A DNA stretch of 47,414 nucleotides from Nocardia carnea (GTDB taxonomy: Bacteria > Actinomycetota > Actinomycetes > Mycobacteriales > Mycobacteriaceae): NCBI RefSeq assembly GCF_029868325.1, contig NZ_JARWNW010000196.1:1-47414 (forward strand), written 5' to 3'. Every line of letters starts with the position of its first letter. Positions within the stretch are counted from its first letter, which is position 1. Under the pieces are notes generated by a model. That model did not search any database, was not told the DNA's origin, and saw only the letters and a program-made list of their open reading frames with translations. Below, piece after piece: positions 1 through 47,414 of the stretch. The translations under genes were made by a program, and so were the position numbers.

Positions 1-183
1 CTGTTCTACCTGGTGGCACGGATCACCGAGCCGCGGTCGATGACCACGGTGCTCCTGCTTTTAGCCCTCCTCGTGGCCCGCCGGTGGCGAAAACCCGCCC
101 CCCGCGTAAGCCGCGCGGACAAAGAAAACCCCCGCGGCCCGCGCGGGGGGGCGGCCGCGGGCCCCCCGACTGTTGGGACGTAG
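1..183 (+). CDS. C-terminal end of a possible membrane protein (partial at left edge)
   Basis: The plus frame starting at base 1 is open to a TAG at 181-183. It reads a hydrophobic stretch with LLLLALLVARR followed by a basic and Pro/Gly-rich tail. That would suit the end of an integral membrane protein whose start lies outside the window. Only about 60 residues are visible and no family can be named. The second half lies over a strong hairpin that serves the opposite strand, so the tail may be non-coding. Low confidence. Confidence 0.3.
   Translation: MFYLVARITEPRSMTTVLLLLALLVARRWRKPAPRVSRADKENPRGPRGGAAAGPPTVGT
121..149 (-). terminator. Intrinsic terminator for leftward transcripts
   Basis: CCCCCGCG (129-136) pairs perfectly with CGCGGGGG (142-149) around a 5-nt loop. 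Read on the minus strand, the stem is followed by TTTTCTTTG (121-128), a good U-tract. It lies downstream of the small leftward gene ending at 289. It is the only hairpin in the window with a clear U-run. Confidence 0.7.
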
Positions 184-288
184 CGCAACGTCGAGCCCGC
201 CGGCCGCGAGCAGGCTCGGCGGCGAAACGGCCCGAGTGCGCCGGCGGTAATGCCGCGCCGGGACCGATGCCCAGGCGCGGCGAGGGAC

Positions 289-405
289 TCATCGGCCGTC
301 GTTCTCGGGGGATTCGGGCTCGTCCGGGCGTCGCCCGGTCAATCGCCGGTAGCCGACGACTGCGGCGACGAGGATCGCGATCCCGATGATCACGAGTATC
401 TCCAT
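289..405 (-). CDS. Small single-pass membrane protein, 38 aa
   Basis: The product is a very short protein: a hydrophobic segment at about residues 2-18 (ILVIIGIAILVAAVVGY) followed by a charged tail rich in Arg, Glu, Asp and Pro. This is the layout of small actinobacterial membrane peptides, with the tail probably cytoplasmic. A longer frame reaches up to 480. The ATG at 405 is preferred because a stress-type -10 element (GGGTAC, 415-420) ends only 9 nt upstream. That implies a leaderless or nearly leaderless transcript and excludes the upstream starts. No Shine-Dalgarno sequence is visible, which fits. A terminator with a U-tract follows at 121-149. The function is unknown. Confidence 0.6.
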   Translation of the reverse strand: MEILVIIGIAILVAAVVGYRRLTGRRPDEPESPENDGR

Positions 406-414
406 GGGGGGCGC

Positions 415-439
415 GTACCCGGCAACACACAGCTGAATC
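415..439 (-). promoter_or_regulatory. SigB/SigF-type promoter
   Basis: On the minus strand this reads GATT-N15-GGGTAC. Mycobacterial SigF and Bacillus SigB promoters have GTTT-like -35 and GGGTA(T/C) -10 elements. The ATG of the small membrane gene follows 9 nt after the -10. Confidence 0.6.
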
Positions 440-565
440 AAGCGCCGCCCGGCTCTCCGTTCGGTACCGGACGTGTTCAACCGGGCGAACGGGGCCGTCC
501 GGCCCTCCCAAAGTGTGGCGGCGTGCGCTGCGGCCGCAGGCCCAGGGCGGCGGGGGCGCGCTGGA

Positions 566-2113
566 TCAGCCGGCCACGACCCGGATCTGCTGCAACTCGG
601 GATCCGAGGCGTCGGGCAGATTCATCCCGTGATCGTGACCGGTGCGCAGATACTCCAGCACGCCTTCCCCGAGCCGTTCGCCGGGGATCACCGCGGGAAT
701 GCCCGGCGGGTACGGCGTGAGCTGTTCGGCCACGATCCGCCCCGCCGCCTTGCCGATCGGCACCATCTCGGTGGGGCCGAAGAACGCATCACGCGGCAGC
801 ATCGCGGTCTCCAGCAGCAATTCGTCCGGTTCGGGGACGTGAATCTCCTGCGGTGTATCGCTCGGACTTGCCTGCGCCCGCCACTCGTTCATCGCGGCCA
901 CCAAGGTATCGACCGTCTCCGCGTTGTCGGCGAAGGACAAGGTGGCCAGCAGCCGCCGATGATCGCTGAGCCCCATATCGATCCGGCGATTGTTGCGCAG
1001 CCAGGCGTCGGCTTCGTAACCGCTGACCCCGGTTTCGGAGATATCCATCAGCACCTGCAGGCGGTCGAGGTCGTGTGAGGCCTCGACTCCCAGCAGATCG
1101 TCCTCCATAACGTCGATCCCGGGGATCCGGTCGAGTTCGGTGCGGGCCTGCCGGGCCGTGCGCAATGCCTTGTCGAAGATCTCGCGGCCCTGCTGCACCA
1201 TCTGCCGGCGCCAGCCGTCGAGCGCGGTGTAGACCAGCACATTCGGGCTGGTCGTCATCAGCAGATCCGCACAATGCCGCAGCCGCACCGGGTCCACCAG
1301 ATCACCCTGCAGGTGGAACACCGACCCCTGCTCGAACCCGGCGCCCATCTTGTGCACGCTCACCACACAGACATCCGCGCCCGCATCCATCGCCCAGGTC
1401 GGCAGATCGGGATGGAACGGCAGATGCGCGCCCCACGCCTCGTCCACGATCAGCGGTTTCCCGCGTTCATGGCATACCCGGGCGATCCCTTCGATATCCG
1501 CGCAGGTGCCGTATGGGCTGGGGCTCACGATCAGCGCACCCGCGGCGTCCGGGTATTTGTCCCAGGCCCGGCGAACCTGCTCGGGTGAGGGGGGATGGGT
1601 GAAATGGCGTTCGGTATCCCAGCGCGGCGTGATCCAGCGCGGCAGGACCCCGGAGAAGATCAGGCCGGCGACGATGGATTTATGGCAGTCGCGGGCCACG
1701 AGCAGACCCCCGTCGCAACCGCCGGCGACAGCCATCATCGCGGCCTTGACCGACAGCGAACTACCGCAGGTGGAGAAGTACGTGCGTTCCGCGCCGACCG
1801 CGTCGGCCATGAGCTCTTCGGCGTGCGCGAGGTAGCCACCCTGCGACAACCGGTCGTCGAGGCCCGGCGCCGCCAGCACATCCGCGGCGAACGCGTCCCG
1901 GCCGATCACGGCGAGTACGCGATCGTCGGCACCACGGCCCTGCCGGTGCCCCGGGGGAGTGAACCCGTAACGGCCCAGCCGCTGGTAGTCGGCGAGAGCG
2001 TCCAGCATCGGCGCCCGGGACTGGTCGAGGCGCTTCCGGGCGCTGTCCTGCGTGCTCGTCTCCCGCGTTCCGTCCTCAGTGCCCACGCTGCTCCCGCAGA
2101 GTCGCTCCTTCAC
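566..2113 (-). CDS. Orn/Lys/Arg decarboxylase family PLP enzyme
   Basis: This is a fold-type I PLP-dependent decarboxylase of the Orn/Lys/Arg decarboxylase major-domain family. Members decarboxylate basic amino acids to polyamine precursors in the cytoplasm. From the first ATG, the PLP lysine is in VSVHKMGAG (about K255), the cofactor-binding Asp is in VDEAWGAH (about D224), and the start of the large domain is FTPPGHRQG near residue 51. The C-terminal domain carries PYPPGIPAVIPGE, typical of the family. The length (515 aa) is normal for the short actinobacterial form without an N-terminal wing domain. The first ATG overlaps the upstream gene by 38 nt. A GTG at 2086 (GGGAGCAGC in front) is an equally likely start and would give 506 aa. 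The substrate cannot be read from sequence. Confidence 0.85.
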   Translation of the reverse strand: MKERLCGSSVGTEDGTRETSTQDSARKRLDQSRAPMLDALADYQRLGRYGFTPPGHRQGRGADDRVLAVIGRDAFAADVLAAPGLDDRLSQGGYLAHAEELMADAVGAERTYFSTCGSSLSVKAAMMAVAGGCDGGLLVARDCHKSIVAGLIFSGVLPRWITPRWDTERHFTHPPSPEQVRRAWDKYPDAAGALIVSPSPYGTCADIEGIARVCHERGKPLIVDEAWGAHLPFHPDLPTWAMDAGADVCVVSVHKMGAGFEQGSVFHLQGDLVDPVRLRHCADLLMTTSPNVLVYTALDGWRRQMVQQGREIFDKALRTARQARTELDRIPGIDVMEDDLLGVEASHDLDRLQVLMDISETGVSGYEADAWLRNNRRIDMGLSDHRRLLATLSFADNAETVDTLVAAMNEWRAQASPSDTPQEIHVPEPDELLLETAMLPRDAFFGPTEMVPIGKAAGRIVAEQLTPYPPGIPAVIPGERLGEGVLEYLRTGHDHGMNLPDASDPELQQIRVVAG

Positions 2114-2564
2114 CTGTTTTCACCCGGCTGTGCGCGGCGGCCACCATCCCGATACCGGCCACCAGGCATATCCCGCCGCAGATACCCGCGATCACGGCCC
2201 AGCCCTCGAAGCCGTAGCCGGCCGCGGTGAGGGTGAGCGCGACCAGCACGATGCCGATCGCGGTCACGATGATGCCCGGCCAGTTCCGGGCGACCTCGAT
2301 GGACTCCCCGGCATGCGAACGGGTGGTCCGTGAATCGTCGGGGAAACGGTGTTCGTAGGGAATGTTGTGCGGACCGCTGCTTCCGGGAGGCTGCTGCGGG
2401 GTGCTGCCGCGCTGCGGGTCACTGCCGGGGGGCGGTTGGGGAGTGCCGCCGGACTGCAGGCTGCTTCCGGGAGGCTGCTGCGGGGTGCTGCCGCGCTGCA
2501 GGCCACCGCTGGGGTGCGCCGGCGCACTACTGGGTCGCTGCGGTTCGTCGGGTCCGGAGACCAT
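2076..2564 (-). CDS. Pro/Gln-rich two-helix membrane protein
   Basis: The N-terminal half is low complexity, with repeated STPQQPPGSS-like units, and is followed by a short charged linker. Two hydrophobic helices follow (IIVTAIGIVLVALTLTAAGYG and WAVIAGICGGICLVAGIGMV) with a short basic tail. This is a cytoplasmic Pro-rich tail on a two-helix anchor, a common actinobacterial design. Start: two in-frame ATGs lie at 2570 and 2564. The AGGAAGG motif is only 2 nt from the first but 8 nt from the second, so 2564 is used. The DNA of the Pro/Gln part contains a perfect 40-nt direct repeat. A stress-type promoter lies at 2611-2635. The 3' end overlaps the decarboxylase start, so the two may be co-transcribed. 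The function is unknown. Confidence 0.65.
   Translation of the reverse strand: MVSGPDEPQRPSSAPAHPSGGLQRGSTPQQPPGSSLQSGGTPQPPPGSDPQRGSTPQQPPGSSGPHNIPYEHRFPDDSRTTRSHAGESIEVARNWPGIIVTAIGIVLVALTLTAAGYGFEGWAVIAGICGGICLVAGIGMVAAAHSRVKTGEGATLREQRGH
2376..2499. repeat. 40-nt perfect direct repeat with 84-nt period
   Basis: Bases 2376-2415 and 2460-2499 are identical (they begin GCTGCTTCCGGGAGG and end GCCGCGCTGC). A degenerate third copy lies between them. The repeat encodes the Pro/Gln-rich units of the overlapping membrane protein and could expand or contract by slippage. Confidence 0.8.
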
Positions 2565-2610
2565 GATCATGTCCTTCCTGTCGACCTTCCGACCAGGGAC
2601 TTCGGTCCGG

Positions 2611-2635
2611 ATACCCGCTGATCGGGGATTGAATC
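2611..2635 (-). promoter_or_regulatory. SigB/SigF-type promoter
   Basis: The minus strand reads GATT-N15-GGGTAT. It lies 46 bases upstream of the Pro/Gln-rich membrane protein start at 2564 and has the same geometry as the other stress-type promoters here. Confidence 0.6.
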
Positions 2636-2654
2636 ACCGGTCCCGCGCCGGCCG

Positions 2655-2990
2655 CTACCCCGGGCTCGGCATCGGCTCCTGCGCCCCCGCCGTCACCACG
2701 GTCATGCGCGGCGGGCGCCCCGGATCGGGCGGAGGGGGCGGGTGCGTGGGATCCGGGACCGGTGGATGCGCCGGGTCGGGCGGGCGACCGGGATCGGGCG
2801 GAGGCGGCGGGGGTGTGGGCCACGGTTCGGGTGGTGGTCGTCCGGGATCCGGTACCGGGGACGGCGGCCTGTCCGGCTCTGGTTCGGGTGGCGGCCGTCC
2901 GGGATCCGGTGGCGGTGGCGGGGGAGTGGGCCAGGGGCCGGGGTCGGGTGGTGGGGGCTCCGGCGACGGCCGCGGGTCGGTAGCACGCAT
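2655..2990 (-). CDS. Proline-rich low-complexity protein, 111 aa
   Basis: The product is roughly half proline, with repeated PPDPGRPP and EPWPTPPPPPPDPG units. It has no predicted helix, cysteine or signal peptide. The start at 2990 is supported by GGAAGGAAG ending a few bases upstream. The opposite strand reads as a Gly-rich frame resembling PGRS proteins, but that frame has no supported start. Composition alone cannot prove coding, and low-complexity GC-rich DNA often leaves open frames. If real it may be a wall-spanning or scaffold peptide. No stress-type promoter was found in front of it, unlike its neighbours. Confidence 0.4.
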   Translation of the reverse strand: MRATDPRPSPEPPPPDPGPWPTPPPPPPDPGRPPPEPEPDRPPSPVPDPGRPPPEPWPTPPPPPPDPGRPPDPAHPPVPDPTHPPPPPDPGRPPRMTVVTAGAQEPMPSPG

Positions 2991-3180
2991 GATCTTCCTT
3001 CCGGACGTCCTGCGCGGGGGATTTCTTCCTCGGCGCCGCGCAGCGGGTGCCGTTACCGGAACGGGGCTCTCCGGTCGGAGCCTGCTCCGCGCGCCGGCGT
3101 CGGCCGGTCGTCATCCACGGGCACCGGGACCACCGGCCACCGGTTGAAGACCAGTGGCCGGTGAGCGTGCCGGGGCGGGA

Positions 3181-3411
3181 TCAGCTCAGGCGCTGGGCGA
3201 GCAGTGCCTTGGCCTGCTCGGCGCCCTTCTGGCTCTCGTGCTGGGCACGTTTGAAGAATTCGGCGATCTCGGCGTCCCCGGCGCGCTCGGCATCCCGGCT
3301 GTACACCTCCATCCGCAATGCGTTGCTCAGACATGCCTCGGTGAACCAGATGAGGTTGTAGTCCTTGTCCTTGGTGCCGGTGAACTGGCCGGTTTCCTGC
3401 TGGATGCTCAT
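3181..3411 (-). CDS. Conserved small helical protein, 76 aa
   Basis: A short, charged, helix-rich protein with NLIWFTEACLSNALRMEVY near residues 19-37 and EIAEFFKRAQHESQKGAEQAK near 48-68. I recognise it as a small conserved hypothetical of mycobacteria and nocardiae whose helices recall rubrerythrin/ferritin-like bundles. No metal ligands are evident, so that is only a resemblance. It is preceded by a GTTT-N15-GGGTAG promoter (3490-3514) and a short GC hairpin in its leader (3435-3452). Its neighbours are other small stress-type genes. It is cytoplasmic, with no signal peptide. The function is unknown. Confidence 0.7.
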   Translation of the reverse strand: MSIQQETGQFTGTKDKDYNLIWFTEACLSNALRMEVYSRDAERAGDAEIAEFFKRAQHESQKGAEQAKALLAQRLS

Positions 3412-3489
3412 TACGGCCTCCTGTTCGCTTGTTCGCGCCCGGTAGCGGGCGCCTGCTCTGCCGACGGTGTCCCTACCGTCACCGCCGCC

Positions 3490-3514
3490 CTACCCGCCGC
3501 ACCGCCGGCGAAAC
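3490..3514 (-). promoter_or_regulatory. SigB/SigF-type promoter embedded in a hairpin
   Basis: The minus strand reads GTTT-N15-GGGTAG, serving the 76-residue protein starting at 3411. Its -35 and spacer lie inside the 12-bp hairpin that ends the upstream ChaB-like gene. Confidence 0.55.
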
Positions 3515-3528
3515 CGCGGTGCGGCGGG
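3493..3528 (-). terminator. Strong GC hairpin, probable terminator of the ChaB-like gene
   Basis: CCCGCCGCACCG (3493-3504) and CGGTGCGGCGGG (3517-3528) are perfect inverted copies around a 12-nt loop, 29 nt past the stop at 3558. There is no U-tract, as is common in actinobacterial terminators. Confidence 0.55.
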
Positions 3529-3557
3529 ATTACGCGAACCCCCGGCTGCGGCGGCGC

Positions 3558-3980
3558 TCACTTCCTGCGCCGGGCCGTTTCGCGGCGGTTGGATTTCTCG
3601 ATGGCGGTGACGAGTTCGTCCTTGGTCATCTTCCACCGGCCGGTGATATCGAGCCGCCCCGCGACGTCGAGCAGATGCTGTTTGGAGGCGTTGGCGTCCA
3701 CACCTCCGGCGCTGGCGCCCTTCGGGTTCGGGCCACCGCCGGCCGCGCGTTCATCGGACGGGCCCCGCTTCTTCTTCGGCTCCCAGTGGTCGCCGACCTT
3801 CTCGAAGCTGTGCTTGAGTGCCTCGTAGGCGACCCGATGCGCGCGTTGTTCGCTGCCGTAGGTCTGCAGTGCCGAATCGTGGGCCTTGGCGAAGGTGCGC
3901 TGCGCTTTCTCGTCCGAACGCTGCAATGTGCTCGGCAGTTCCGATTTCCGGACGCTGCCGCGAGCAGTCGTCTTCGGCAT
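3558..3980 (-). CDS. ChaB-like protein with C-terminal Rho-N/SAP-like domain
   Basis: Residues 10-65 match the ChaB fold (ELPSTLQRSDEKAQRTFAKAH, then YGSEQRAHRVAYEALKHSFEKVG). E. coli ChaB was named as a regulator of the ChaA cation transporter, but its role in actinobacteria is unknown. After a Gly/Asn/Pro linker, residues 105-140 (LLDVAGRLDITGRWKMTKDELVTAI) resemble a small helix-extended-loop-helix domain of the Rho-N/SAP kind, which suggests nucleic-acid contact. The start at 3980 is chosen because GGAAGGAG lies directly upstream, although the frame stays open to 4076. A GATT-N15-GGGTAG promoter lies at 4061-4085. A similar C-terminal module occurs in the protein at 43474-43803. Confidence 0.8.
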   Translation of the reverse strand: MPKTTARGSVRKSELPSTLQRSDEKAQRTFAKAHDSALQTYGSEQRAHRVAYEALKHSFEKVGDHWEPKKKRGPSDERAAGGGPNPKGASAGGVDANASKQHLLDVAGRLDITGRWKMTKDELVTAIEKSNRRETARRRK

Positions 3981-4060
3981 CGCGTACTCCTTCCTGGTCC
4001 TTGTTGTCAGGCGTTCCGGCGCGGACTTCGTGCTCTCGTTCCGGCCCGGATACCCGGCGG

Positions 4061-4085
4061 CTACCCGTTCGCGCAATGCTGAATC
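4061..4085 (-). promoter_or_regulatory. SigB/SigF-type promoter
   Basis: The minus strand reads GATT-N15-GGGTAG upstream of the ChaB-like gene. A second GGGTAT lies at 4050-4055 but has no matching -35. Confidence 0.55.
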
Positions 4086-4163
4086 CGGTGCGCGGCCCAG
4101 CCTCGCCGGCCCTGGCTATGCTGCGGAGAAAGTTCACCGCAGCGAACGCAGAGAAAGGCCTCC

Positions 4164-4631
4164 ATGCCCCGCATCGCCAGCGCCACCACCGTCGACCGTG
4201 CCGCCTTGCTGGAGTTCCTGCAGTCCCGCCACCGCGGCGTCCTGGTCACCAACCGGTCCGGCGGGTCACCGCAGATATCCCCGGTGACCTGCGGCCTGGA
4301 CCCGCAAGGCCGAATCGTCGTCTCCACCTATCCCGGTCGCGCCAAGACCCGCAATATCCGGCGCGATCCGCGGGTATCGATCTGCGTGCTGTCCGACGAT
4401 TTCGACGAGGCGTATGTGCAGATCGACGGGCGGGGCGAGGTGATCGATATGCCGGAGGCGCTGGACGGTCTGGTCGACTACTACCGGGGGATTGCCGGTG
4501 AGCATCCGGATTGGGACGAGTACCGCTCGGCCATGGCCCGGCAGAACAAATCGCTGATCCGCATCACCATCGAACGCTGGGGCCCGATCGCCACCGGTGG
4601 TTTCCCGCCCGAACACGATCCGGCCGACTGA
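4164..4631 (+). CDS. PPOX-class flavin/F420-dependent oxidoreductase
   Basis: A 155-residue split beta-barrel protein of the pyridoxamine-phosphate-oxidase-like superfamily. Family signs are HRGVLVTNRSGGSPQISPV (residues about 23-41), GRIVVSTYPGRAKTRNIRRDPRV (about 49-71) and a C-terminal RITIERWGPIATGG. Actinobacterial members of this size usually bind F420 and reduce small quinone-like or tetrapyrrole substrates. Substrate and cofactor are not provable here. AAAGG lies 6 nt before the ATG. It is divergent from the ChaB-like gene and convergent with glycerate kinase, with a hairpin after its stop. Confidence 0.8.
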   Translation: MPRIASATTVDRAALLEFLQSRHRGVLVTNRSGGSPQISPVTCGLDPQGRIVVSTYPGRAKTRNIRRDPRVSICVLSDDFDEAYVQIDGRGEVIDMPEALDGLVDYYRGIAGEHPDWDEYRSAMARQNKSLIRITIERWGPIATGGFPPEHDPAD

Positions 4632-4637
4632 GCCGCC

Positions 4638-4663
4638 ACCGGCGCCGGGGTGGTTGCGCCGGT
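4638..4663. terminator. Hairpin between convergent genes
   Basis: ACCGGCGC (4638-4645) pairs with GCGCCGGT (4656-4663) around a 10-nt loop, just after the PPOX stop and before the glycerate kinase stop. There is no U-tract. It could end transcription from either side. Confidence 0.5.
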
Positions 4664-4743
4664 TCTCCAGCCGCGCCGCCGATGAAGCCGGTGGGCGTCG
4701 GTGAACCACGGGTCTCATCGGCCGATATGGCGTCGGCGCGACT

Positions 4744-5709
4744 TCAGGAGTTCCGGGTCCCGACAACCCGGCCCGCCGCCCGCATGGCGGCGGTATCGGA
4801 GGCGACGATCACCTCGGCGAACCGTGACCGGTAGTCGCCGAGATCCTCGCCCACCGAACCGACCACGGCGTACACCGGGATATCGTCGGCCCGCGCCAGG
4901 ATTGCCGAGATGATTTTTCCGGCGCGAGTCTGGCCGTCGAGTCGTCCCTCCCCGACGACGATCGCGCCGGCGCCGGCGGCCAGCTTGTCGAATCCGCCGG
5001 CATCCAGGACGTACTCGGCACCCGACCGCAACTCCGCGCCGTACTGCGCCCACATCCCACCGGAGAACCCGCCCGCCGCGCCCGTGGCGTCGACACCGGA
5101 TGGGTCGCGCGGCAGCCGGCGCGCGGTATCGGCGAGGCGGCGGGTCAGTAGTTCCACGGTCGCCGGATCGGCGCCCTTCTGCGGGCCGAAGACGCGGGCG
5201 GCGTCGACGTAGCGGGTGGTGACATCGGTGAGCACGGTGATCGCCGCGCCACGCAGACCACCGCCGTCCTCGATCGCCGCGATGGCGCCGGTACCACCAT
5301 CGGTGGTGGCCGAACCGCCCGCCGCGACCACGATCCGCCGGGCACCCCGGCGCGCGGCCGCGGCGATGAGCATGCCGGTGCCGTAGGTGTCGGCGGCGAC
5401 CGGATCACGCGGGCCGTCGTGCGGGGTGGTGACCCCACTGGCCGCGGCGACCTCGACCACGGCGACCCCGTCGTCCGACAGGCCGATCGTGGCGGTACAC
5501 GGCGCACCCCACGGGTTGCGTGCCTCGACGGTCACCCGGTCCAGACCGAGCGGCTCGACGAGTACGTCCAGGGTCCCCTCGCCGCCGTCGGCGACCGGCA
5601 GCCGCAGCGCGCGGCCTCCGCTCTCCTCGACGCCACGGCCGATGGCCTCGGCGACCTGCGTCGCGGTATAGGTGCCTTTGAAACTGTCCGGGGCGATGAG
5701 CACGGTCAC
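4744..5709 (-). CDS. glxK: Glycerate 2-kinase
   Basis: A glycerate kinase of the GarK/GlxK family, which phosphorylates D-glycerate to 2-phosphoglycerate with ATP in the cytoplasm. Conserved elements are IAPDSFKGTYTATQVAEAI at the N-terminus, PVADGGEGT (about 39-47), GGSATTDGGTGA, FGPQKGA and VVGEGRLDGQT near the C-terminus. At 321 aa it is about 60 residues shorter than E. coli GlxK. Some of the missing length falls in the loop after GGSATTDGG, where the ATP/substrate domain is trimmed. It starts with GTG and has AGGGG upstream. It is the last gene of the operon C direction, but a 449-base gap with a hairpin separates it from the dehydrogenase at 6159, so it may have its own promoter. The role fits use of glycerate formed from tartrate. 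Confidence 0.85.
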   Translation of the reverse strand: MTVLIAPDSFKGTYTATQVAEAIGRGVEESGGRALRLPVADGGEGTLDVLVEPLGLDRVTVEARNPWGAPCTATIGLSDDGVAVVEVAAASGVTTPHDGPRDPVAADTYGTGMLIAAAARRGARRIVVAAGGSATTDGGTGAIAAIEDGGGLRGAAITVLTDVTTRYVDAARVFGPQKGADPATVELLTRRLADTARRLPRDPSGVDATGAAGGFSGGMWAQYGAELRSGAEYVLDAGGFDKLAAGAGAIVVGEGRLDGQTRAGKIISAILARADDIPVYAVVGSVGEDLGDYRSRFAEVIVASDTAAMRAAGRVVGTRNS

Positions 5710-6072
5710 GACGGCGCCCCTGCGCAGCGCGAACGGACTGCACCCGTGGCCCGGGCCGTCCGGGGCCGCCCGTGGCAGGCCGCTTCCGCGAGAAGGCCCC
5801 GCTCGGGGCCGCGTTCCGGCGAATCGGCGAGGGCTCGGATTCCGCAGGCATTCATGGACGTAACCCTATCGGCGCCGGCGGCGGGCCACACTCGGAGAGC
5901 CCGGCCTACCGTGCGCGGCGCCCCGATCCACCGCGAACCGCAACGCTAACGGTGTGCACGTCGATCCCACGATGCCGGCCTGTTTGCCGTTGTCGCCACC
6001 GCCGTCGGCAACCCGCTGCGGGAGGGCGTGCGGATTGCTCATCGTCCGGTGACCCGCGGCCTGAGCAGGATT

Positions 6073-6100
6073 GTGCCGCATGAGAAACACCATGCGGCAC
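6073..6100 (-). terminator. 10-bp hairpin in the 5710-6158 gap
   Basis: GTGCCGCATG (6073-6082) and CATGCGGCAC (6091-6100) are perfect inverted copies around an 8-nt loop. They lie 59 nt after the stop at 6159. This is a probable terminator or attenuator between the dehydrogenase and glycerate kinase. I see no convincing gene in the rest of the 449-base gap. Confidence 0.55.
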
Positions 6101-6158
6101 GTCACGGCATCCGGAGGCCGCACCACCGCCGGCCGGCGCGATCACTCGGTGCCCTGCG

Positions 6159-7223
6159 TCAGCCGGCTGGGAGCAGCACCGACGCCCGGTCGGCGATAGC
6201 GGTGCCGACCTCGGTGGTGGTGGCGGTGCCACCCAGATCGGGTGTGCGCGGGCCGCCGTTTCCGAGGACATCGGTGACGGCCCGGTCCACGGCCGCGGCC
6301 GCGGTGTGCTCACCGAGGTGGTCGAGCAGCATGGCGGCCGCGAGGATCTGCGCGACCGGGTTGGCGATCCCCTGCCCGGCGATATCCGGCGCGCTGCCGT
6401 GCACCGCCTCGAACATCGAGGGAGTGTCACCGGCCGGGTTGATATTGCCGGAGGGCGCCAGGCCCAGTCCGCCGGTGACGGCGGCGGCCAGATCCGAGAG
6501 GATGTCACCGAACAGGTTCGAGCCGACGATCACGTCCAGCCGGTCGGGATGCAGCACGATTTCGGCGGCGAGCGCGTCCACATGCATCTGCCGAGTCTGC
6601 ACCGCCGGGTAGTCGGCGGCGACCCGGTCGAAGATCTCGTCCCAGTACGGCATGGAATGGATCAGGCCGTTCGATTTCGTCGCCGAGCACAACCGGCCCG
6701 TGCGCTCACTCGCCCGTTCGAAGGCGTAGCGGATGATGCGCTCACAGCCGACGCGGGTGAACACCGATTCCTGCAGGACGAATTCGTCGGGCCGGCCCGG
6801 GTTGTGCTTACCGCCGATCTCGGAGTATTCGCCTTCGGAGTTCTCCCGCACGATCAGCAGGTCCAGATCCTCGGCGGTGCGGTCGTGCAGGGCCGATTCG
6901 GTGCCGGGCAGCAATCGGACGGGACGCAGGTTGACGTACTGGGCGAAAGCGCGCCGCAACGGGATCAGCAACCCCCACAGCGAAATATGGTCCGGGACGC
7001 CGGGAAACCCGACCGCACCCAGCAGGATCGCGTCGAACCCCGCGAGCTGCTCCGGGCCGTCCGCCGGCATCATCGCGCCCGTCCGCAGATAGTTCTCGCA
7101 GGACCAGTCGAATTCGGTCCATTCGATACCGGGCAGTACCCGGTCGATGACCTTGACCGCCTCCGCCGTGACGTCGACGCCGATGCCGTCGCCGGGAATG
7201 GTCGCGATCCGATAGGAATTCAC
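6159..7223 (-). CDS. Tartrate/D-malate-type decarboxylating dehydrogenase (TtuC family)
   Basis: A beta-hydroxyacid decarboxylating dehydrogenase of the isocitrate/isopropylmalate family, tartrate dehydrogenase branch. Family members oxidise tartrate or D-malate with NAD+ and decarboxylate the product. Meso-tartrate can yield D-glycerate. Visible are IATIPGDGIGVDV at the N-terminus, VNLRPVRLLPG, VRENSEGEYSEIGG (the substrate-region motif, about residues 128-141), the metal-site VDALAAEIVLHPDRLDVIVGSNLFGDILSD split over about 218-247, and HGSAPDIAGQGIANP. The 354-aa length is normal. Its ATG overlaps the aldehyde dehydrogenase stop as ATGA (7220-7223), so the two are translationally coupled. 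Glycerate kinase downstream supports the tartrate-to-glycerate reading. Isopropylmalate dehydrogenase (LeuB) is less likely because of the long WGLLIPLRRAFAQYVNLRP region. Confidence 0.85.
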   Translation of the reverse strand: MNSYRIATIPGDGIGVDVTAEAVKVIDRVLPGIEWTEFDWSCENYLRTGAMMPADGPEQLAGFDAILLGAVGFPGVPDHISLWGLLIPLRRAFAQYVNLRPVRLLPGTESALHDRTAEDLDLLIVRENSEGEYSEIGGKHNPGRPDEFVLQESVFTRVGCERIIRYAFERASERTGRLCSATKSNGLIHSMPYWDEIFDRVAADYPAVQTRQMHVDALAAEIVLHPDRLDVIVGSNLFGDILSDLAAAVTGGLGLAPSGNINPAGDTPSMFEAVHGSAPDIAGQGIANPVAQILAAAMLLDHLGEHTAAAAVDRAVTDVLGNGGPRTPDLGGTATTTEVGTAIADRASVLLPAG

Positions 7224-8692
7224 AGGGGCACTCCGATGTATTTGATTTCGAGGAATTCGTCGATACCGACCAGGCCGCCTTCGCGACCGAGACCCGATTC
7301 TTTCACTCCACCGAACGGGGCCGCCGGATTGGACACCACGCCCTGGTTCAGGCCGACCATCCCGGTGTCGAGGGCCTCGCTGACCCGCAGCCCGCGCCGC
7401 AGGTTCTCCGTGTAGACATACCCGACCAGGCCGTATGGTGTGTCGTTGGCCCGGTCGAGCGCCTCGTCTTCGGTGTCGAAGGTGCTCAGGCAGGCGACCG
7501 GGCCGAAGACTTCGGTATGGCAGATCAGTGCGTCGTCGGGCACGTCGGTGAGTACCGTTGCCGGATAGAAGTTGCCGGGGCCGTCGAGGGCCTCACCGCC
7601 GAGCAGGACCTGAGCGCCCCGGGCGCGGGCGTCGGCCACCAGTTCGGTCACCTTCGCCACGGCGTCGGTATCGATCAGAGGCCCGACGACGACTCCGGGT
7701 TCTGTGCCGGGGCCCAGCGGCAGCTGAGCCATTCGAGCGGTGAGTCGTTCGGCGAAATCGGCTGCCACGTGCCGGTGGACGAAGAATCGGTTCGCCGCCG
7801 TGCACGCCTGCCCGATATTCCGCATTTTCGCGGCCAGCGCGCCGTCGACGGCCGCGTCCAGATCGGCGTCGTCGAACACGAGGAAGGGGGCGTTACCGCC
7901 CAGCTCCATGGAGGTGCGCATCACGGTGCGTGCGCACTGCTCCAGCAAGGTTTTGCCCACCGCCGTCGACCCGGTGAAGGACAGTTTGCGGGACCGGGGG
8001 TCGAGGATCAGGGGTGTCATCAGCGGGCCCGGGTCCGAGGTCGTCACGATATTCACCACGCCCGCGGGTGCGCCCGCCCGGTGCAGGATTTCGGCGAGCG
8101 CCAGCGTGCACAGCGGTGTCTGTTCGGCGGGTTTCACGACGCAGGTGCAGCCGGCCGCGAGCGCCGGGCCGATCTTGCGGGCCCCCATGGCCATCGGAAA
8201 ATTCCAGGGCGTGATGAGCAAACTCGGGCCCACGGGCTGTTTGGTGACCAGGAACCGCGAGCCGCCGCCGGGTGCGGGCATATATCCGCCGTCGAGGCGC
8301 ACGGCCTCTTCGGCGAACCACCGGAAGAACTCGGCGGCGTAAGCGATTTCGCCGCGGGCCTCCGCAAGCGGTTTGCCCATTTCGAGGGTGGCGATGAGGG
8401 CCAGGCGGTCGGCGTCGTCGAGGAGCAGGCGATGGGCGCGCATCAAAATATCGCTGCGCTCGCGAGCAGGGGTCCGTGCCCACTGCGCCTGAGCCGCCGC
8501 GGCGGCGTCGAGCGCGGCCATCCCCTCCTCGGGCGTGGCATCGGCGACCGTACGCAGCTGTCGCCCGGTAGCCGGATCGATCACCGACATGGCGGCCGCA
8601 GCCGGGCGCCATCGGCCCCCGATGTAGAGGCCGTCGGGTACGGACTGCACGGCGTCGCGTTCGGCGTCGGTGAGTGTCTCTTCGGTGAGCAC
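7220..8692 (-). CDS. NAD(P)-dependent aldehyde (succinate-semialdehyde-type) dehydrogenase
   Basis: A complete aldehyde dehydrogenase that oxidises an aldehyde to the carboxylate. Key features are the cofactor motif ITPWNFPMAMGARKIGPALA, FTGSTAVGK, the general-base Glu in MELGGNAP and the nucleophile Cys in GQACTAANRF. EMGKPLAEARGEI and a C-terminal PFGGVKESGLGREG place it in the succinate-semialdehyde dehydrogenase (GabD) subgroup. The GTG at 8692 is preferred because GGGAGGAG lies 9 nt upstream; an ATG at 8725 would add 11 residues. It is coupled to the TtuC-type gene by an ATGA overlap and read from a promoter near the palindrome at 8738-8749. In this context the aldehyde could be tartronate or malonate semialdehyde or succinate semialdehyde; the sequence does not decide. 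Confidence 0.88.
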   Translation of the reverse strand: MLTEETLTDAERDAVQSVPDGLYIGGRWRPAAAAMSVIDPATGRQLRTVADATPEEGMAALDAAAAAQAQWARTPARERSDILMRAHRLLLDDADRLALIATLEMGKPLAEARGEIAYAAEFFRWFAEEAVRLDGGYMPAPGGGSRFLVTKQPVGPSLLITPWNFPMAMGARKIGPALAAGCTCVVKPAEQTPLCTLALAEILHRAGAPAGVVNIVTTSDPGPLMTPLILDPRSRKLSFTGSTAVGKTLLEQCARTVMRTSMELGGNAPFLVFDDADLDAAVDGALAAKMRNIGQACTAANRFFVHRHVAADFAERLTARMAQLPLGPGTEPGVVVGPLIDTDAVAKVTELVADARARGAQVLLGGEALDGPGNFYPATVLTDVPDDALICHTEVFGPVACLSTFDTEDEALDRANDTPYGLVGYVYTENLRRGLRVSEALDTGMVGLNQGVVSNPAAPFGGVKESGLGREGGLVGIDEFLEIKYIGVPL

Positions 8693-8737
8693 GGCGACGG
8701 CTCCTCCCTCTCGGCGCCCGGTCATACCCTGGGCTGA

Positions 8738-8749
8738 ATTGTCGACAAT
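8738..8749. promoter_or_regulatory. Perfect 12-bp palindrome, probable regulator operator
   Basis: ATTGTCGACAAT is self-complementary and contains the TGT-NN-ACA core common in GntR/FCD operators. On the minus strand a TAGGAT -10-like hexamer lies directly upstream of it (8748-8753), so binding would block operon C. It lies in the 280-base divergent gap between operon C and trpB. Confidence 0.5.
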
Positions 8750-8942
8750 CCTACAATAGTGGCCGCCTCGGTGTGGCGGTACGGCGAGTGTCCAGGTCCG
8801 TCGGTTCCCCCTGCTCCCGAACGAGCAGCACCGAAGGGGCCGTGAGACGTGAATGCCGTACCGCTTCCGTTCCCGGTGACGGGAATCGACACTGCCAACA
8901 CCTTTTCTACTGTTGACACATCCGTTGCCAGGAGGAGATCCG

Positions 8943-8978
8943 GTGTTTGCGCCGGCGGCACAGAATCTCTTCCGGTAA
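8943..8978 (+). other. Possible 11-codon leader ORF before trpB
   Basis: AGGAGGAG (8930-8937) stands 5 nt before a GTG that opens an 11-codon frame (VFAPAAQNLFR) ending in TAA. The ribosome site is better than that of trpB itself. The peptide has no Trp, so classical attenuation is not suggested. A consensus TTGACA lies at 8913-8918, but no matching -10 was found. It may be chance. Confidence 0.25.
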
Positions 8979-9005
8979 TCAGGAATCAGAGAATGCGGGT
9001 GCAGG

Positions 9006-10247
9006 ATGGTCGTCGGTAATGGGGTGGATCAGAGTCCCGATCGCCAGGAGGACCTACCTGATGAACGGGGCCGGTTCGGGCGCTTCGGCGGCAGATATGT
9101 TCCCGAAGGGCTCATGGCCGCTCTGATCGAACTGGACAGCGCGTACGAACAGGCTCGCGCCGACGACGGATTCGTGAGTGAGCTGGGGGAGCTGATGCGC
9201 AGCCGGGTCGGGCGGCCGACTCTGCTCCACCCGGTGCCGAGTTTCGCGGCGCGGCTCGGAGTGCCGGGCGCGACGGTCTATCTCAAACGCGAGGATACGG
9301 CGCACACCGGGTCGCACAAGATCAACAATGCGCTTGGCCAGGGGTTACTGGCGAAGCGGATGGGGAAGCGCCGGATCGTCGCCGAAACCGGGGCCGGGCA
9401 GCACGGGGTCGCGGTCGCGACAGTGTGCGCGATGCTCGAAATGGCCTGCACCATATATATGGGTGCCGACGATATGGAACGGCAGCGGCACAATGTCGTG
9501 CGAATGCGTCTGCTGGGGGCAGAGGTACGGGTGGCGGAAATGGGGAACCGGCGGCTCAAGGAAGCGATCAGCGAAGCCGTTCGCGACTGGGTCGCGCATG
9601 TGGACAGCACCCACTACCTCTTCGGTACGGTGGCCGGACCCGCTCCCTATCCGCGCATTGTGCGCGATTTCCAGACCATCATCGGTATGGAGGCGCGGGC
9701 GCAGATCCTGGCCGCGGAACGCCGGCTGCCCGATGTCGTGCTCGCGTGTGTGGGCGGGGGAAGTAATGCCATCGGCACGTTCCATCCTTTCGTCACGGAC
9801 TCGCAGGTCCGGCTGATCGGCGTGGAGGCGGCCGGTCACGGCGTCGATACCGGCGCGCATGCGGCATCGCTGAGCGCCGGTTCGCCGGGCGAAATGGATG
9901 GCAGTTTCAGCTACCTGCTGCAGGACGAGGACGGGCAGATCGCAGTGACCCACAGCGTGGCCGCCGGTCTGGATTATCCGGGAGTCGGACCGGAGCTCAG
10001 CCACCTGAAGGAGACCGGCCGCGTGCAGTACGCGGCCGCGACCGACGCGCTGGCCCTGCGTGGCCTGCAGGCACTCGGCCAGAGTGAGGGGATCATCGCG
10101 GCCCTCGAATCGGCCCATGCGGTGGGCCACCTCCTGGATATAGCCGAGCGTGGCCGTCTTTCGAAGGATTCCCTTGTGCTGCTGTGTCTTTCGGGCCGTG
10201 GGGACAAGGACTTGGAGGTCGCCGCGCAGCGGCTGGGACTAGGCTGA
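9006..10247 (+). CDS. trpB: Tryptophan synthase beta subunit (TrpB1 type), orphan copy
   Basis: A full-length PLP enzyme of the TrpB family, which condenses indole with serine. Visible are GRFGGRYVPEGLM near residues 25-37, the PLP lysine in HTGSHKINN (K105), the catalytic Glu in AETGAGQHG (E127), the PLP phosphate loop CVGGGSNAIG, SAGLDYPGVGP-type text (here AAGLDYPGVGP) and the C-terminal LSGRGDKD. The region after TGAHAASLS is altered compared with classical TrpB. No trpA, trpC or trpE is nearby, so this is a second, stand-alone copy or one recruited to another beta-replacement reaction. The ATG at 9006 has only a weak GCAGG upstream; a GTG at 9024 is an alternative. It is divergent from operon C, and they share a regulatory gap. 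Confidence 0.85.
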   Translation: MVVGNGVDQSPDRQEDLPDERGRFGRFGGRYVPEGLMAALIELDSAYEQARADDGFVSELGELMRSRVGRPTLLHPVPSFAARLGVPGATVYLKREDTAHTGSHKINNALGQGLLAKRMGKRRIVAETGAGQHGVAVATVCAMLEMACTIYMGADDMERQRHNVVRMRLLGAEVRVAEMGNRRLKEAISEAVRDWVAHVDSTHYLFGTVAGPAPYPRIVRDFQTIIGMEARAQILAAERRLPDVVLACVGGGSNAIGTFHPFVTDSQVRLIGVEAAGHGVDTGAHAASLSAGSPGEMDGSFSYLLQDEDGQIAVTHSVAAGLDYPGVGPELSHLKETGRVQYAAATDALALRGLQALGQSEGIIAALESAHAVGHLLDIAERGRLSKDSLVLLCLSGRGDKDLEVAAQRLGLG

Positions 10248-10451
10248 CCGCGCTGTGCAGCGTATTCGGTTCTGGACTCCGCGTGTGGTCGGACAACAGG
10301 TATCGGGTTCCGGTGGGGTTTCGGCGTCGCGCTACGACACCACGCCTACACGCTGAGCCAGCCGTCCGAGTTCGCCGGCGGTGAGGTCACGGCGGGCCAT
10401 CCCGGACCGCTTCGAGCGCGGTCCGTCGTTGGGCAACTCGGCGAGACTGAA

Positions 10452-10816
10452 CTATAGCCGGTTGACCGGGCAGGGGGCCGGCCGGTCGAGCATGTCGACG
10501 GTCGGTACGCACCCGCCGCCCTCGATCTTGGCGATTGTGGGTTGTGTGGTCCCCATGCGGCGGGCGAGCTCGGTCTGGGTCAGTCCGGCGCCGGTACGTC
10601 CGGCATAGAACAATTCGGCCATCCGCGGCGCCAACCCGCCTCCTCGTAGGCGGCTTCGTGCTCGGCCCGCTCCGCATCGGTCAGCTGCGCCAAACCGGGC
10701 GCCGTTGCCCATTCGCCGGACCGGGGCCGGACCACAGCCGGTTGGCGGGCCAGAGTGCCGGCGGATCCGCCTGTTCGGCTCGGGCTGCTGCTCGTGGCCC
10801 GGGTCGCCAAGCGCAT
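10452..10816 (-). pseudogene. Frameshifted XRE/HigA-type helix-turn-helix regulator
   Basis: One minus frame reads AQLTDAERAEHEAAYEEAG and then leaves the family at about 10636. A second frame continues it as MAELFYAGRTGAGLTQTE and ARRMGTTQPTIAKIEGGG, the typical Cro/CI helix-turn-helix of HigA-type antitoxins and small regulators. It then breaks off after VPTVDMLDR. A single-base shift near 10636 and a damaged 3' end make this a broken gene. No toxin partner is visible. The remaining DNA from 10248 to 11124 holds nothing else I can support. Confidence 0.55.
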
Positions 10817-11124
10817 GGCGGTGCCGATCGCGTCGACTCTGCCCCGGTGCCGGCATGACGTCGGTCACAGCGGAAGTGGTCGGTATGCGAGAGGTGGCCA
10901 CGGAAGTGCTGGTTCTCGGCGGGCGTACGGCTGGTTCTCGGCGGCGTCCGGGGAATAGTGCGGCCCGAAAATCGATTGATCTCGTGCGTAGCCGTAGGAA
11001 AGACTGGCGCGTCACCGATGAGCCGGACGGGTCGTACCCGTCTGCTTTCATATGGGGCCCGGGCCCGGTCGACGACGACCGCCCGATGCCACGCACAGTT
11101 CGTTCACGACCCCGGAGGTAGCCG

Positions 11125-12588
11125 ATGCCCGCACTGAAGTCTGTTCGCCGGGCCGGCGGGGGTACCCCCGCGGTGATCCAGCTGCTCGTGATCGCGACCT
11201 TCGTGGTGATCTTGAACGAGACCATCATGATCAACGCGATTCCGCGGTTGATGAACGACCTCGAGGTCACCGAACGCGCGGCGCAGTGGGTCTCCACCGC
11301 CTTCATGCTCACCATGGCCGCGGTCATCCCGGTAACCGGCTGGTTCCTGCAGCGGGTCACGACCCGGCGGGCCTATGCCATGGCCATGGGGATCTTCCTC
11401 GCGGGTACGGCGCTGTCCGCGGTCGCGCCGTCGTTCGCGGTGCTGCTGGTCGGGCGGATCGTGCAGGCGGGCGGTACGGCGGTGATGATGCCGCTGCTGA
11501 TGACCACGCTGATGACGGTGGTGCACGAACGCGATCGCGGCCGGGTCATGGGCAACGTGACGCTGGCGATTTCGGTGGCGCCGGCCATGGGTCCGGTCAT
11601 CTCGGGGCTGGTGCTGCAGGTCGCGTCGTGGCGGTGGTTGTTCGTGCTGGTGCTGCCGATCGCGGGGGTGGTCACCTGGTTCGGTCTGCGCAGCCTGGAG
11701 AACGTCGGTGAACCGGAGGCCGGCTCGATCGACTGGTTCAGCGTGGTCTTCGCGGCACTCGGTTTCGGCAGCCTGGTCTATGGCCTGAGCCAGTTCGAGG
11801 CGGGCAGTGTCACGACACCGGCGCTGATCACCGTGGCCGGGATCGCGCTCATCGGGTTGTTCGTGGCCCGTCAGCTGTGGTTGCAGCGCACCGGGACGCC
11901 GCTGCTGGATTTGCGAGTCCTGCGGGCCGCGACCTATGCCAAGGGATTGGTTCTCATGGCGGTGGCGTTCCTGGCGATGCTCGGTTCGATGATGCTGCTG
12001 CCGCTGTATCTGCAGAACCTGCGCGAGCTGTCGCCGCTGCTCACCGGCCTGCTGGTGATGCCGGGCGGGCTTGCGATGGGCCTGCTGGGGCCGGTGATCG
12101 GCCGGATGTTCGACCGTTTCGGTGGCCGCGTCCTGGTGATTCCGGGATCGATCGCGATCACCGCCGCGCTCGCGGGCTTCACCCAGATCTCGATCAGCAC
12201 GCCGTACTGGCAGTTGCTCGGATTGCACATCCTGCTCATGATCGGGCTGGCTGCGGCCTTCACACCGGTGTTCACCCTCGCGCTGGGCGCGCTACCGGAG
12301 GATCTCTATTCGCACGGCAGCTCGATGCTGGGCACTCTCCAGCAGGTCGCCGCCGCGCTGGGCACCGCCCTGGTGGTGACCGTGATGGCGACCCGGGCGG
12401 GCACGCTGGAGGACGGCGGCGCCGATGCGGTGTCGGCACAGTTGGGCGGGATGCAGTGGGCGTTCGCGGTCTCGGCGGTGCTATCGCTGGTCGTGATCGT
12501 CATGGCGGTCCTGTTGCCGAACCGGTCCAGCGCACCGGAGGAGGACGATATCGGCGAGAAGGCCGAGGCGGAGTTGGTCGAGGCCTGA
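11125..12588 (+). CDS. DHA2-family MFS multidrug exporter (EmrB/QacA type)
   Basis: An integral membrane H+ antiporter of the 14-helix drug/H+ antiporter-2 family. The first helix reads VIATFVVILNETIMINAIPRL, the family start motif. The second is followed by QWVSTAFMLTMAAVIPVTGW, and motif C-like text (AISVAPAMGPVISGLVLQ) lies in helix 5. The later half has a repeat-like GPVIGRMFDRFGGRVLVIPG. The 487-aa length is typical. GGAGGT stands 6 nt before the ATG. It exports toxic organic compounds; the substrate is unknown. Its 3' end runs directly into the next SDR reading region, with the TGA at 12586-12588 overlapping the SDR frame. Confidence 0.88.
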   Translation: MPALKSVRRAGGGTPAVIQLLVIATFVVILNETIMINAIPRLMNDLEVTERAAQWVSTAFMLTMAAVIPVTGWFLQRVTTRRAYAMAMGIFLAGTALSAVAPSFAVLLVGRIVQAGGTAVMMPLLMTTLMTVVHERDRGRVMGNVTLAISVAPAMGPVISGLVLQVASWRWLFVLVLPIAGVVTWFGLRSLENVGEPEAGSIDWFSVVFAALGFGSLVYGLSQFEAGSVTTPALITVAGIALIGLFVARQLWLQRTGTPLLDLRVLRAATYAKGLVLMAVAFLAMLGSMMLLPLYLQNLRELSPLLTGLLVMPGGLAMGLLGPVIGRMFDRFGGRVLVIPGSIAITAALAGFTQISISTPYWQLLGLHILLMIGLAAAFTPVFTLALGALPEDLYSHGSSMLGTLQQVAAALGTALVVTVMATRAGTLEDGGADAVSAQLGGMQWAFAVSAVLSLVVIVMAVLLPNRSSAPEEDDIGEKAEAELVEA

Positions 12589-12629
12589 TCGTCCCCGGGG
12601 CGGGTCGCGGTCAGGGGAGAAGCCACGCG

Positions 12630-13388
12630 GTGCGTTTCGCGCGGGAAGGCGCCGATATCATCGCCGTCGACACCACGGCGGAGGCGAAGAGTGTGCCCTA
12701 CCCCCTGGCCACCGCCGAGGATCTGGCCGAAACGGCGCGCCTGGTGGAGGCCGAAGGACGGCGGATCTTCGCCCGGGACGCCGACGTCCGTGACCTCGCC
12801 GCCCTGACCGCCGCCGTCGACGAAGGGGTGAAGGCACTCGGCCGCCTCGATATCGTGGTCGCCAATGCCGGCATCTCCAGTCCGGCGCCGACGCTGGGCA
12901 TGAGCGAGGACACCTGGCAGGAGATGATCGATATCAACCTGACCGGTGTCTGGAAAACGCTGAAGGCATCGGTGCCGCATATCGTCGAATCCGGGCACGG
13001 CGGTTCGGTGGTCATCACCAGTTCGGTGGCGGCGATGGTGGCCCAGGAGAACATCGCGCACTACGCCGCCGCGAAAGCTGGTCTGGTGAGCCTGATGAAG
13101 GTGCTGGCCAAGGAGCTGGCCCCGCAGAGTATCCGGGTCAATACGGTCCACCCGGGCACGGTGGGCACCGATATGGTCTACAACGAATCCACCTATCGGC
13201 TGTTCCGGCCGGATCTGGAGAACCCGGGCCGCGCCGATTTCGAAGCGGTGGCGGGAAAGATGAACCGGCTGCCGGTGACCGCCCTCGCGCCGGAGGACAT
13301 CACGAATACGGTGCTGTTCCTGGTATCCGATGCCGCGAAATACATCACCGGCACCACCCATATCGTCGACGCCGGGAACGCGCTGTAG
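12630..13388 (+). CDS. Mycofactocin-type SDR oxidoreductase lacking a normal start
   Basis: A short-chain dehydrogenase of the actinobacterial subgroup often tied to mycofactocin or a tightly bound NAD. Family text: REGADIIAVDTTAE, PYPLATAEDLAET, NNAG-equivalent VANAGISSPA, catalytic Ser in VITSSVAAM, YAAAKAGL (Tyr and Lys), and NTVHPGTVGTDM. The nucleotide-binding GAGRGQGRSHAV is encoded upstream of any ATG/GTG/TTG, at about 12597-12632. The first usable start is the GTG at 12630 with GGGGAG in front, which would drop the Gly-rich loop and probably the activity. The only codon that keeps the loop is a CTG at 12585 overlapping the upstream TGA as CTGA. Either a rare CTG start is used, or a deletion fused the MFS tail to an SDR lacking its first dozen residues. 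It could be a pseudogene. Confidence 0.6.
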   Translation: MRFAREGADIIAVDTTAEAKSVPYPLATAEDLAETARLVEAEGRRIFARDADVRDLAALTAAVDEGVKALGRLDIVVANAGISSPAPTLGMSEDTWQEMIDINLTGVWKTLKASVPHIVESGHGGSVVITSSVAAMVAQENIAHYAAAKAGLVSLMKVLAKELAPQSIRVNTVHPGTVGTDMVYNESTYRLFRPDLENPGRADFEAVAGKMNRLPVTALAPEDITNTVLFLVSDAAKYITGTTHIVDAGNAL

Positions 13389-13421
13389 AACGCCGAGATC
13401 GGGGCGAGGGCGACCGCGGCG

Positions 13422-13427
13422 TAGATT
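13422..13427 (+). promoter_or_regulatory. -10 element for a leaderless IclR transcript
   Basis: TAGATT is followed by exactly 6 nt and then the ATG at 13434. Transcription would start at or next to the start codon. No clear -35 is seen. Confidence 0.4.
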
Positions 13428-13433
13428 CGGCGT

Positions 13434-14219
13434 ATGTCCAGGGATGACGGCGGGGCGGCCGCGAACCATCAGCCGCTGCTGGTGCTGGTGAAGATCACCG
13501 AGATACTCGACGCCTTCTCACTGGCCCGGCCGTCGCTGACCTTGGGCGAGATCCAGCAGGCCACCGGTTTCCCTACCTCCACGGTGCAGCGGCTGGTGAC
13601 GAATATGGTCGCGCAGGGGCTGCTGGATCGCGCGGGGGACCAGATCCGGATCGGGCTGCGGATGAGTTATTGGGCGGCGACGGCGGTGAAAGGGCTGGAT
13701 CTGCTGTCGATCGTCGACCCGGTCCTGCGCGAGATCCGCGACGAGACCGGTGAGACGGCGTGTGTGTTCCGGGCCGAACACGGTTTCCGGGTATGCGTCG
13801 CGATCGCCGAGACCCGCCACGCCCTGCGCCGGGACATGTACGTGGGAAAGATCATTCCGCTCTACGCCGGATCGGCGGGCCGGATTCTGCTGGCCTGGAA
13901 TCCGGATCTCGCCGAGCAGGTGCTGTCCGCACCCCTGGAACCGCTCACCGAAGGCACGGTGACCAGCCCGGCGGATCTGCGCACACTCATCGCGCAGGCG
14001 AAGGCCGACGGCTATGCGATCAGCGCCGGCGAACGAGAGGATTCGGCGTCCGGGCTGTCGGCGCCGGTGTTCGACGCGGCCGGGAAAGTGGTGGCGGCGT
14101 TGACGATCAGCGGCCCGACGATCCGGATGCCGCGCGAACGGTGCGAGGAATGGGTGGATCTGCTCGTCGGCTACGCCGAGCAGGTCACGCGCACGCTCGG
14201 GGGCCGGATCCCCGCTTGA
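13434..14219 (+). CDS. IclR-family transcriptional regulator
   Basis: A 261-aa DNA-binding regulator with an N-terminal winged helix (about residues 18-75; LTLGEIQQATGFPTSTVQRL is the recognition region) and a C-terminal GAF-like IclR effector domain (about 85-255; FRVCVAIAETRHALRR and YAGSAGRILLAW). IclR proteins bind small carboxylates or aromatics and control adjacent catabolic operons. It faces operon A tail to tail. Operon A encodes a GntP permease, CoA-transferase, lyase and dehydrogenase, so it is the probable regulator of that set. A 15-bp palindrome at 18937-18951 is a candidate target. The start is at the first ATG, probably leaderless. Confidence 0.85.
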   Translation: MSRDDGGAAANHQPLLVLVKITEILDAFSLARPSLTLGEIQQATGFPTSTVQRLVTNMVAQGLLDRAGDQIRIGLRMSYWAATAVKGLDLLSIVDPVLREIRDETGETACVFRAEHGFRVCVAIAETRHALRRDMYVGKIIPLYAGSAGRILLAWNPDLAEQVLSAPLEPLTEGTVTSPADLRTLIAQAKADGYAISAGEREDSASGLSAPVFDAAGKVVAALTISGPTIRMPRERCEEWVDLLVGYAEQVTRTLGGRIPA

Positions 14220-14292
14220 GGGCCCTTCGGGATATTGCGTACGAACCGGCCCCGGTGCTGCGCGGTCGGCCGGGCGGCGGAGCCGGTCGTTC

Positions 14293-15288
14293 TCAGCGGG
14301 CGAGTGCCTCCGGGTTGACCGGATACGGCGGCAGTTCCCCGCGTGCCATCGCGATCGCGTTCTCCGCACAACGCCGGGCCATTTCGGAGCGCACCGGCAC
14401 GGTCGCACTGCCGACATGGGGGAGTAGCACGGTATTCGGCAGTTCGGCCAGCCCGGGTGCCAGTCGCGGTTCGTTCTCGTAGACATCGAGTCCGGCGCCC
14501 GCGATGGTCCCGTCCCGCAGGGCCGCCACCAGCGCCTGCTCGTCGACGATCGGCCCGCGGGCGGTATTGATCAGGATCGCCGAGGGTTTCATCGCGTTCA
14601 GAACACCGGCGTCGACGAGGTGGCGGGTCTGGTCGTTCAGCGGTACGTGCACCGAAAGGTAGTCGCTGGTCTCGATGAGTTCCGGCCAGGACACGTGGCG
14701 GACCTTGCCGGCGAATTCCCCCAGTTCCTCCTCGCTCACCGGGCGATCACCGGGGGGCCGCGGGCAGAACGCGACCGTCATCCCGAACGCGAGGGCACGC
14801 CGGGCGGTGGCCCGGGCGATCCGGCCGAAACCGGCCAGTCCCAGTGTTTTCCCGCTGACATCATGGCCCAGGAGTAATTCCGGTTCCCAGCCGTGGAATT
14901 TCCCGGCACGGACGAACGCATCGGCCTCGACGCACCGCCGGGCGACCGCCAGCATCAGCAGGAGGGCGATATCCGCGGTGGCATCGGTGAGCACACCCGG
15001 GGTGTTGCCGACGACGATGGAGTTCGCCGTGGCCGCCGCGATATCGATATTGTTGTAGCCCACCGCGAAATTGCTGATCCCGGCGATTTTCGCGCGGGCC
15101 AGCAGGGGTGCGTCGAACTCGTCACGCAACTGGGCCACCACCACCCGGTAGTCGCCCGAGGCACACGCATCCGCCAATTCGGTGTGGGTCATCCCGTTCT
15201 CGGCGACCGTCACCGTTCCCGCCGCTTCGAGCAGGCCCATACCCGGACCGGGGAGCGGGGTCGTGACGAGGAAATCGGTGGCCGTCAC
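14293..15288 (-). CDS. D-2-hydroxyacid dehydrogenase (glyoxylate/hydroxypyruvate reductase type)
   Basis: A NAD(P)H-dependent enzyme that interconverts 2-oxo acids and D-2-hydroxy acids. Features: AVGYNNIDIAAA in the catalytic domain, the Rossmann loop LGLAGFGRIARATARRA, the catalytic Arg in INTARGPIVDE, Glu in DVYENEP and His in LLPHVGSAT. The length matches GhrB/phosphoglycerate-dehydrogenase relatives without a regulatory domain. The GTG at 15288 forms a GTGA overlap with the lyase stop; an ATG at 15300 is the alternative. As last gene of operon A it may handle the 2-oxo acid released by the lyase or oxidise a D-hydroxyacid substrate. The exact substrate is unknown. Confidence 0.85.
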   Translation of the reverse strand: MTATDFLVTTPLPGPGMGLLEAAGTVTVAENGMTHTELADACASGDYRVVVAQLRDEFDAPLLARAKIAGISNFAVGYNNIDIAAATANSIVVGNTPGVLTDATADIALLLMLAVARRCVEADAFVRAGKFHGWEPELLLGHDVSGKTLGLAGFGRIARATARRALAFGMTVAFCPRPPGDRPVSEEELGEFAGKVRHVSWPELIETSDYLSVHVPLNDQTRHLVDAGVLNAMKPSAILINTARGPIVDEQALVAALRDGTIAGAGLDVYENEPRLAPGLAELPNTVLLPHVGSATVPVRSEMARRCAENAIAMARGELPPYPVNPEALAR

Positions 15289-16214
15289 GCGATCACCCAT
15301 TCGAAGGCGCGGGCTTCCGAGCGTGCGCCCTGGGCGGTTTTGGAACGGTTGGGTTCGCCGAGTTCGGCGAGCATCCGTTCACTGATATCCACCATCCGCG
15401 CGAGGGTGTCCGGGGTGAGCCAGTCCGGGCGGGTGGCGAACAGGATGTCCTCGCTGGCGGTGTTACCGCTGGCGCCGGGCGCGAACGGGCAGCCGCCGAG
15501 ACCGCCCAGGCAGCCGTCGACCATACCGGCGCCCGCATCGATGGCCGCCAGCGTATTGGCCACCCCCAGCCCCCAGGTGTCGTGGCCGTGGAAGACGATC
15601 CGGCGGTCCGGGGTGCTGCTGCCGACCGCCTTGATGAGCTGGGAGACCTGCGCGGGTACGGCTTGGCCGAGGGTATCGCAGATGACGATATCGGCGGCGC
15701 CGTCGGTGCGCGGGTCGGCCGCGATACCGAGGACGCGCTCCGGATCGACCATGCCTTCGATCGGGCAGGTGAACGAGGTCGCGATACAGAGCTGGATGGC
15801 GCCGCCGCAATCCCGGGCGAGCTCCACGGCCCGCGGCATGGCGGCCACACTGTCCTCGGTACTGCGCCCGATATTGGCCTGATTGTGCGAATCCGAGGCG
15901 GAAAAACAGTATTGGAAGTTCCGCGCTCCCGCGGCAGCGGCCTTCTCGATATGCCGGGGCGTGGCCACCCACACCCAGCATTTCTCGAGTTCCGCCGGCG
16001 TCAGCTCGGCGATGACCTCGAGCGTATTGGCCAGCGGCGGTACGAGGTCCGGGCGTGCCATGGAGCCGATTTCGAGTTCCGGGACACCCAAGGCGAGCAG
16101 TTCGCGGGCGATCTCCACTTTGCGCTCGGTCGGCAGCATCTTTCCGGTGAGCTGCAAACCGTCGCGCAGCGTGACATCGCGCAATCGCGCGGCCGGTGTG
16201 TAGGTGAAGGTCAT
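15285..16214 (-). CDS. HMG-CoA-lyase-like acyl-CoA lyase
   Basis: A DRE-TIM metallolyase of the HMGL-like family, which cleaves tertiary 3-hydroxyacyl-CoAs such as HMG-CoA to acetyl-CoA and an oxo acid. Visible are RDVTLRDGLQ at the N-terminus (metal and catalytic Arg/Asp), EIGSMARPDLVPPLANT, SFTCPIEGMVDPERV, VFHGHDTWGLGVANT (metal His pair) and the signature Cys loop GGLGGCPFAPGASGN. The 309-aa length is normal. The SMARPDL segment differs from SFVSPKWVP of authentic HMG-CoA lyases, so a related substrate such as a citramalyl-CoA-like compound is possible. It overlaps the CoA-transferase as ATGA (16211-16214) and the downstream dehydrogenase as GTGA, a tightly coupled unit. Confidence 0.85.
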   Translation of the reverse strand: MTFTYTPAARLRDVTLRDGLQLTGKMLPTERKVEIARELLALGVPELEIGSMARPDLVPPLANTLEVIAELTPAELEKCWVWVATPRHIEKAAAAGARNFQYCFSASDSHNQANIGRSTEDSVAAMPRAVELARDCGGAIQLCIATSFTCPIEGMVDPERVLGIAADPRTDGAADIVICDTLGQAVPAQVSQLIKAVGSSTPDRRIVFHGHDTWGLGVANTLAAIDAGAGMVDGCLGGLGGCPFAPGASGNTASEDILFATRPDWLTPDTLARMVDISERMLAELGEPNRSKTAQGARSEARAFEWVIA

Positions 16215-17452
16215 ACCGCAACCCCTGTTTCGGCCGTGCCTGTGACGGCATCGATTTCGTCGTCGGTGAGGCGCAGCACCGAGGCGAGTACCTCGCGCGT
16301 GTGTTCGCCCAGGTCGGGTCCGATTGTACGGATCGGCAGCGACTCGCCCCCGATCACCGGGACGATGCCCGGGAACCCGACGGTGGCCGGTTCGGCGGCA
16401 CCGGTGTCGACCGGGAACTGCTGGATCATGTTCCGGGCGGCGTACTGCTCGTCGGCGCAGATATCGGCGGCGGTGTAGATCGGCCCGGACGGGACCCCGG
16501 CCTCGTCCAGGATTTTCACGGCTTCTTCGCGGGTGTGCCGTACGGTCCAGTCGGAGATCGCCGCATCGAGTTCTTCGCGGCGGCGCCAGCGGCCGGCGTT
16601 ATCGCGTAGATCCGGGTCGGCGGCGAGATCGGGGCGTTCGATGATCTCCATATAGCGCTGGAAGATTCCGTCACCGTTCCCGGCGATGATGATGCTGTAG
16701 CCGTCGCTACAGGGGTAGGCGTTCGACGGGGCGATACCTTCCATCCGGCCGCCCACCCGCTGCCGCTCGACCCCGTAGGCGAGGTAGTCGGGAACCAGCG
16801 ATTCCATCACCGACAGGATCGATTCGTTGAGCGCCACATCGATGATGCGTTCCGGCAGCGGTATCGGCGACGTGCTGCGGGCCCGCTGGAACAGCGCCAT
16901 CACCGTGCCGAAGGCGGCATAGATACCGGCGATGGAATCACCGATGGAGACCCCGGTGCGTACCGGCGGCCGGTCGGGATCGCCGACCAGTTCGCGCAGC
17001 CCGCCGACCGCTTCGGCCACGGCGGCGAATCCGGGGCGCGCGGATTGCGGGCCGGTCTGGCCGTACGCGGAGATCCGGGTGAGCACCAGATCGGGGTTCA
17101 CCTGCTGCAGCTCCTCGGGGCCGAGCCCCCATTTCTCCAGCGTCCCGGGCCGGAAGTTCTCCAGCAGCACATCGCATTCGCGGACCAGGTCCAGAACGAG
17201 CGCCCGGCCCGCTTCGGTCTTCAGGTCCAGCACGATGGATTTCTTGTTCCGGTTGATCGTGCGGTACAGCATGGAGGTATCACCGTCGTACAGCCGCCAC
17301 CGGCGCAGTTCGTCACCGGTGACCGGCCGTTCGACCTTGATCACCTCGGCGCCGAAATCGGCGAGCATCCGGCCGGCGGTCGGTGCGGCGATGTAGTTGC
17401 CCAGTTCGAGGACGCGGATACCGGCCAGCGGGCGAACAGCCTCGTTGCTCAT
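16211..17452 (-). CDS. CaiB/BaiF class III CoA-transferase
   Basis: A 413-aa formyl-CoA-transferase-like enzyme that moves CoA from a donor to a carboxylic acid. Family features: GIRVLELGNYIAAPTAGRMLADFGAEVIKVE at the N-terminus in pieces, NRNKKSIVLDLKTEAGR, the catalytic Asp region LVRECDVLLENFRPGTLEKWG, VLTRISAYGQTGP and the C-terminal LGEHTREVL. It lies directly in front of the lyase, with an ATGA overlap. That implies the acid is activated here and then cleaved. Human SUGCT, of the same class, transfers CoA to glutarate and HMG, which makes an HMG-like acid a reasonable candidate. The donor and substrate are unproven. Confidence 0.87.
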   Translation of the reverse strand: MSNEAVRPLAGIRVLELGNYIAAPTAGRMLADFGAEVIKVERPVTGDELRRWRLYDGDTSMLYRTINRNKKSIVLDLKTEAGRALVLDLVRECDVLLENFRPGTLEKWGLGPEELQQVNPDLVLTRISAYGQTGPQSARPGFAAVAEAVGGLRELVGDPDRPPVRTGVSIGDSIAGIYAAFGTVMALFQRARSTSPIPLPERIIDVALNESILSVMESLVPDYLAYGVERQRVGGRMEGIAPSNAYPCSDGYSIIIAGNGDGIFQRYMEIIERPDLAADPDLRDNAGRWRRREELDAAISDWTVRHTREEAVKILDEAGVPSGPIYTAADICADEQYAARNMIQQFPVDTGAAEPATVGFPGIVPVIGGESLPIRTIGPDLGEHTREVLASVLRLTDDEIDAVTGTAETGVAV

Positions 17453-17471
17453 ATCTTCCTATCGTTGCGGG

Positions 17472-18851
17472 TCAGAGAACCAGGCTCAGCGGCATGATGA
17501 GCAGGATCGCCACCACCGAGGCGATCGAGACGCCGACCGAGCAGGATTTCAGGGTGCCGCGGGTGGTCTGGCCCATCAGGGACTGCAGCAGCCAGAAGGT
17601 GTTGCTGGTGACGTGCACGGCGAACAGCGACCCGGCACCGGCGGCCAGCGCGATCAGCACCGGATCGATACCGAGGGCGGGCGCGACCGGGGCGAGGATA
17701 CCCGCGGCGGTGATCGCCGAGATCGTCACCGAGCCGACCGCGATATGCAGGACGGCGGCGATCACCCACACCATCAGCAGCGGTGCGGCCGTGCTCGCGG
17801 TGAAATATTCGCCGAGGATATCGCCGAGCCCGATGGCGGAGATGGTGGCCGCCAGCGAACCGCCGACACCGGTGAGGATGAGGATCTGGCCGCTTTCGCG
17901 GAACCCGGTGGCGATGGACTGCTGGACGCGTTCGGCACCGATGGCGCGCCGTCCGACGAGGCTGGTACCGACCAGGCCGATCAGCAGGGCGACGACCGGG
18001 GTCGACAGGAATTCGATCACCGGGATGTGCACTTCGGCGACATCGAGGATCGCGCCGACGGCGATGAGGACCAGCGCGGTGCACAGCGGCGCGAACAGCA
18101 GCGGCAGGGGAGTCTCGGTGCGGGTTTCGGCCGCGGTCCTGGTGGCCACTGCGCCCGGCGCGGATTCGAGCTCGGGGTTGCCGCCGGAGACCGGCTCCAC
18201 GGCACTCTGCTGTTCGTCGCGCTCCTCGTCCCACCAGCCGCGGTCGAACAGGAAACACATCACCGCCACCGCGATCGCCACGGTCGGGATCACCAGAACG
18301 AGCCCGAAGAGCAGCATTTTGCCCAGCGGTACACCCAGCAGGCCGGCCAGTGCCAGCGCTCCGACGCCCGGCACCGTCAGCACGATGCCGCATTCCCCGC
18401 CGATGGCCAGGGCGGTCGCCATCTTGGCGGTGCCCTTCTTCTCGATCTTGGCGGCGGTGCTGCGGGCCAGCGGGGCCGAGATCACCATGAGCACGTCGAG
18501 GTAGATCGACTGCAGGAAGGTCGCAAGGGTCAGCGACATCGCGTACGGCATCCGGTCGGCGCCGAGCAGCCGCACCAGCGCCCCGACCAGGCGCTGGATC
18601 GCGCCCGTTTCCTGCAGCATCGCGCCCATCAGCACACCGAAGGCGATCAGCAGGCCGACCTCGGCCATGATGTCGCCGAAGCCGGTGCTGATGGTGTCCA
18701 CGGTTTTCGTGACGCCCAGCCCGGAGGTGAGACCCAGATAGGCCGCGCCGATCACCAGCGATACCGCGGGATTGATTGTGAACCGGGTGATCAGCACGAC
18801 GACGGCGAGGATCGCCGCCGCGGTGTTGAGCATCGTTGCAAGGTCTGACAT
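17472..18851 (-). CDS. GntP-family permease
   Basis: An integral membrane symporter of the gluconate:H+ symporter (GntP) family, 459 aa, with about 12-14 hydrophobic helices. Typical text is FGDIMAEVGLLIAFGVLMGAML, ALAIGGECGIVLTVPG and GVGGSLAATISAIGLG near the second re-entrant region, and GSVTISAITAAGIL. A hydrophilic loop near residues 220-270 separates the halves. GntP members import gluconate and other hydroxy- or dicarboxylates. The start at 18851 (MSDLATML) has GGGAAAG just upstream; an ATG at 18863 is possible. It is the first gene of operon A and likely imports the acid processed by the downstream CoA-transferase and lyase. Confidence 0.85.
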   Translation of the reverse strand: MSDLATMLNTAAAILAVVVLITRFTINPAVSLVIGAAYLGLTSGLGVTKTVDTISTGFGDIMAEVGLLIAFGVLMGAMLQETGAIQRLVGALVRLLGADRMPYAMSLTLATFLQSIYLDVLMVISAPLARSTAAKIEKKGTAKMATALAIGGECGIVLTVPGVGALALAGLLGVPLGKMLLFGLVLVIPTVAIAVAVMCFLFDRGWWDEERDEQQSAVEPVSGGNPELESAPGAVATRTAAETRTETPLPLLFAPLCTALVLIAVGAILDVAEVHIPVIEFLSTPVVALLIGLVGTSLVGRRAIGAERVQQSIATGFRESGQILILTGVGGSLAATISAIGLGDILGEYFTASTAAPLLMVWVIAAVLHIAVGSVTISAITAAGILAPVAPALGIDPVLIALAAGAGSLFAVHVTSNTFWLLQSLMGQTTRGTLKSCSVGVSIASVVAILLIMPLSLVL

Positions 18852-18936
18852 GTGCTTTCCCATCGAGTCGCACTCGGGTGAGCGCTGTTCCCACGCCGCA
18901 CGCGGGGCCCATTCGCCGTGACTCAGGCCACAGCAG

Positions 18937-18951
18937 GCTCATATTATGAGC
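18937..18951. promoter_or_regulatory. 15-bp perfect palindrome over the operon A promoter
   Basis: GCTCATATTATGAGC is a perfect inverted repeat about a central T. On the minus strand a CATAAT -10-like hexamer lies inside it and TTGCTT stands 18 nt upstream. Binding would block operon A. IclR (13434) or GntR (22559) are candidate binders. Confidence 0.55.
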
Positions 18952-18979
18952 AGAGACCCACAATATAAGCAAGATGTGC

Positions 18980-19408
18980 TCAGTCGGGTGTGGGTCGATA
19001 GATCGGACCGCGCTCGCGGACCTGCGTCAGGATTCCGGTTTCGGTGTACTCGGGTTGCGGTTCGCCCAGTTGCGGTTCGCCGATCTGTCCCCGGTACTTC
19101 AACCGGGTACGCACCCGCGGGCTCATCAAATAGGCGCCGGCGAGGACGAATGTCAGCTTCTGGAATTCCGCGGGTTCGTCGGCCATGAGGCGTTCGCAGA
19201 AGTCCCTGGGCTCCTGATCACGGGCCCGGCCCAGCAGTTCGCGGAACGGGGGCACCAGATCCGGCCGAAGCGCGAGTACCCGATCGAGGAACTCCGCCGA
19301 TACGCCTGCCTGGTCCGCGGACAGTTCACCGTCCTGCGGCGGGATGAGCTCCTCGCCGAGCAGGTAGGCGGTCTCGCGTTCGTCGTCGGTGAGTTGCGCC
19401 GCGGTCAT
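18980..19408 (-). CDS. Gluconate 2-dehydrogenase subunit 3-like small subunit
   Basis: A 142-aa, mostly helical soluble protein (TDDERETAYLLGEELIPPQD, then FLDRVLALRPDLVPPFRELL, then FVLAGAYLMSPRVRTRL). It resembles the small subunit that accompanies GMC-type membrane dehydrogenases. Known members often carry a TAT signal; none is seen here, so it is probably cytoplasmic or rides with its partner. The ATG overlaps the GMC gene stop as ATGA (19405-19408), strong evidence that it is the GMC partner. It is the last gene of operon B. Its stop is 128 bases from the GntP start, and the operon A promoter sits between them. Confidence 0.65.
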   Translation of the reverse strand: MTAAQLTDDERETAYLLGEELIPPQDGELSADQAGVSAEFLDRVLALRPDLVPPFRELLGRARDQEPRDFCERLMADEPAEFQKLTFVLAGAYLMSPRVRTRLKYRGQIGEPQLGEPQPEYTETGILTQVRERGPIYRPTPD

Positions 19409-21015
19409 CGGATCCGGCCCTTCGTTTCGATCAGGTGTTTGCTGCCCCAGAGCGCAAGCGCCGCTTGGGTTGCCGCCGGATTCACACCGCCACTGGTCAC
19501 CCAGGTACTCGAATCGAACACGAACAGGTTGTCGATATCGTGGGAGCGGCCATAGCGATCGGTGACCGAGGTCCGTGGATCGGAACCCATCCGGGCCGTG
19601 CCCATCAGATGCCAGCCGCTCTCTTTGACCATCGGTCCGACGATGGTCTCCACCGCGCCCGCGGCCTCGAAGGATTCGACTGCCTTGCGGGTATGCCAGT
19701 CCAGCATGGCGCGGGAGTTCTCGTCGGTGCGGTAGGTGACCTTCGGGGCCGGCAGGCCACTGGGGTCGGTCAGGGTGCCCGACAGCGTCACCCGGTTCTC
19801 CGCGACCGGAAGATCCTCGGCGACGATACTCCACATCGGTGTGTGCCCGAGCCGGCTGCGCAGGGTCCGGTGGAAATCGGCGAACCACATCGGGGCATCG
19901 GACTGCGCCCACGGATAGGACCGGGTGATCCCGAGCGGGCCACCGGTCGGTTGCAGACCCCATTTCGCTCCGCGCACGAAACCACGTGATTCGTCGGTCT
20001 CGTAGAACTGCATACTGTGGATCTGCTGCCCCCATGACCCGGCGGTGGTGCCGAGGTCCTGGTCGAAGACGCCCGCCACCGCGCCGAACGGATGCATCAT
20101 GAGGTGGGTTCCCACCAGACCGGAGGAATTGGCCAGCCCGTCGGGGTGTTCGGCCGTCGCCGACATCAGCAGCAGCCGTGGCGTGCCGAGGCCGTTCGCG
20201 CACAGCACGACCGCGTGCGCGTAAACCGCGTCCGTCCGGCCTTCCCGGTCGATGTACTCGACGCCCGCCGCGCGACCGCTCTCGACGAGGATCCGGCTCG
20301 CCCGTGCCCCGGTGACCAACCTTGCGCCACGGCTGCGTGCCGCCGGCCAATGGGTGATATCGGTCGATGCCTTGGCGCCCTCCGGGCATCCGGACATACA
20401 GGTCCCGTGCTGCCGGCACGGTTTGAGATCGCGGTACACGCGCGTGGAGATCGCATTCGACCCCGGCCACCAGTGCCAGCCGAGCTCGTTGAGCGTATTC
20501 GCCATCAGCCGTCCCGCGGCCCGGATCGGCACCGGTGGATTGGGCGGGCCTTCGCCGGCCGGGTAGGCGGGATTTCCGGCCAGCCCGGACACACCCATCT
20601 GTCGTTCGGCCTCGACATAGAAGGGTTCGAGGTCTTCGTAACTCAGGGGCCAATCGTCGGCAACCCCGTCGAGCGAGCGGACCCGGAAATCGCTGGGTGT
20701 CATCCGATGCCACTTCGCGGAATACAACACCGTGCCACCGCCGACGCCATTCCACATCAGCGGGCTGATATCGGAATCGCTGTCGTCCACCGGATAGTCG
20801 GCCGCACTCCTGCGCTGGTTCGGGTTACGACCCCAGTGCAGGTCGGCAGTGACTTCGTAATCGTCGAAATCCGCGCGGGCGTTGGCGTAGTCGGGCCAAT
20901 CGCCCTGCTCCAGGCAGACGACGGACATACCCGCCTTGCTGAGTTCGGCCGCGGTGATACCGCCGGAGAGCCCGGCGCCGACAATGATCACATCGACCGG
21001 ATCGGATCGTTTCAT
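19405..21015 (-). CDS. GMC-family FAD oxidoreductase (alcohol/polyol dehydrogenase)
   Basis: A 536-aa FAD enzyme of the glucose-methanol-choline superfamily, closest to the large subunits of gluconate/sorbitol-type dehydrogenases. Shown by VDVIIVGAGLSGGITAAEL (FAD loop, about residues 7-25), MWNGVGGGTVLYSAKWHR, a Cys-rich CRQHGTCMSGCPEGAK typical of that branch, the active-site His region SGWHLMGTARMG and the C-terminal SGGVNPAATQAALA. It probably oxidises a primary or secondary alcohol and passes electrons to a membrane acceptor. There is no signal peptide. It lies between the aldehyde dehydrogenase and the small subunit in operon B; alcohol to aldehyde to acid is the natural reading. The start at 21015 has AGGGCAA in front. 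Confidence 0.85.
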   Translation of the reverse strand: MKRSDPVDVIIVGAGLSGGITAAELSKAGMSVVCLEQGDWPDYANARADFDDYEVTADLHWGRNPNQRRSAADYPVDDSDSDISPLMWNGVGGGTVLYSAKWHRMTPSDFRVRSLDGVADDWPLSYEDLEPFYVEAERQMGVSGLAGNPAYPAGEGPPNPPVPIRAAGRLMANTLNELGWHWWPGSNAISTRVYRDLKPCRQHGTCMSGCPEGAKASTDITHWPAARSRGARLVTGARASRILVESGRAAGVEYIDREGRTDAVYAHAVVLCANGLGTPRLLLMSATAEHPDGLANSSGLVGTHLMMHPFGAVAGVFDQDLGTTAGSWGQQIHSMQFYETDESRGFVRGAKWGLQPTGGPLGITRSYPWAQSDAPMWFADFHRTLRSRLGHTPMWSIVAEDLPVAENRVTLSGTLTDPSGLPAPKVTYRTDENSRAMLDWHTRKAVESFEAAGAVETIVGPMVKESGWHLMGTARMGSDPRTSVTDRYGRSHDIDNLFVFDSSTWVTSGGVNPAATQAALALWGSKHLIETKGRIR

Positions 21016-21050
21016 TTGCCCTGGTTCACTTTCGATTCCTTCCGGCGCGG

Positions 21051-22562
21051 CTACCGCGCCCAGGTGACGACCTTTTCGACCGACATCTCCCGAATGGCGG
21101 AGGCGGGCCCTTCCTTGCCGTACCCGCTGCCCTTCACGCCGCCGTACGGCATGTTGTCGGCGCGGAAGTTGGAGCATTCGTTGATGTGCACACCGCCGGT
21201 TTCGAGTGCCGCCGCCACCCGGGTCGCTGTATCGATGGATGAGGTGAAAACTCCGGCCATGAGACCGAATTCGAGGCTGTTGGCGGCCGCGACGGCATCG
21301 TCGAGCGAATCGACGGGATAGACGGCGACCACCGGGCCGAAGGCTTCGTGCCGGCTGATCTCCGCGTCGTCGGCGGGGGCATAGAGCACGGTCGGCAGCA
21401 CCGTCCGGTCGCGGACACCGCCGGTGAGCAGCGTCGCGCCGCCGGTGACCGCATCCTCGATCATCGCCGCCAGCCGCTCGGCGGCCTGCGCGGAGATCAC
21501 CCGGCCGAGTTCGGTAGCCGGGTCGTACGGATCGCCGATCCGCAACCCCGCCGCGTACTCCGCCATGGCCTCGGCCAAACCGGCGGCTATCGAACTCTCG
21601 GCGAATACGCGCTGCACCGAAATGCACGACTGTCCGGACGATGCCATCGCCCCGTGGGCGCAGCGCCGCGCCGCGAGGTCGAGATCGGCGTCGGCGGCCA
21701 CAATCGTCGCGGCATTCGAACCCAGTTCCAGGACTGTGCGTTTCAGTTGCGCCCCTGCCGTTGCCGCGATCGCGGCGCCCACCGCGGTGCTGCCCGTGAA
21801 CGAGACGAGCCGGACCGCGGGATGCTCCACCAGGGCTTTCCCCACCAGAGCATCGCCGCTGAGTACGCTGATCGCGCCGGCCGGCCAACCGGCCGCGACG
21901 GCATAACCGGCCAGTGCGACCGTGGCCAGCGGAGTCCGATCGCTGGGTTTGATCAGCACGGGGCAGCCTGCACCGATGGCCGCGGACACCTTGTGTACAG
22001 CCAGCAGCAGGGGAAAGTTGAAGCCACAGATCGCGGCGACGACGCCCACCGGTTCCCAGACGGTATGGGCGTACCGGCCGCGCCCGGATGGTACGGCATC
22101 GACCGGTATCTCCCGGCCGGTGAGCCCGGCGGCGGCGTGGGCGGCGGCGCGGAGCGTGGCAACAGCCCGGTCGACCTCACCGAGCGAATCCCGCAGAGCC
22201 TTACCCACTTCGCGGGTGAGCACCCGGGCGAGGACGTCGCGGTCCCGGGCGATCGCGGTCGCCATGGTCTCCAGGATTCGGGCGCGGCCGGACCGGTCCC
22301 ATTCCGCGCAGCGCGCCCGTGCGGCATGCGCGGCCACCGCGGCTTCGGCGACCAGGCCCGGATCGGCCACCGCACAGCGGAAACGGTCGTGCTCGTAGGC
22401 CGGCGAGACGATCTCGGTGGTTTCGCCTACCCAGCGGGGGGACCCGGCGACAACCAGCGGGACCGCTGCGCTTTCCGCACCGGGTACGAAATGCCGCGGA
22501 TCCAACGGGTTCTCCGGGCGGGCGTCGGAGCGCTCCGCTGCTGTTTCGGCGCCGGTGGTCAC
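21051..22562 (-). CDS. Aldehyde dehydrogenase
   Basis: A 503-aa NAD(P)-dependent aldehyde dehydrogenase. It has VVAAICGFNFPLLLAVHKVSAA (cofactor/Asn region), FTGSTAVGAA, the catalytic Glu in LELGSNAATIV and Cys in SGQSCISVQRVF, and the C-terminal YGGVKGSGYGKEGP. SGQSCISVQR and LGSNAA place it near lactaldehyde/glyceraldehyde-3-phosphate-type (GapN-like) non-phosphorylating enzymes. The true start is the GTG at 22562, with GAGGAG 5 nt upstream and a GTGA overlap with the GntR stop; the longer upstream frame is antisense to nothing useful and is rejected. It acts after the GMC enzyme. Confidence 0.88.
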   Translation of the reverse strand: MTTGAETAAERSDARPENPLDPRHFVPGAESAAVPLVVAGSPRWVGETTEIVSPAYEHDRFRCAVADPGLVAEAAVAAHAARARCAEWDRSGRARILETMATAIARDRDVLARVLTREVGKALRDSLGEVDRAVATLRAAAHAAAGLTGREIPVDAVPSGRGRYAHTVWEPVGVVAAICGFNFPLLLAVHKVSAAIGAGCPVLIKPSDRTPLATVALAGYAVAAGWPAGAISVLSGDALVGKALVEHPAVRLVSFTGSTAVGAAIAATAGAQLKRTVLELGSNAATIVAADADLDLAARRCAHGAMASSGQSCISVQRVFAESSIAAGLAEAMAEYAAGLRIGDPYDPATELGRVISAQAAERLAAMIEDAVTGGATLLTGGVRDRTVLPTVLYAPADDAEISRHEAFGPVVAVYPVDSLDDAVAAANSLEFGLMAGVFTSSIDTATRVAAALETGGVHINECSNFRADNMPYGGVKGSGYGKEGPASAIREMSVEKVVTWAR

Positions 22563-23278
22563 AGTAACTCCTCGTTGGTATTCGCATATCCCGCCGGTCG
22601 GCCGGTCGGCGTGGCCCGGTCTTGGCCGGCCAGGCGATTCAGCAGGACAGAGCGGGCAGCGAGAATATGCGCGTGCTGGACCCCGGCCGCCCAATCCGGG
22701 TCGCCGGCATTCAGCGCGTCGACCAGCAGATGATGTTCCTGCAGCGTTTTCTCCATTTCGGTGCGGGTGTACAGGAAGAAGATCCGGTGCATCAGCGGGA
22801 CGTGGGTGACGCCCGTCAGCGCCGCCACCAGTCGCGGACTTCCGGACGCCTCGAAGACGAGATTGTGGAATCGCAGATTCAGCTCACCCAGCAGGTGCAG
22901 ATCAGGATCGTCGCCGGCGCCGATACGGGTCATCTCCGCCGCCAGATCGGCGAGCGCCGCGATCGGAACATGCTCGGAGCGCATCGCCGCGCGGCGGGCC
23001 GCGAACGATTCGAGCACCGCGCGCAGCTGGTAGATCTCGTCGATTTCCTCTCGCGACCACAGTGGCACCTCGAACCCGCCGGCCGGCCGGGCGTCGAGAA
23101 TTCCTTCCCCGCTGAGCAGCTGGAAGGCCTGGCGCACCGGGGTCCGGCTCATACCGAGGCGCGCGGCGACATCGACCTCACGGAGCCGTTCGCCCGGCTC
23201 GATCTCACCGTTCAACACCCAGCGCCGGATTTCCTCGGCCGCGTTACGGGTCAGTTCACTTGCTCGCGATGTGGGCAT
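22559..23278 (-). CDS. GntR-family regulator, FCD subfamily
   Basis: A 239-aa transcription factor with a winged helix at about residues 8-75 (RRWVLNGEIEPGERLREVDV, SRTPVRQAFQLLSGEGILD) and a C-terminal all-helical FCD ligand domain (about 85-215; IYQLRAVLESFAARRAAMR, EHHLLVDAL). FCD GntR proteins respond to carboxylic or sugar acids. It is inside operon B between the importer and the aldehyde dehydrogenase, so it likely auto-regulates the operon. Candidate operators are the ATACTGTAT palindrome over the operon B -10 and ATGTATACAT at 24867-24876. Three bases in GTGA couple it to the aldehyde dehydrogenase. Confidence 0.87.
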   Translation of the reverse strand: MPTSRASELTRNAAEEIRRWVLNGEIEPGERLREVDVAARLGMSRTPVRQAFQLLSGEGILDARPAGGFEVPLWSREEIDEIYQLRAVLESFAARRAAMRSEHVPIAALADLAAEMTRIGAGDDPDLHLLGELNLRFHNLVFEASGSPRLVAALTGVTHVPLMHRIFFLYTRTEMEKTLQEHHLLVDALNAGDPDWAAGVQHAHILAARSVLLNRLAGQDRATPTGRPAGYANTNEELL

Positions 23279-23308
23279 TCTTGTCCTTGCTGATGAGGTA
23301 CGGGCCGG

Positions 23309-24664
23309 TCAGCCGATCGGGTCGGGCACCCGGCCCGGTTCCGGGGCCGCAGCGGAGGTTGCGATCTTCTCGCTGTCGACGAGATCGTCGCCGTGTAGAT
23401 CATCCCCAGTGAGCAGGAAGGAAGCCACCGCGCCACAGATCGCGGTCAGCAGCAGGTAGATCGAGGGCGACGGGGTCCAGTCGGTCTGCTGGATCAGGTA
23501 GGTGGCGACGAACGGCGCACTGCCGCCGAACACGGCCGCCGGGATATTGAAACCGATCGAGACACCGGTCGAGCGGATTGCCGCCGGGAACAACTCGGGC
23601 ATGGTGGCGGCAGAAGCGGACAGGTAGATCGCAGTGAATACGCCGAGCAGCAATTGGCTACCCAGCGCGAGCACCGGATTGCCCACGGTGATCGCCGCGA
23701 ACACCGGGAAGACGATGACGGCGAAGCCGATCGAACCGAACAGCAGTACCGGGCGGCGGCCGATCCGGTCGGAGAGCCGGGCCACGAGCGGCAGGGCCAC
23801 CATCGTGGCTGCTCCGGCACACATGGTGGAGACCAAGGAGAAGGTCGCGCCGTATTCGTTGACCGTGCCGATATAGGTCGGCATATAGGTGAACACCGCG
23901 TAGAAGCAGGTCGCGTGCATGGCGCCGATTCCGACGATCAATGCGAACCGGCGGCCGCGGCCGAGGACCTCCCGGGCGGGGGAGTGGCTCAAGGTGCCGG
24001 TTTCGCTCATGGTCTGGAAGTCCGGGGTTTCCTCGAGCTTCGCCCGGATATAGAGCGCGATACCGGCCAGCGGGGCGGCGAGCAGGAACGGAATCCGCCA
24101 GCCCCACTCCGCCATCCGATCGTCGCCGAGTGCGGCGGTGAGCGCGGTGACGACGGTGATGCCGAGCATCAGACCGGCCGTGGTACCGAAGGTGAGCCAG
24201 CTGATCCCGAAGGCGCGGCGGTTACGCCCGGCGTATTCGAGCAGGAAGGCACTGCCACTGCCGTATTCGCCGCCGGCGGAAAACCCTTGCAGGGTGCGCA
24301 GGGCGACCAGTACGAACGGTGCCGCGATACCCCACGAGTCGTAGCCGGGTAGCAACCCGATGCCGACCGAGCAGGCGGCCATCACGGTGAGGACCAGTAC
24401 GAGGACCCGTTTCCGGCCGATCCGGTCGGCCAGCGGACCGAGGACCACACCACCGAGCGGGCGGGCCAGGAATGCCAGGCCGAATACGGCAAAACTGCTC
24501 AGCAGTTCGGCCGTGGGGTCCTCGGACGGGAAGAACGTAGCCCCGATGTGGACAGCGAGGAAGCCGTACACCGTGAAGTCGAAGAATTCGATGGTATGGC
24601 CGATGGTGGCTCCGACGATGGCGCGGACGCGCCTCGGCGGGCGAGCAGGTGCCCGAGTACTCAT
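23309..24664 (-). CDS. MHS-family MFS importer
   Basis: A 451-aa 12-helix transporter of the metabolite:H+ symporter family (ShiA/ProP/KgtP type). Visible are AIVGATIGHTIEFFDFTVYG in helix 1, FLARPLGGVVLGPLADRIGRK with the family loop motif, LRTLQGFSAGGEYGSGSAFL in helix 4, a second-half motif RLSDRIGRRPVLLFG, and an IPFLLAAPLAGIALYIR stretch. AGGAGTGACC precedes the ATG at 24664. The frame is open upstream to 25213, but that region is not transporter-like. It is the first gene of operon B and likely imports the substrate oxidised by the GMC and aldehyde dehydrogenases. Confidence 0.88.
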   Translation of the reverse strand: MSTRAPARPPRRVRAIVGATIGHTIEFFDFTVYGFLAVHIGATFFPSEDPTAELLSSFAVFGLAFLARPLGGVVLGPLADRIGRKRVLVLVLTVMAACSVGIGLLPGYDSWGIAAPFVLVALRTLQGFSAGGEYGSGSAFLLEYAGRNRRAFGISWLTFGTTAGLMLGITVVTALTAALGDDRMAEWGWRIPFLLAAPLAGIALYIRAKLEETPDFQTMSETGTLSHSPAREVLGRGRRFALIVGIGAMHATCFYAVFTYMPTYIGTVNEYGATFSLVSTMCAGAATMVALPLVARLSDRIGRRPVLLFGSIGFAVIVFPVFAAITVGNPVLALGSQLLLGVFTAIYLSASAATMPELFPAAIRSTGVSIGFNIPAAVFGGSAPFVATYLIQQTDWTPSPSIYLLLTAICGAVASFLLTGDDLHGDDLVDSEKIATSAAAPEPGRVPDPIG

Positions 24665-24792
24665 GGTCACTCCTGACTGGCGGCGGGAGACCGCATACGA
24701 CGGCCCGCCGGTGATGTGCCGTGCCGGCACGGTGCTGCTGAGGCGGATGCTTGCTTCCGCGGTGCTGTGACTCGAAGCACAACCGCCCCCAT

Positions 24793-24822
24793 ACTGTATG
24801 CATAAAGCGCGTGCATTGGCAA
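24793..24822 (-). promoter_or_regulatory. Promoter of operon B with a palindrome over the -10
   Basis: On the minus strand TTGCCA (24817-24822) and TACAGT (24793-24798) are 18 nt apart, good -35 and -10 matches. ATACTGTAT (24791-24799), an odd-centred palindrome, covers the -10. The 5' leader would be about 120 nt. Confidence 0.5.
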
Positions 24823-24866
24823 AAGTTCCGCAATAATGCCAGCTAGATGAAGTGAAGCCAGGAGGG

Positions 24867-24876
24867 ATGTATACAT
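24867..24876. promoter_or_regulatory. Perfect palindrome, candidate GntR operator
   Basis: ATGTATACAT is self-complementary and shares the TGT-NN-ACA core with the operon C palindrome at 8738-8749. It lies upstream of the operon B -35. GGAGGG directly before its ATG is too close to serve as a ribosome site, so the short plus-strand frame starting here is not called. Confidence 0.4.
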
Positions 24877-25278
24877 TTCTGGCGCTGCCTCGAGTGGCGG
24901 TCTTCGTCTGGAGGTTGGCCTGCCGGTCGAGGGGCGGTCCCTTGCAACTGCCGTTCGAGGGAGCCGTTCGTGTGGAACCGGACCGCGGCGAAGCTCGGGT
25001 TCCTGCTCGATCTCGGTGCGCGCAGTACCTCGTGCCGGGGCGATTGTGTCCGCTCCGCTGACCGTCGTATCGCTGCTCGACGACCACGCGGGGGGCGCCG
25101 GCAGAGGCCTGCCTACGGCCGGGCCACCGCGTGTTCGACGCCGCACTGGTTTCGGTGTTCGGGATCGCCGAGCAGGTCGCCGCATGGCCTTTTCCGGCCG
25201 ACGACACGTCCATCGCGTCCGCGTAGGACGCATCGGCCGCGCGCCGCGAGACGTGCCGCTGCTTTCCGCACCGCGAAC

Positions 25279-25345
25279 AACGCCTGTATCGGGTGGTCGC
25301 GGAACTCGGCAGCCCGAGTGGCCCGCACCGCCCGATACAGGCGTT
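25279..25345. repeat. Nested inverted repeat of 67 nt in a gene-poor stretch
   Basis: AACGCCTGTATCGGG (25279-25293) is perfectly repeated in inverse as CCCGATACAGGCGTT (25331-25345). The match extends by three more pairs after one mismatch. Inside the loop ACTCGG-CAGC-CCGAGT forms a second hairpin. The 24877-25443 stretch around it has no gene I can support. Confidence 0.7.
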
Positions 25346-25443
25346 ATCGTCCGGAAGGCACCGGTTTGCTCACCGGCGCGTCGGCGCATGCCGGACGCGC
25401 GGCGGCCGGATACCCCTCCGCGCCCGGCATCGAAAGGGTTAGG

Positions 25444-25635
25444 TCATGTCCCCGCGTCGCCGGGGCGCTCGGTGCGGTCGACGCGCTCGTTGGCCAGGTC
25501 GTCGTCGTCCGCGGGCGGTTCGGGATCGTGCCATTCCTCGGCCCGGCTCGATCGGTTACCGCGCAGCGTGCCCTCCATTTCGTGGGCGAGTTCGTCGTCG
25601 CGGGCGGGGCCGTGCTTACTGCTTCCTCGTTCCAT
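25444..25635 (-). CDS. Small acidic protein, N-terminal part of a DUF2795-type protein
   Basis: A 63-aa acidic protein beginning MERGSSKHGPARDDEL, followed by RAEEWHDPEPPADDDD. This opening is the one I know from actinobacterial DUF2795 proteins, which go on for another 60-70 residues with the DUF2795 domain. Here the frame stops before that domain, so it is a shortened relative or a natural short form. AGGAGG with 5-nt spacing makes the ATG at 25635 certain if the gene is real. It follows the baeRF-type gene by 28 bases and is probably in one transcript with it. It has no membrane segment. The function is unknown. Confidence 0.65.
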   Translation of the reverse strand: MERGSSKHGPARDDELAHEMEGTLRGNRSSRAEEWHDPEPPADDDDLANERVDRTERPGDAGT

Positions 25636-25663
25636 CGTGTCCTCCTGCCTCCGGCGGCGGGGT

Positions 25664-26755
25664 TCAGGTATGCCGCAGCAGGGCGCCGACGCCCTCGCTG
25701 GGGGCGGTTTCCGCGTCGACCGGGGTGATTGTTCCGCCGCGCACCAGGACACCCACCGGTAGTGCTTCGTCGGCCCGGCAGGTCTGCGCGGCCGTTTCGG
25801 ACAGGGCGCCGAGCGCGGCCGGGTCGCGGACGGGTTCGGGATCCAGCTGTACGGTGCGGTCACCGAGGGCGGCGGCGTTGATCAGCAGATTCTCGGTATT
25901 GGCCGCCAAGAGCGCCGAAACCGTCGCGGAGAGCCCGGCGACGGCGGGTCCGTCGTCGCGGCCGCGGGCCTGGTCGAATCGCGCCACCGTTTCGTCCCGT
26001 ACCTCGCGCGCCTCGGCGGTGACCAGTTCACGGACGTCGTCATCGAATCCGCCGGTATCGGTGCCGGCCGCCCGGCCACCGGACTCGACTTCCACGACGC
26101 GGGCCGGCAGCGAGCCGAGCGCCCGGCGGACCTCGGCGCGGGCGGTGACATCACCGGCCAGCACCACGATCCTGGCCCGGATCCGCTCGGTCAGGCGTTT
26201 CAGCTCCGCGGCGATATCGTCGGCATTGCGCCGGACGGTTTCCTCCACGCGCCGCTGCATCGACAGATGCGACCAGCCGCCGCCGTGGCGGACCTTGTGC
26301 ACCGGATGCCCCTCGCCCTCCACGGTTTCGCCGACCACATTGCCCTCGTCGTCGACCCCGTACAGTTCCGACCCCACCTTGTCCACCACCGCCACCGCGT
26401 GCGGCACCTCCTCGGTCTCGCATTCGATGAGCGGCAGCAGATACGGCAACGGCGAGACCCGGACGATCTCCGGCTGCACCGGCCGGGGCAGCCGCCGGTC
26501 GATCAGCATTCGTTCGGAGTCGGCGATCAGGACGCGGCCGGCACGTCCCGGTTCGGGTGGGCTGCCGGTGACCGCCGCCGCGAGGGACCGGATCATTCCC
26601 TCCGTGGCGCCCGCGGCCTCGAGGCGTTCGGCGAGGGCCCGCCAGCGCAGGGTGCGCTGCTGCTCGGCGTCCTCCGTGTCGTGCTGGGCGTCGATGTACA
26701 GCGAGGCGAACGGGCCGGGTCGTTGCGCTACTTCTCGGATCGTCATATCAGCCAC
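25664..26755 (-). CDS. baeRF family 2-type (eRF1-like) protein
   Basis: A 363-aa protein of the bacterial/archaeal release-factor-like (Vms1/eRF1-related) group; Mycobacterium tuberculosis Rv2629 is of this kind. Features: FASLYIDAQHDTEDAEQQRTLRW at the N-terminus, a middle domain with RVSPLPYLLPLIECE and VVDKVGSELYGVDDEGN, the HGGGWSHLSMQRRVEETVRRN segment, and a C-terminal L7Ae-like domain (LGALSETAAQTCRADEALPVG). Members are thought to act on stalled ribosomes; here the role is inferred only. A GATT-N15-GGGTAC promoter is at 26766-26790, so stress control is likely. ATGs at 26755 and 26746 are both possible starts. Confidence 0.78.
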   Translation of the reverse strand: MADMTIREVAQRPGPFASLYIDAQHDTEDAEQQRTLRWRALAERLEAAGATEGMIRSLAAAVTGSPPEPGRAGRVLIADSERMLIDRRLPRPVQPEIVRVSPLPYLLPLIECETEEVPHAVAVVDKVGSELYGVDDEGNVVGETVEGEGHPVHKVRHGGGWSHLSMQRRVEETVRRNADDIAAELKRLTERIRARIVVLAGDVTARAEVRRALGSLPARVVEVESGGRAAGTDTGGFDDDVRELVTAEAREVRDETVARFDQARGRDDGPAVAGLSATVSALLAANTENLLINAAALGDRTVQLDPEPVRDPAALGALSETAAQTCRADEALPVGVLVRGGTITPVDAETAPSEGVGALLRHT

Positions 26756-26765
26756 GTGAGGGCGC

Positions 26766-26790
26766 GTACCCGGCGCGGCCGGATCGAATC
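26766..26790 (-). promoter_or_regulatory. SigB/SigF-type promoter
   Basis: The minus strand reads GATT-N15-GGGTAC, and the -10 ends 10 nt before the ATG at 26755. It would drive the baeRF-type and small acidic genes. Confidence 0.6.
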
Positions 26791-26845
26791 GCGGCGTCCG
26801 GAATCGATCTGCGGCCGCCCCGGAAACAGCGTTCGAACAGGGACA

Positions 26846-27820
26846 TCAGCCCGGCTGGGCGGTCAGTTTGCGCAGCGGTTCGTCGAGTTCGGCGCGGAAG
26901 AAGTCGAAGAAACCGTCAGGGTCGGGACCGGCGTTCTGCATGACCAGATGGTCGAATCCGGCGTCCACGAACGGCTGCGCCACGTCGAGGTAACGCTGCG
27001 GGTCCGGGCCGCAGGCGAACTTCTCCAGGATGTCCTGTTCCCGCACGGTGGCGGAGGCGGCGGCGAAATTCACCGGGTTGGGCAGTTCGCTCATCACCTT
27101 CCAGCCCGTCATCGCCCAGCGTGAGGTCTCGTGGGCGGCGCGGGCCGCGGTTTGTTCGTCGGGTGCCCAGGCCATCGGGACCTCGGCGTAGCGCGGTCCG
27201 TCGCCGCCCGCCTCCCGATAGCCGGAGACGAGTTCCGGTTTCGGTTCGGTGGCGAACAGGCCGTCGCCCAGTTCGGCGGCGATTCCGGCGGCCTGGGTGC
27301 CGCCGGCGGCGACCGCGATCACCGGCGGCTCGTCGGGCAGATCGAAGACGCGGGCGTCGGAAAGCTGAAGGTGCCGGCCCTCGTAGGATTGGTAGCCGCC
27401 CTGCCACAGCAACCGGATGATCTCCAGGGCCTCCCGTAGCAGCGCGTGCCGGCCGGCCACATCGACAGGGAATCCCTCCCCGACGACATGCTCGTTGAGA
27501 CGTTCCCCGGCGCCCACACCGAGAGTGAACCGGCCGTCGGAGAGCAGGGCCACGGTGGCGGCGGCCTGAGCGATGATCGCCGGGTGGTATCGCACGGTCG
27601 GACAGGTGACACCGGTGGCCAGCCCGATCCGCTCGGTTTCGGCGGCGATGGTGCCCAGGACCGACCAGGCGAACGGCGAATGTCCCTGATTGTCCAACCA
27701 GGGGTGATAGTGGTCGCTCATCTCGACGAAATCGAATCCGGCTGCTTCGGCGCGTACGGCCTGGCGGACCAGTTCGCCGGGCCCGAAGGCTTCGGCGGCC
27801 AGCTTGTATCCGATCTGCAT
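26846..27820 (-). CDS. LLM-class F420-dependent oxidoreductase
   Basis: A 324-aa TIM-barrel enzyme of the luciferase-like monooxygenase family in the F420 (G6PDH-like) branch. Features: GFDFVEMSDHYHPWLDNQGHSPFAWSVLG in pieces near residues 28-56, GLATGVTCPTVRYHPAIIAQAAATV, GRFTLGVGAGERLNEHVVG and VAAGGTQAAGIAAELGDG. These are the F420-site signatures. The substrate is unknown; relatives oxidise sugar phosphates or hydroxy compounds with F420. GGAGGAACC precedes the ATG, and a textbook stress-type promoter (GTTT-N15-GGGTAC) is at 27892-27916. It is cytoplasmic. Confidence 0.85.
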   Translation of the reverse strand: MQIGYKLAAEAFGPGELVRQAVRAEAAGFDFVEMSDHYHPWLDNQGHSPFAWSVLGTIAAETERIGLATGVTCPTVRYHPAIIAQAAATVALLSDGRFTLGVGAGERLNEHVVGEGFPVDVAGRHALLREALEIIRLLWQGGYQSYEGRHLQLSDARVFDLPDEPPVIAVAAGGTQAAGIAAELGDGLFATEPKPELVSGYREAGGDGPRYAEVPMAWAPDEQTAARAAHETSRWAMTGWKVMSELPNPVNFAAASATVREQDILEKFACGPDPQRYLDVAQPFVDAGFDHLVMQNAGPDPDGFFDFFRAELDEPLRKLTAQPG

Positions 27821-27891
27821 GGTTCCTCCGGAAGCTGTAGTGGCGGGTGCGCACGGACAACAGTCGCGCGCAGATACCGGGCAGGGGCGCG

Positions 27892-27916
27892 GTACCCGAG
27901 CGTTGGTCGGTGAAAC
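27892..27916 (-). promoter_or_regulatory. SigB/SigF-type promoter (best match)
   Basis: The minus strand reads GTTT-N15-GGGTAC, the closest match in the window to the mycobacterial SigF consensus. It is about 70 bases upstream of the LLM oxidoreductase ATG. Confidence 0.65.
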
Positions 27917-27966
27917 GCGCGCCGCGCCCGAGCCGGGGTCCCGCGGTACCCGGCGCGCGGATCGGG

Positions 27967-28740
27967 TCAGTCGGCCGCGGGAATCCGGTCGGGTGTGCGG
28001 GTGACGGTGGCGCCCGCGGCGGTGGCGAGGTGGGCGAAGGCGATCGCGTCGTGGATCGCGGCGCCGCCGGGGTCGTTGTTGAAGTAGACGTAGATATCGT
28101 GCTCGCCCGGCCAGGCGTCGGTGAGTCGGTCGGTCCAGGTGTGCAATGCCCGGCGGCCGTAGCGGGGCCGCGGATCAGCGCGGCCGTGGTGCAGCCGGAG
28201 GTAGCCCCACTCGGCGGTACGCCACAGCGGTGTCACCGGCCGTGACCCGGCGTCGGCCCAGCACAGGGCGGCCTCGTTGCGTTCGAGGACGGCGCGTACT
28301 TCGGGGGTCCACCACGATTCGTGCCGCGGTTCGACCGCGACCCGGATTCCGGCCGGGAAACAGCGCAGGCACGCTTCCAGCAAGCCGGGATCGCCTTGCA
28401 GTGTGCCGGGTAATTGCAGCAGCACCGGGCCCAGCTTCGCACCGAGTCCCTCGGCGTGAGTGAGCAGCCGCGCCACAGGTTCGGCTGGGTCGCGTAGCCG
28501 TTTCATATGGGTCAGGAAACGGCTCGCCTTCACCGCGCAGACGAAATCGGCAGGGGTGCGATCGTGCCAGGCGGTGAAGGTTTCCCGGCTGGGCAGGCGA
28601 TAAAAGGCGTTGTTGTTCTCGACGGTCGCGAAGTTGGCCGAGTAATGCTCGAGCCACAGTCGCTGTGGACAGGGATCGGGGTAGAACACCCCACGCCAAT
28701 CCCGGTACTGCCAGCCGGAGGTCCCGATGTGCCACGGCAT
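27967..28740 (-). CDS. DUF72 family protein
   Basis: A TIM-barrel-like DUF72 protein with the family opening WHIGTSGWQYRDWRGVFYP, YSANFATVENNNAFYRLP, FVCAVKASRFLTHMKRL, GPVLLQLP, a VEPRHESWW motif and YVYFNNDPGG. Family members are metal-dependent proteins of unknown reaction, often near DNA-repair or stress genes. The ATG at 28740 matches the family start; a GTG at 28749 would add three residues. A 139-base gap separates it from the LLM gene. No stress-type promoter was found in front of it. Confidence 0.82.
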   Translation of the reverse strand: MPWHIGTSGWQYRDWRGVFYPDPCPQRLWLEHYSANFATVENNNAFYRLPSRETFTAWHDRTPADFVCAVKASRFLTHMKRLRDPAEPVARLLTHAEGLGAKLGPVLLQLPGTLQGDPGLLEACLRCFPAGIRVAVEPRHESWWTPEVRAVLERNEAALCWADAGSRPVTPLWRTAEWGYLRLHHGRADPRPRYGRRALHTWTDRLTDAWPGEHDIYVYFNNDPGGAAIHDAIAFAHLATAAGATVTRTPDRIPAAD

Positions 28741-28749
28741 CGGTGTCAC

Positions 28750-29122
28750 TGCCTGCCGTGGCCGGCCGCGGGGAGCCGGTTAAGGGACCGGGTCGTCGTC
28801 ACAGGGAGCGACTACCCCGGAACCGGTAGTGCATTCCGGAACGGGCCCGAGCACCAGGTTGCTACGCGATTGTGCCGGTGGGGCGGCCGGCGACGGTGGG
28901 GTCGCTCCACGACGTGGGCGGACAACGGGCCCCCTGACGGTGCCGGGTAGCCCCGGTGACGGTGCCGGACACCATGTTCTCGCGCCGGTATGGGTCGAGT
29001 AGGCGAGGGCCGGCCGGCGCCGCAGCGCCACACCGACCTCTGCCTGCCGATTGGTTCCGTGTCGGTGTCGGTGAGGTCGCTTCGCGACCGTACCGGCCGG
29101 GTCGCCTGAGCGATGGTGTCGG
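28750..29122. other. Intergenic stretch without recognised features
   Basis: Between the DUF72 start and the hydrolase stop I find no gene, promoter match or strong hairpin. Short open frames on both strands have skewed composition and no ribosome site. GGGTAG at 28947-28952 has no -35 partner. Confidence 0.5.
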
Positions 29123-29995
29123 TCACGTCAGCGCGGGGCGGTTCAGCCAGCGCAGCAGGGCCGCGGTGACCTCGTCCGGCTGCTCTTCCATGAGGAAGTG
29201 ATCGGCGTCCACCCGTACCAGCTCGGCGTCGGGTATCCGGTCGGCGAGCTCCTCGGCGGTGCGCATCGGGATGGCGGGGTCGCGGCTACCCCAGATGACG
29301 GTGGTGGGGCAGGTGATCGCGGTCAGCCGCGCACCTAGTTCGGGGCGCACGCGGACCTCGTAACCTGACCAGAAATGCGTGTACCAGCGGCGGCCCTCGG
29401 GGGTGCGCAGTACCTCGAGGTAGCGCGCCAGCTGTTCCCGGTCGAAGCTGCCGTTGCGCAGATAGCGCGCCAACCCGATCCGGTGGACCAGGTACACCGG
29501 CGGTGTGGCCAGCAGACGCCGGGTCGGGCGGTGCCGGGAGCCGACGGTGAACGCGCCGAACAACAATCGATACGGTGGCGTGAACGTGCGGTGCGCTCGC
29601 GAATTCAGGAGCGCCAGCCTTCGGACCCGATCGGGATGGCGCTGCACGAAACCGAGTCCGAGGAAGCCGCCGTAATCGTGACAGGCCAGATCGACCTGGT
29701 CGACTCCCAGAGCATCGAACATCCGCGCGATCCGGTCGACCTCGCTGTCGTAATCGCAGGACAGGGCGGTATCGCGGGCGGAGTCGCCCCAGCCGAGCCA
29801 GTCGGGTGCCAGTACTCGTCGCCGCGCCGACAGCGGGCCGATCTGATGCTGCCAGGCCCGATGCGATTCCGGCCAGCCGTGCAACAGCACAAGTGGGTCG
29901 CCGGTACCGGCCTCGGCGTAGCACAACCGGGCACCGTCGACGGTCGTCTCCTTCAGTTCCGGTGCTGCTGTCCGATCGATCCGGTTCATGGTCAT
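29123..29995 (-). CDS. Epoxide-hydrolase-like alpha/beta hydrolase
   Basis: A 290-aa alpha/beta hydrolase. Features: the oxyanion motif LLHGWPESH (about 38-45), DWLGWGDS, the nucleophile elbow ACHDYGGFLG with Asp at about residue 107, the second acid in WGSRDPAIPM and the catalytic His in DADHFLMEEQP. An Asp nucleophile with HGWP is typical of epoxide hydrolases and haloalkane dehalogenases, not esterases. The substrate is unknown. It starts MTMNRID; either ATG (29995 or 29989) may be used. It is divergent from the AraC regulator at 30121, which may control it. Confidence 0.83.
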   Translation of the reverse strand: MTMNRIDRTAAPELKETTVDGARLCYAEAGTGDPLVLLHGWPESHRAWQHQIGPLSARRRVLAPDWLGWGDSARDTALSCDYDSEVDRIARMFDALGVDQVDLACHDYGGFLGLGFVQRHPDRVRRLALLNSRAHRTFTPPYRLLFGAFTVGSRHRPTRRLLATPPVYLVHRIGLARYLRNGSFDREQLARYLEVLRTPEGRRWYTHFWSGYEVRVRPELGARLTAITCPTTVIWGSRDPAIPMRTAEELADRIPDAELVRVDADHFLMEEQPDEVTAALLRWLNRPALT

Positions 29996-30120
29996 CGCTG
30001 CATGCCTTTCTCGTTCCCGGGGCAGACTGTGCCGAAAGAATCCCGGCGGCCAGGGTGCCGACTCGTCACCGGCACCGGAACCCTGCCGCTACTCGATCCC
30101 GCGCCGGTATCGTCGCGCAT

Positions 30121-30894
30121 ATGACCCAGGTGGCACTTCCGGAAACGTGCGCTACACCGGCCACCGCCCGGCTGTGGGTGCGGCTCGGTCACGCCGTTTA
30201 TCTCGGGCCGGGGCTGGGGCTGGACGCGCATTCGACCGCCATCCCATCGCTCGGTATCGGGATCGACGCGCCGTTTCGGGTCCGTGTGGACGGGCGGCCC
30301 GATATCACCGCCCGCAGCTTCCTGTTCCGCGCCCGGATCACGCATCACGTGGTGCAGACCCGGGGCCGCATGCTGTTCTGTTTCTTCGACCCGACCAGCA
30401 CCGCCCTGGCTCGCTGCCTCGGCGGAATGACCCGCCTGGCCGGGGACTATCCCTACGCGCACCGCCGCGAAGCCGATCTCGTGGCACTGTGCCGGGAACC
30501 GGAGCCGGATATCGAGCGCCTGCTCGACCTGGCCAGTATCCCGCTGCCCACCATCAGCGATGCCCGGATCGCCGCCGCTGCGACCCGGATCCGCGCCGAT
30601 CCCGCGCATCCGCACCGGGCCGGGGAAACAGCCCGCGCCGCAGGGCTTTCCACCTCATATTTCCTGCGCACCTTCGCCGGGCAGACCGGGACCAGCTTCC
30701 GCCGCTACGTCCAGTGGGCACGAATGGTGCATATCGCCCGGTCCTACGCCGCCGGCCACGACCTGACCCGGGCGGCAGCGGACGCCGGGTTCGCGTCACC
30801 GTCGCATTTCAGCGATACCTTCCGGGCGATGTTCGGGCTCACCCCCACGGCATTCACCCGGATCGGGGGAGAGCTGCGCATCATCGAGCGGTAG
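30121..30894 (+). CDS. AraC-family transcriptional regulator
   Basis: A 257-aa regulator with a C-terminal pair of helix-turn-helices of the AraC/XylS class. The recognition text is AAGLSTSYFLRTFAGQTGTSF (about 175-195) and LTRAAADAGFASPSHFSDTF followed by FGLTPTAF. The N-terminal 150 residues are a diverged sensing domain without a recognised ligand fold. The ATG at 30121 is chosen because the 5' continuation of the frame overlaps the divergent hydrolase promoter. The shared 125-base gap suggests control of the hydrolase and itself. It converges on the YhgE-like gene with 4 bases between the stops. Confidence 0.82.
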   Translation: MTQVALPETCATPATARLWVRLGHAVYLGPGLGLDAHSTAIPSLGIGIDAPFRVRVDGRPDITARSFLFRARITHHVVQTRGRMLFCFFDPTSTALARCLGGMTRLAGDYPYAHRREADLVALCREPEPDIERLLDLASIPLPTISDARIAAAATRIRADPAHPHRAGETARAAGLSTSYFLRTFAGQTGTSFRRYVQWARMVHIARSYAAGHDLTRAAADAGFASPSHFSDTFRAMFGLTPTAFTRIGGELRIIER

Positions 30895-30898
30895 CGCG

Positions 30899-32062
30899 TT
30901 ATTCGCGGATGACCTCCACCGGGTCGCTGAGTGCCTGGGCCAGCGCCGCCTGTTGCGCGGCACCGGCGGGTGCGATCGCGGCGGAGGCCGCTGCCGTATG
31001 GGTGCCGAGTAGCGACACCATGTGCTGGAGCCGGCCGATCCCGCTTTCCAGGAGTTCGGCGGCGTCGAGGAGCTGGGCGACGCCCTCGTCGGCGCGCGCG
31101 GGTATATCCGCGGCCATTGCGCCGCCCTGATCGAGCTGATCGGAGATCGCGGCGAGGCGGCCGGCCAGGTCGTGCAGGGTGGTGCCCAGCCCCGCATCCG
31201 GGTCCGTGCCGGGGCCGAGCTGTTCGGCGGGATCGTCCAATTGTGCGGTGACCTGCCCGGATACGTCACGGACAGCCTGCAGTTTCGCGATGATATCGGC
31301 GATCGGCGCGGCGCCCGCGCCGGGCAGGCCGCGCAGCAACGGGAGTATCCGGTCGAGTCCGGTGGTCGTCGCGGCCGCCGCCTGCCGCGCCTCGCCCAGC
31401 GTGATCTCCGTGGTGTCGAGGGCCGTGGCGAGCATCCCGGCTTGCCCGGCCACACCGTCCAGCGTGGCGGTCAGGGAGTCGATCGCCGAGGACAGCTGGG
31501 CCACACCGGTTTCGGTGACCTCGACGAGATCCAGCAGCTGTTCCGAACCGGCGTCGAACTGTTCGGTGCCCGCCACCGCCGCGTCCAACCCGGTACCCAG
31601 CAGTTGGGCGGTGAACTGTGCCGACGAGATATGCGTCCGGGCGCGGGCGGTGGCCTCCAGCGCGGTCGCGATCCCGGCGGCGCCGATCTGCCGGGTGACG
31701 GTCGTGATCGCGCCCTCGACAGTGGCGTTCTCGGCGTCGTCGTGGATTTCGACGGTGAGCCGGGCGCGGCGCGGCGAGTTACCGGCCAGGGTCGTCATGG
31801 CGTCGGACAGGTCCGCGGGCAGGGTGATCACCGCCGCGTAATCGCCGGTATCCGCGGCCTCGGCGGGCAGGATGTGCCAGTCGTAGCCGCCGGCCTGCTG
31901 AACCGATTCGAGAACCCGGTCGCCCGTCGGCCCGGTATCGGCGTTCACGAGGGCGATGCCGGTCGGCGCCGCGGAGACACGGGTACATGCGGTGACGCCG
32001 GCGGCCGCACCGATGAGGACTACGAGACTCACGGATGCCGCCCGGGCGTGGGTTCTGATCAC
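30899..32062 (-). CDS. YhgE/Pip-like lipoprotein without the membrane domain
   Basis: A 387-aa exported protein. It has a hydrophobic N-terminus (SVSLVVLIGAAAGVTAC) with lipobox VTAC, so Cys26 is a likely lipid site. It continues with ALVNADTGPTGDRVLESVQQ and a long Ala/Thr-rich helical region with LEATARARTHISSAQF and AGQAGMLATALDTTEIT. This is the extracellular part of the actinobacterial YhgE/Pip family, whose members normally continue into about five membrane helices. Here the frame stops right after ALSDPVEVIRE, where the helices should begin. The start is GTG at 32062. A TACTGT -10 at 32070-32075 lies 7 nt upstream, so the transcript may be leaderless. Confidence 0.7.
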   Translation of the reverse strand: MIRTHARAASVSLVVLIGAAAGVTACTRVSAAPTGIALVNADTGPTGDRVLESVQQAGGYDWHILPAEAADTGDYAAVITLPADLSDAMTTLAGNSPRRARLTVEIHDDAENATVEGAITTVTRQIGAAGIATALEATARARTHISSAQFTAQLLGTGLDAAVAGTEQFDAGSEQLLDLVEVTETGVAQLSSAIDSLTATLDGVAGQAGMLATALDTTEITLGEARQAAAATTTGLDRILPLLRGLPGAGAAPIADIIAKLQAVRDVSGQVTAQLDDPAEQLGPGTDPDAGLGTTLHDLAGRLAAISDQLDQGGAMAADIPARADEGVAQLLDAAELLESGIGRLQHMVSLLGTHTAAASAAIAPAGAAQQAALAQALSDPVEVIRE

Positions 32063-32213
32063 GGAACGGACAGTACGGCTGCTTTTTGACAGAACAGCCT
32101 GGCATCGGTGAGGGTTCGGTAAGGATTCCGGCGGAATCGGCCACCGCCTTGCCCGGGCCTGCACAGCGGGCGATTCCGTTCGCGCGGAAACCGACGATTC
32201 CGGGCCCTCCGCA

Positions 32214-32232
32214 ACCAAGCGCTTGCTACGAT
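32214..32232 (+). promoter_or_regulatory. KstR2-like operator over a leaderless promoter
   Basis: ACCAAGCGCTTGCT (32214-32227) fits the published KstR2 pattern AnCAAGnnCTTGnT at every fixed position. A TACGAT -10 hexamer (32227-32232) overlaps it by one base and is followed by exactly 6 nt and the ATG at 32239. Repression of the next gene by a TetR-family protein is the direct reading. Confidence 0.6.
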
Positions 32233-32238
32233 TCGTCG

Positions 32239-33324
32239 ATGATCTCGACGGTCGTCTGGGGGACCGGCAATGTAGGTCGCGCCGCAATACGCGCGGTCGA
32301 CGCCCATCCGGAGCTCGTACTGAAGGCCGTGGTCGTCCACGATCCGGCCAAGCACGGGCGTGACGCCGGTGAACTCGCTGCGCTGGACCGGCAGCTCGGC
32401 ATCGCCGCCACCACCGATATCGAGGCCGTGCTCGCGGACAGCCCCGATGCCGTGGTCTATGCCGCGTCCGGCGATATCCGGCCCGCCGAGGCCCTCGCCG
32501 ATATCGTCCGCGCGGTGGGCGCCGGTGCCGTGGTGGTGACACCGGCCCTGTATGCCCTCTACGACCAGCGCGGCGCACCGCCGGAAATCCGCGAACCGGT
32601 ACTGGCCGCCATCGAATCCGGTGGCGGATCCCTGTTCGTGTCCGGCATAGACCCCGGCTGGGGCAACGACGTCCTGCCGGTGCTGATCAGCGGTCTCGGC
32701 AGCGTGGTCGATGTGGTGCGCTGCCAGGAGATCTTCGACTATTCGACCTACGACCAGCCCGATTCCGTCCGCTACCTGGTGGGTATGGGGCAGCCCATGG
32801 ACCAGCTGCCACCCATGGTGGCGCCCGGTGTGCCGACCATGGTGTGGGGCGGGCAGGTGCGGCTCATGGCTCGCGCGCTCGGGGTCGACCTGGACGAGAT
32901 CCGCGAAGACGTACAGCGACTGCCGCTCGAATCCACGGTCGAGACCGCGACGATGGGCAGTTTCGCGGCCGGGACGCAAGGCGCGATGCGCTTCGAGGTC
33001 CAGGGCATCGTGGCGGGGGAGCCGCGCATCATCGTCGAGCACATCACCCGTATCCACCCGTCCTGCGCCGCCGAATGGCCTGCTCCGCCCAACGGGTCGG
33101 GCGCGCACCGGGTGATCATCGAAGGGCGACCGCGTATCGAGGTCACCGTCGAAGCCACCGACGAGGGCGGCAACTACGCGGCCGGTGGTAACGCCACCGC
33201 AGTCGGGCGCCTCGTCGGCGCCATCGACTGGCTCGTCGGCGCCGCGCCCGGCCTCTACGACGCACTCGACATACCGCTGCGGCCGGCGGCCGGCAAGCTG
33301 GGAAGGAACAGCCATGCGAGTTGA
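32239..33324 (+). CDS. DapB-fold NAD(P)H dehydrogenase
   Basis: A 361-aa protein with an N-terminal Rossmann domain like dihydrodipicolinate reductase (STVVWGTGNVGRAAIRAV, then KAVVVHDPAKHGRDAGELA). It lacks the DapB C-terminal signature. It resembles 2,4-diaminopentanoate-dehydrogenase-like proteins; its C-terminal half holds VSGIDPGWGNDVLPVLISGL and MGQPMDQLPPMV. The reaction is unknown. The ATG at 32239 follows a -10 at 6-nt distance, so the transcript is leaderless; starts further upstream are excluded by the promoter. It overlaps the AhpD-like gene by 11 bases. The KstR2-like operator hints at sterol-ring catabolism or its regulon. Confidence 0.75.
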   Translation: MISTVVWGTGNVGRAAIRAVDAHPELVLKAVVVHDPAKHGRDAGELAALDRQLGIAATTDIEAVLADSPDAVVYAASGDIRPAEALADIVRAVGAGAVVVTPALYALYDQRGAPPEIREPVLAAIESGGGSLFVSGIDPGWGNDVLPVLISGLGSVVDVVRCQEIFDYSTYDQPDSVRYLVGMGQPMDQLPPMVAPGVPTMVWGGQVRLMARALGVDLDEIREDVQRLPLESTVETATMGSFAAGTQGAMRFEVQGIVAGEPRIIVEHITRIHPSCAAEWPAPPNGSGAHRVIIEGRPRIEVTVEATDEGGNYAAGGNATAVGRLVGAIDWLVGAAPGLYDALDIPLRPAAGKLGRNSHAS

Positions 33325-33826
33325 TATCCCCGAAGGTAAGGATCCCATCGGCTATGTGTGGGGCGAGATGGTGCCGGGTATCGGGACCGCCGCCTCGAAG
33401 TTCTCGCTGGCGGTCTATGAGCACACCACGCTCGGACTGCGCGAATTCGAGGCGGCGCGGCTGCGGATCGCCCAGATCAACGGCTGCATCTTCTGCCTGG
33501 ACTGGCGTACCGAACGCGACGGGCAGAAGGTGGAGGAGGGTTTCGCCGACGCCGTGACCGACTGGCGCGTCTCCGCCGAACTCGACGACCGGACCCGGCT
33601 GGCCGCCGAATACGCCGAACGCTACGCCCTCGATCACCACAATCTGGACGAGGATTTCTGGTCCCGGATGACCGCGCACTACAGCCAGGCCGAAATCGTG
33701 GAACTCAGCATGTGCCTGGGTTCGTGGCTCGCGTTCGGCCGGCTCAATCATGTGCTCGGACTCGACGCGGTCTGTGTACTACCAGGGCATTCCGGCGGCG
33801 CTGCGGGCGCCCGGCCCGGTGCCTGA
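33314..33826 (+). CDS. AhpD-like carboxymuconolactone decarboxylase family protein
   Basis: A 170-aa, all-helical protein of the AhpD/CMD superfamily. It has EFEAARLRIAQINGCIFCLDWRT with a CxxC pair (C58, C61), and MCLGSWLAFGRLNHVLGL near the end. The CxxC members are thiol peroxidase-type reductants or of unknown role. GGGAAGGAACA precedes the ATG at 33314, which lies inside the 3' end of the dehydrogenase gene, so the two are coupled. The last residues (LPGHSGGAAGARPGA) are outside the family core. Confidence 0.82.
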   Translation: MRVDIPEGKDPIGYVWGEMVPGIGTAASKFSLAVYEHTTLGLREFEAARLRIAQINGCIFCLDWRTERDGQKVEEGFADAVTDWRVSAELDDRTRLAAEYAERYALDHHNLDEDFWSRMTAHYSQAEIVELSMCLGSWLAFGRLNHVLGLDAVCVLPGHSGGAAGARPGA

Positions 33827-33835
33827 CCCGGCACT

Positions 33836-33859
33836 GTTGAATTCGCCCGCGCTGGGTAC
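33836..33859 (+). promoter_or_regulatory. Probable SigB/SigF-type promoter
   Basis: GTTGAA-N12-GGGTAC (GTTG-N14-GGGTAC), followed by 9 nt and the ATG of the molybdopterin enzyme at 33869. The spacing to the start codon equals that at two other genes here. Confidence 0.45.
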
Positions 33860-33868
33860 GCGCGGGGT

Positions 33869-36313
33869 ATGGAGAAACGCGACCGTATCGCCGATCCCTG
33901 GGGCGACCGGACCCCGTACGCCCCGGGAGACACCTGGCCGGCCCGGGTGGACAGTTATCTGGCCGACGGCGTGGACCCGGCGACCGTGCGCTGGGTGCCG
34001 TCGGCGTCGGTGCTGCACTCCAACGGCGACGCCCTGGATATCGCGGTCCGTGACGACCGCATCGTCGGGGTCCGGGGCCGGGGCACCGACCGGGTGAACC
34101 GCGGCCGGCTCGGCCCCAAGGATCTGTTCGGCTGGCAGGCCAATTCCGCGGCCGACCGGCTCACCCGGCCGTTGATCCGGGTCGACGGCGAACTGGTGGA
34201 AACCGATTGGGATACCGCGATGCAGCGCGTGGTGCGGCACAGCTCGGATCTGCTCGCCGAGCACGGCCCCGCCTCGATCGGTTTCTACACCTCCGGGCAG
34301 TTGTTCCTCGAGGAGTACTACACGCTCGGCGTGATCGCGCACGGTGCCCTCGGCACCAACCATCTGGACGGCAACACCCGCCTGTGCACGGCGACGGCCG
34401 CGGCCGCGTTGAAGGAATCCTTCGGCTGTGACGGCCAGCCCGGTTCCTACACCGATATCGACCACGCCGATACGATCGCCCTGTTCGGTCACAATGTCGC
34501 CGAAACCCAGACGGTGCTCTGGTCGCGCATGCTCGACCGGCTCGCGGGCGACGATCCGCCGGCACTGTTGTGCGTGGATCCGCGGCGCACGCAGGTCGCC
34601 GAATACGCCACGATGCATCTGGCGCCGCTGCCCGGCACCAACCTCGCCCTCATGAACGCGTTGCTGCACGAGATCGTCGTCAACAACTGGATCGACATGG
34701 CCTATATCGACGCACATACCGTCGGTTTCGACCGCCTCCGCGAGCAGGTCGCGGAGTACCCGCCCGAAGTGGCGGAACGGATCTGCGATATCCCCGCCGC
34801 CGATATCCGTGCCGCCGCCCGCCTGCTGGGCTCCGCGCGCCGCCTGCTGTCCACCGTGCTGCAGGGCTTCTATCAGTCCCACCAGGCGACGGCCGCCGCG
34901 GTGCAGGTCAACAACATCCATCTACTGCGCGGCATGCTCGGCCGCCCCGGCTGCGGCGTGCTGCAGATGAACGGCCAGCCGACCGCCCAGAACACCCGCG
35001 AATGCGGCGCCGACGGCGATATCGCCGGATTCCGCAACTGGGCCAACGACACCCATATCGCCGACCTGGCCCGGATCTGGAACCTGGACCCCGAGCAGCT
35101 TCCGCACGACCGGCCACCGACCCATGTGATGAAGATGATGGACCTCGCCGAAGAGGGCAGCCTGCGAATGTTGTGGGTGAGCGCGACGAACCCCGCGGTT
35201 TCGCTGCCCGAACTCGCCCGCATCCGCGACATCCTGTCCAGTGCGGGGCTGTTTCTCGTGGTGCAGGACATGTTCCGCACCGAAACCGCCGAACTGGCCG
35301 ATATCGTGCTACCCGCTGCGGGCTGGGGTGAGAAGACCGGCACGTTCACCAACGTCGACCGCACCGTGCACCTGTCCGAACGTGCGGTCGACCCGCCCGG
35401 CGAAGCCCGCGCCGACCTGGACATCCTGCTGGATTACGCCCGGCGAATGGATTTCCGCGACCGCGACGGCGGACCCCTGCCCGGCTGGCGCGACGCCGAA
35501 TCCGCGTTCGACGCATGGAAACAGTGCTCGGCGGGCCGCCCCTGCGACTACACGGGCCTCACCTACGAGAAACTACGCGGCGATTCGGGGATCCAATGGC
35601 CGTGCACCGCGACCGCACCCGACGGGACCGAACGGTTGTATACCGACGGCAAATTCTGGAGCGCCCCCGATTACTGCGAGTCCTACGGCAAAGACCTGAT
35701 CACCGGCACACCGCTGAAACCCGGCGAATACCGGGCGCTGAATCCGGACGGCAAGGCGATCATCAGATCCGCCGGCTACCTGCCACCCGCCGAGCAGCCC
35801 GACGACCGGCGACCCTTCGCGCTGATCACCGGCCGTACGCTGTACCACTTCCACACCCGGACCAAAACCGGCCGAGTCCCGCAACTGCAGGCCGCCGCAC
35901 CCGAGGTGTGGGTGGAGATCTCCGGTGCCGACGCCGAACGGGACGGTATCGCCGAAGGCGATCAGGTGGAGGTCAGCACGGCACGCGGTGTGCTCCGCGG
36001 GCGCGCCCGGGTGAGCGGGGTCCGCCCCGGTGTGCTGTTCGTACCGTTCCACTACGGGTACTGGGACGCCGACGGCCGGGGTCACGACCGTGCGGCCAAC
36101 GAACTCACGATCACCAACTGGGACCCGGTGTCCAAACAACCGCTGTACAAGACCGCCGCGGCCGCCTTGCGTCGTCTCGACCGCGGTACCGGCCCGGCCC
36201 CCGCGCCGACCAACACGGCCTCGGCGCCGCTGGACGATTCGGTGCAGCGGACAGCCGGGGGAGCGCCCGCACAGGCCGGCAGCGAAACCCTTGTCCGCAC
36301 TGCAGGTGGCTGA
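33869..36313 (+). CDS. Molybdopterin oxidoreductase without N-terminal 4Fe-4S ligands
   Basis: An 814-aa bis-MGD enzyme of the formate-dehydrogenase/nitrate-reductase superfamily; M. tuberculosis Rv0197 appears to be of the same type. The Mo-ligand Cys is in NTRLCTATAAAAL (C173). IGFYTSGQLFLEEYYTLG, ALFGHNVAETQTVLWSR, AGWGEKTGTFTNVDRTVH and the molydop-binding C-terminal domain (FALITGRTLYHFHTRT) are all present. The normal CxxCxxxC-type Fe-S motif is replaced by WVPSASVLHSNG near residues 42-53, and GRLCPK is GRLGPK (about 80-84). All four cluster ligands seem lost. There is no TAT signal, so it is cytoplasmic. The last ~50 residues are a Pro/Ala tail. The electron partner is unknown. Confidence 0.85.
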   Translation: MEKRDRIADPWGDRTPYAPGDTWPARVDSYLADGVDPATVRWVPSASVLHSNGDALDIAVRDDRIVGVRGRGTDRVNRGRLGPKDLFGWQANSAADRLTRPLIRVDGELVETDWDTAMQRVVRHSSDLLAEHGPASIGFYTSGQLFLEEYYTLGVIAHGALGTNHLDGNTRLCTATAAAALKESFGCDGQPGSYTDIDHADTIALFGHNVAETQTVLWSRMLDRLAGDDPPALLCVDPRRTQVAEYATMHLAPLPGTNLALMNALLHEIVVNNWIDMAYIDAHTVGFDRLREQVAEYPPEVAERICDIPAADIRAAARLLGSARRLLSTVLQGFYQSHQATAAAVQVNNIHLLRGMLGRPGCGVLQMNGQPTAQNTRECGADGDIAGFRNWANDTHIADLARIWNLDPEQLPHDRPPTHVMKMMDLAEEGSLRMLWVSATNPAVSLPELARIRDILSSAGLFLVVQDMFRTETAELADIVLPAAGWGEKTGTFTNVDRTVHLSERAVDPPGEARADLDILLDYARRMDFRDRDGGPLPGWRDAESAFDAWKQCSAGRPCDYTGLTYEKLRGDSGIQWPCTATAPDGTERLYTDGKFWSAPDYCESYGKDLITGTPLKPGEYRALNPDGKAIIRSAGYLPPAEQPDDRRPFALITGRTLYHFHTRTKTGRVPQLQAAAPEVWVEISGADAERDGIAEGDQVEVSTARGVLRGRARVSGVRPGVLFVPFHYGYWDADGRGHDRAANELTITNWDPVSKQPLYKTAAAALRRLDRGTGPAPAPTNTASAPLDDSVQRTAGGAPAQAGSETLVRTAGG

Positions 36314-36658
36314 GCCGAGCGCGCCGCTCTGCCCCGTCGGTCCCCACTGCACCGGCTGGACCGACTCGACGTGCGCCGGTCCCAAACCGGCGATGGAACG
36401 GGCGGGTCGAAGAGGGCACGCACCGCATGTTCGTCGGTGACGTCGACTTTTGTCCTGTTCACCGCAGGGACCGTGGTTACGGAGTCGGTTGGTCGAATCC
36501 ATCCCTACTCGCATGAGTGCCGGCGGGGCGTGCGCCGGGCTCCTGCGGGTCGTGGTGCCGCCGGTCGTCGGAGCGGCGTTCTCGGGCGCCGAGGCCGCGC
36601 TATCGTGCCGGAACAGATGGTACCGACCGGTGCCGTAGGAGTTTGCCGTGATCGGCGG
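36314..36658. other. Intergenic stretch without recognised features
   Basis: No gene, RNA or strong hairpin is apparent. Frames open in this stretch are short and lack ribosome sites. The promoter for the following epimerase begins at 36659. Confidence 0.5.
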
Positions 36659-36683
36659 GTGTTGCGCGGCCGGATCGGGGTAA
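36659..36683 (+). promoter_or_regulatory. Weak SigB/SigF-type promoter
   Basis: GTGT-N15-GGGTAA, one mismatch in the -35, with the same N15 spacing as the stronger sites. It is 35 bases before the epimerase ATG. Confidence 0.35.
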
Positions 36684-36718
36684 GCCGGTAGCTCCACCTG
36701 ATACGGCGAGGAGAACCG

Positions 36719-37780
36719 ATGCGCGTAGTCGTCACGGGGGCGACCGGCAACGTGGGGACCGCGGTGCTCGACGCCCTGTCCACCACACCCGAGGTGACCT
36801 CGATCACCGGCCTGGCCCGGCGCAAACCCGCCGCGGAACGGCCGGGGGTGGAATGGGTGGCCGCGGATGTCCGGTCGAGTGATCTCGCGGCGATCTTCCG
36901 CGGTGCGGATGCGGTGATCCATCTGGCGTGGGCGTTCCAGCCCACCCGGCGGCCACTGGACACCTGGCGCACCAACGTGGGTGGTACCGAACGCGTCCTC
37001 GACGCCGTGGCGGCCGCCGGGGTGCCGGCCCTCGTCTACGCGTCGTCGATCGGCGCGTACTCGCCGGGTGCCGGCGATACACCGGTCGACGAGACCTGGC
37101 CCACCGAAGGCTGGCCCGAGGCGTCCTACATGGTCGAGAAGGCCTATGTCGAGCGGGTCCTCGACCTGTTCGAACGGCAGCACGGCGAATGCCGGGTGGT
37201 CCGGATGCGACCGGCGTTCATCTTCCAGCGCGCCTCGGCGAGCGAACAGCGCCGCCTGTTCGCCGGGCCACTGGTGCCCAACCGGCTGGTGCGCCCCGAA
37301 CTGCTTCCGGCGCTGCCGTACCCGCGCGGGTTGCGTTTCCAGACTCTGCACAGCGCCGACGTGGCCACCGCCTACGCGGCCGCGGTGGTGGCCGATGTGC
37401 GGGGTGCGTTCAATCTGGCCGCCGAACCGGTCCTCGACCGCGTCGAAATCGAACGCACCCTGGGTGTTCGTGCCCTATCGGTGCCCCCGCGCCTGGTCCG
37501 CACCGCCCTGGCCGGTGCGTGGCATCTGCATCTGGCCCCCGCGACCCCCGGCCTGTTCGACGCCCTCATGCACCTCCCGGTACTGGATACGACCCGGGCA
37601 CGCACCGAACTCGGCTGGACACCCCGCACCGCCGCCACCGATACCCTGCGGCTTTTCCTCGACGCGTTCCGGCGCGGCACCGGCGGACCGACCCCGCCGC
37701 TGGCACCGGACGCCGGCGGCCCGGCCCGGCACCGCGAATTCGGCTCCGGCGTCGGCGGCCACGATCCGGTCGACGAATAG
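36719..37780 (+). CDS. NAD-dependent epimerase/dehydratase-like protein
   Basis: A 353-aa extended SDR. The nucleotide loop is VTGATGNVGTAVLDAL at the N-terminus. AVIHLAWAFQ lies near residue 69. The Ser/Tyr/Lys set is in YASSIGAYSPG and SYMVEKAYVERVL (YxxxK). A substrate-domain helix carries LHSADVATAYAAAV. The last ~35 residues are Gly/Pro-rich and not part of the fold. GGCGAGGAG lies 5-6 nt before the ATG. The substrate is unknown; relatives act on nucleotide sugars or hydroxylated lipids. Confidence 0.8.
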   Translation: MRVVVTGATGNVGTAVLDALSTTPEVTSITGLARRKPAAERPGVEWVAADVRSSDLAAIFRGADAVIHLAWAFQPTRRPLDTWRTNVGGTERVLDAVAAAGVPALVYASSIGAYSPGAGDTPVDETWPTEGWPEASYMVEKAYVERVLDLFERQHGECRVVRMRPAFIFQRASASEQRRLFAGPLVPNRLVRPELLPALPYPRGLRFQTLHSADVATAYAAAVVADVRGAFNLAAEPVLDRVEIERTLGVRALSVPPRLVRTALAGAWHLHLAPATPGLFDALMHLPVLDTTRARTELGWTPRTAATDTLRLFLDAFRRGTGGPTPPLAPDAGGPARHREFGSGVGGHDPVDE

Positions 37781-37782
37781 CT

Positions 37783-37807
37783 GTGTCACCGCGCCCGGAC
37801 CGGGTAG
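37783..37807 (+). promoter_or_regulatory. Weak SigB/SigF-type promoter
   Basis: GTGT-N15-GGGTAG, followed by exactly 9 nt and the ATG at 37817. The -35 has one mismatch. Confidence 0.4.
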
Positions 37808-37816
37808 CCGCCGCGC

Positions 37817-38671
37817 ATGGCTACTATCGCTCCCTTACCGAAAGAACGTATCGGCGCGCCGTTGCGCGCGGTGGTGACCGGTTCCGATTCGGGTATCGGC
37901 CGGGCCGTCGCGGTGGCATTGGCCGGTGGCGGCGTCGATGTGGGCATCACGTATCACACGGATGAAGCCGGGGCCGCGCATACCGCCGGCCTGGCCCGTG
38001 AGCGGGGTGCCCAGGCCGTCGTCCGGCAGCTCGACCTGGACGATCTGCCGACCAGCACGGCCGCGATCGACGAACTCGCAGGCGAACTGGGCGGGCTGGA
38101 TGTGCTGGTGAACTGCGCGGGCACCGGATCCTCGCAGAAGGCAATGGATATGGATTTCGACACCTGGCGACATGTGCTCTCCGTCGATCTCGACGGGGCG
38201 TTCCTGTGCACCCAGCGTGCCGTGCGTCATATGATCGACGCCGGTCGTGGCGGCCGGGTCATCAATATCACCAGCGTGCACGAGCATGCGCCGAAGGTCG
38301 GGGCGGCACCCTACTGCGCCGCCAAAGCGGGTCTGGGTGCGCTCACCAAAGTGCTGGCGCTGGAGCTGGCCGAGCACGACATCACCGTGAACTCCGTGGC
38401 GCCGGGCGAGATCTCCACGCCGATGACCGGCCAGGACGATGCCGACCCGCGCGAGCACCCCCGGCCGGGCCTACCGCTGGGCCGGCCCGGTCACGCCGAC
38501 GAGGTGGCCTCGGTGGTCGCGTTCCTCGCCACCCCGGCCGCCGGCTATGTCACCGGCGCTTCCTACGTCGTCGACGGCGGGATGCTGCTCATGGGTCCGC
38601 AAACCAGTCAGCTGGTCGGCGACGAGAGCTGGCGTCGTCCGGGCGCGGCCCAGGAGGTGGCCGATGTTTGA
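37817..38671 (+). CDS. SDR-family oxidoreductase
   Basis: A 284-aa classical short-chain dehydrogenase. Features: VVTGSDSGIGRAVAVALA (GxxxGxG), a NCAG motif in VLVNCAGTGSS, catalytic Ser in ITSVHEH, Tyr and Lys in YCAAKAGLGALTK, and NSVAPGEISTPM. The C-terminal 25 residues (GMLLMGPQTSQLVGDESW) are longer than in standard SDRs. The substrate is unknown. It has no ribosome site and a -10-like GGGTAG 9 nt upstream, so it may be leaderless. It overlaps the catalase-fold gene by 8 bases (38664-38671) and is translationally coupled to it. Confidence 0.83.
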   Translation: MATIAPLPKERIGAPLRAVVTGSDSGIGRAVAVALAGGGVDVGITYHTDEAGAAHTAGLARERGAQAVVRQLDLDDLPTSTAAIDELAGELGGLDVLVNCAGTGSSQKAMDMDFDTWRHVLSVDLDGAFLCTQRAVRHMIDAGRGGRVINITSVHEHAPKVGAAPYCAAKAGLGALTKVLALELAEHDITVNSVAPGEISTPMTGQDDADPREHPRPGLPLGRPGHADEVASVVAFLATPAAGYVTGASYVVDGGMLLMGPQTSQLVGDESWRRPGAAQEVADV

Positions 38672-39377
38672 TCCGATCACCCCTGTGGTGCGGACCGCCT
38701 TCGATACCGGCGCGCGGTTGCGGCACGCCCGCTTCTTCCACCCCCGCGGCATCCGTCTGGCCGGGCGGTTCCGGGCCGAACCCGAATTCGAGGAGTTGTT
38801 CGGCAGCGGTGACCGTGCGGTGATCGCCCGCCTGTCCAAGGGCACGGGCACTCCCGGCACCGTGCCGGATATTCTCGGGATCGGCTTCCGCGTCCTCGCC
38901 CGCGACGAACACCCCTGGGATTTCGCCCTCGCCACCACCGGCCGCGGTATGGCCGGCCGGTTCGTGGTGACCCCCGCGCGCGGGTGGTCGCACGCCCGCT
39001 ACGGATCCCTGCTGCCGTATCGTTTCCCCGATTCGAGCCTGCGCTGGATCTTCGCCGACCCGGTCGGGCCGCAGCCCGGCAGTGCCGCGCTCGGCGAACT
39101 CGAACAGCATCTGCAGGAGCATCCGTTCGATTTCGAGATCACCGCGGCGGGTTTGCGCTCACGTCCGCGGACGGTCGGTGAGCTGGCCCTGCGGCTGGCG
39201 GACCCGGAGGAACACCGGACGGATTTCTTCGATCCGATGCTCAACCATCCCGAGGACGTGCAACCGGTACCCCAGGTGGTGCAGCGCCTCCGCGAGGCCG
39301 CCTACACCGGTAGCCGGCGTGGCCGCGGCGCCGAGGACCGCGAGACCGGGCGGGCCACCGGAACGATCCCCGGCTGA
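38664..39377 (+). CDS. Catalase-fold heme-binding-like protein
   Basis: A 237-aa protein resembling the minimal catalase-related proteins (SrpA-like), some annotated as phosphodiesterases in mycobacteria. Features: RHARFFHPRGIRLAGRFRAE, RAVIARLSKGTGTPGTVPDILGIGFRVL (compare GRFS-PGG-DVRG in catalases), and WDFALATTGRG. No proximal Tyr motif is obvious, so heme binding is an inference. AGGAGGTGG lies 4 nt before the ATG, inside the SDR 3' end. The coupling to an SDR suggests a peroxide-linked role. Confidence 0.68.
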   Translation: MFDPITPVVRTAFDTGARLRHARFFHPRGIRLAGRFRAEPEFEELFGSGDRAVIARLSKGTGTPGTVPDILGIGFRVLARDEHPWDFALATTGRGMAGRFVVTPARGWSHARYGSLLPYRFPDSSLRWIFADPVGPQPGSAALGELEQHLQEHPFDFEITAAGLRSRPRTVGELALRLADPEEHRTDFFDPMLNHPEDVQPVPQVVQRLREAAYTGSRRGRGAEDRETGRATGTIPG

Positions 39378-39399
39378 GCCGGTGATTCGGTGACAACCT

Positions 39400-39423
39400 G
39401 TTTCGACCGGGCACACCGGGCAA
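39400..39423 (+). promoter_or_regulatory. Probable SigB/SigF-type promoter
   Basis: GTTT-N14-GGGCAA, followed by 10 nt and the ATG of the DUF5709 gene. The -10 carries C in place of T. Confidence 0.4.
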
Positions 39424-39433
39424 TCCGGCGACC

Positions 39434-39721
39434 ATGAACGGAACCGATGACACCGGTCAGGAATCCGCCGAGGTCTCCGAATGGGCGAGCGTCCCGCCGA
39501 CCGAGGAACAACTGGACGAGGACGAACTGGCCGCCGACCCGCTGGAAGAGGGGATGGACCCGCCCGACGACTGGTCCGCGGCCGACCGCTACGCGACCAC
39601 GCCCCGCGAACAGCGCGAGGGGGAATCCCTGGGCGACCGGCTGGCCGAGGAACGTCCGGATATCGTCGCGGAGGGGGAGCGTTCGGGGACCGCCCCCGAC
39701 AGGGACCGCGGCCGCGAGTGA
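39434..39721 (+). CDS. DUF5709 family acidic protein, 95 aa
   Basis: An acidic, disordered-looking protein whose middle matches DUF5709: DPLEEGMDPPDDWSAADRY, then TPREQREGESLGDRLAEERP. No helix, cysteine or signal is seen. The family is found in actinobacteria, usually in single small genes, and has no known function. No ribosome site stands in front of the ATG at 39434; the -10 ends 10 nt upstream, so it is probably leaderless. It converges on the NUDIX gene with 12 bases between the stops. Confidence 0.75.
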   Translation: MNGTDDTGQESAEVSEWASVPPTEEQLDEDELAADPLEEGMDPPDDWSAADRYATTPREQREGESLGDRLAEERPDIVAEGERSGTAPDRDRGRE

Positions 39722-39733
39722 TCCGGTTCCAGC

Positions 39734-40462
39734 TCAGTGATGGGTCCAATCGGGCTGCAGGAAATGCGCGACCCGGGCCGCCGCGGACCGCCGCCCGAGC
39801 AGGACGACCTCCCGGAACTGCCAGAGCATCGCGCCTGTCGGCGCGTGGATGGTCATATCGGGGGCCAATCGCATCTGCAACAGGCCGGTCTCCGGGGTCG
39901 CCGGGGTATCGGTATCACCGCGGCGTACCCAGTGCGGTGTTCCTTCGGCGGCCAGACTGTGCAGGTCGACGAAATGTACGGAGTGCACTTCGTCGGCGCT
40001 GGGATCCAGATCCGCGATATCGCTCAGTGTCGTGACGATCGGCGTGATGGCGAACCCGGAGGCGGCCGGGAAATCGTCGAGGACGCCGAGTACATCGGCG
40101 GGATCGGCGACGAGACCGAGCTCCTCGTGCAGTTCGCGGGCGGCGGCGCGTTCGAGGGTTTCCCCACGCTCCACCCGGCCACCCGGCAGACCCCACTGCC
40201 CGGCATTGCGACCCCGGTAGGCCCGTTTGATGACGATCACCGCCGGCCCGGTGCCGTTGTCCACCACGCACAGTGCCACGGCCGCCCGCCGGGTCGCCAG
40301 ATCGTCCGGAACAGCGATGCGGTCGAACGTGTTCAGCCGGGCGCGGGCGAGCGTGCGGAATTCGTCGATACTGTCGGGGACCCGAGGTCCCGGGTCGGCG
40401 GCCATGAATTCGATCATGCCCCATCGGCGGGAAGCGCCGGTCGCCGCCTCCGGCGCCGTCAC
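39734..40462 (-). CDS. NUDIX hydrolase
   Basis: A 242-aa NUDIX protein. The box GGRVERGETLERAAARELHEE (GxxxxxGE... REL-HEE) carries the expected Glu pair for metal, at about residues 93-113, followed by LGL. It hydrolyses nucleoside-diphosphate-linked or similar compounds in the cytoplasm. The N-terminal ~60 residues and C-terminal ~70 residues extend the core, as in MutT-like/CoA-diphosphatase relatives. The GTG at 40462 overlaps the LexA stop as GTGA (40459-40462), so it is translated with LexA. ATGs at 40417 and 40405 are possible alternatives. Confidence 0.8.
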   Translation of the reverse strand: MTAPEAATGASRRWGMIEFMAADPGPRVPDSIDEFRTLARARLNTFDRIAVPDDLATRRAAVALCVVDNGTGPAVIVIKRAYRGRNAGQWGLPGGRVERGETLERAAARELHEELGLVADPADVLGVLDDFPAASGFAITPIVTTLSDIADLDPSADEVHSVHFVDLHSLAAEGTPHWVRRGDTDTPATPETGLLQMRLAPDMTIHAPTGAMLWQFREVVLLGRRSAAARVAHFLQPDWTHH

Positions 40463-41106
40463 ATCCGCCGCATCACCGAAACCACCTTGCCCAGCACCAC
40501 GGCGTGGTCGCCGTCGAGGACCGGATAGGCGGGATTACGGGGTTCGAGATAGATATGCCCGCCGCGGCGGCGCAACACCTTCACCGTGGCCTCCCCGTCC
40601 AGCATCGCGGCGACGATCTCACCGGACTGCGCCTCGGATTGCTGCCGCACCACCACCATATCGCCGTCGCAGATGGCGGCCTCCACCATGGAATCCCCGC
40701 GCACCCGCAACCCGAATACGGTGCCCCGCCCGACCAGTTCCCGCGGCAGCGACAGCACATCGTCGATATGTTCCTCGGCGGTGATCGGGGTACCCGCGGC
40801 GATATCGCCGACCACGGGCACCGAGACGGCATCCTCCCGCTCCGCCGCGCCGCCCTGCCCGGTGTTCAGGAACAACCGCACGTCCATGGGCCGCGCCATA
40901 CCGTCACCGCGCCGCAGGAAACCCTTCTCCTCCAAACTTTTCAGATGCCTGGACACCGAGGATCCCGACCGCAGACCCACCGCGTCGCCGAGCTGGCGGG
41001 TACTCGGCGGATAACCGTGCCGGATCACCCACTCCTGGATGGCCGCGAGGATACGGCGCTGACGGTCGGGCAGGACGGAGGTGTCGAGGTGGTCGTATTC
41101 GGTCAC
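40459..41106 (-). CDS. lexA: LexA-family repressor
   Basis: A 215-aa self-cleaving repressor. The N-terminal winged helix is at about 12-70 (LPDRQRRILAAIQEW, YPPSTRQLGDAVGL, SSVSRHLKSLEEKGFL). The cleavage site is Ala104-Gly105 (DIAAGTP). The catalytic Ser is in RGDSMVEA (S139) and the Lys in ATVKVLRR (K176). LexA controls the SOS response. The start is a GTG at 41106; an upstream frame to 42516 is not LexA. The HTH differs from the usual mycobacterial LexA, and no SOS box was found near the start. It may be a paralogue with another regulon. The coupled NUDIX gene follows. Confidence 0.83.
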   Translation of the reverse strand: MTEYDHLDTSVLPDRQRRILAAIQEWVIRHGYPPSTRQLGDAVGLRSGSSVSRHLKSLEEKGFLRRGDGMARPMDVRLFLNTGQGGAAEREDAVSVPVVGDIAAGTPITAEEHIDDVLSLPRELVGRGTVFGLRVRGDSMVEAAICDGDMVVVRQQSEAQSGEIVAAMLDGEATVKVLRRRGGHIYLEPRNPAYPVLDGDHAVVLGKVVSVMRRM

Positions 41107-41256
41107 CGCAGCATCGTATGACCTGGTACCGACGACGAGGACGAGTGTGCTGCCCGAACGGCCGCCGGCCGGAAATCCGCACCCGGAGGCCGATTTCGCC
41201 GCGCCCCCGGCATTGCACCACGCCGGGAGGCCCCGCACATCGCAGACTGGACCGTT

Positions 41257-42837
41257 ATGGACCAGTTGGTGCTGACGTTCACGCTGCTGTTCGCCGCGGT
41301 CCTCGCCGAGGCCCTGGGCCGCCGGATCGGCGTGGCCTCCGCAGTGCTGATGACGCTGTTCGGCTGCGTGCTGGCGCTGCTGCCGTTCGTCCCCGAGATC
41401 CGGATCCCACCGGAGCTGATCCTGCCGCTGGTGCTGCCACCCCTGCTCTACGCCGCCGCCCGCCGCACTTCCTGGCGGCAGTTCGCGGAGAACTGGGAAC
41501 CGATCGTGTTGCGTGCGGTGGGGTTGGTGATCGCCACCGTCGCGGCGGTCGCCGCGGTGTTCCATGCCTGGTACCCCGGTCTGCCGCTGGCCGCGGCCAT
41601 TGTGCTGGGGGCCGTGGTCGCGCCGCCGGATCCCGTGGCCGCGACCGCCTTGGCCGGCCGGCTCGGGCTCCCGCGGCGGCTGGTGGTCGTACTCGGCGGC
41701 GAAGGACTGTTCAACGACGTCACCGCGATCGTGATCTATTCGGTCGCGATCGAGGCGGTGGTCACTGGTCGTTTCTCGGCAGCGCACGCCGGCCTCGAAT
41801 TCGTCGTCTCCGCGGTGGTGGCGGTGGCCGTCGGGCTGCTGCTCGGCATGCTGGGCAGCAAACTCACGCGATATCTCGCGGAGGCGAGCTGGCAGGTGGC
41901 GTTGACCCTGCTGCTGCCGTTCGCGGCCTACGGGCTCGCCGAATCGTGGGGTGGATCCGGCGTCCTGGCGGTCCTGGTGTGCGCCCTGTATCTGACCGAC
42001 GCGGCGACCGAATTCGGCGATACCGCCTATCGCATGGCGGGTGAATCGTTCTGGGATATCACCGAGCTGCTGATCAGCGGTTTCGCCTTCGGTCTGATCG
42101 GCCTCGAACTGAGCGCGGTCCTGGCCGCCACCGGCGACGAGTGGCCGCAATTGGTGGCCGTCGCCGCCGCGGTGGTGGCCGTGGTCGTGGTCCTGCGGCT
42201 CATCTGGCTGACGGTGACCTGGTGGCTGCGAGGTGCCTGGTGGCACGACGAAGACGCCGACGAGCCCTACACCTGGCGAGAAACCGTGGTCACCTGGTGG
42301 ACCGGTATGCGCGGTGTGGCGACCGTCGCGCTGGCATTGGCCATTCCCTTGTCCACCGAAGCGGGCGCCGATTTCCCCGGCCGCACCCAGATCCTGTTCA
42401 TCGCGTTCGCGGTGGTGCTGTTCACCCTGCTCGTTCAGGGGCCGACGCTGCCGCTGATCGTGCGGCTCACCGGTGTCCACGCCGATACCCGCGCCGAACG
42501 CCGGCTGGAACGGCAACTGTGGGAACGCGTCGTCGACGCGGAGCTGGCCCGCCTCGAGGAACTCGCCGAATCCGAGGATGTTCCCGTCGAACTCTACGAA
42601 CGGTTACGGGAAGGCGTCCGCAAACGGATGGCCCGGGCCGATCCCGAAGCCGCCGGCGAGCAGGCGCGGGCCCTGGCCGAACGCGAGGCGCGAATGGCCG
42701 CCACCGTCAAGCGGATCAGGACCGAACTCGCCGAAGCAGGCCGGCGCGAGGCCTTGGCTGCGCGCCGCGAACCGGGGATGCCCCCCGATCTGGTGGACCG
42801 GGTCACCCGGCGACTGGATCTGGGAACCGGCCGCTGA
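41257..42837 (+). CDS. CPA1-family Na+/H+ antiporter
   Basis: A 526-aa membrane antiporter of the NhaP/CPA1 family. It has about 11-12 helices in residues 1-405, with LAEALGRRIGVASAV near the start, the transport-site motif GEGLFNDVTAIVIYSVA near residue 150, VAPPDPVAATALAGRLGLPR and TWWTGMRGVATVALALAIPL. The C-terminal ~120 residues are a charged, coiled-coil-prone cytoplasmic tail (ERRLERQLWERVVDAELARL). It exchanges Na+ or K+ for H+. The ribosome site is weak. It converges on UdgX with 4 bases between the stops. Confidence 0.87.
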   Translation: MDQLVLTFTLLFAAVLAEALGRRIGVASAVLMTLFGCVLALLPFVPEIRIPPELILPLVLPPLLYAAARRTSWRQFAENWEPIVLRAVGLVIATVAAVAAVFHAWYPGLPLAAAIVLGAVVAPPDPVAATALAGRLGLPRRLVVVLGGEGLFNDVTAIVIYSVAIEAVVTGRFSAAHAGLEFVVSAVVAVAVGLLLGMLGSKLTRYLAEASWQVALTLLLPFAAYGLAESWGGSGVLAVLVCALYLTDAATEFGDTAYRMAGESFWDITELLISGFAFGLIGLELSAVLAATGDEWPQLVAVAAAVVAVVVVLRLIWLTVTWWLRGAWWHDEDADEPYTWRETVVTWWTGMRGVATVALALAIPLSTEAGADFPGRTQILFIAFAVVLFTLLVQGPTLPLIVRLTGVHADTRAERRLERQLWERVVDAELARLEELAESEDVPVELYERLREGVRKRMARADPEAAGEQARALAEREARMAATVKRIRTELAEAGRREALAARREPGMPPDLVDRVTRRLDLGTGR

Positions 42838-42841
42838 GCGA

Positions 42842-43468
42842 TCACTGCCGCGTGGTGTCGCGGATATACGCCAGATCGTCGAGGAAATCCGCATAGGCGG
42901 TCTTGCGGTCGGGTGCGCGCAGTACAGACGACGGGTGCACGGTGGCAGTGATCCGGTAATCCGGCCGCTGCACCATCTGCCCGCGGAGTTCGCCGACGGT
43001 GGCGGACGGTCCGAGCACTGCCTTGGCGGCGACCGCACCCAGGCATACCACCAGCTCCGGCGCCACCAGCTCGAGTTCGGTCGCCAGCCAGGCCGAGCAC
43101 GCCACCACCTCGGTACGGCTGGGCTGCTTGTGGATACGGCGTTTACCGCGTTCGGCGAATTTGAAATGTTTGACCGCGTTGGTCAGATACACCGTCTCGC
43201 GGTCGAAACCCGCCTCGCCGAGTGCCCGGTCCAGGAGCCGGCCGGCCGGGCCGACGAACGGCTGGCCCTGCGTATCCTCCTGATCACCGGGCTGTTCGCC
43301 CACCATCACCACCGAGGCGTCCGCGGGGCCTTCGCCGAACACGGTCTGGGTGGCGTTGCGGTACAGATCGCAGCCGCGGCAGCCCGCGGCCGCCGCCCGG
43401 ACGGTGTCCAGATCGGCGTCGGCGGGGACGAACTCGGCGGCACCGACCGGTTTCGCGGTGGTACCCAT
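42842..43468 (-). CDS. UdgX-type uracil-DNA glycosylase
   Basis: A 208-aa family 4-like uracil-DNA glycosylase of the UdgX group. Features: VMVGEQPGDQEDTQGQPFVGPAG, the signature KRRIHKQPS with His at about residue 113 (in UdgX this His becomes covalently bound to the abasic site), and VHPSSVLRAPD. Cysteines at about 30, 33, 124 and 142 are placed for a 4Fe-4S cluster. UdgX proteins are known mainly from mycobacteria and relatives and trap uracil-DNA. The start at 43468 is assumed. It lies 5 bases downstream of the small gene at 43474 and may be co-transcribed with it. Confidence 0.87.
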   Translation of the reverse strand: MGTTAKPVGAAEFVPADADLDTVRAAAAGCRGCDLYRNATQTVFGEGPADASVVMVGEQPGDQEDTQGQPFVGPAGRLLDRALGEAGFDRETVYLTNAVKHFKFAERGKRRIHKQPSRTEVVACSAWLATELELVAPELVVCLGAVAAKAVLGPSATVGELRGQMVQRPDYRITATVHPSSVLRAPDRKTAYADFLDDLAYIRDTTRQ

Positions 43469-43473
43469 CGCCG

Positions 43474-43803
43474 TTACGACCGGCCCAGCGCGTCGGCGAG
43501 TTCGTCCTTGCTCATCTTCGAGCGGCCTTGTATCCCGCGGCGCCGTGCTTCGTTGTACAGCTGATCGCGGGTCTGGCCCTTCGGTCCGCTGCTGTGCGAC
43601 CGTTTCCCACCGCGGCGCTGCGGCGACATATCCCGGGTGGACGAGCGACTGGCGGTTTTCGACTGGCCGGATTGCGCCCGGTTCTTGTTGACCGTGCGTG
43701 CGGCGATCTCCTTCGCCCGTTTCGTTCCCGCGCCGCGATCCTGCTCGGAATCCTTGATGTGCTCGTACTGCCGTTCCTGTTTACCGGTCCATTCCTTCGG
43801 CAT
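43474..43803 (-). CDS. Small basic protein, plasmid-stabilisation-like / Rho-N-like
   Basis: A 109-aa highly charged protein: KQERQYEHIKDSEQDRGAGT, then RAKEIAARTVNKNRAQSGQ, and a C-terminal GPKGQTRDQLYNEARRRGI + SKMSKDELADALGR helix-extended-loop-helix. I know this family as annotated plasmid stabilisation proteins in mycobacteria. The C-terminal module resembles that of the ChaB-like protein at 3558-3980, hinting at DNA or RNA binding. AGGAGGTG precedes the ATG at 43803. The promoter at 43828-43852 is GATT-N15-GGGTAT. It probably belongs to the same stress response. Confidence 0.78.
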   Translation of the reverse strand: MPKEWTGKQERQYEHIKDSEQDRGAGTKRAKEIAARTVNKNRAQSGQSKTASRSSTRDMSPQRRGGKRSHSSGPKGQTRDQLYNEARRRGIQGRSKMSKDELADALGRS

Positions 43804-43827
43804 GACACACCTCCTGTCGGTCGGCGT

Positions 43828-43852
43828 ATACCCGGCCGTTGCCGTCGCAATC
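43828..43852 (-). promoter_or_regulatory. SigB/SigF-type promoter
   Basis: The minus strand reads GATT-N15-GGGTAT, 25 bases upstream of the ATG at 43803. It would drive the small basic protein and probably UdgX. Confidence 0.6.
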
Positions 43853-44129
43853 AGCCGTACCGTGCGAGGGACGCGGCCACCCCATCGATCTTCTTCTCGA
43901 TTCGTTCGAGATCTTCCGCGTCCACCGCGAACAACCAGTGTTTGGCGCCGAGCAGCAGAATGGCCTGGAATATCAGTTGCAGCCATTCGCTCTGCCAGTT
44001 CTCGAAGGTGCTGGACAGGAAGTCATGCAGATACCCCGGCCATTCGAACGGCTGTCCGAGCGCTTGCTGCGTGCTGCGGTAATCGAAGTACTGGGTGACG
44101 AACTGCGCGGCCCACGAACCCGCGAACAA
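43851..44129 (-). CDS. DUF6766-like membrane protein, C-terminal half only
   Basis: A 92-aa remnant carrying the second half of a DUF6766-type protein: AAQFVTQYFDYRSTQQALG, SSTFENWQSEWLQLIFQAILLLGA (a membrane helix with the NWQSE motif), and a C-terminal DLERIEKKIDGVAASL. Full members are about twice as long, with another helix pair before this. Upstream the same reading continues (GGAVYLLALLFAGS) only if one base is added to a run of seven C (plus strand, 44150-44156) just after an ATG with AGGAG. A frameshift in that run, by assembly error or phase variation, would explain the short form. The first half is not present further upstream. Confidence 0.6.
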   Translation of the reverse strand: MFAGSWAAQFVTQYFDYRSTQQALGQPFEWPGYLHDFLSSTFENWQSEWLQLIFQAILLLGAKHWLFAVDAEDLERIEKKIDGVAASLARYG

Positions 44130-44233
44130 CAGTGCCAGCAGATATACGGCCCCCCCATCTCCTGAAGTGCCTCATAGGAGTGCTGTACCCCGTCTACCGC
44201 GGTATACGCAGGGAGTTCGGGACCATCGCGGGT

Positions 44234-44743
44234 TCAGCCGGGCCGCCGCTCGTCGGTCAGCGCGGTGTGGTGTTCACGCATGGCGGCGACCACCGCCTGG
44301 AGGACCCGGTGGGCGGCGCGCAGATCGTCGGTCGGCAGGGCGGTCATGGCGGCGCGGGTACGTCTGCCGAGCGGGCCGAAGAAATCGCCGGCCACCGCCA
44401 TCCCGTGTTCGGCGTAGTGCAGCAGGACGCGCCGGCGGTCGCGGGAATCGACCTCGCGCTCGATATGGCCGGAGGCGATCATCCGTTCCACCAGGTAGGT
44501 GATGGCGGCGGCGGACAGCCCCATGAGTTCGCGCAGTTGCCCCGCGGTGAGCGGGCGCCCTTCGGCGTCGGCGGTGGCGATATGCATGAGCGCGCGGAAA
44601 TCGGTGCTGCGCAGGGCATGCGAACGGGCGAAGAGGTGGGCGATCTGCTCGGAGATCGCGGTGAGCGCGCGAATATCGGTGGCGATATCGGTTTCGGCGG
44701 AGTTGCGCGCCGCGACATCGGCCGGTTCGCCTGCTGGTGTCAC
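44234..44743 (-). CDS. MarR-family transcriptional regulator
   Basis: A 169-aa winged-helix regulator. It has RALTAISEQIAHLFARSHAL, FRALMHIATADAEGRPLTAGQLRELMGLSAAAITYLVERM in pieces (recognition helix near residue 85), and the beta-wing DSRDRRRVLLHYAEHG. MarR proteins respond to phenolic or drug-like ligands. The GTG at 44743 is preferred because GGGAGG stands upstream; an ATG at 44800 would add 19 unlikely residues. A palindrome at 44801-44819 sits between it and the divergent MMPL transporter, which is its most likely target. Confidence 0.82.
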   Translation of the reverse strand: MTPAGEPADVAARNSAETDIATDIRALTAISEQIAHLFARSHALRSTDFRALMHIATADAEGRPLTAGQLRELMGLSAAAITYLVERMIASGHIEREVDSRDRRRVLLHYAEHGMAVAGDFFGPLGRRTRAAMTALPTDDLRAAHRVLQAVVAAMREHHTALTDERRPG

Positions 44744-44800
44744 GCTCGGTGGTCCTCCCTGTTCTGATCGGCGCACCGAGTGTATCGGCGTTTTGCGCAT

Positions 44801-44819
44801 TATTTAAGTTTCTGAAATA
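44801..44819. promoter_or_regulatory. Palindromic MarR operator candidate
   Basis: TATTTAAGTTTCTGAAATA has 8-bp arms with one mismatch around a 3-nt centre. It is A/T-rich in otherwise GC-rich DNA and lies 9 bases before the MMPL start. Binding would repress both divergent genes. Confidence 0.6.
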
Positions 44820-44828
44820 GTCGGCCGG

Positions 44829-46874
44829 GTGAATGCGTGGGAGCGCTATGCCGAACTGGTCACCGGCCGCCGTTCGTGGTGGCTACTCGTCGCCGTCGTC
44901 CTGGCAGCCTGCGCGGCGATTCTCGGGGCCGGTAGCAACGACGACGCCGGCCGCGCGCCGACCTCGCTACCGGAATCGTCGGAATCCGCGCGGGTGAAGT
45001 CTGCGGTGGCCGAATTCCCCGGGGGTGCGGACGCCCCGGTCATCATCGTGATCAGCCGGGCCGACGGTGGCCGGCTATCCGAAGCCGACCTCGCGGCGGC
45101 CGAGTCGGCTGTCGGCAAGGTCGCCGGTACAGAGCAGGGCGGCCCCGGGCTCGTCCCCTCGCCCGACGGTGCGGCCGCCCTGGGACGGGCGAGCGTCTCG
45201 GCGGAACTCAGCGGCGAAACCCTCACCGCGGAGATCGACCGGCTCCGTGAAGTGGCGGCGCAGCAGACCCCACCCGGACTGATCATGCAGATCACCGGCG
45301 GCCCGGCCTTCGGCGCCGATATCGCCGATTCGTTCGCCGGCGCGGACATCACCTTGCTGGCGGTCACCGCGCTGGTGGTCGCGCTGCTGCTGATCATCAC
45401 CTACCGGTCCCCGGTGTTGTGGCTGCTCCCGCTGCTGGTGATCGGTGTCGCCGACCGGACCGCCATCGGGGTCGGCACCGCGCTGGCGCGGCTCACCGGC
45501 CTGAGTTTCGACGGCTCCACCTCGGGCGTCACCAGCGTTCTCGTCTTCGGCGCCGGTACGAACTATGCGTTGCTGCTGATCTCCCGGTATCGCGACGAAC
45601 TGCACCGCTACCGCGACCACCGGCAGGCGCTGTACGAAGCGGTGCGCCGCGCCGGCCCGGCAATCCTGGCCAGCAATATCACCGTGGTCCTCGCACTGTG
45701 CACCCTCCTGCTGGCGACCCTGCCGAACACCCGGTCACTGGGTTTGATGGCAGCGGCCGGTCTGCTGGTCGCCGTGGTGTTCGTCCTGGTGGCGCTGCCA
45801 CCCGCGCTCGCGCTGTGCGGCCGGAACGTGTTCTGGCCGTTCGTTCCCCGGTTGCGCGAGGACGATATCACCGAGCGCGGCCTCTGGCATCGGATCGCGA
45901 CCTGGGTGGTGGCCCGGCCGGTGGCCGTCTCGTCGGCCGCGATCGTGGTCCTGCTCGGCTGCTGCGCCGGTCTTTTCGGTGTGTCCATCGGGTTGTCGCA
46001 GACCGAGCAATTCCGGGTCGAGGCGGAATCGGTCGACGGTTTCGATACCTTGGCCGCGCATTTCCCGTCCGGATCGTCCGATCCGACGATCGTGCTGGCC
46101 CGCGCGGGCACCGCCGACGAGGTGCGCGGGGCCTTGTCGGCTGTTCCGGCGATCTCGGCGGTGAACCCCGCCGGTAGCCATGCGGGTACCGACCGGTGGA
46201 TGGTCACACTCGAGGCCGCGCCGGAATCCGCGCAGGCCTTCGACACGATCGAGCAGATGCGCGCGGCGCTGGCCGAGGTGCCCGCGGCGGAAGCGCTGGT
46301 CGGCGGCAGCGACGCCCAAGCCCTCGATACCCGCGATGCCGCCCGCGGTGATCAGTTCCTGGTCATCCCGCTCATCCTGGTGGTGGTTTTCGCGGTGCTG
46401 CTGGTGTTGCTGCGCGCCGTCCCCGCCGCGGTGCTGCTGATCGCGGTCACCGTGCTGAGCGCTCTCGCGGCGCTCGGGCTCGGCAGCCTGGTCGGCACCC
46501 ATCTGTTCGGTTTCCCGGCATTGGACACCACGACACCGCTTTTCGCCTTCCTCTTCCTGGTGGCGCTGGGCGTCGACTACACCATCTTCCTGGTGACCCG
46601 GGCGCGCGAGGAAACCCCGGACCACGGCACCGTCGGCGGTATGGTGCGCGCGGTTTCGGCGACGGGTGCGGTGATCACCAGTGCGGGTATCGTCCTCGCG
46701 GCGGTGTTCTGTGTTCTCGGCGTGCTGCCGCTGATCACGCTCACCCAGCTCGGGATCATCGTCGGTATCGGCATCGTGCTGGATACGTTCCTGGTGCGCA
46801 CCGTGGTCATTCCGGCGTTGTTCACCGTTGCCGGCCCGAAGGTGTGGTGGCCGAACGCGCTCGCGGACAAGTGA
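44829..46874 (+). CDS. MMPL-family transporter
   Basis: A 681-aa RND-type exporter of the MMPL family, with two repeats of six helices and two extracellular domains. The first core reads VFGAGTNYALLLISRYRDEL, with Asn where many relatives have Asp, and the second FLVALGVDYTIFLVTRAREE (in pieces). TLPNTRSLGLMAAAGL and TGAVITSAGIVLAAVF are typical. It is ActII-3-like in length rather than a mycobacterial MmpL lipid exporter, so drug or polyketide export is likely. It starts with GTG at 44829 next to the MarR operator. No ribosome site is seen, so it may be leaderless. Confidence 0.87.
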   Translation: MNAWERYAELVTGRRSWWLLVAVVLAACAAILGAGSNDDAGRAPTSLPESSESARVKSAVAEFPGGADAPVIIVISRADGGRLSEADLAAAESAVGKVAGTEQGGPGLVPSPDGAAALGRASVSAELSGETLTAEIDRLREVAAQQTPPGLIMQITGGPAFGADIADSFAGADITLLAVTALVVALLLIITYRSPVLWLLPLLVIGVADRTAIGVGTALARLTGLSFDGSTSGVTSVLVFGAGTNYALLLISRYRDELHRYRDHRQALYEAVRRAGPAILASNITVVLALCTLLLATLPNTRSLGLMAAAGLLVAVVFVLVALPPALALCGRNVFWPFVPRLREDDITERGLWHRIATWVVARPVAVSSAAIVVLLGCCAGLFGVSIGLSQTEQFRVEAESVDGFDTLAAHFPSGSSDPTIVLARAGTADEVRGALSAVPAISAVNPAGSHAGTDRWMVTLEAAPESAQAFDTIEQMRAALAEVPAAEALVGGSDAQALDTRDAARGDQFLVIPLILVVVFAVLLVLLRAVPAAVLLIAVTVLSALAALGLGSLVGTHLFGFPALDTTTPLFAFLFLVALGVDYTIFLVTRAREETPDHGTVGGMVRAVSATGAVITSAGIVLAAVFCVLGVLPLITLTQLGIIVGIGIVLDTFLVRTVVIPALFTVAGPKVWWPNALADK

Positions 46875-46885
46875 AACGAACCCGC

Positions 46886-46918
46886 TTGACACCCGTGGAA
46901 TAGGCAAGGCTAACCTGG
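46886..46918 (+). promoter_or_regulatory. Promoter with an IdeR-type iron box
   Basis: A consensus TTGACA (46886-46891) is followed at 19 nt by TAACCT. Bases 46900-46918 match the 19-bp IdeR box TTAGGTTAGGCTAACCTAA at 14 positions, including the central AGGCTAACCT. Fe-loaded IdeR would cover the -10. Confidence 0.6.
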
Positions 46919-46991
46919 CCTCGGGGTGATGCCCGGCGCCACCTCTCGGTCTATTCGACGCTGTACTGGGCGACCAGTGAAAGAGGGACAT

Positions 46992-47042
46992 ATGCTGACC
47001 GTCCACGAAAACGGTGTACCGCTGAACATCTCGTCGCGTTAG
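46992..47042 (+). CDS. 16-codon ORF downstream of the iron box
   Basis: AGAGGGAC lies in front of an ATG that opens a frame of 16 codons ending in TAG (product MLTVHENGVPLNISSR). The same frame stays open again after the stop for 100 codons, but that part is not like any protein I know. It could be the start of an iron-regulated gene cut by the insertion remnant next to it, or a real short peptide. No family recognised. Confidence 0.35.
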   Translation: MLTVHENGVPLNISSR

Positions 47043-47083
47043 CCGGCCTTGCCCCGGTCACCCACCGATCCGGCTCGTCCATC

Positions 47084-47230
47084 CACGGTGAACCCCCCGC
47101 GCGATACGGCAACCGCAAGTTCAAATATGCCGGTTCCTGTCCGCCTTCGCCGCCGGGGCGACCCCCAAGTCGCGGCTACCACGACCGCAAACGCGCCGAC
47201 GGGAGGTCGCACAATGCGGCCCTGGCCCAG
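47084..47230 (+). pseudogene. IS110-type transposase remnant
   Basis: In one frame the text HGEPPARYGNRKFKYAGSCP recalls the RF-AK-KAYAG-AP region of IS110-family transposases. It then jumps through a short unrelated bridge to YHDRKRADGRSHNAAL, like the AYYDRKRAEGKRHNAAL end of the same family. The 30-50 residues normally between are missing and there is no start codon. It is a decayed fragment. I do not see clear terminal repeats. Confidence 0.5.
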
Positions 47231-47334
47231 CAGGAGTTCGAACTCTCCCGGCTCACGCCCGGCGCCGAAGCGGCGGGCCAGCTGTGGTTATCGGGCCTGG
47301 CCGGCCCTCCCACCGAATGCAGGATCATCGATCC

Positions 47335-47414
47335 TCAGCCGTCGACAGTGATACCCATCGAGCGCGCGGTTCCGGCGATGATCTTGGCCGCCTGATCGAT
47401 ATCGTTGGCGTTCA
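47335..47414 (-). CDS. rplK: 50S ribosomal protein L11, C-terminal end (partial at right edge)
   Basis: The minus strand reads NANDIDQAAKIIAGTARSMG and then ITVDG and a TGA at 47335-47337, the nearly invariant C-terminus of L11. The rest lies beyond the window. L11 binds 23S rRNA at the GTPase centre. Downstream on this strand, where rplA normally follows, there is a GGGCC/GGCCC hairpin (47293-47307) and then the IS110 remnant, with no rplA. Confidence 0.9.
   Translation of the reverse strand, partial: NANDIDQAAKIIAGTARSMGITVDG

Follow-up and report, generated by a model that had tools for sequence, protein, structure and literature searches.

Promoter-like sites and genes in the window

The window, i.e., the whole stretch of 47,414 nt of Nocardia DNA analyzed here, was scanned for the pattern GWTT-N15-GGGTA, which occurs exactly seven times, always on the minus strand (Table 1). 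The -35 element is GATT in five of them and GTTT in two, GNNT being present in 7/7 and strict GTTT in 2/7; the spacer is N15 in 7/7, within the range of approximately 14-17 nt of SigB/SigF-type promoters, while GGGTA is common to all seven by definition of the pattern searched. An earlier note on this DNA had described seven minus-strand sites of identical geometry, and all were recovered, each of the first coordinates given there being one base low. As that note had also stated, every site lies just 5' of a gene on the same strand; in coordinate order, 10, 41, 79, 81, 20, 72 and 25 nt separate the end of GGGTA from the start codon. Dinucleotide shuffling (100 shuffles) yielded a mean of 0.17 and a maximum of one match in the window, in agreement with the earlier estimate of less than one expected site, and a chance origin of the seven sites is excluded. 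Other spacings from N12 to N19, searched on both strands of the window, gave a single match at each of N12, N16, N17 and N19, four in total.

Table 1. Promoter-like sites and associated genes in the window. SIG2 is one of the three SigB/SigF/SigG-type sigma genes of the genome; fractions refer to 60 SIG2-type loci of named Nocardia.
Feature	Coordinates	Strand	Remarks
promoter GATT-N15-GGGTA	416..439	-	10 nt 5' of pep38
pep38, 38-aa predicted membrane peptide	289..405	-	relatives in 8/60 loci
promoter GATT-N15-GGGTA	2612..2635	-	5' of mem164 and decarboxylase
mem164, membrane protein related to UsfY	2076..2570	-	near SIG2 in 26/60 loci
Orn/Lys/Arg decarboxylase	566..2086	-	Pfam PF01276; near SIG2 in 3/60 loci
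promoter GTTT-N15-GGGTA	3491..3514	-	5' of p76
p76, 76-aa protein	3181..3411	-	near SIG2 in 2/60 loci and in G142
promoter GATT-N15-GGGTA	4062..4085	-	5' of ChaB-like gene
ChaB-like protein, weak Rho_N-like tail	3558..3980	-	Pfam PF06150; near SIG2 in 17/60 loci
promoter GATT-N15-GGGTA	26767..26790	-	5' of baeRF gene
baeRF-type protein	25664..26746	-	Pfam PF18844; relatives near SIG2 in 8/60 loci at >=30% identity, 0/60 at 45%
p63, small protein	25444..25635	-	28 bp 3' of baeRF; near SIG2 in 5/60 loci
promoter GTTT-N15-GGGTA	27893..27916	-	5' of LLM gene
F420-dependent LLM-class oxidoreductase	26846..27820	-	TIGR03557, 471 bits (cut-off 210); near SIG2 in 4/60 loci
promoter GATT-N15-GGGTA	43829..43852	-	5' of stab-UdgX
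stab, 109-aa 'plasmid-stabilisation-like' protein, weak Rho_N-like tail	43474..43803	-	
predicted UdgX-family uracil-DNA binding protein	42842..43468	-	5 bp 3' of stab; near SIG2 in 6/60 loci
weak site GTTG-N14-GGGTA	33836..33858	+	5' of molybdoenzyme gene
weak site GTGT-N15-GGGTA	36659..36682	+	5' of epimerase-like gene
weak site GTGT-N15-GGGTA	37783..37806	+	5' of SDR gene
weak site GTTT-N14-GGGCA	39400..39422	+	5' of 95-aa protein gene 39434-39721, which is near SIG2 in 4/60 loci

Regarding the genes, mem164 is a relative rather than a member of the UsfY family (NF041247: 56 bits, E 5e-15, curated cut-off 100), and the decarboxylase gene overlaps its end, so that both are likely to share one transcript. 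Likewise, p63 is likely transcribed together with baeRF, and the UdgX gene with stab. The UdgX-family assignment scores above its curated cut-off (TIGR03914: 268.2 bits, cut-off 189.95), the stab gene was found in 92/98 Nocardia genomes searched, and p76 matched no family above cut-off in Pfam and NCBIfam profile searches. Weaker forms of the promoter had been noted before four further genes; all four are present, with elements kept in the single relative with sequence (1/1). For the name DUF5709 given to the last of these genes, no Pfam or NCBIfam match was found. The loose scan also gave four more upstream matches (8725, 8863, 8870 and 10933), none of which is kept in both of the two relatives compared.

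Genomic context and conservation of the sites

The whole genome holds 47 GWTT-N15-GGGTA sites, and the window is approximately 26-fold denser in them than the remainder. At the rest-of-genome rate, a stretch of 47 kb should hold between 0.21 (counting intergenic sites) and 0.27 sites (counting all), and the probability of at least seven is 3e-9 to 2e-8, without correction for post hoc choice. The bare genome count was discarded as a test: 47 N15 sites compare with six in a reversed control, but spacings N12-N19 total 298, that is, about 36 for each other spacing. Gene context and conservation were therefore used instead. The N15 sites of the genome are enriched between genes, with 38/47 intergenic vs 8/40 at N12, N13, N18 and N19 (Fisher P ~1e-8), gene calls and hence intergenic status coming from a home-made gene caller.

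Could only some of the seven be promoters, with one or two (e.g., the G+C-rich site at 3491, or that at 416) being chance matches? A single match is weak evidence, and 9/47 genome sites sit inside genes. However, all seven window sites are intergenic, and both elements are kept in every relative with complete sequence, which makes this explanation quite improbable. In two close relatives, the elements agree at 9/9 positions in 12/12 complete site pairs, the spacers agreeing at 139/180 positions. The site at 416 retains 9/9 element positions in both relatives, with 11/15 and 9/15 spacer positions; the site at 26767 does so in one relative, the other being cut by a contig end, and that at 27893 in the one relative with sequence.

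Across Nocardia, 30/30 ChaB-like loci examined and 29/31 stab loci have a GNNT-N13-17-GGGTA element no more than 150 bp from the gene. The narrower form GWTT-N14-17-GGGTA was found in the 150 bp 5' of stab in 21/31 loci and of ChaB in 17/30; five control windows had 0-2 each. Outside Nocardia, the 250 bp searched at 27 ChaB loci carry the GNNT form with GTTT (11), GATT (2), GGTT (2) or GCAT (1), and 11/27 have none. The baeRF protein is only about 30-38% identical past the closest relatives; its 27 loci, including our own, show the GWTT form in four (one partial), another GNNT form in six, and none in 17 (one cut by a contig end).

SIG2-type islands and the sigma factors

The three SigB/SigF/SigG-type sigma genes of this genome (SIG1, SIG2 and SIG3) score 311.6, 288.8 and 283.8 bits against TIGR02980, all above the curated cut-off of 234.35. 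The SIG2 gene lies on another contig (C23), away from that of the window, and its own rsbW2-sig2 operon is preceded by GTTT-N15-GGGTA. The RsbW-like partner beside SIG2 reaches 22.9 bits for HATPase_c_2, below the Pfam cut-off of 27.4, and a STAS-domain gene (C23:9006-9413, same strand; STAS 51.9 bits, cut-off 22.6) is found nearby. The -35 recognition helix of SIG2, SQMHISRIL, closely resembles that of a solved SigF, SQMHVSRLL.

We then compared 60 SIG2-type loci from named Nocardia (1174 kb) with 38 paralogue loci. The SIG2-type loci contain 223 N15 sites, i.e., 3.80 per 20 kb against 0.08 for control spacings, and their three subgroups hold 4.80, 3.86 and 3.35 sites per 20 kb. Among the paralogue loci, N15 sites number four in 329 kb for group B, none in 183 kb for group C, none in 120 kb for SIG1 and seven in 120 kb for SIG3/other. 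One or more of the 11 window genes linked to promoters are found at a distance of up to about 10 kb in 39/60 SIG2-type loci (7/12, 7/19 and 25/29 in the subgroups, same order) vs 0/38 paralogue loci; the remaining 21/60 have none of the 11 in reach. Moreover, at >=45% identity, 9/10 strong-promoter genes recur near SIG2 vs 2/36 other window genes (P 5e-7), and at a looser 30% identity 10/10 vs 7/36. As the Nocardia loci are related and hence non-independent, these counts overstate the number of events. The earlier note had called the genes scattered and unrelated; the scatter is not arbitrary, as many of them cluster around the rsbW2-sig2 operon in other Nocardia, which names SIG2 as the likely sigma factor. 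In N. flavorosea, to which the window DNA is close, SIG2 and the window counterpart are approximately 355 kb apart on one contig. With SIG2 on another contig here, the window probably represents one arm of the ancestral island around SIG2, split off by rearrangement with its promoters kept.

An RsbW2-like gene occurs in 59/60 SIG2-type loci, and also near most paralogues (16/17 B loci); GTTT-N15-GGGTA stands 5' of rsbW2 in 53/53 copies found by site. A single SIG2 'clade' is not shown by the sigma tree, in which the long-branch SIG1 falls beside 12 of the 60 SIG2-type loci; a test that forced a sample of these together did not reject the grouping (p-AU 0.27, 19 of 34 rows), a result that is no proof for or against it. 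The MarR/MMPL pair at 44234-46874 was discarded as SIG2-linked, as it belongs to paralogue group B.

It is also conceivable, albeit unlikely, that these SigB/SigF-type promoters are read here by SIG1 or SIG3, or are common to several paralogues. The genome does hold three such genes; region 4 of the solved SigF is matched best by that of SIG1 (81.8 bits), ahead of SIG3 (64.3) and SIG2 (60.9); SIG3 has its own GTTT-N15-GGGTA site 58 nt 5' of its start, besides the N15 sites of SIG3/other loci; and paralogues in S. coelicolor cross-recognise promoters (PMC8346170). Nevertheless, SIG1 neighbourhoods lack N15 sites, neither they nor the SIG3/other neighbourhoods hold any of the 11 genes, and it is the rsbW2-sig2 operon itself that bears the site. 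That the conserved blocks are instead repressor or activator binding sites seems very improbable. The spacing peak in SIG2-type loci is sharp at 15 with some at 16 (GWTT: N15 223, N16 57, 3-9 each at other spacings from N12 to N19), 311/323 island sites are intergenic, a gene begins no more than 250 nt away from 269 of them, and the blocks fit the consensus known for SigB/SigF in two characterised actinobacteria.

The earlier note had given the -35 element as G(A/T)TT, which describes the window sites but fails as a general rule, as the second base varies (GATT, GTTT, GGTT and a few others). In our genome outside the window, GATT accounts for 5/31 intergenic sites, and 5/10 GATT sites are intergenic vs 26/30 GTTT sites; being a minority form with half of its sites intergenic there, GATT alone is a weaker promoter mark. 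The excess of GATT in the window (5/7 vs 5/31 elsewhere, P 0.008) is partly a product of pattern choice and not proof. GSTT-N15 (C or G as second base) was rejected, being at background with 52 sites vs 51 in the control; seven of the 30 examined are intergenic, some of which resemble real targets by sight.

Families met in at least four island loci were tallied for their -35 form. GTTT precedes a response regulator in 27/27 island sites, and GATT precedes a nucleotidyltransferase-like gene (35/35), pep38 (7/7), baeRF-type genes (7/7) and stab (4/4). The second base might then act as a code in Nocardia, with GTTT for the island regulators (the rsbW2-sig2 operon and the response regulator) and GATT or GGTT for most effectors, though we regard this as doubtful: GTTT also occurs in 27/28 sites of one unknown family and 5/27 of a CsbD-like family, and two window effector sites are GTTT. 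If true, paralogous sigmas, or one sigma at different levels, would fire first a regulator and then an effector tier.

Proposed regulation and its significance

The earlier claim that a shared SigB/SigF-type promoter marks one regulon fits these computational results: the elements are conserved, their spacing is sharp, the sites lie between genes, and in relatives the genes are linked to one SigB/SigF/SigG-type sigma gene. We consider it probable (approximately 0.7), judging from sequence, that SIG2 reads all seven window promoters and so activates their genes together in a single predicted stress response. The SigB general stress regulon of B. subtilis is controlled by partner switching. By family resemblance, the RsbW-like protein encoded just before SIG2 would hold SIG2, and a STAS-domain antagonist would take up this anti-sigma factor and free it. 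Free SIG2 would then direct RNA polymerase to G(A/T/G)TT and GGGTA elements, and may also act on its own rsbW2-sig2 operon promoter, in positive feedback. Predicted products include the ChaB-like protein, the UsfY-like membrane protein with the amino-acid decarboxylase, the 38-aa membrane peptide and the 76-aa protein, as well as the baeRF-type factor, the F420 oxidoreductase and a putative DNA-handling pair (Rho_N-like protein and UdgX).

The 'stress' label is drawn from homology, and would follow from ChaB, the UsfY relative, CsbD/Dps look-alikes and the M. smegmatis SigF regulon. Table 1 of PMC4694148 lists ChaB, an arginine decarboxylase and UsfY proteins as reduced in an M. smegmatis sigF mutant. 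The locus numbers of ChaB (MSMEG_1802), RsbW (MSMEG_1803) and SigF (MSMEG_1804) are consecutive, and the regulon comprises the arginine decarboxylase MSMEG_0266, UsfY proteins MSMEG_1769 and 1777, and also PNPOx and molybdopterin enzymes. Its sites share the GGGTA -10 element, mostly with 15-16 nt spacing, and in many of them the start codon is 8-11 nt away. Unlike the Nocardia window, the -35 elements listed there are GTTT or near, GATT being absent from that text; Nocardia also differs in having several paralogues, the linked one not being the closest to the solved SigF. S. coelicolor, with nine such factors in all (SigB and homologues), resembles Nocardia in its several paralogues, GGG-type -10 and relaxed GNNT -35 for SigB/L/M, and one listed SigF-dependent promoter, SCO3748p, has GATT as in the window (PMC8346170). 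B. subtilis belongs to another phylum, and its SigB consensus is GTTTAA-N12-14-GGGWAW (cited through PMC8346170); genes resembling CsbD and Dps, named by sight, come after such sites in our Nocardia genome, in likeness to the SigB regulon. The window promoters belong to the known SigB/SigF type and carry GATT in place of GTTT unusually often.

Within the open PMC literature, judged by title and abstract start, no study of a Nocardia SigF regulon was found; searches there for a Nocardia RsbW/sigma factor matched only work on Staphylococcus, and no paper joining UdgX and SigF was found. The present analysis places UdgX, 3' of stab, under a putative stress-type promoter. Overall, it assigns a probable regulon and island to one SigB/SigF paralogue in Nocardia, and genes of little or no known function (the 38-aa membrane peptide, the 76-aa protein, the baeRF-type factor, the Rho_N-like protein with UdgX, and the F420 oxidoreductase) would be tied to one named sigma factor, which offers a direct route to testing their role.

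Promoter sites in the window and the genome

All seven minus-strand sites (GATT or GTTT, N15, GGGTA) proposed in the earlier note are present, and their count is far above chance, as 100 shuffles gave an average of 0.17. Their places were given correctly, but at the low end each site is one base shorter than described (low ends 416, 2612, 3491, 4062, 26767, 27893 and 43829). Each was also rightly said to precede a gene on the same strand, with the start codon 10-81 nt downstream; sites 416 and 26767 leave almost no leader before it. Moreover, the four weaker plus-strand sites before the molybdoenzyme, epimerase, SDR and 95-aa genes do exist, with their elements kept in the one relative that has sequence there (n = 1).

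The genome totals 7.04 Mb over 320 contigs; one of these, C196, is the window in full. The genome-wide scan with a gene-context check, suggested earlier, favored the same spacing: 38 of 47 N15 sites are intergenic, as judged by our own gene caller, versus 8 of 40 sites with control spacings (N12, N13, N18 and N19, among the first 100 matches listed). Outside the window, intergenic positions were found for 26/30 GTTT sites and 5/10 GATT sites. By sight, we take the genes behind the genome's N15 sites to resemble those for Dps, CsbD, DoxX and DJ-1/PfpI proteins, and presumably also to include two sigma genes, one of them preceded by an RsbW-like gene.

In G096 and G022, both close relatives, blocks of sequence align with the window at ~85-94% DNA identity. 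This yielded 13 site-relative pairs, 12 of them complete, as in one the relative's contig ends within the site. The nine element positions are identical in all 12 complete pairs, and the spacers match at 139/180 positions. Directly upstream of the -35 element the alignment fades at sites 416, 2612 and 27893, and continues at site 26767. Among 98 Nocardia genomes, stab was found in 92 and ChaB in 40. The looser GNNT-N13-17-GGGTA form lies within 150 bp in 29/31 stab loci examined and occurs in 30/30 ChaB loci, while the GWTT form (GATT or GTTT) occurs in 21/31 and 17/30, respectively. The control windows, which cover the GWTT form only, were four equal windows farther upstream and one in coding sequence; they gave 1, 0, 0, 2 and 0 of 31 for stab, and 0/30 in each for ChaB.

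SIG2 and its loci in other Nocardia

Three SigB/SigF/SigG-type sigma genes, SIG1 to SIG3, exceed the family cut-off in the genome (see table). Counted as matches above 270 bits, such genes vary in number among eight Nocardia genomes, with three in 5/8 and five or more in 3/8. Some of the window genes surround SIG2 in all five further Nocardia genomes inspected.

For a broader comparison, the best 80 of 438 relatives from one scan, all of them Nocardia loci, and 18 paralogue loci were sorted by tree into 60 SIG2-type loci and 38 paralogues. The SIG2-type loci form three subgroups, next to one of which the tree places the long-branched SIG1. It therefore does not establish one SIG2 clade, and in a 34-row sample such a clade was not rejected (p-AU 0.27). 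SIG2-type loci hold 223 N15 sites in 1174 kb, or 3.80 per 20 kb (4.80, 3.86 and 3.35 by subgroup), versus 0.08 for control spacings. Near paralogues, N15 sites number 4 in 329 kb (group B), 0 in 183 kb (group C), 0 in 120 kb (SIG1) and 7 in 120 kb (SIG3/other). Of the 11 promoter-linked genes of the window, one or more occur in 39/60 SIG2-type loci (7/12, 7/19 and 25/29 by subgroup) versus 0/38 paralogue loci. At ≥45% identity, 9/10 genes of the seven strong promoters recur in SIG2-type loci versus 2/36 other window genes (P 5e-7); the exception, baeRF, recurs at lower identity only.

When GTTT/GATT-N16 and GGTT-N15 are included, the islands hold 323 sites, of which 311 are intergenic and 269 lie no more than 250 nt from a gene start. 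Among 192 GWTT-N15 sites of SIG2-type loci with a start within 250 nt, 50 have it within 15 nt. In addition, 35/60 SIG2-type loci carry a nucleotidyltransferase-like gene with GATT upstream at N15 or N16, which is likely a further regulon member; the genes adjoining it are, by sight, presumably BON-like and phosphoesterase-like.

Sigma genes, SIG2 islands and other features (coordinates in the window unless a contig, genome or locus is named)
Feature	Location	Genes or elements
SIG1	C241	RsbW-like gene before
SIG2	C23	RsbW-like gene, STAS gene, own GTTT-N15-GGGTA
SIG3	C263	own GTTT-N15-GGGTA; no RsbW-like gene in 3.7-kb locus
SIG2 island	G142, within ~10 kb of SIG2	decarboxylase, p76, UdgX, stab, DUF6766 gene, LLM gene; ChaB elsewhere
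SIG2 island	G118	baeRF, p63, ChaB, mem164
SIG2 islands	G160, G121, G141	ChaB, mem164
Nucleotidyltransferase-like gene	L290:12734-13297	
Nucleotidyltransferase-like gene	L291:15270-15854	
ChaB-like gene	3558-3980	
Gene behind palindrome	7220-8692	
GATT-N17-GGGTA match	8725-8750	
Palindrome	8738-8749	ATTGTCGACAAT
stab	43474-43803	
DUF6766 segment	43855-44237	
DUF6766-like ORF	43851-44129	
MarR and MMPL genes	44234-46874	

Other features of the window

The DUF6766 segment spans ~380 bp in the window and only ~20 bp in two close relatives; because a DUF6766 gene occupies the equivalent place in G142, the segment was likely lost in those relatives. The perfect palindrome ATTGTCGACAAT, the sole copy in the window, precedes the gene at 7220-8692, looks like an operator and accounts for the GATT in the GATT-N17-GGGTA match. 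One or both of the MarR and MMPL genes occur in 11/17 group B loci, and they are not found beside SIG2. The ChaB-like and stab proteins have similar C-terminal Rho_N-like segments (KM[ST]KDEL), both scoring under Pfam's cut-off; this resemblance suggests a common putative nucleic-acid-binding tail.

The -35 element and the proposed regulon

At N15 in SIG2-type loci, the -35 element is GATT in 126 cases, GTTT in 97, GGTT in 43 and GCTT in 2, so that C is almost absent at the second base, which is mostly constant inside each gene family. For ChaB, GTTT is found in 11/16 site-bearing loci outside Nocardia and in at most 5/30 within it. The SigF promoters in Table 1 of an M. smegmatis study are mainly GTTT or close to it, and a search of that study for GATT gave no match (PMC4694148). 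In S. coelicolor, according to a further study, the SigB/L/M group accepts GNNT and one SigF-dependent promoter carries GATT (PMC8346170). For these reasons, GATT falls inside the known -35 range, although its share here is unusual.

Among the papers listed in our literature search, none was found to describe this regulon, the genes it comprises or the -35 form it prefers; the kind of regulon is already known. ChaB and SIG2 lie on different contigs in this genome, and at 206 kb and 562 kb of the same contig in N. flavorosea; an ancestral island may have split, parting the window from SIG2. The earlier claim of one SigB/SigF-type regulon is backed by the sites, their conservation, their spacing and the linkage of the genes to SIG2, all of which are established, as is the family membership of SIG2. 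SIG2 would read the sites, probably under the control of a partner switch and with positive feedback on itself, and stress may be the trigger. Altogether, the sites represent a real, conserved SigB/SigF-type regulon, for which a likely regulator can be named.
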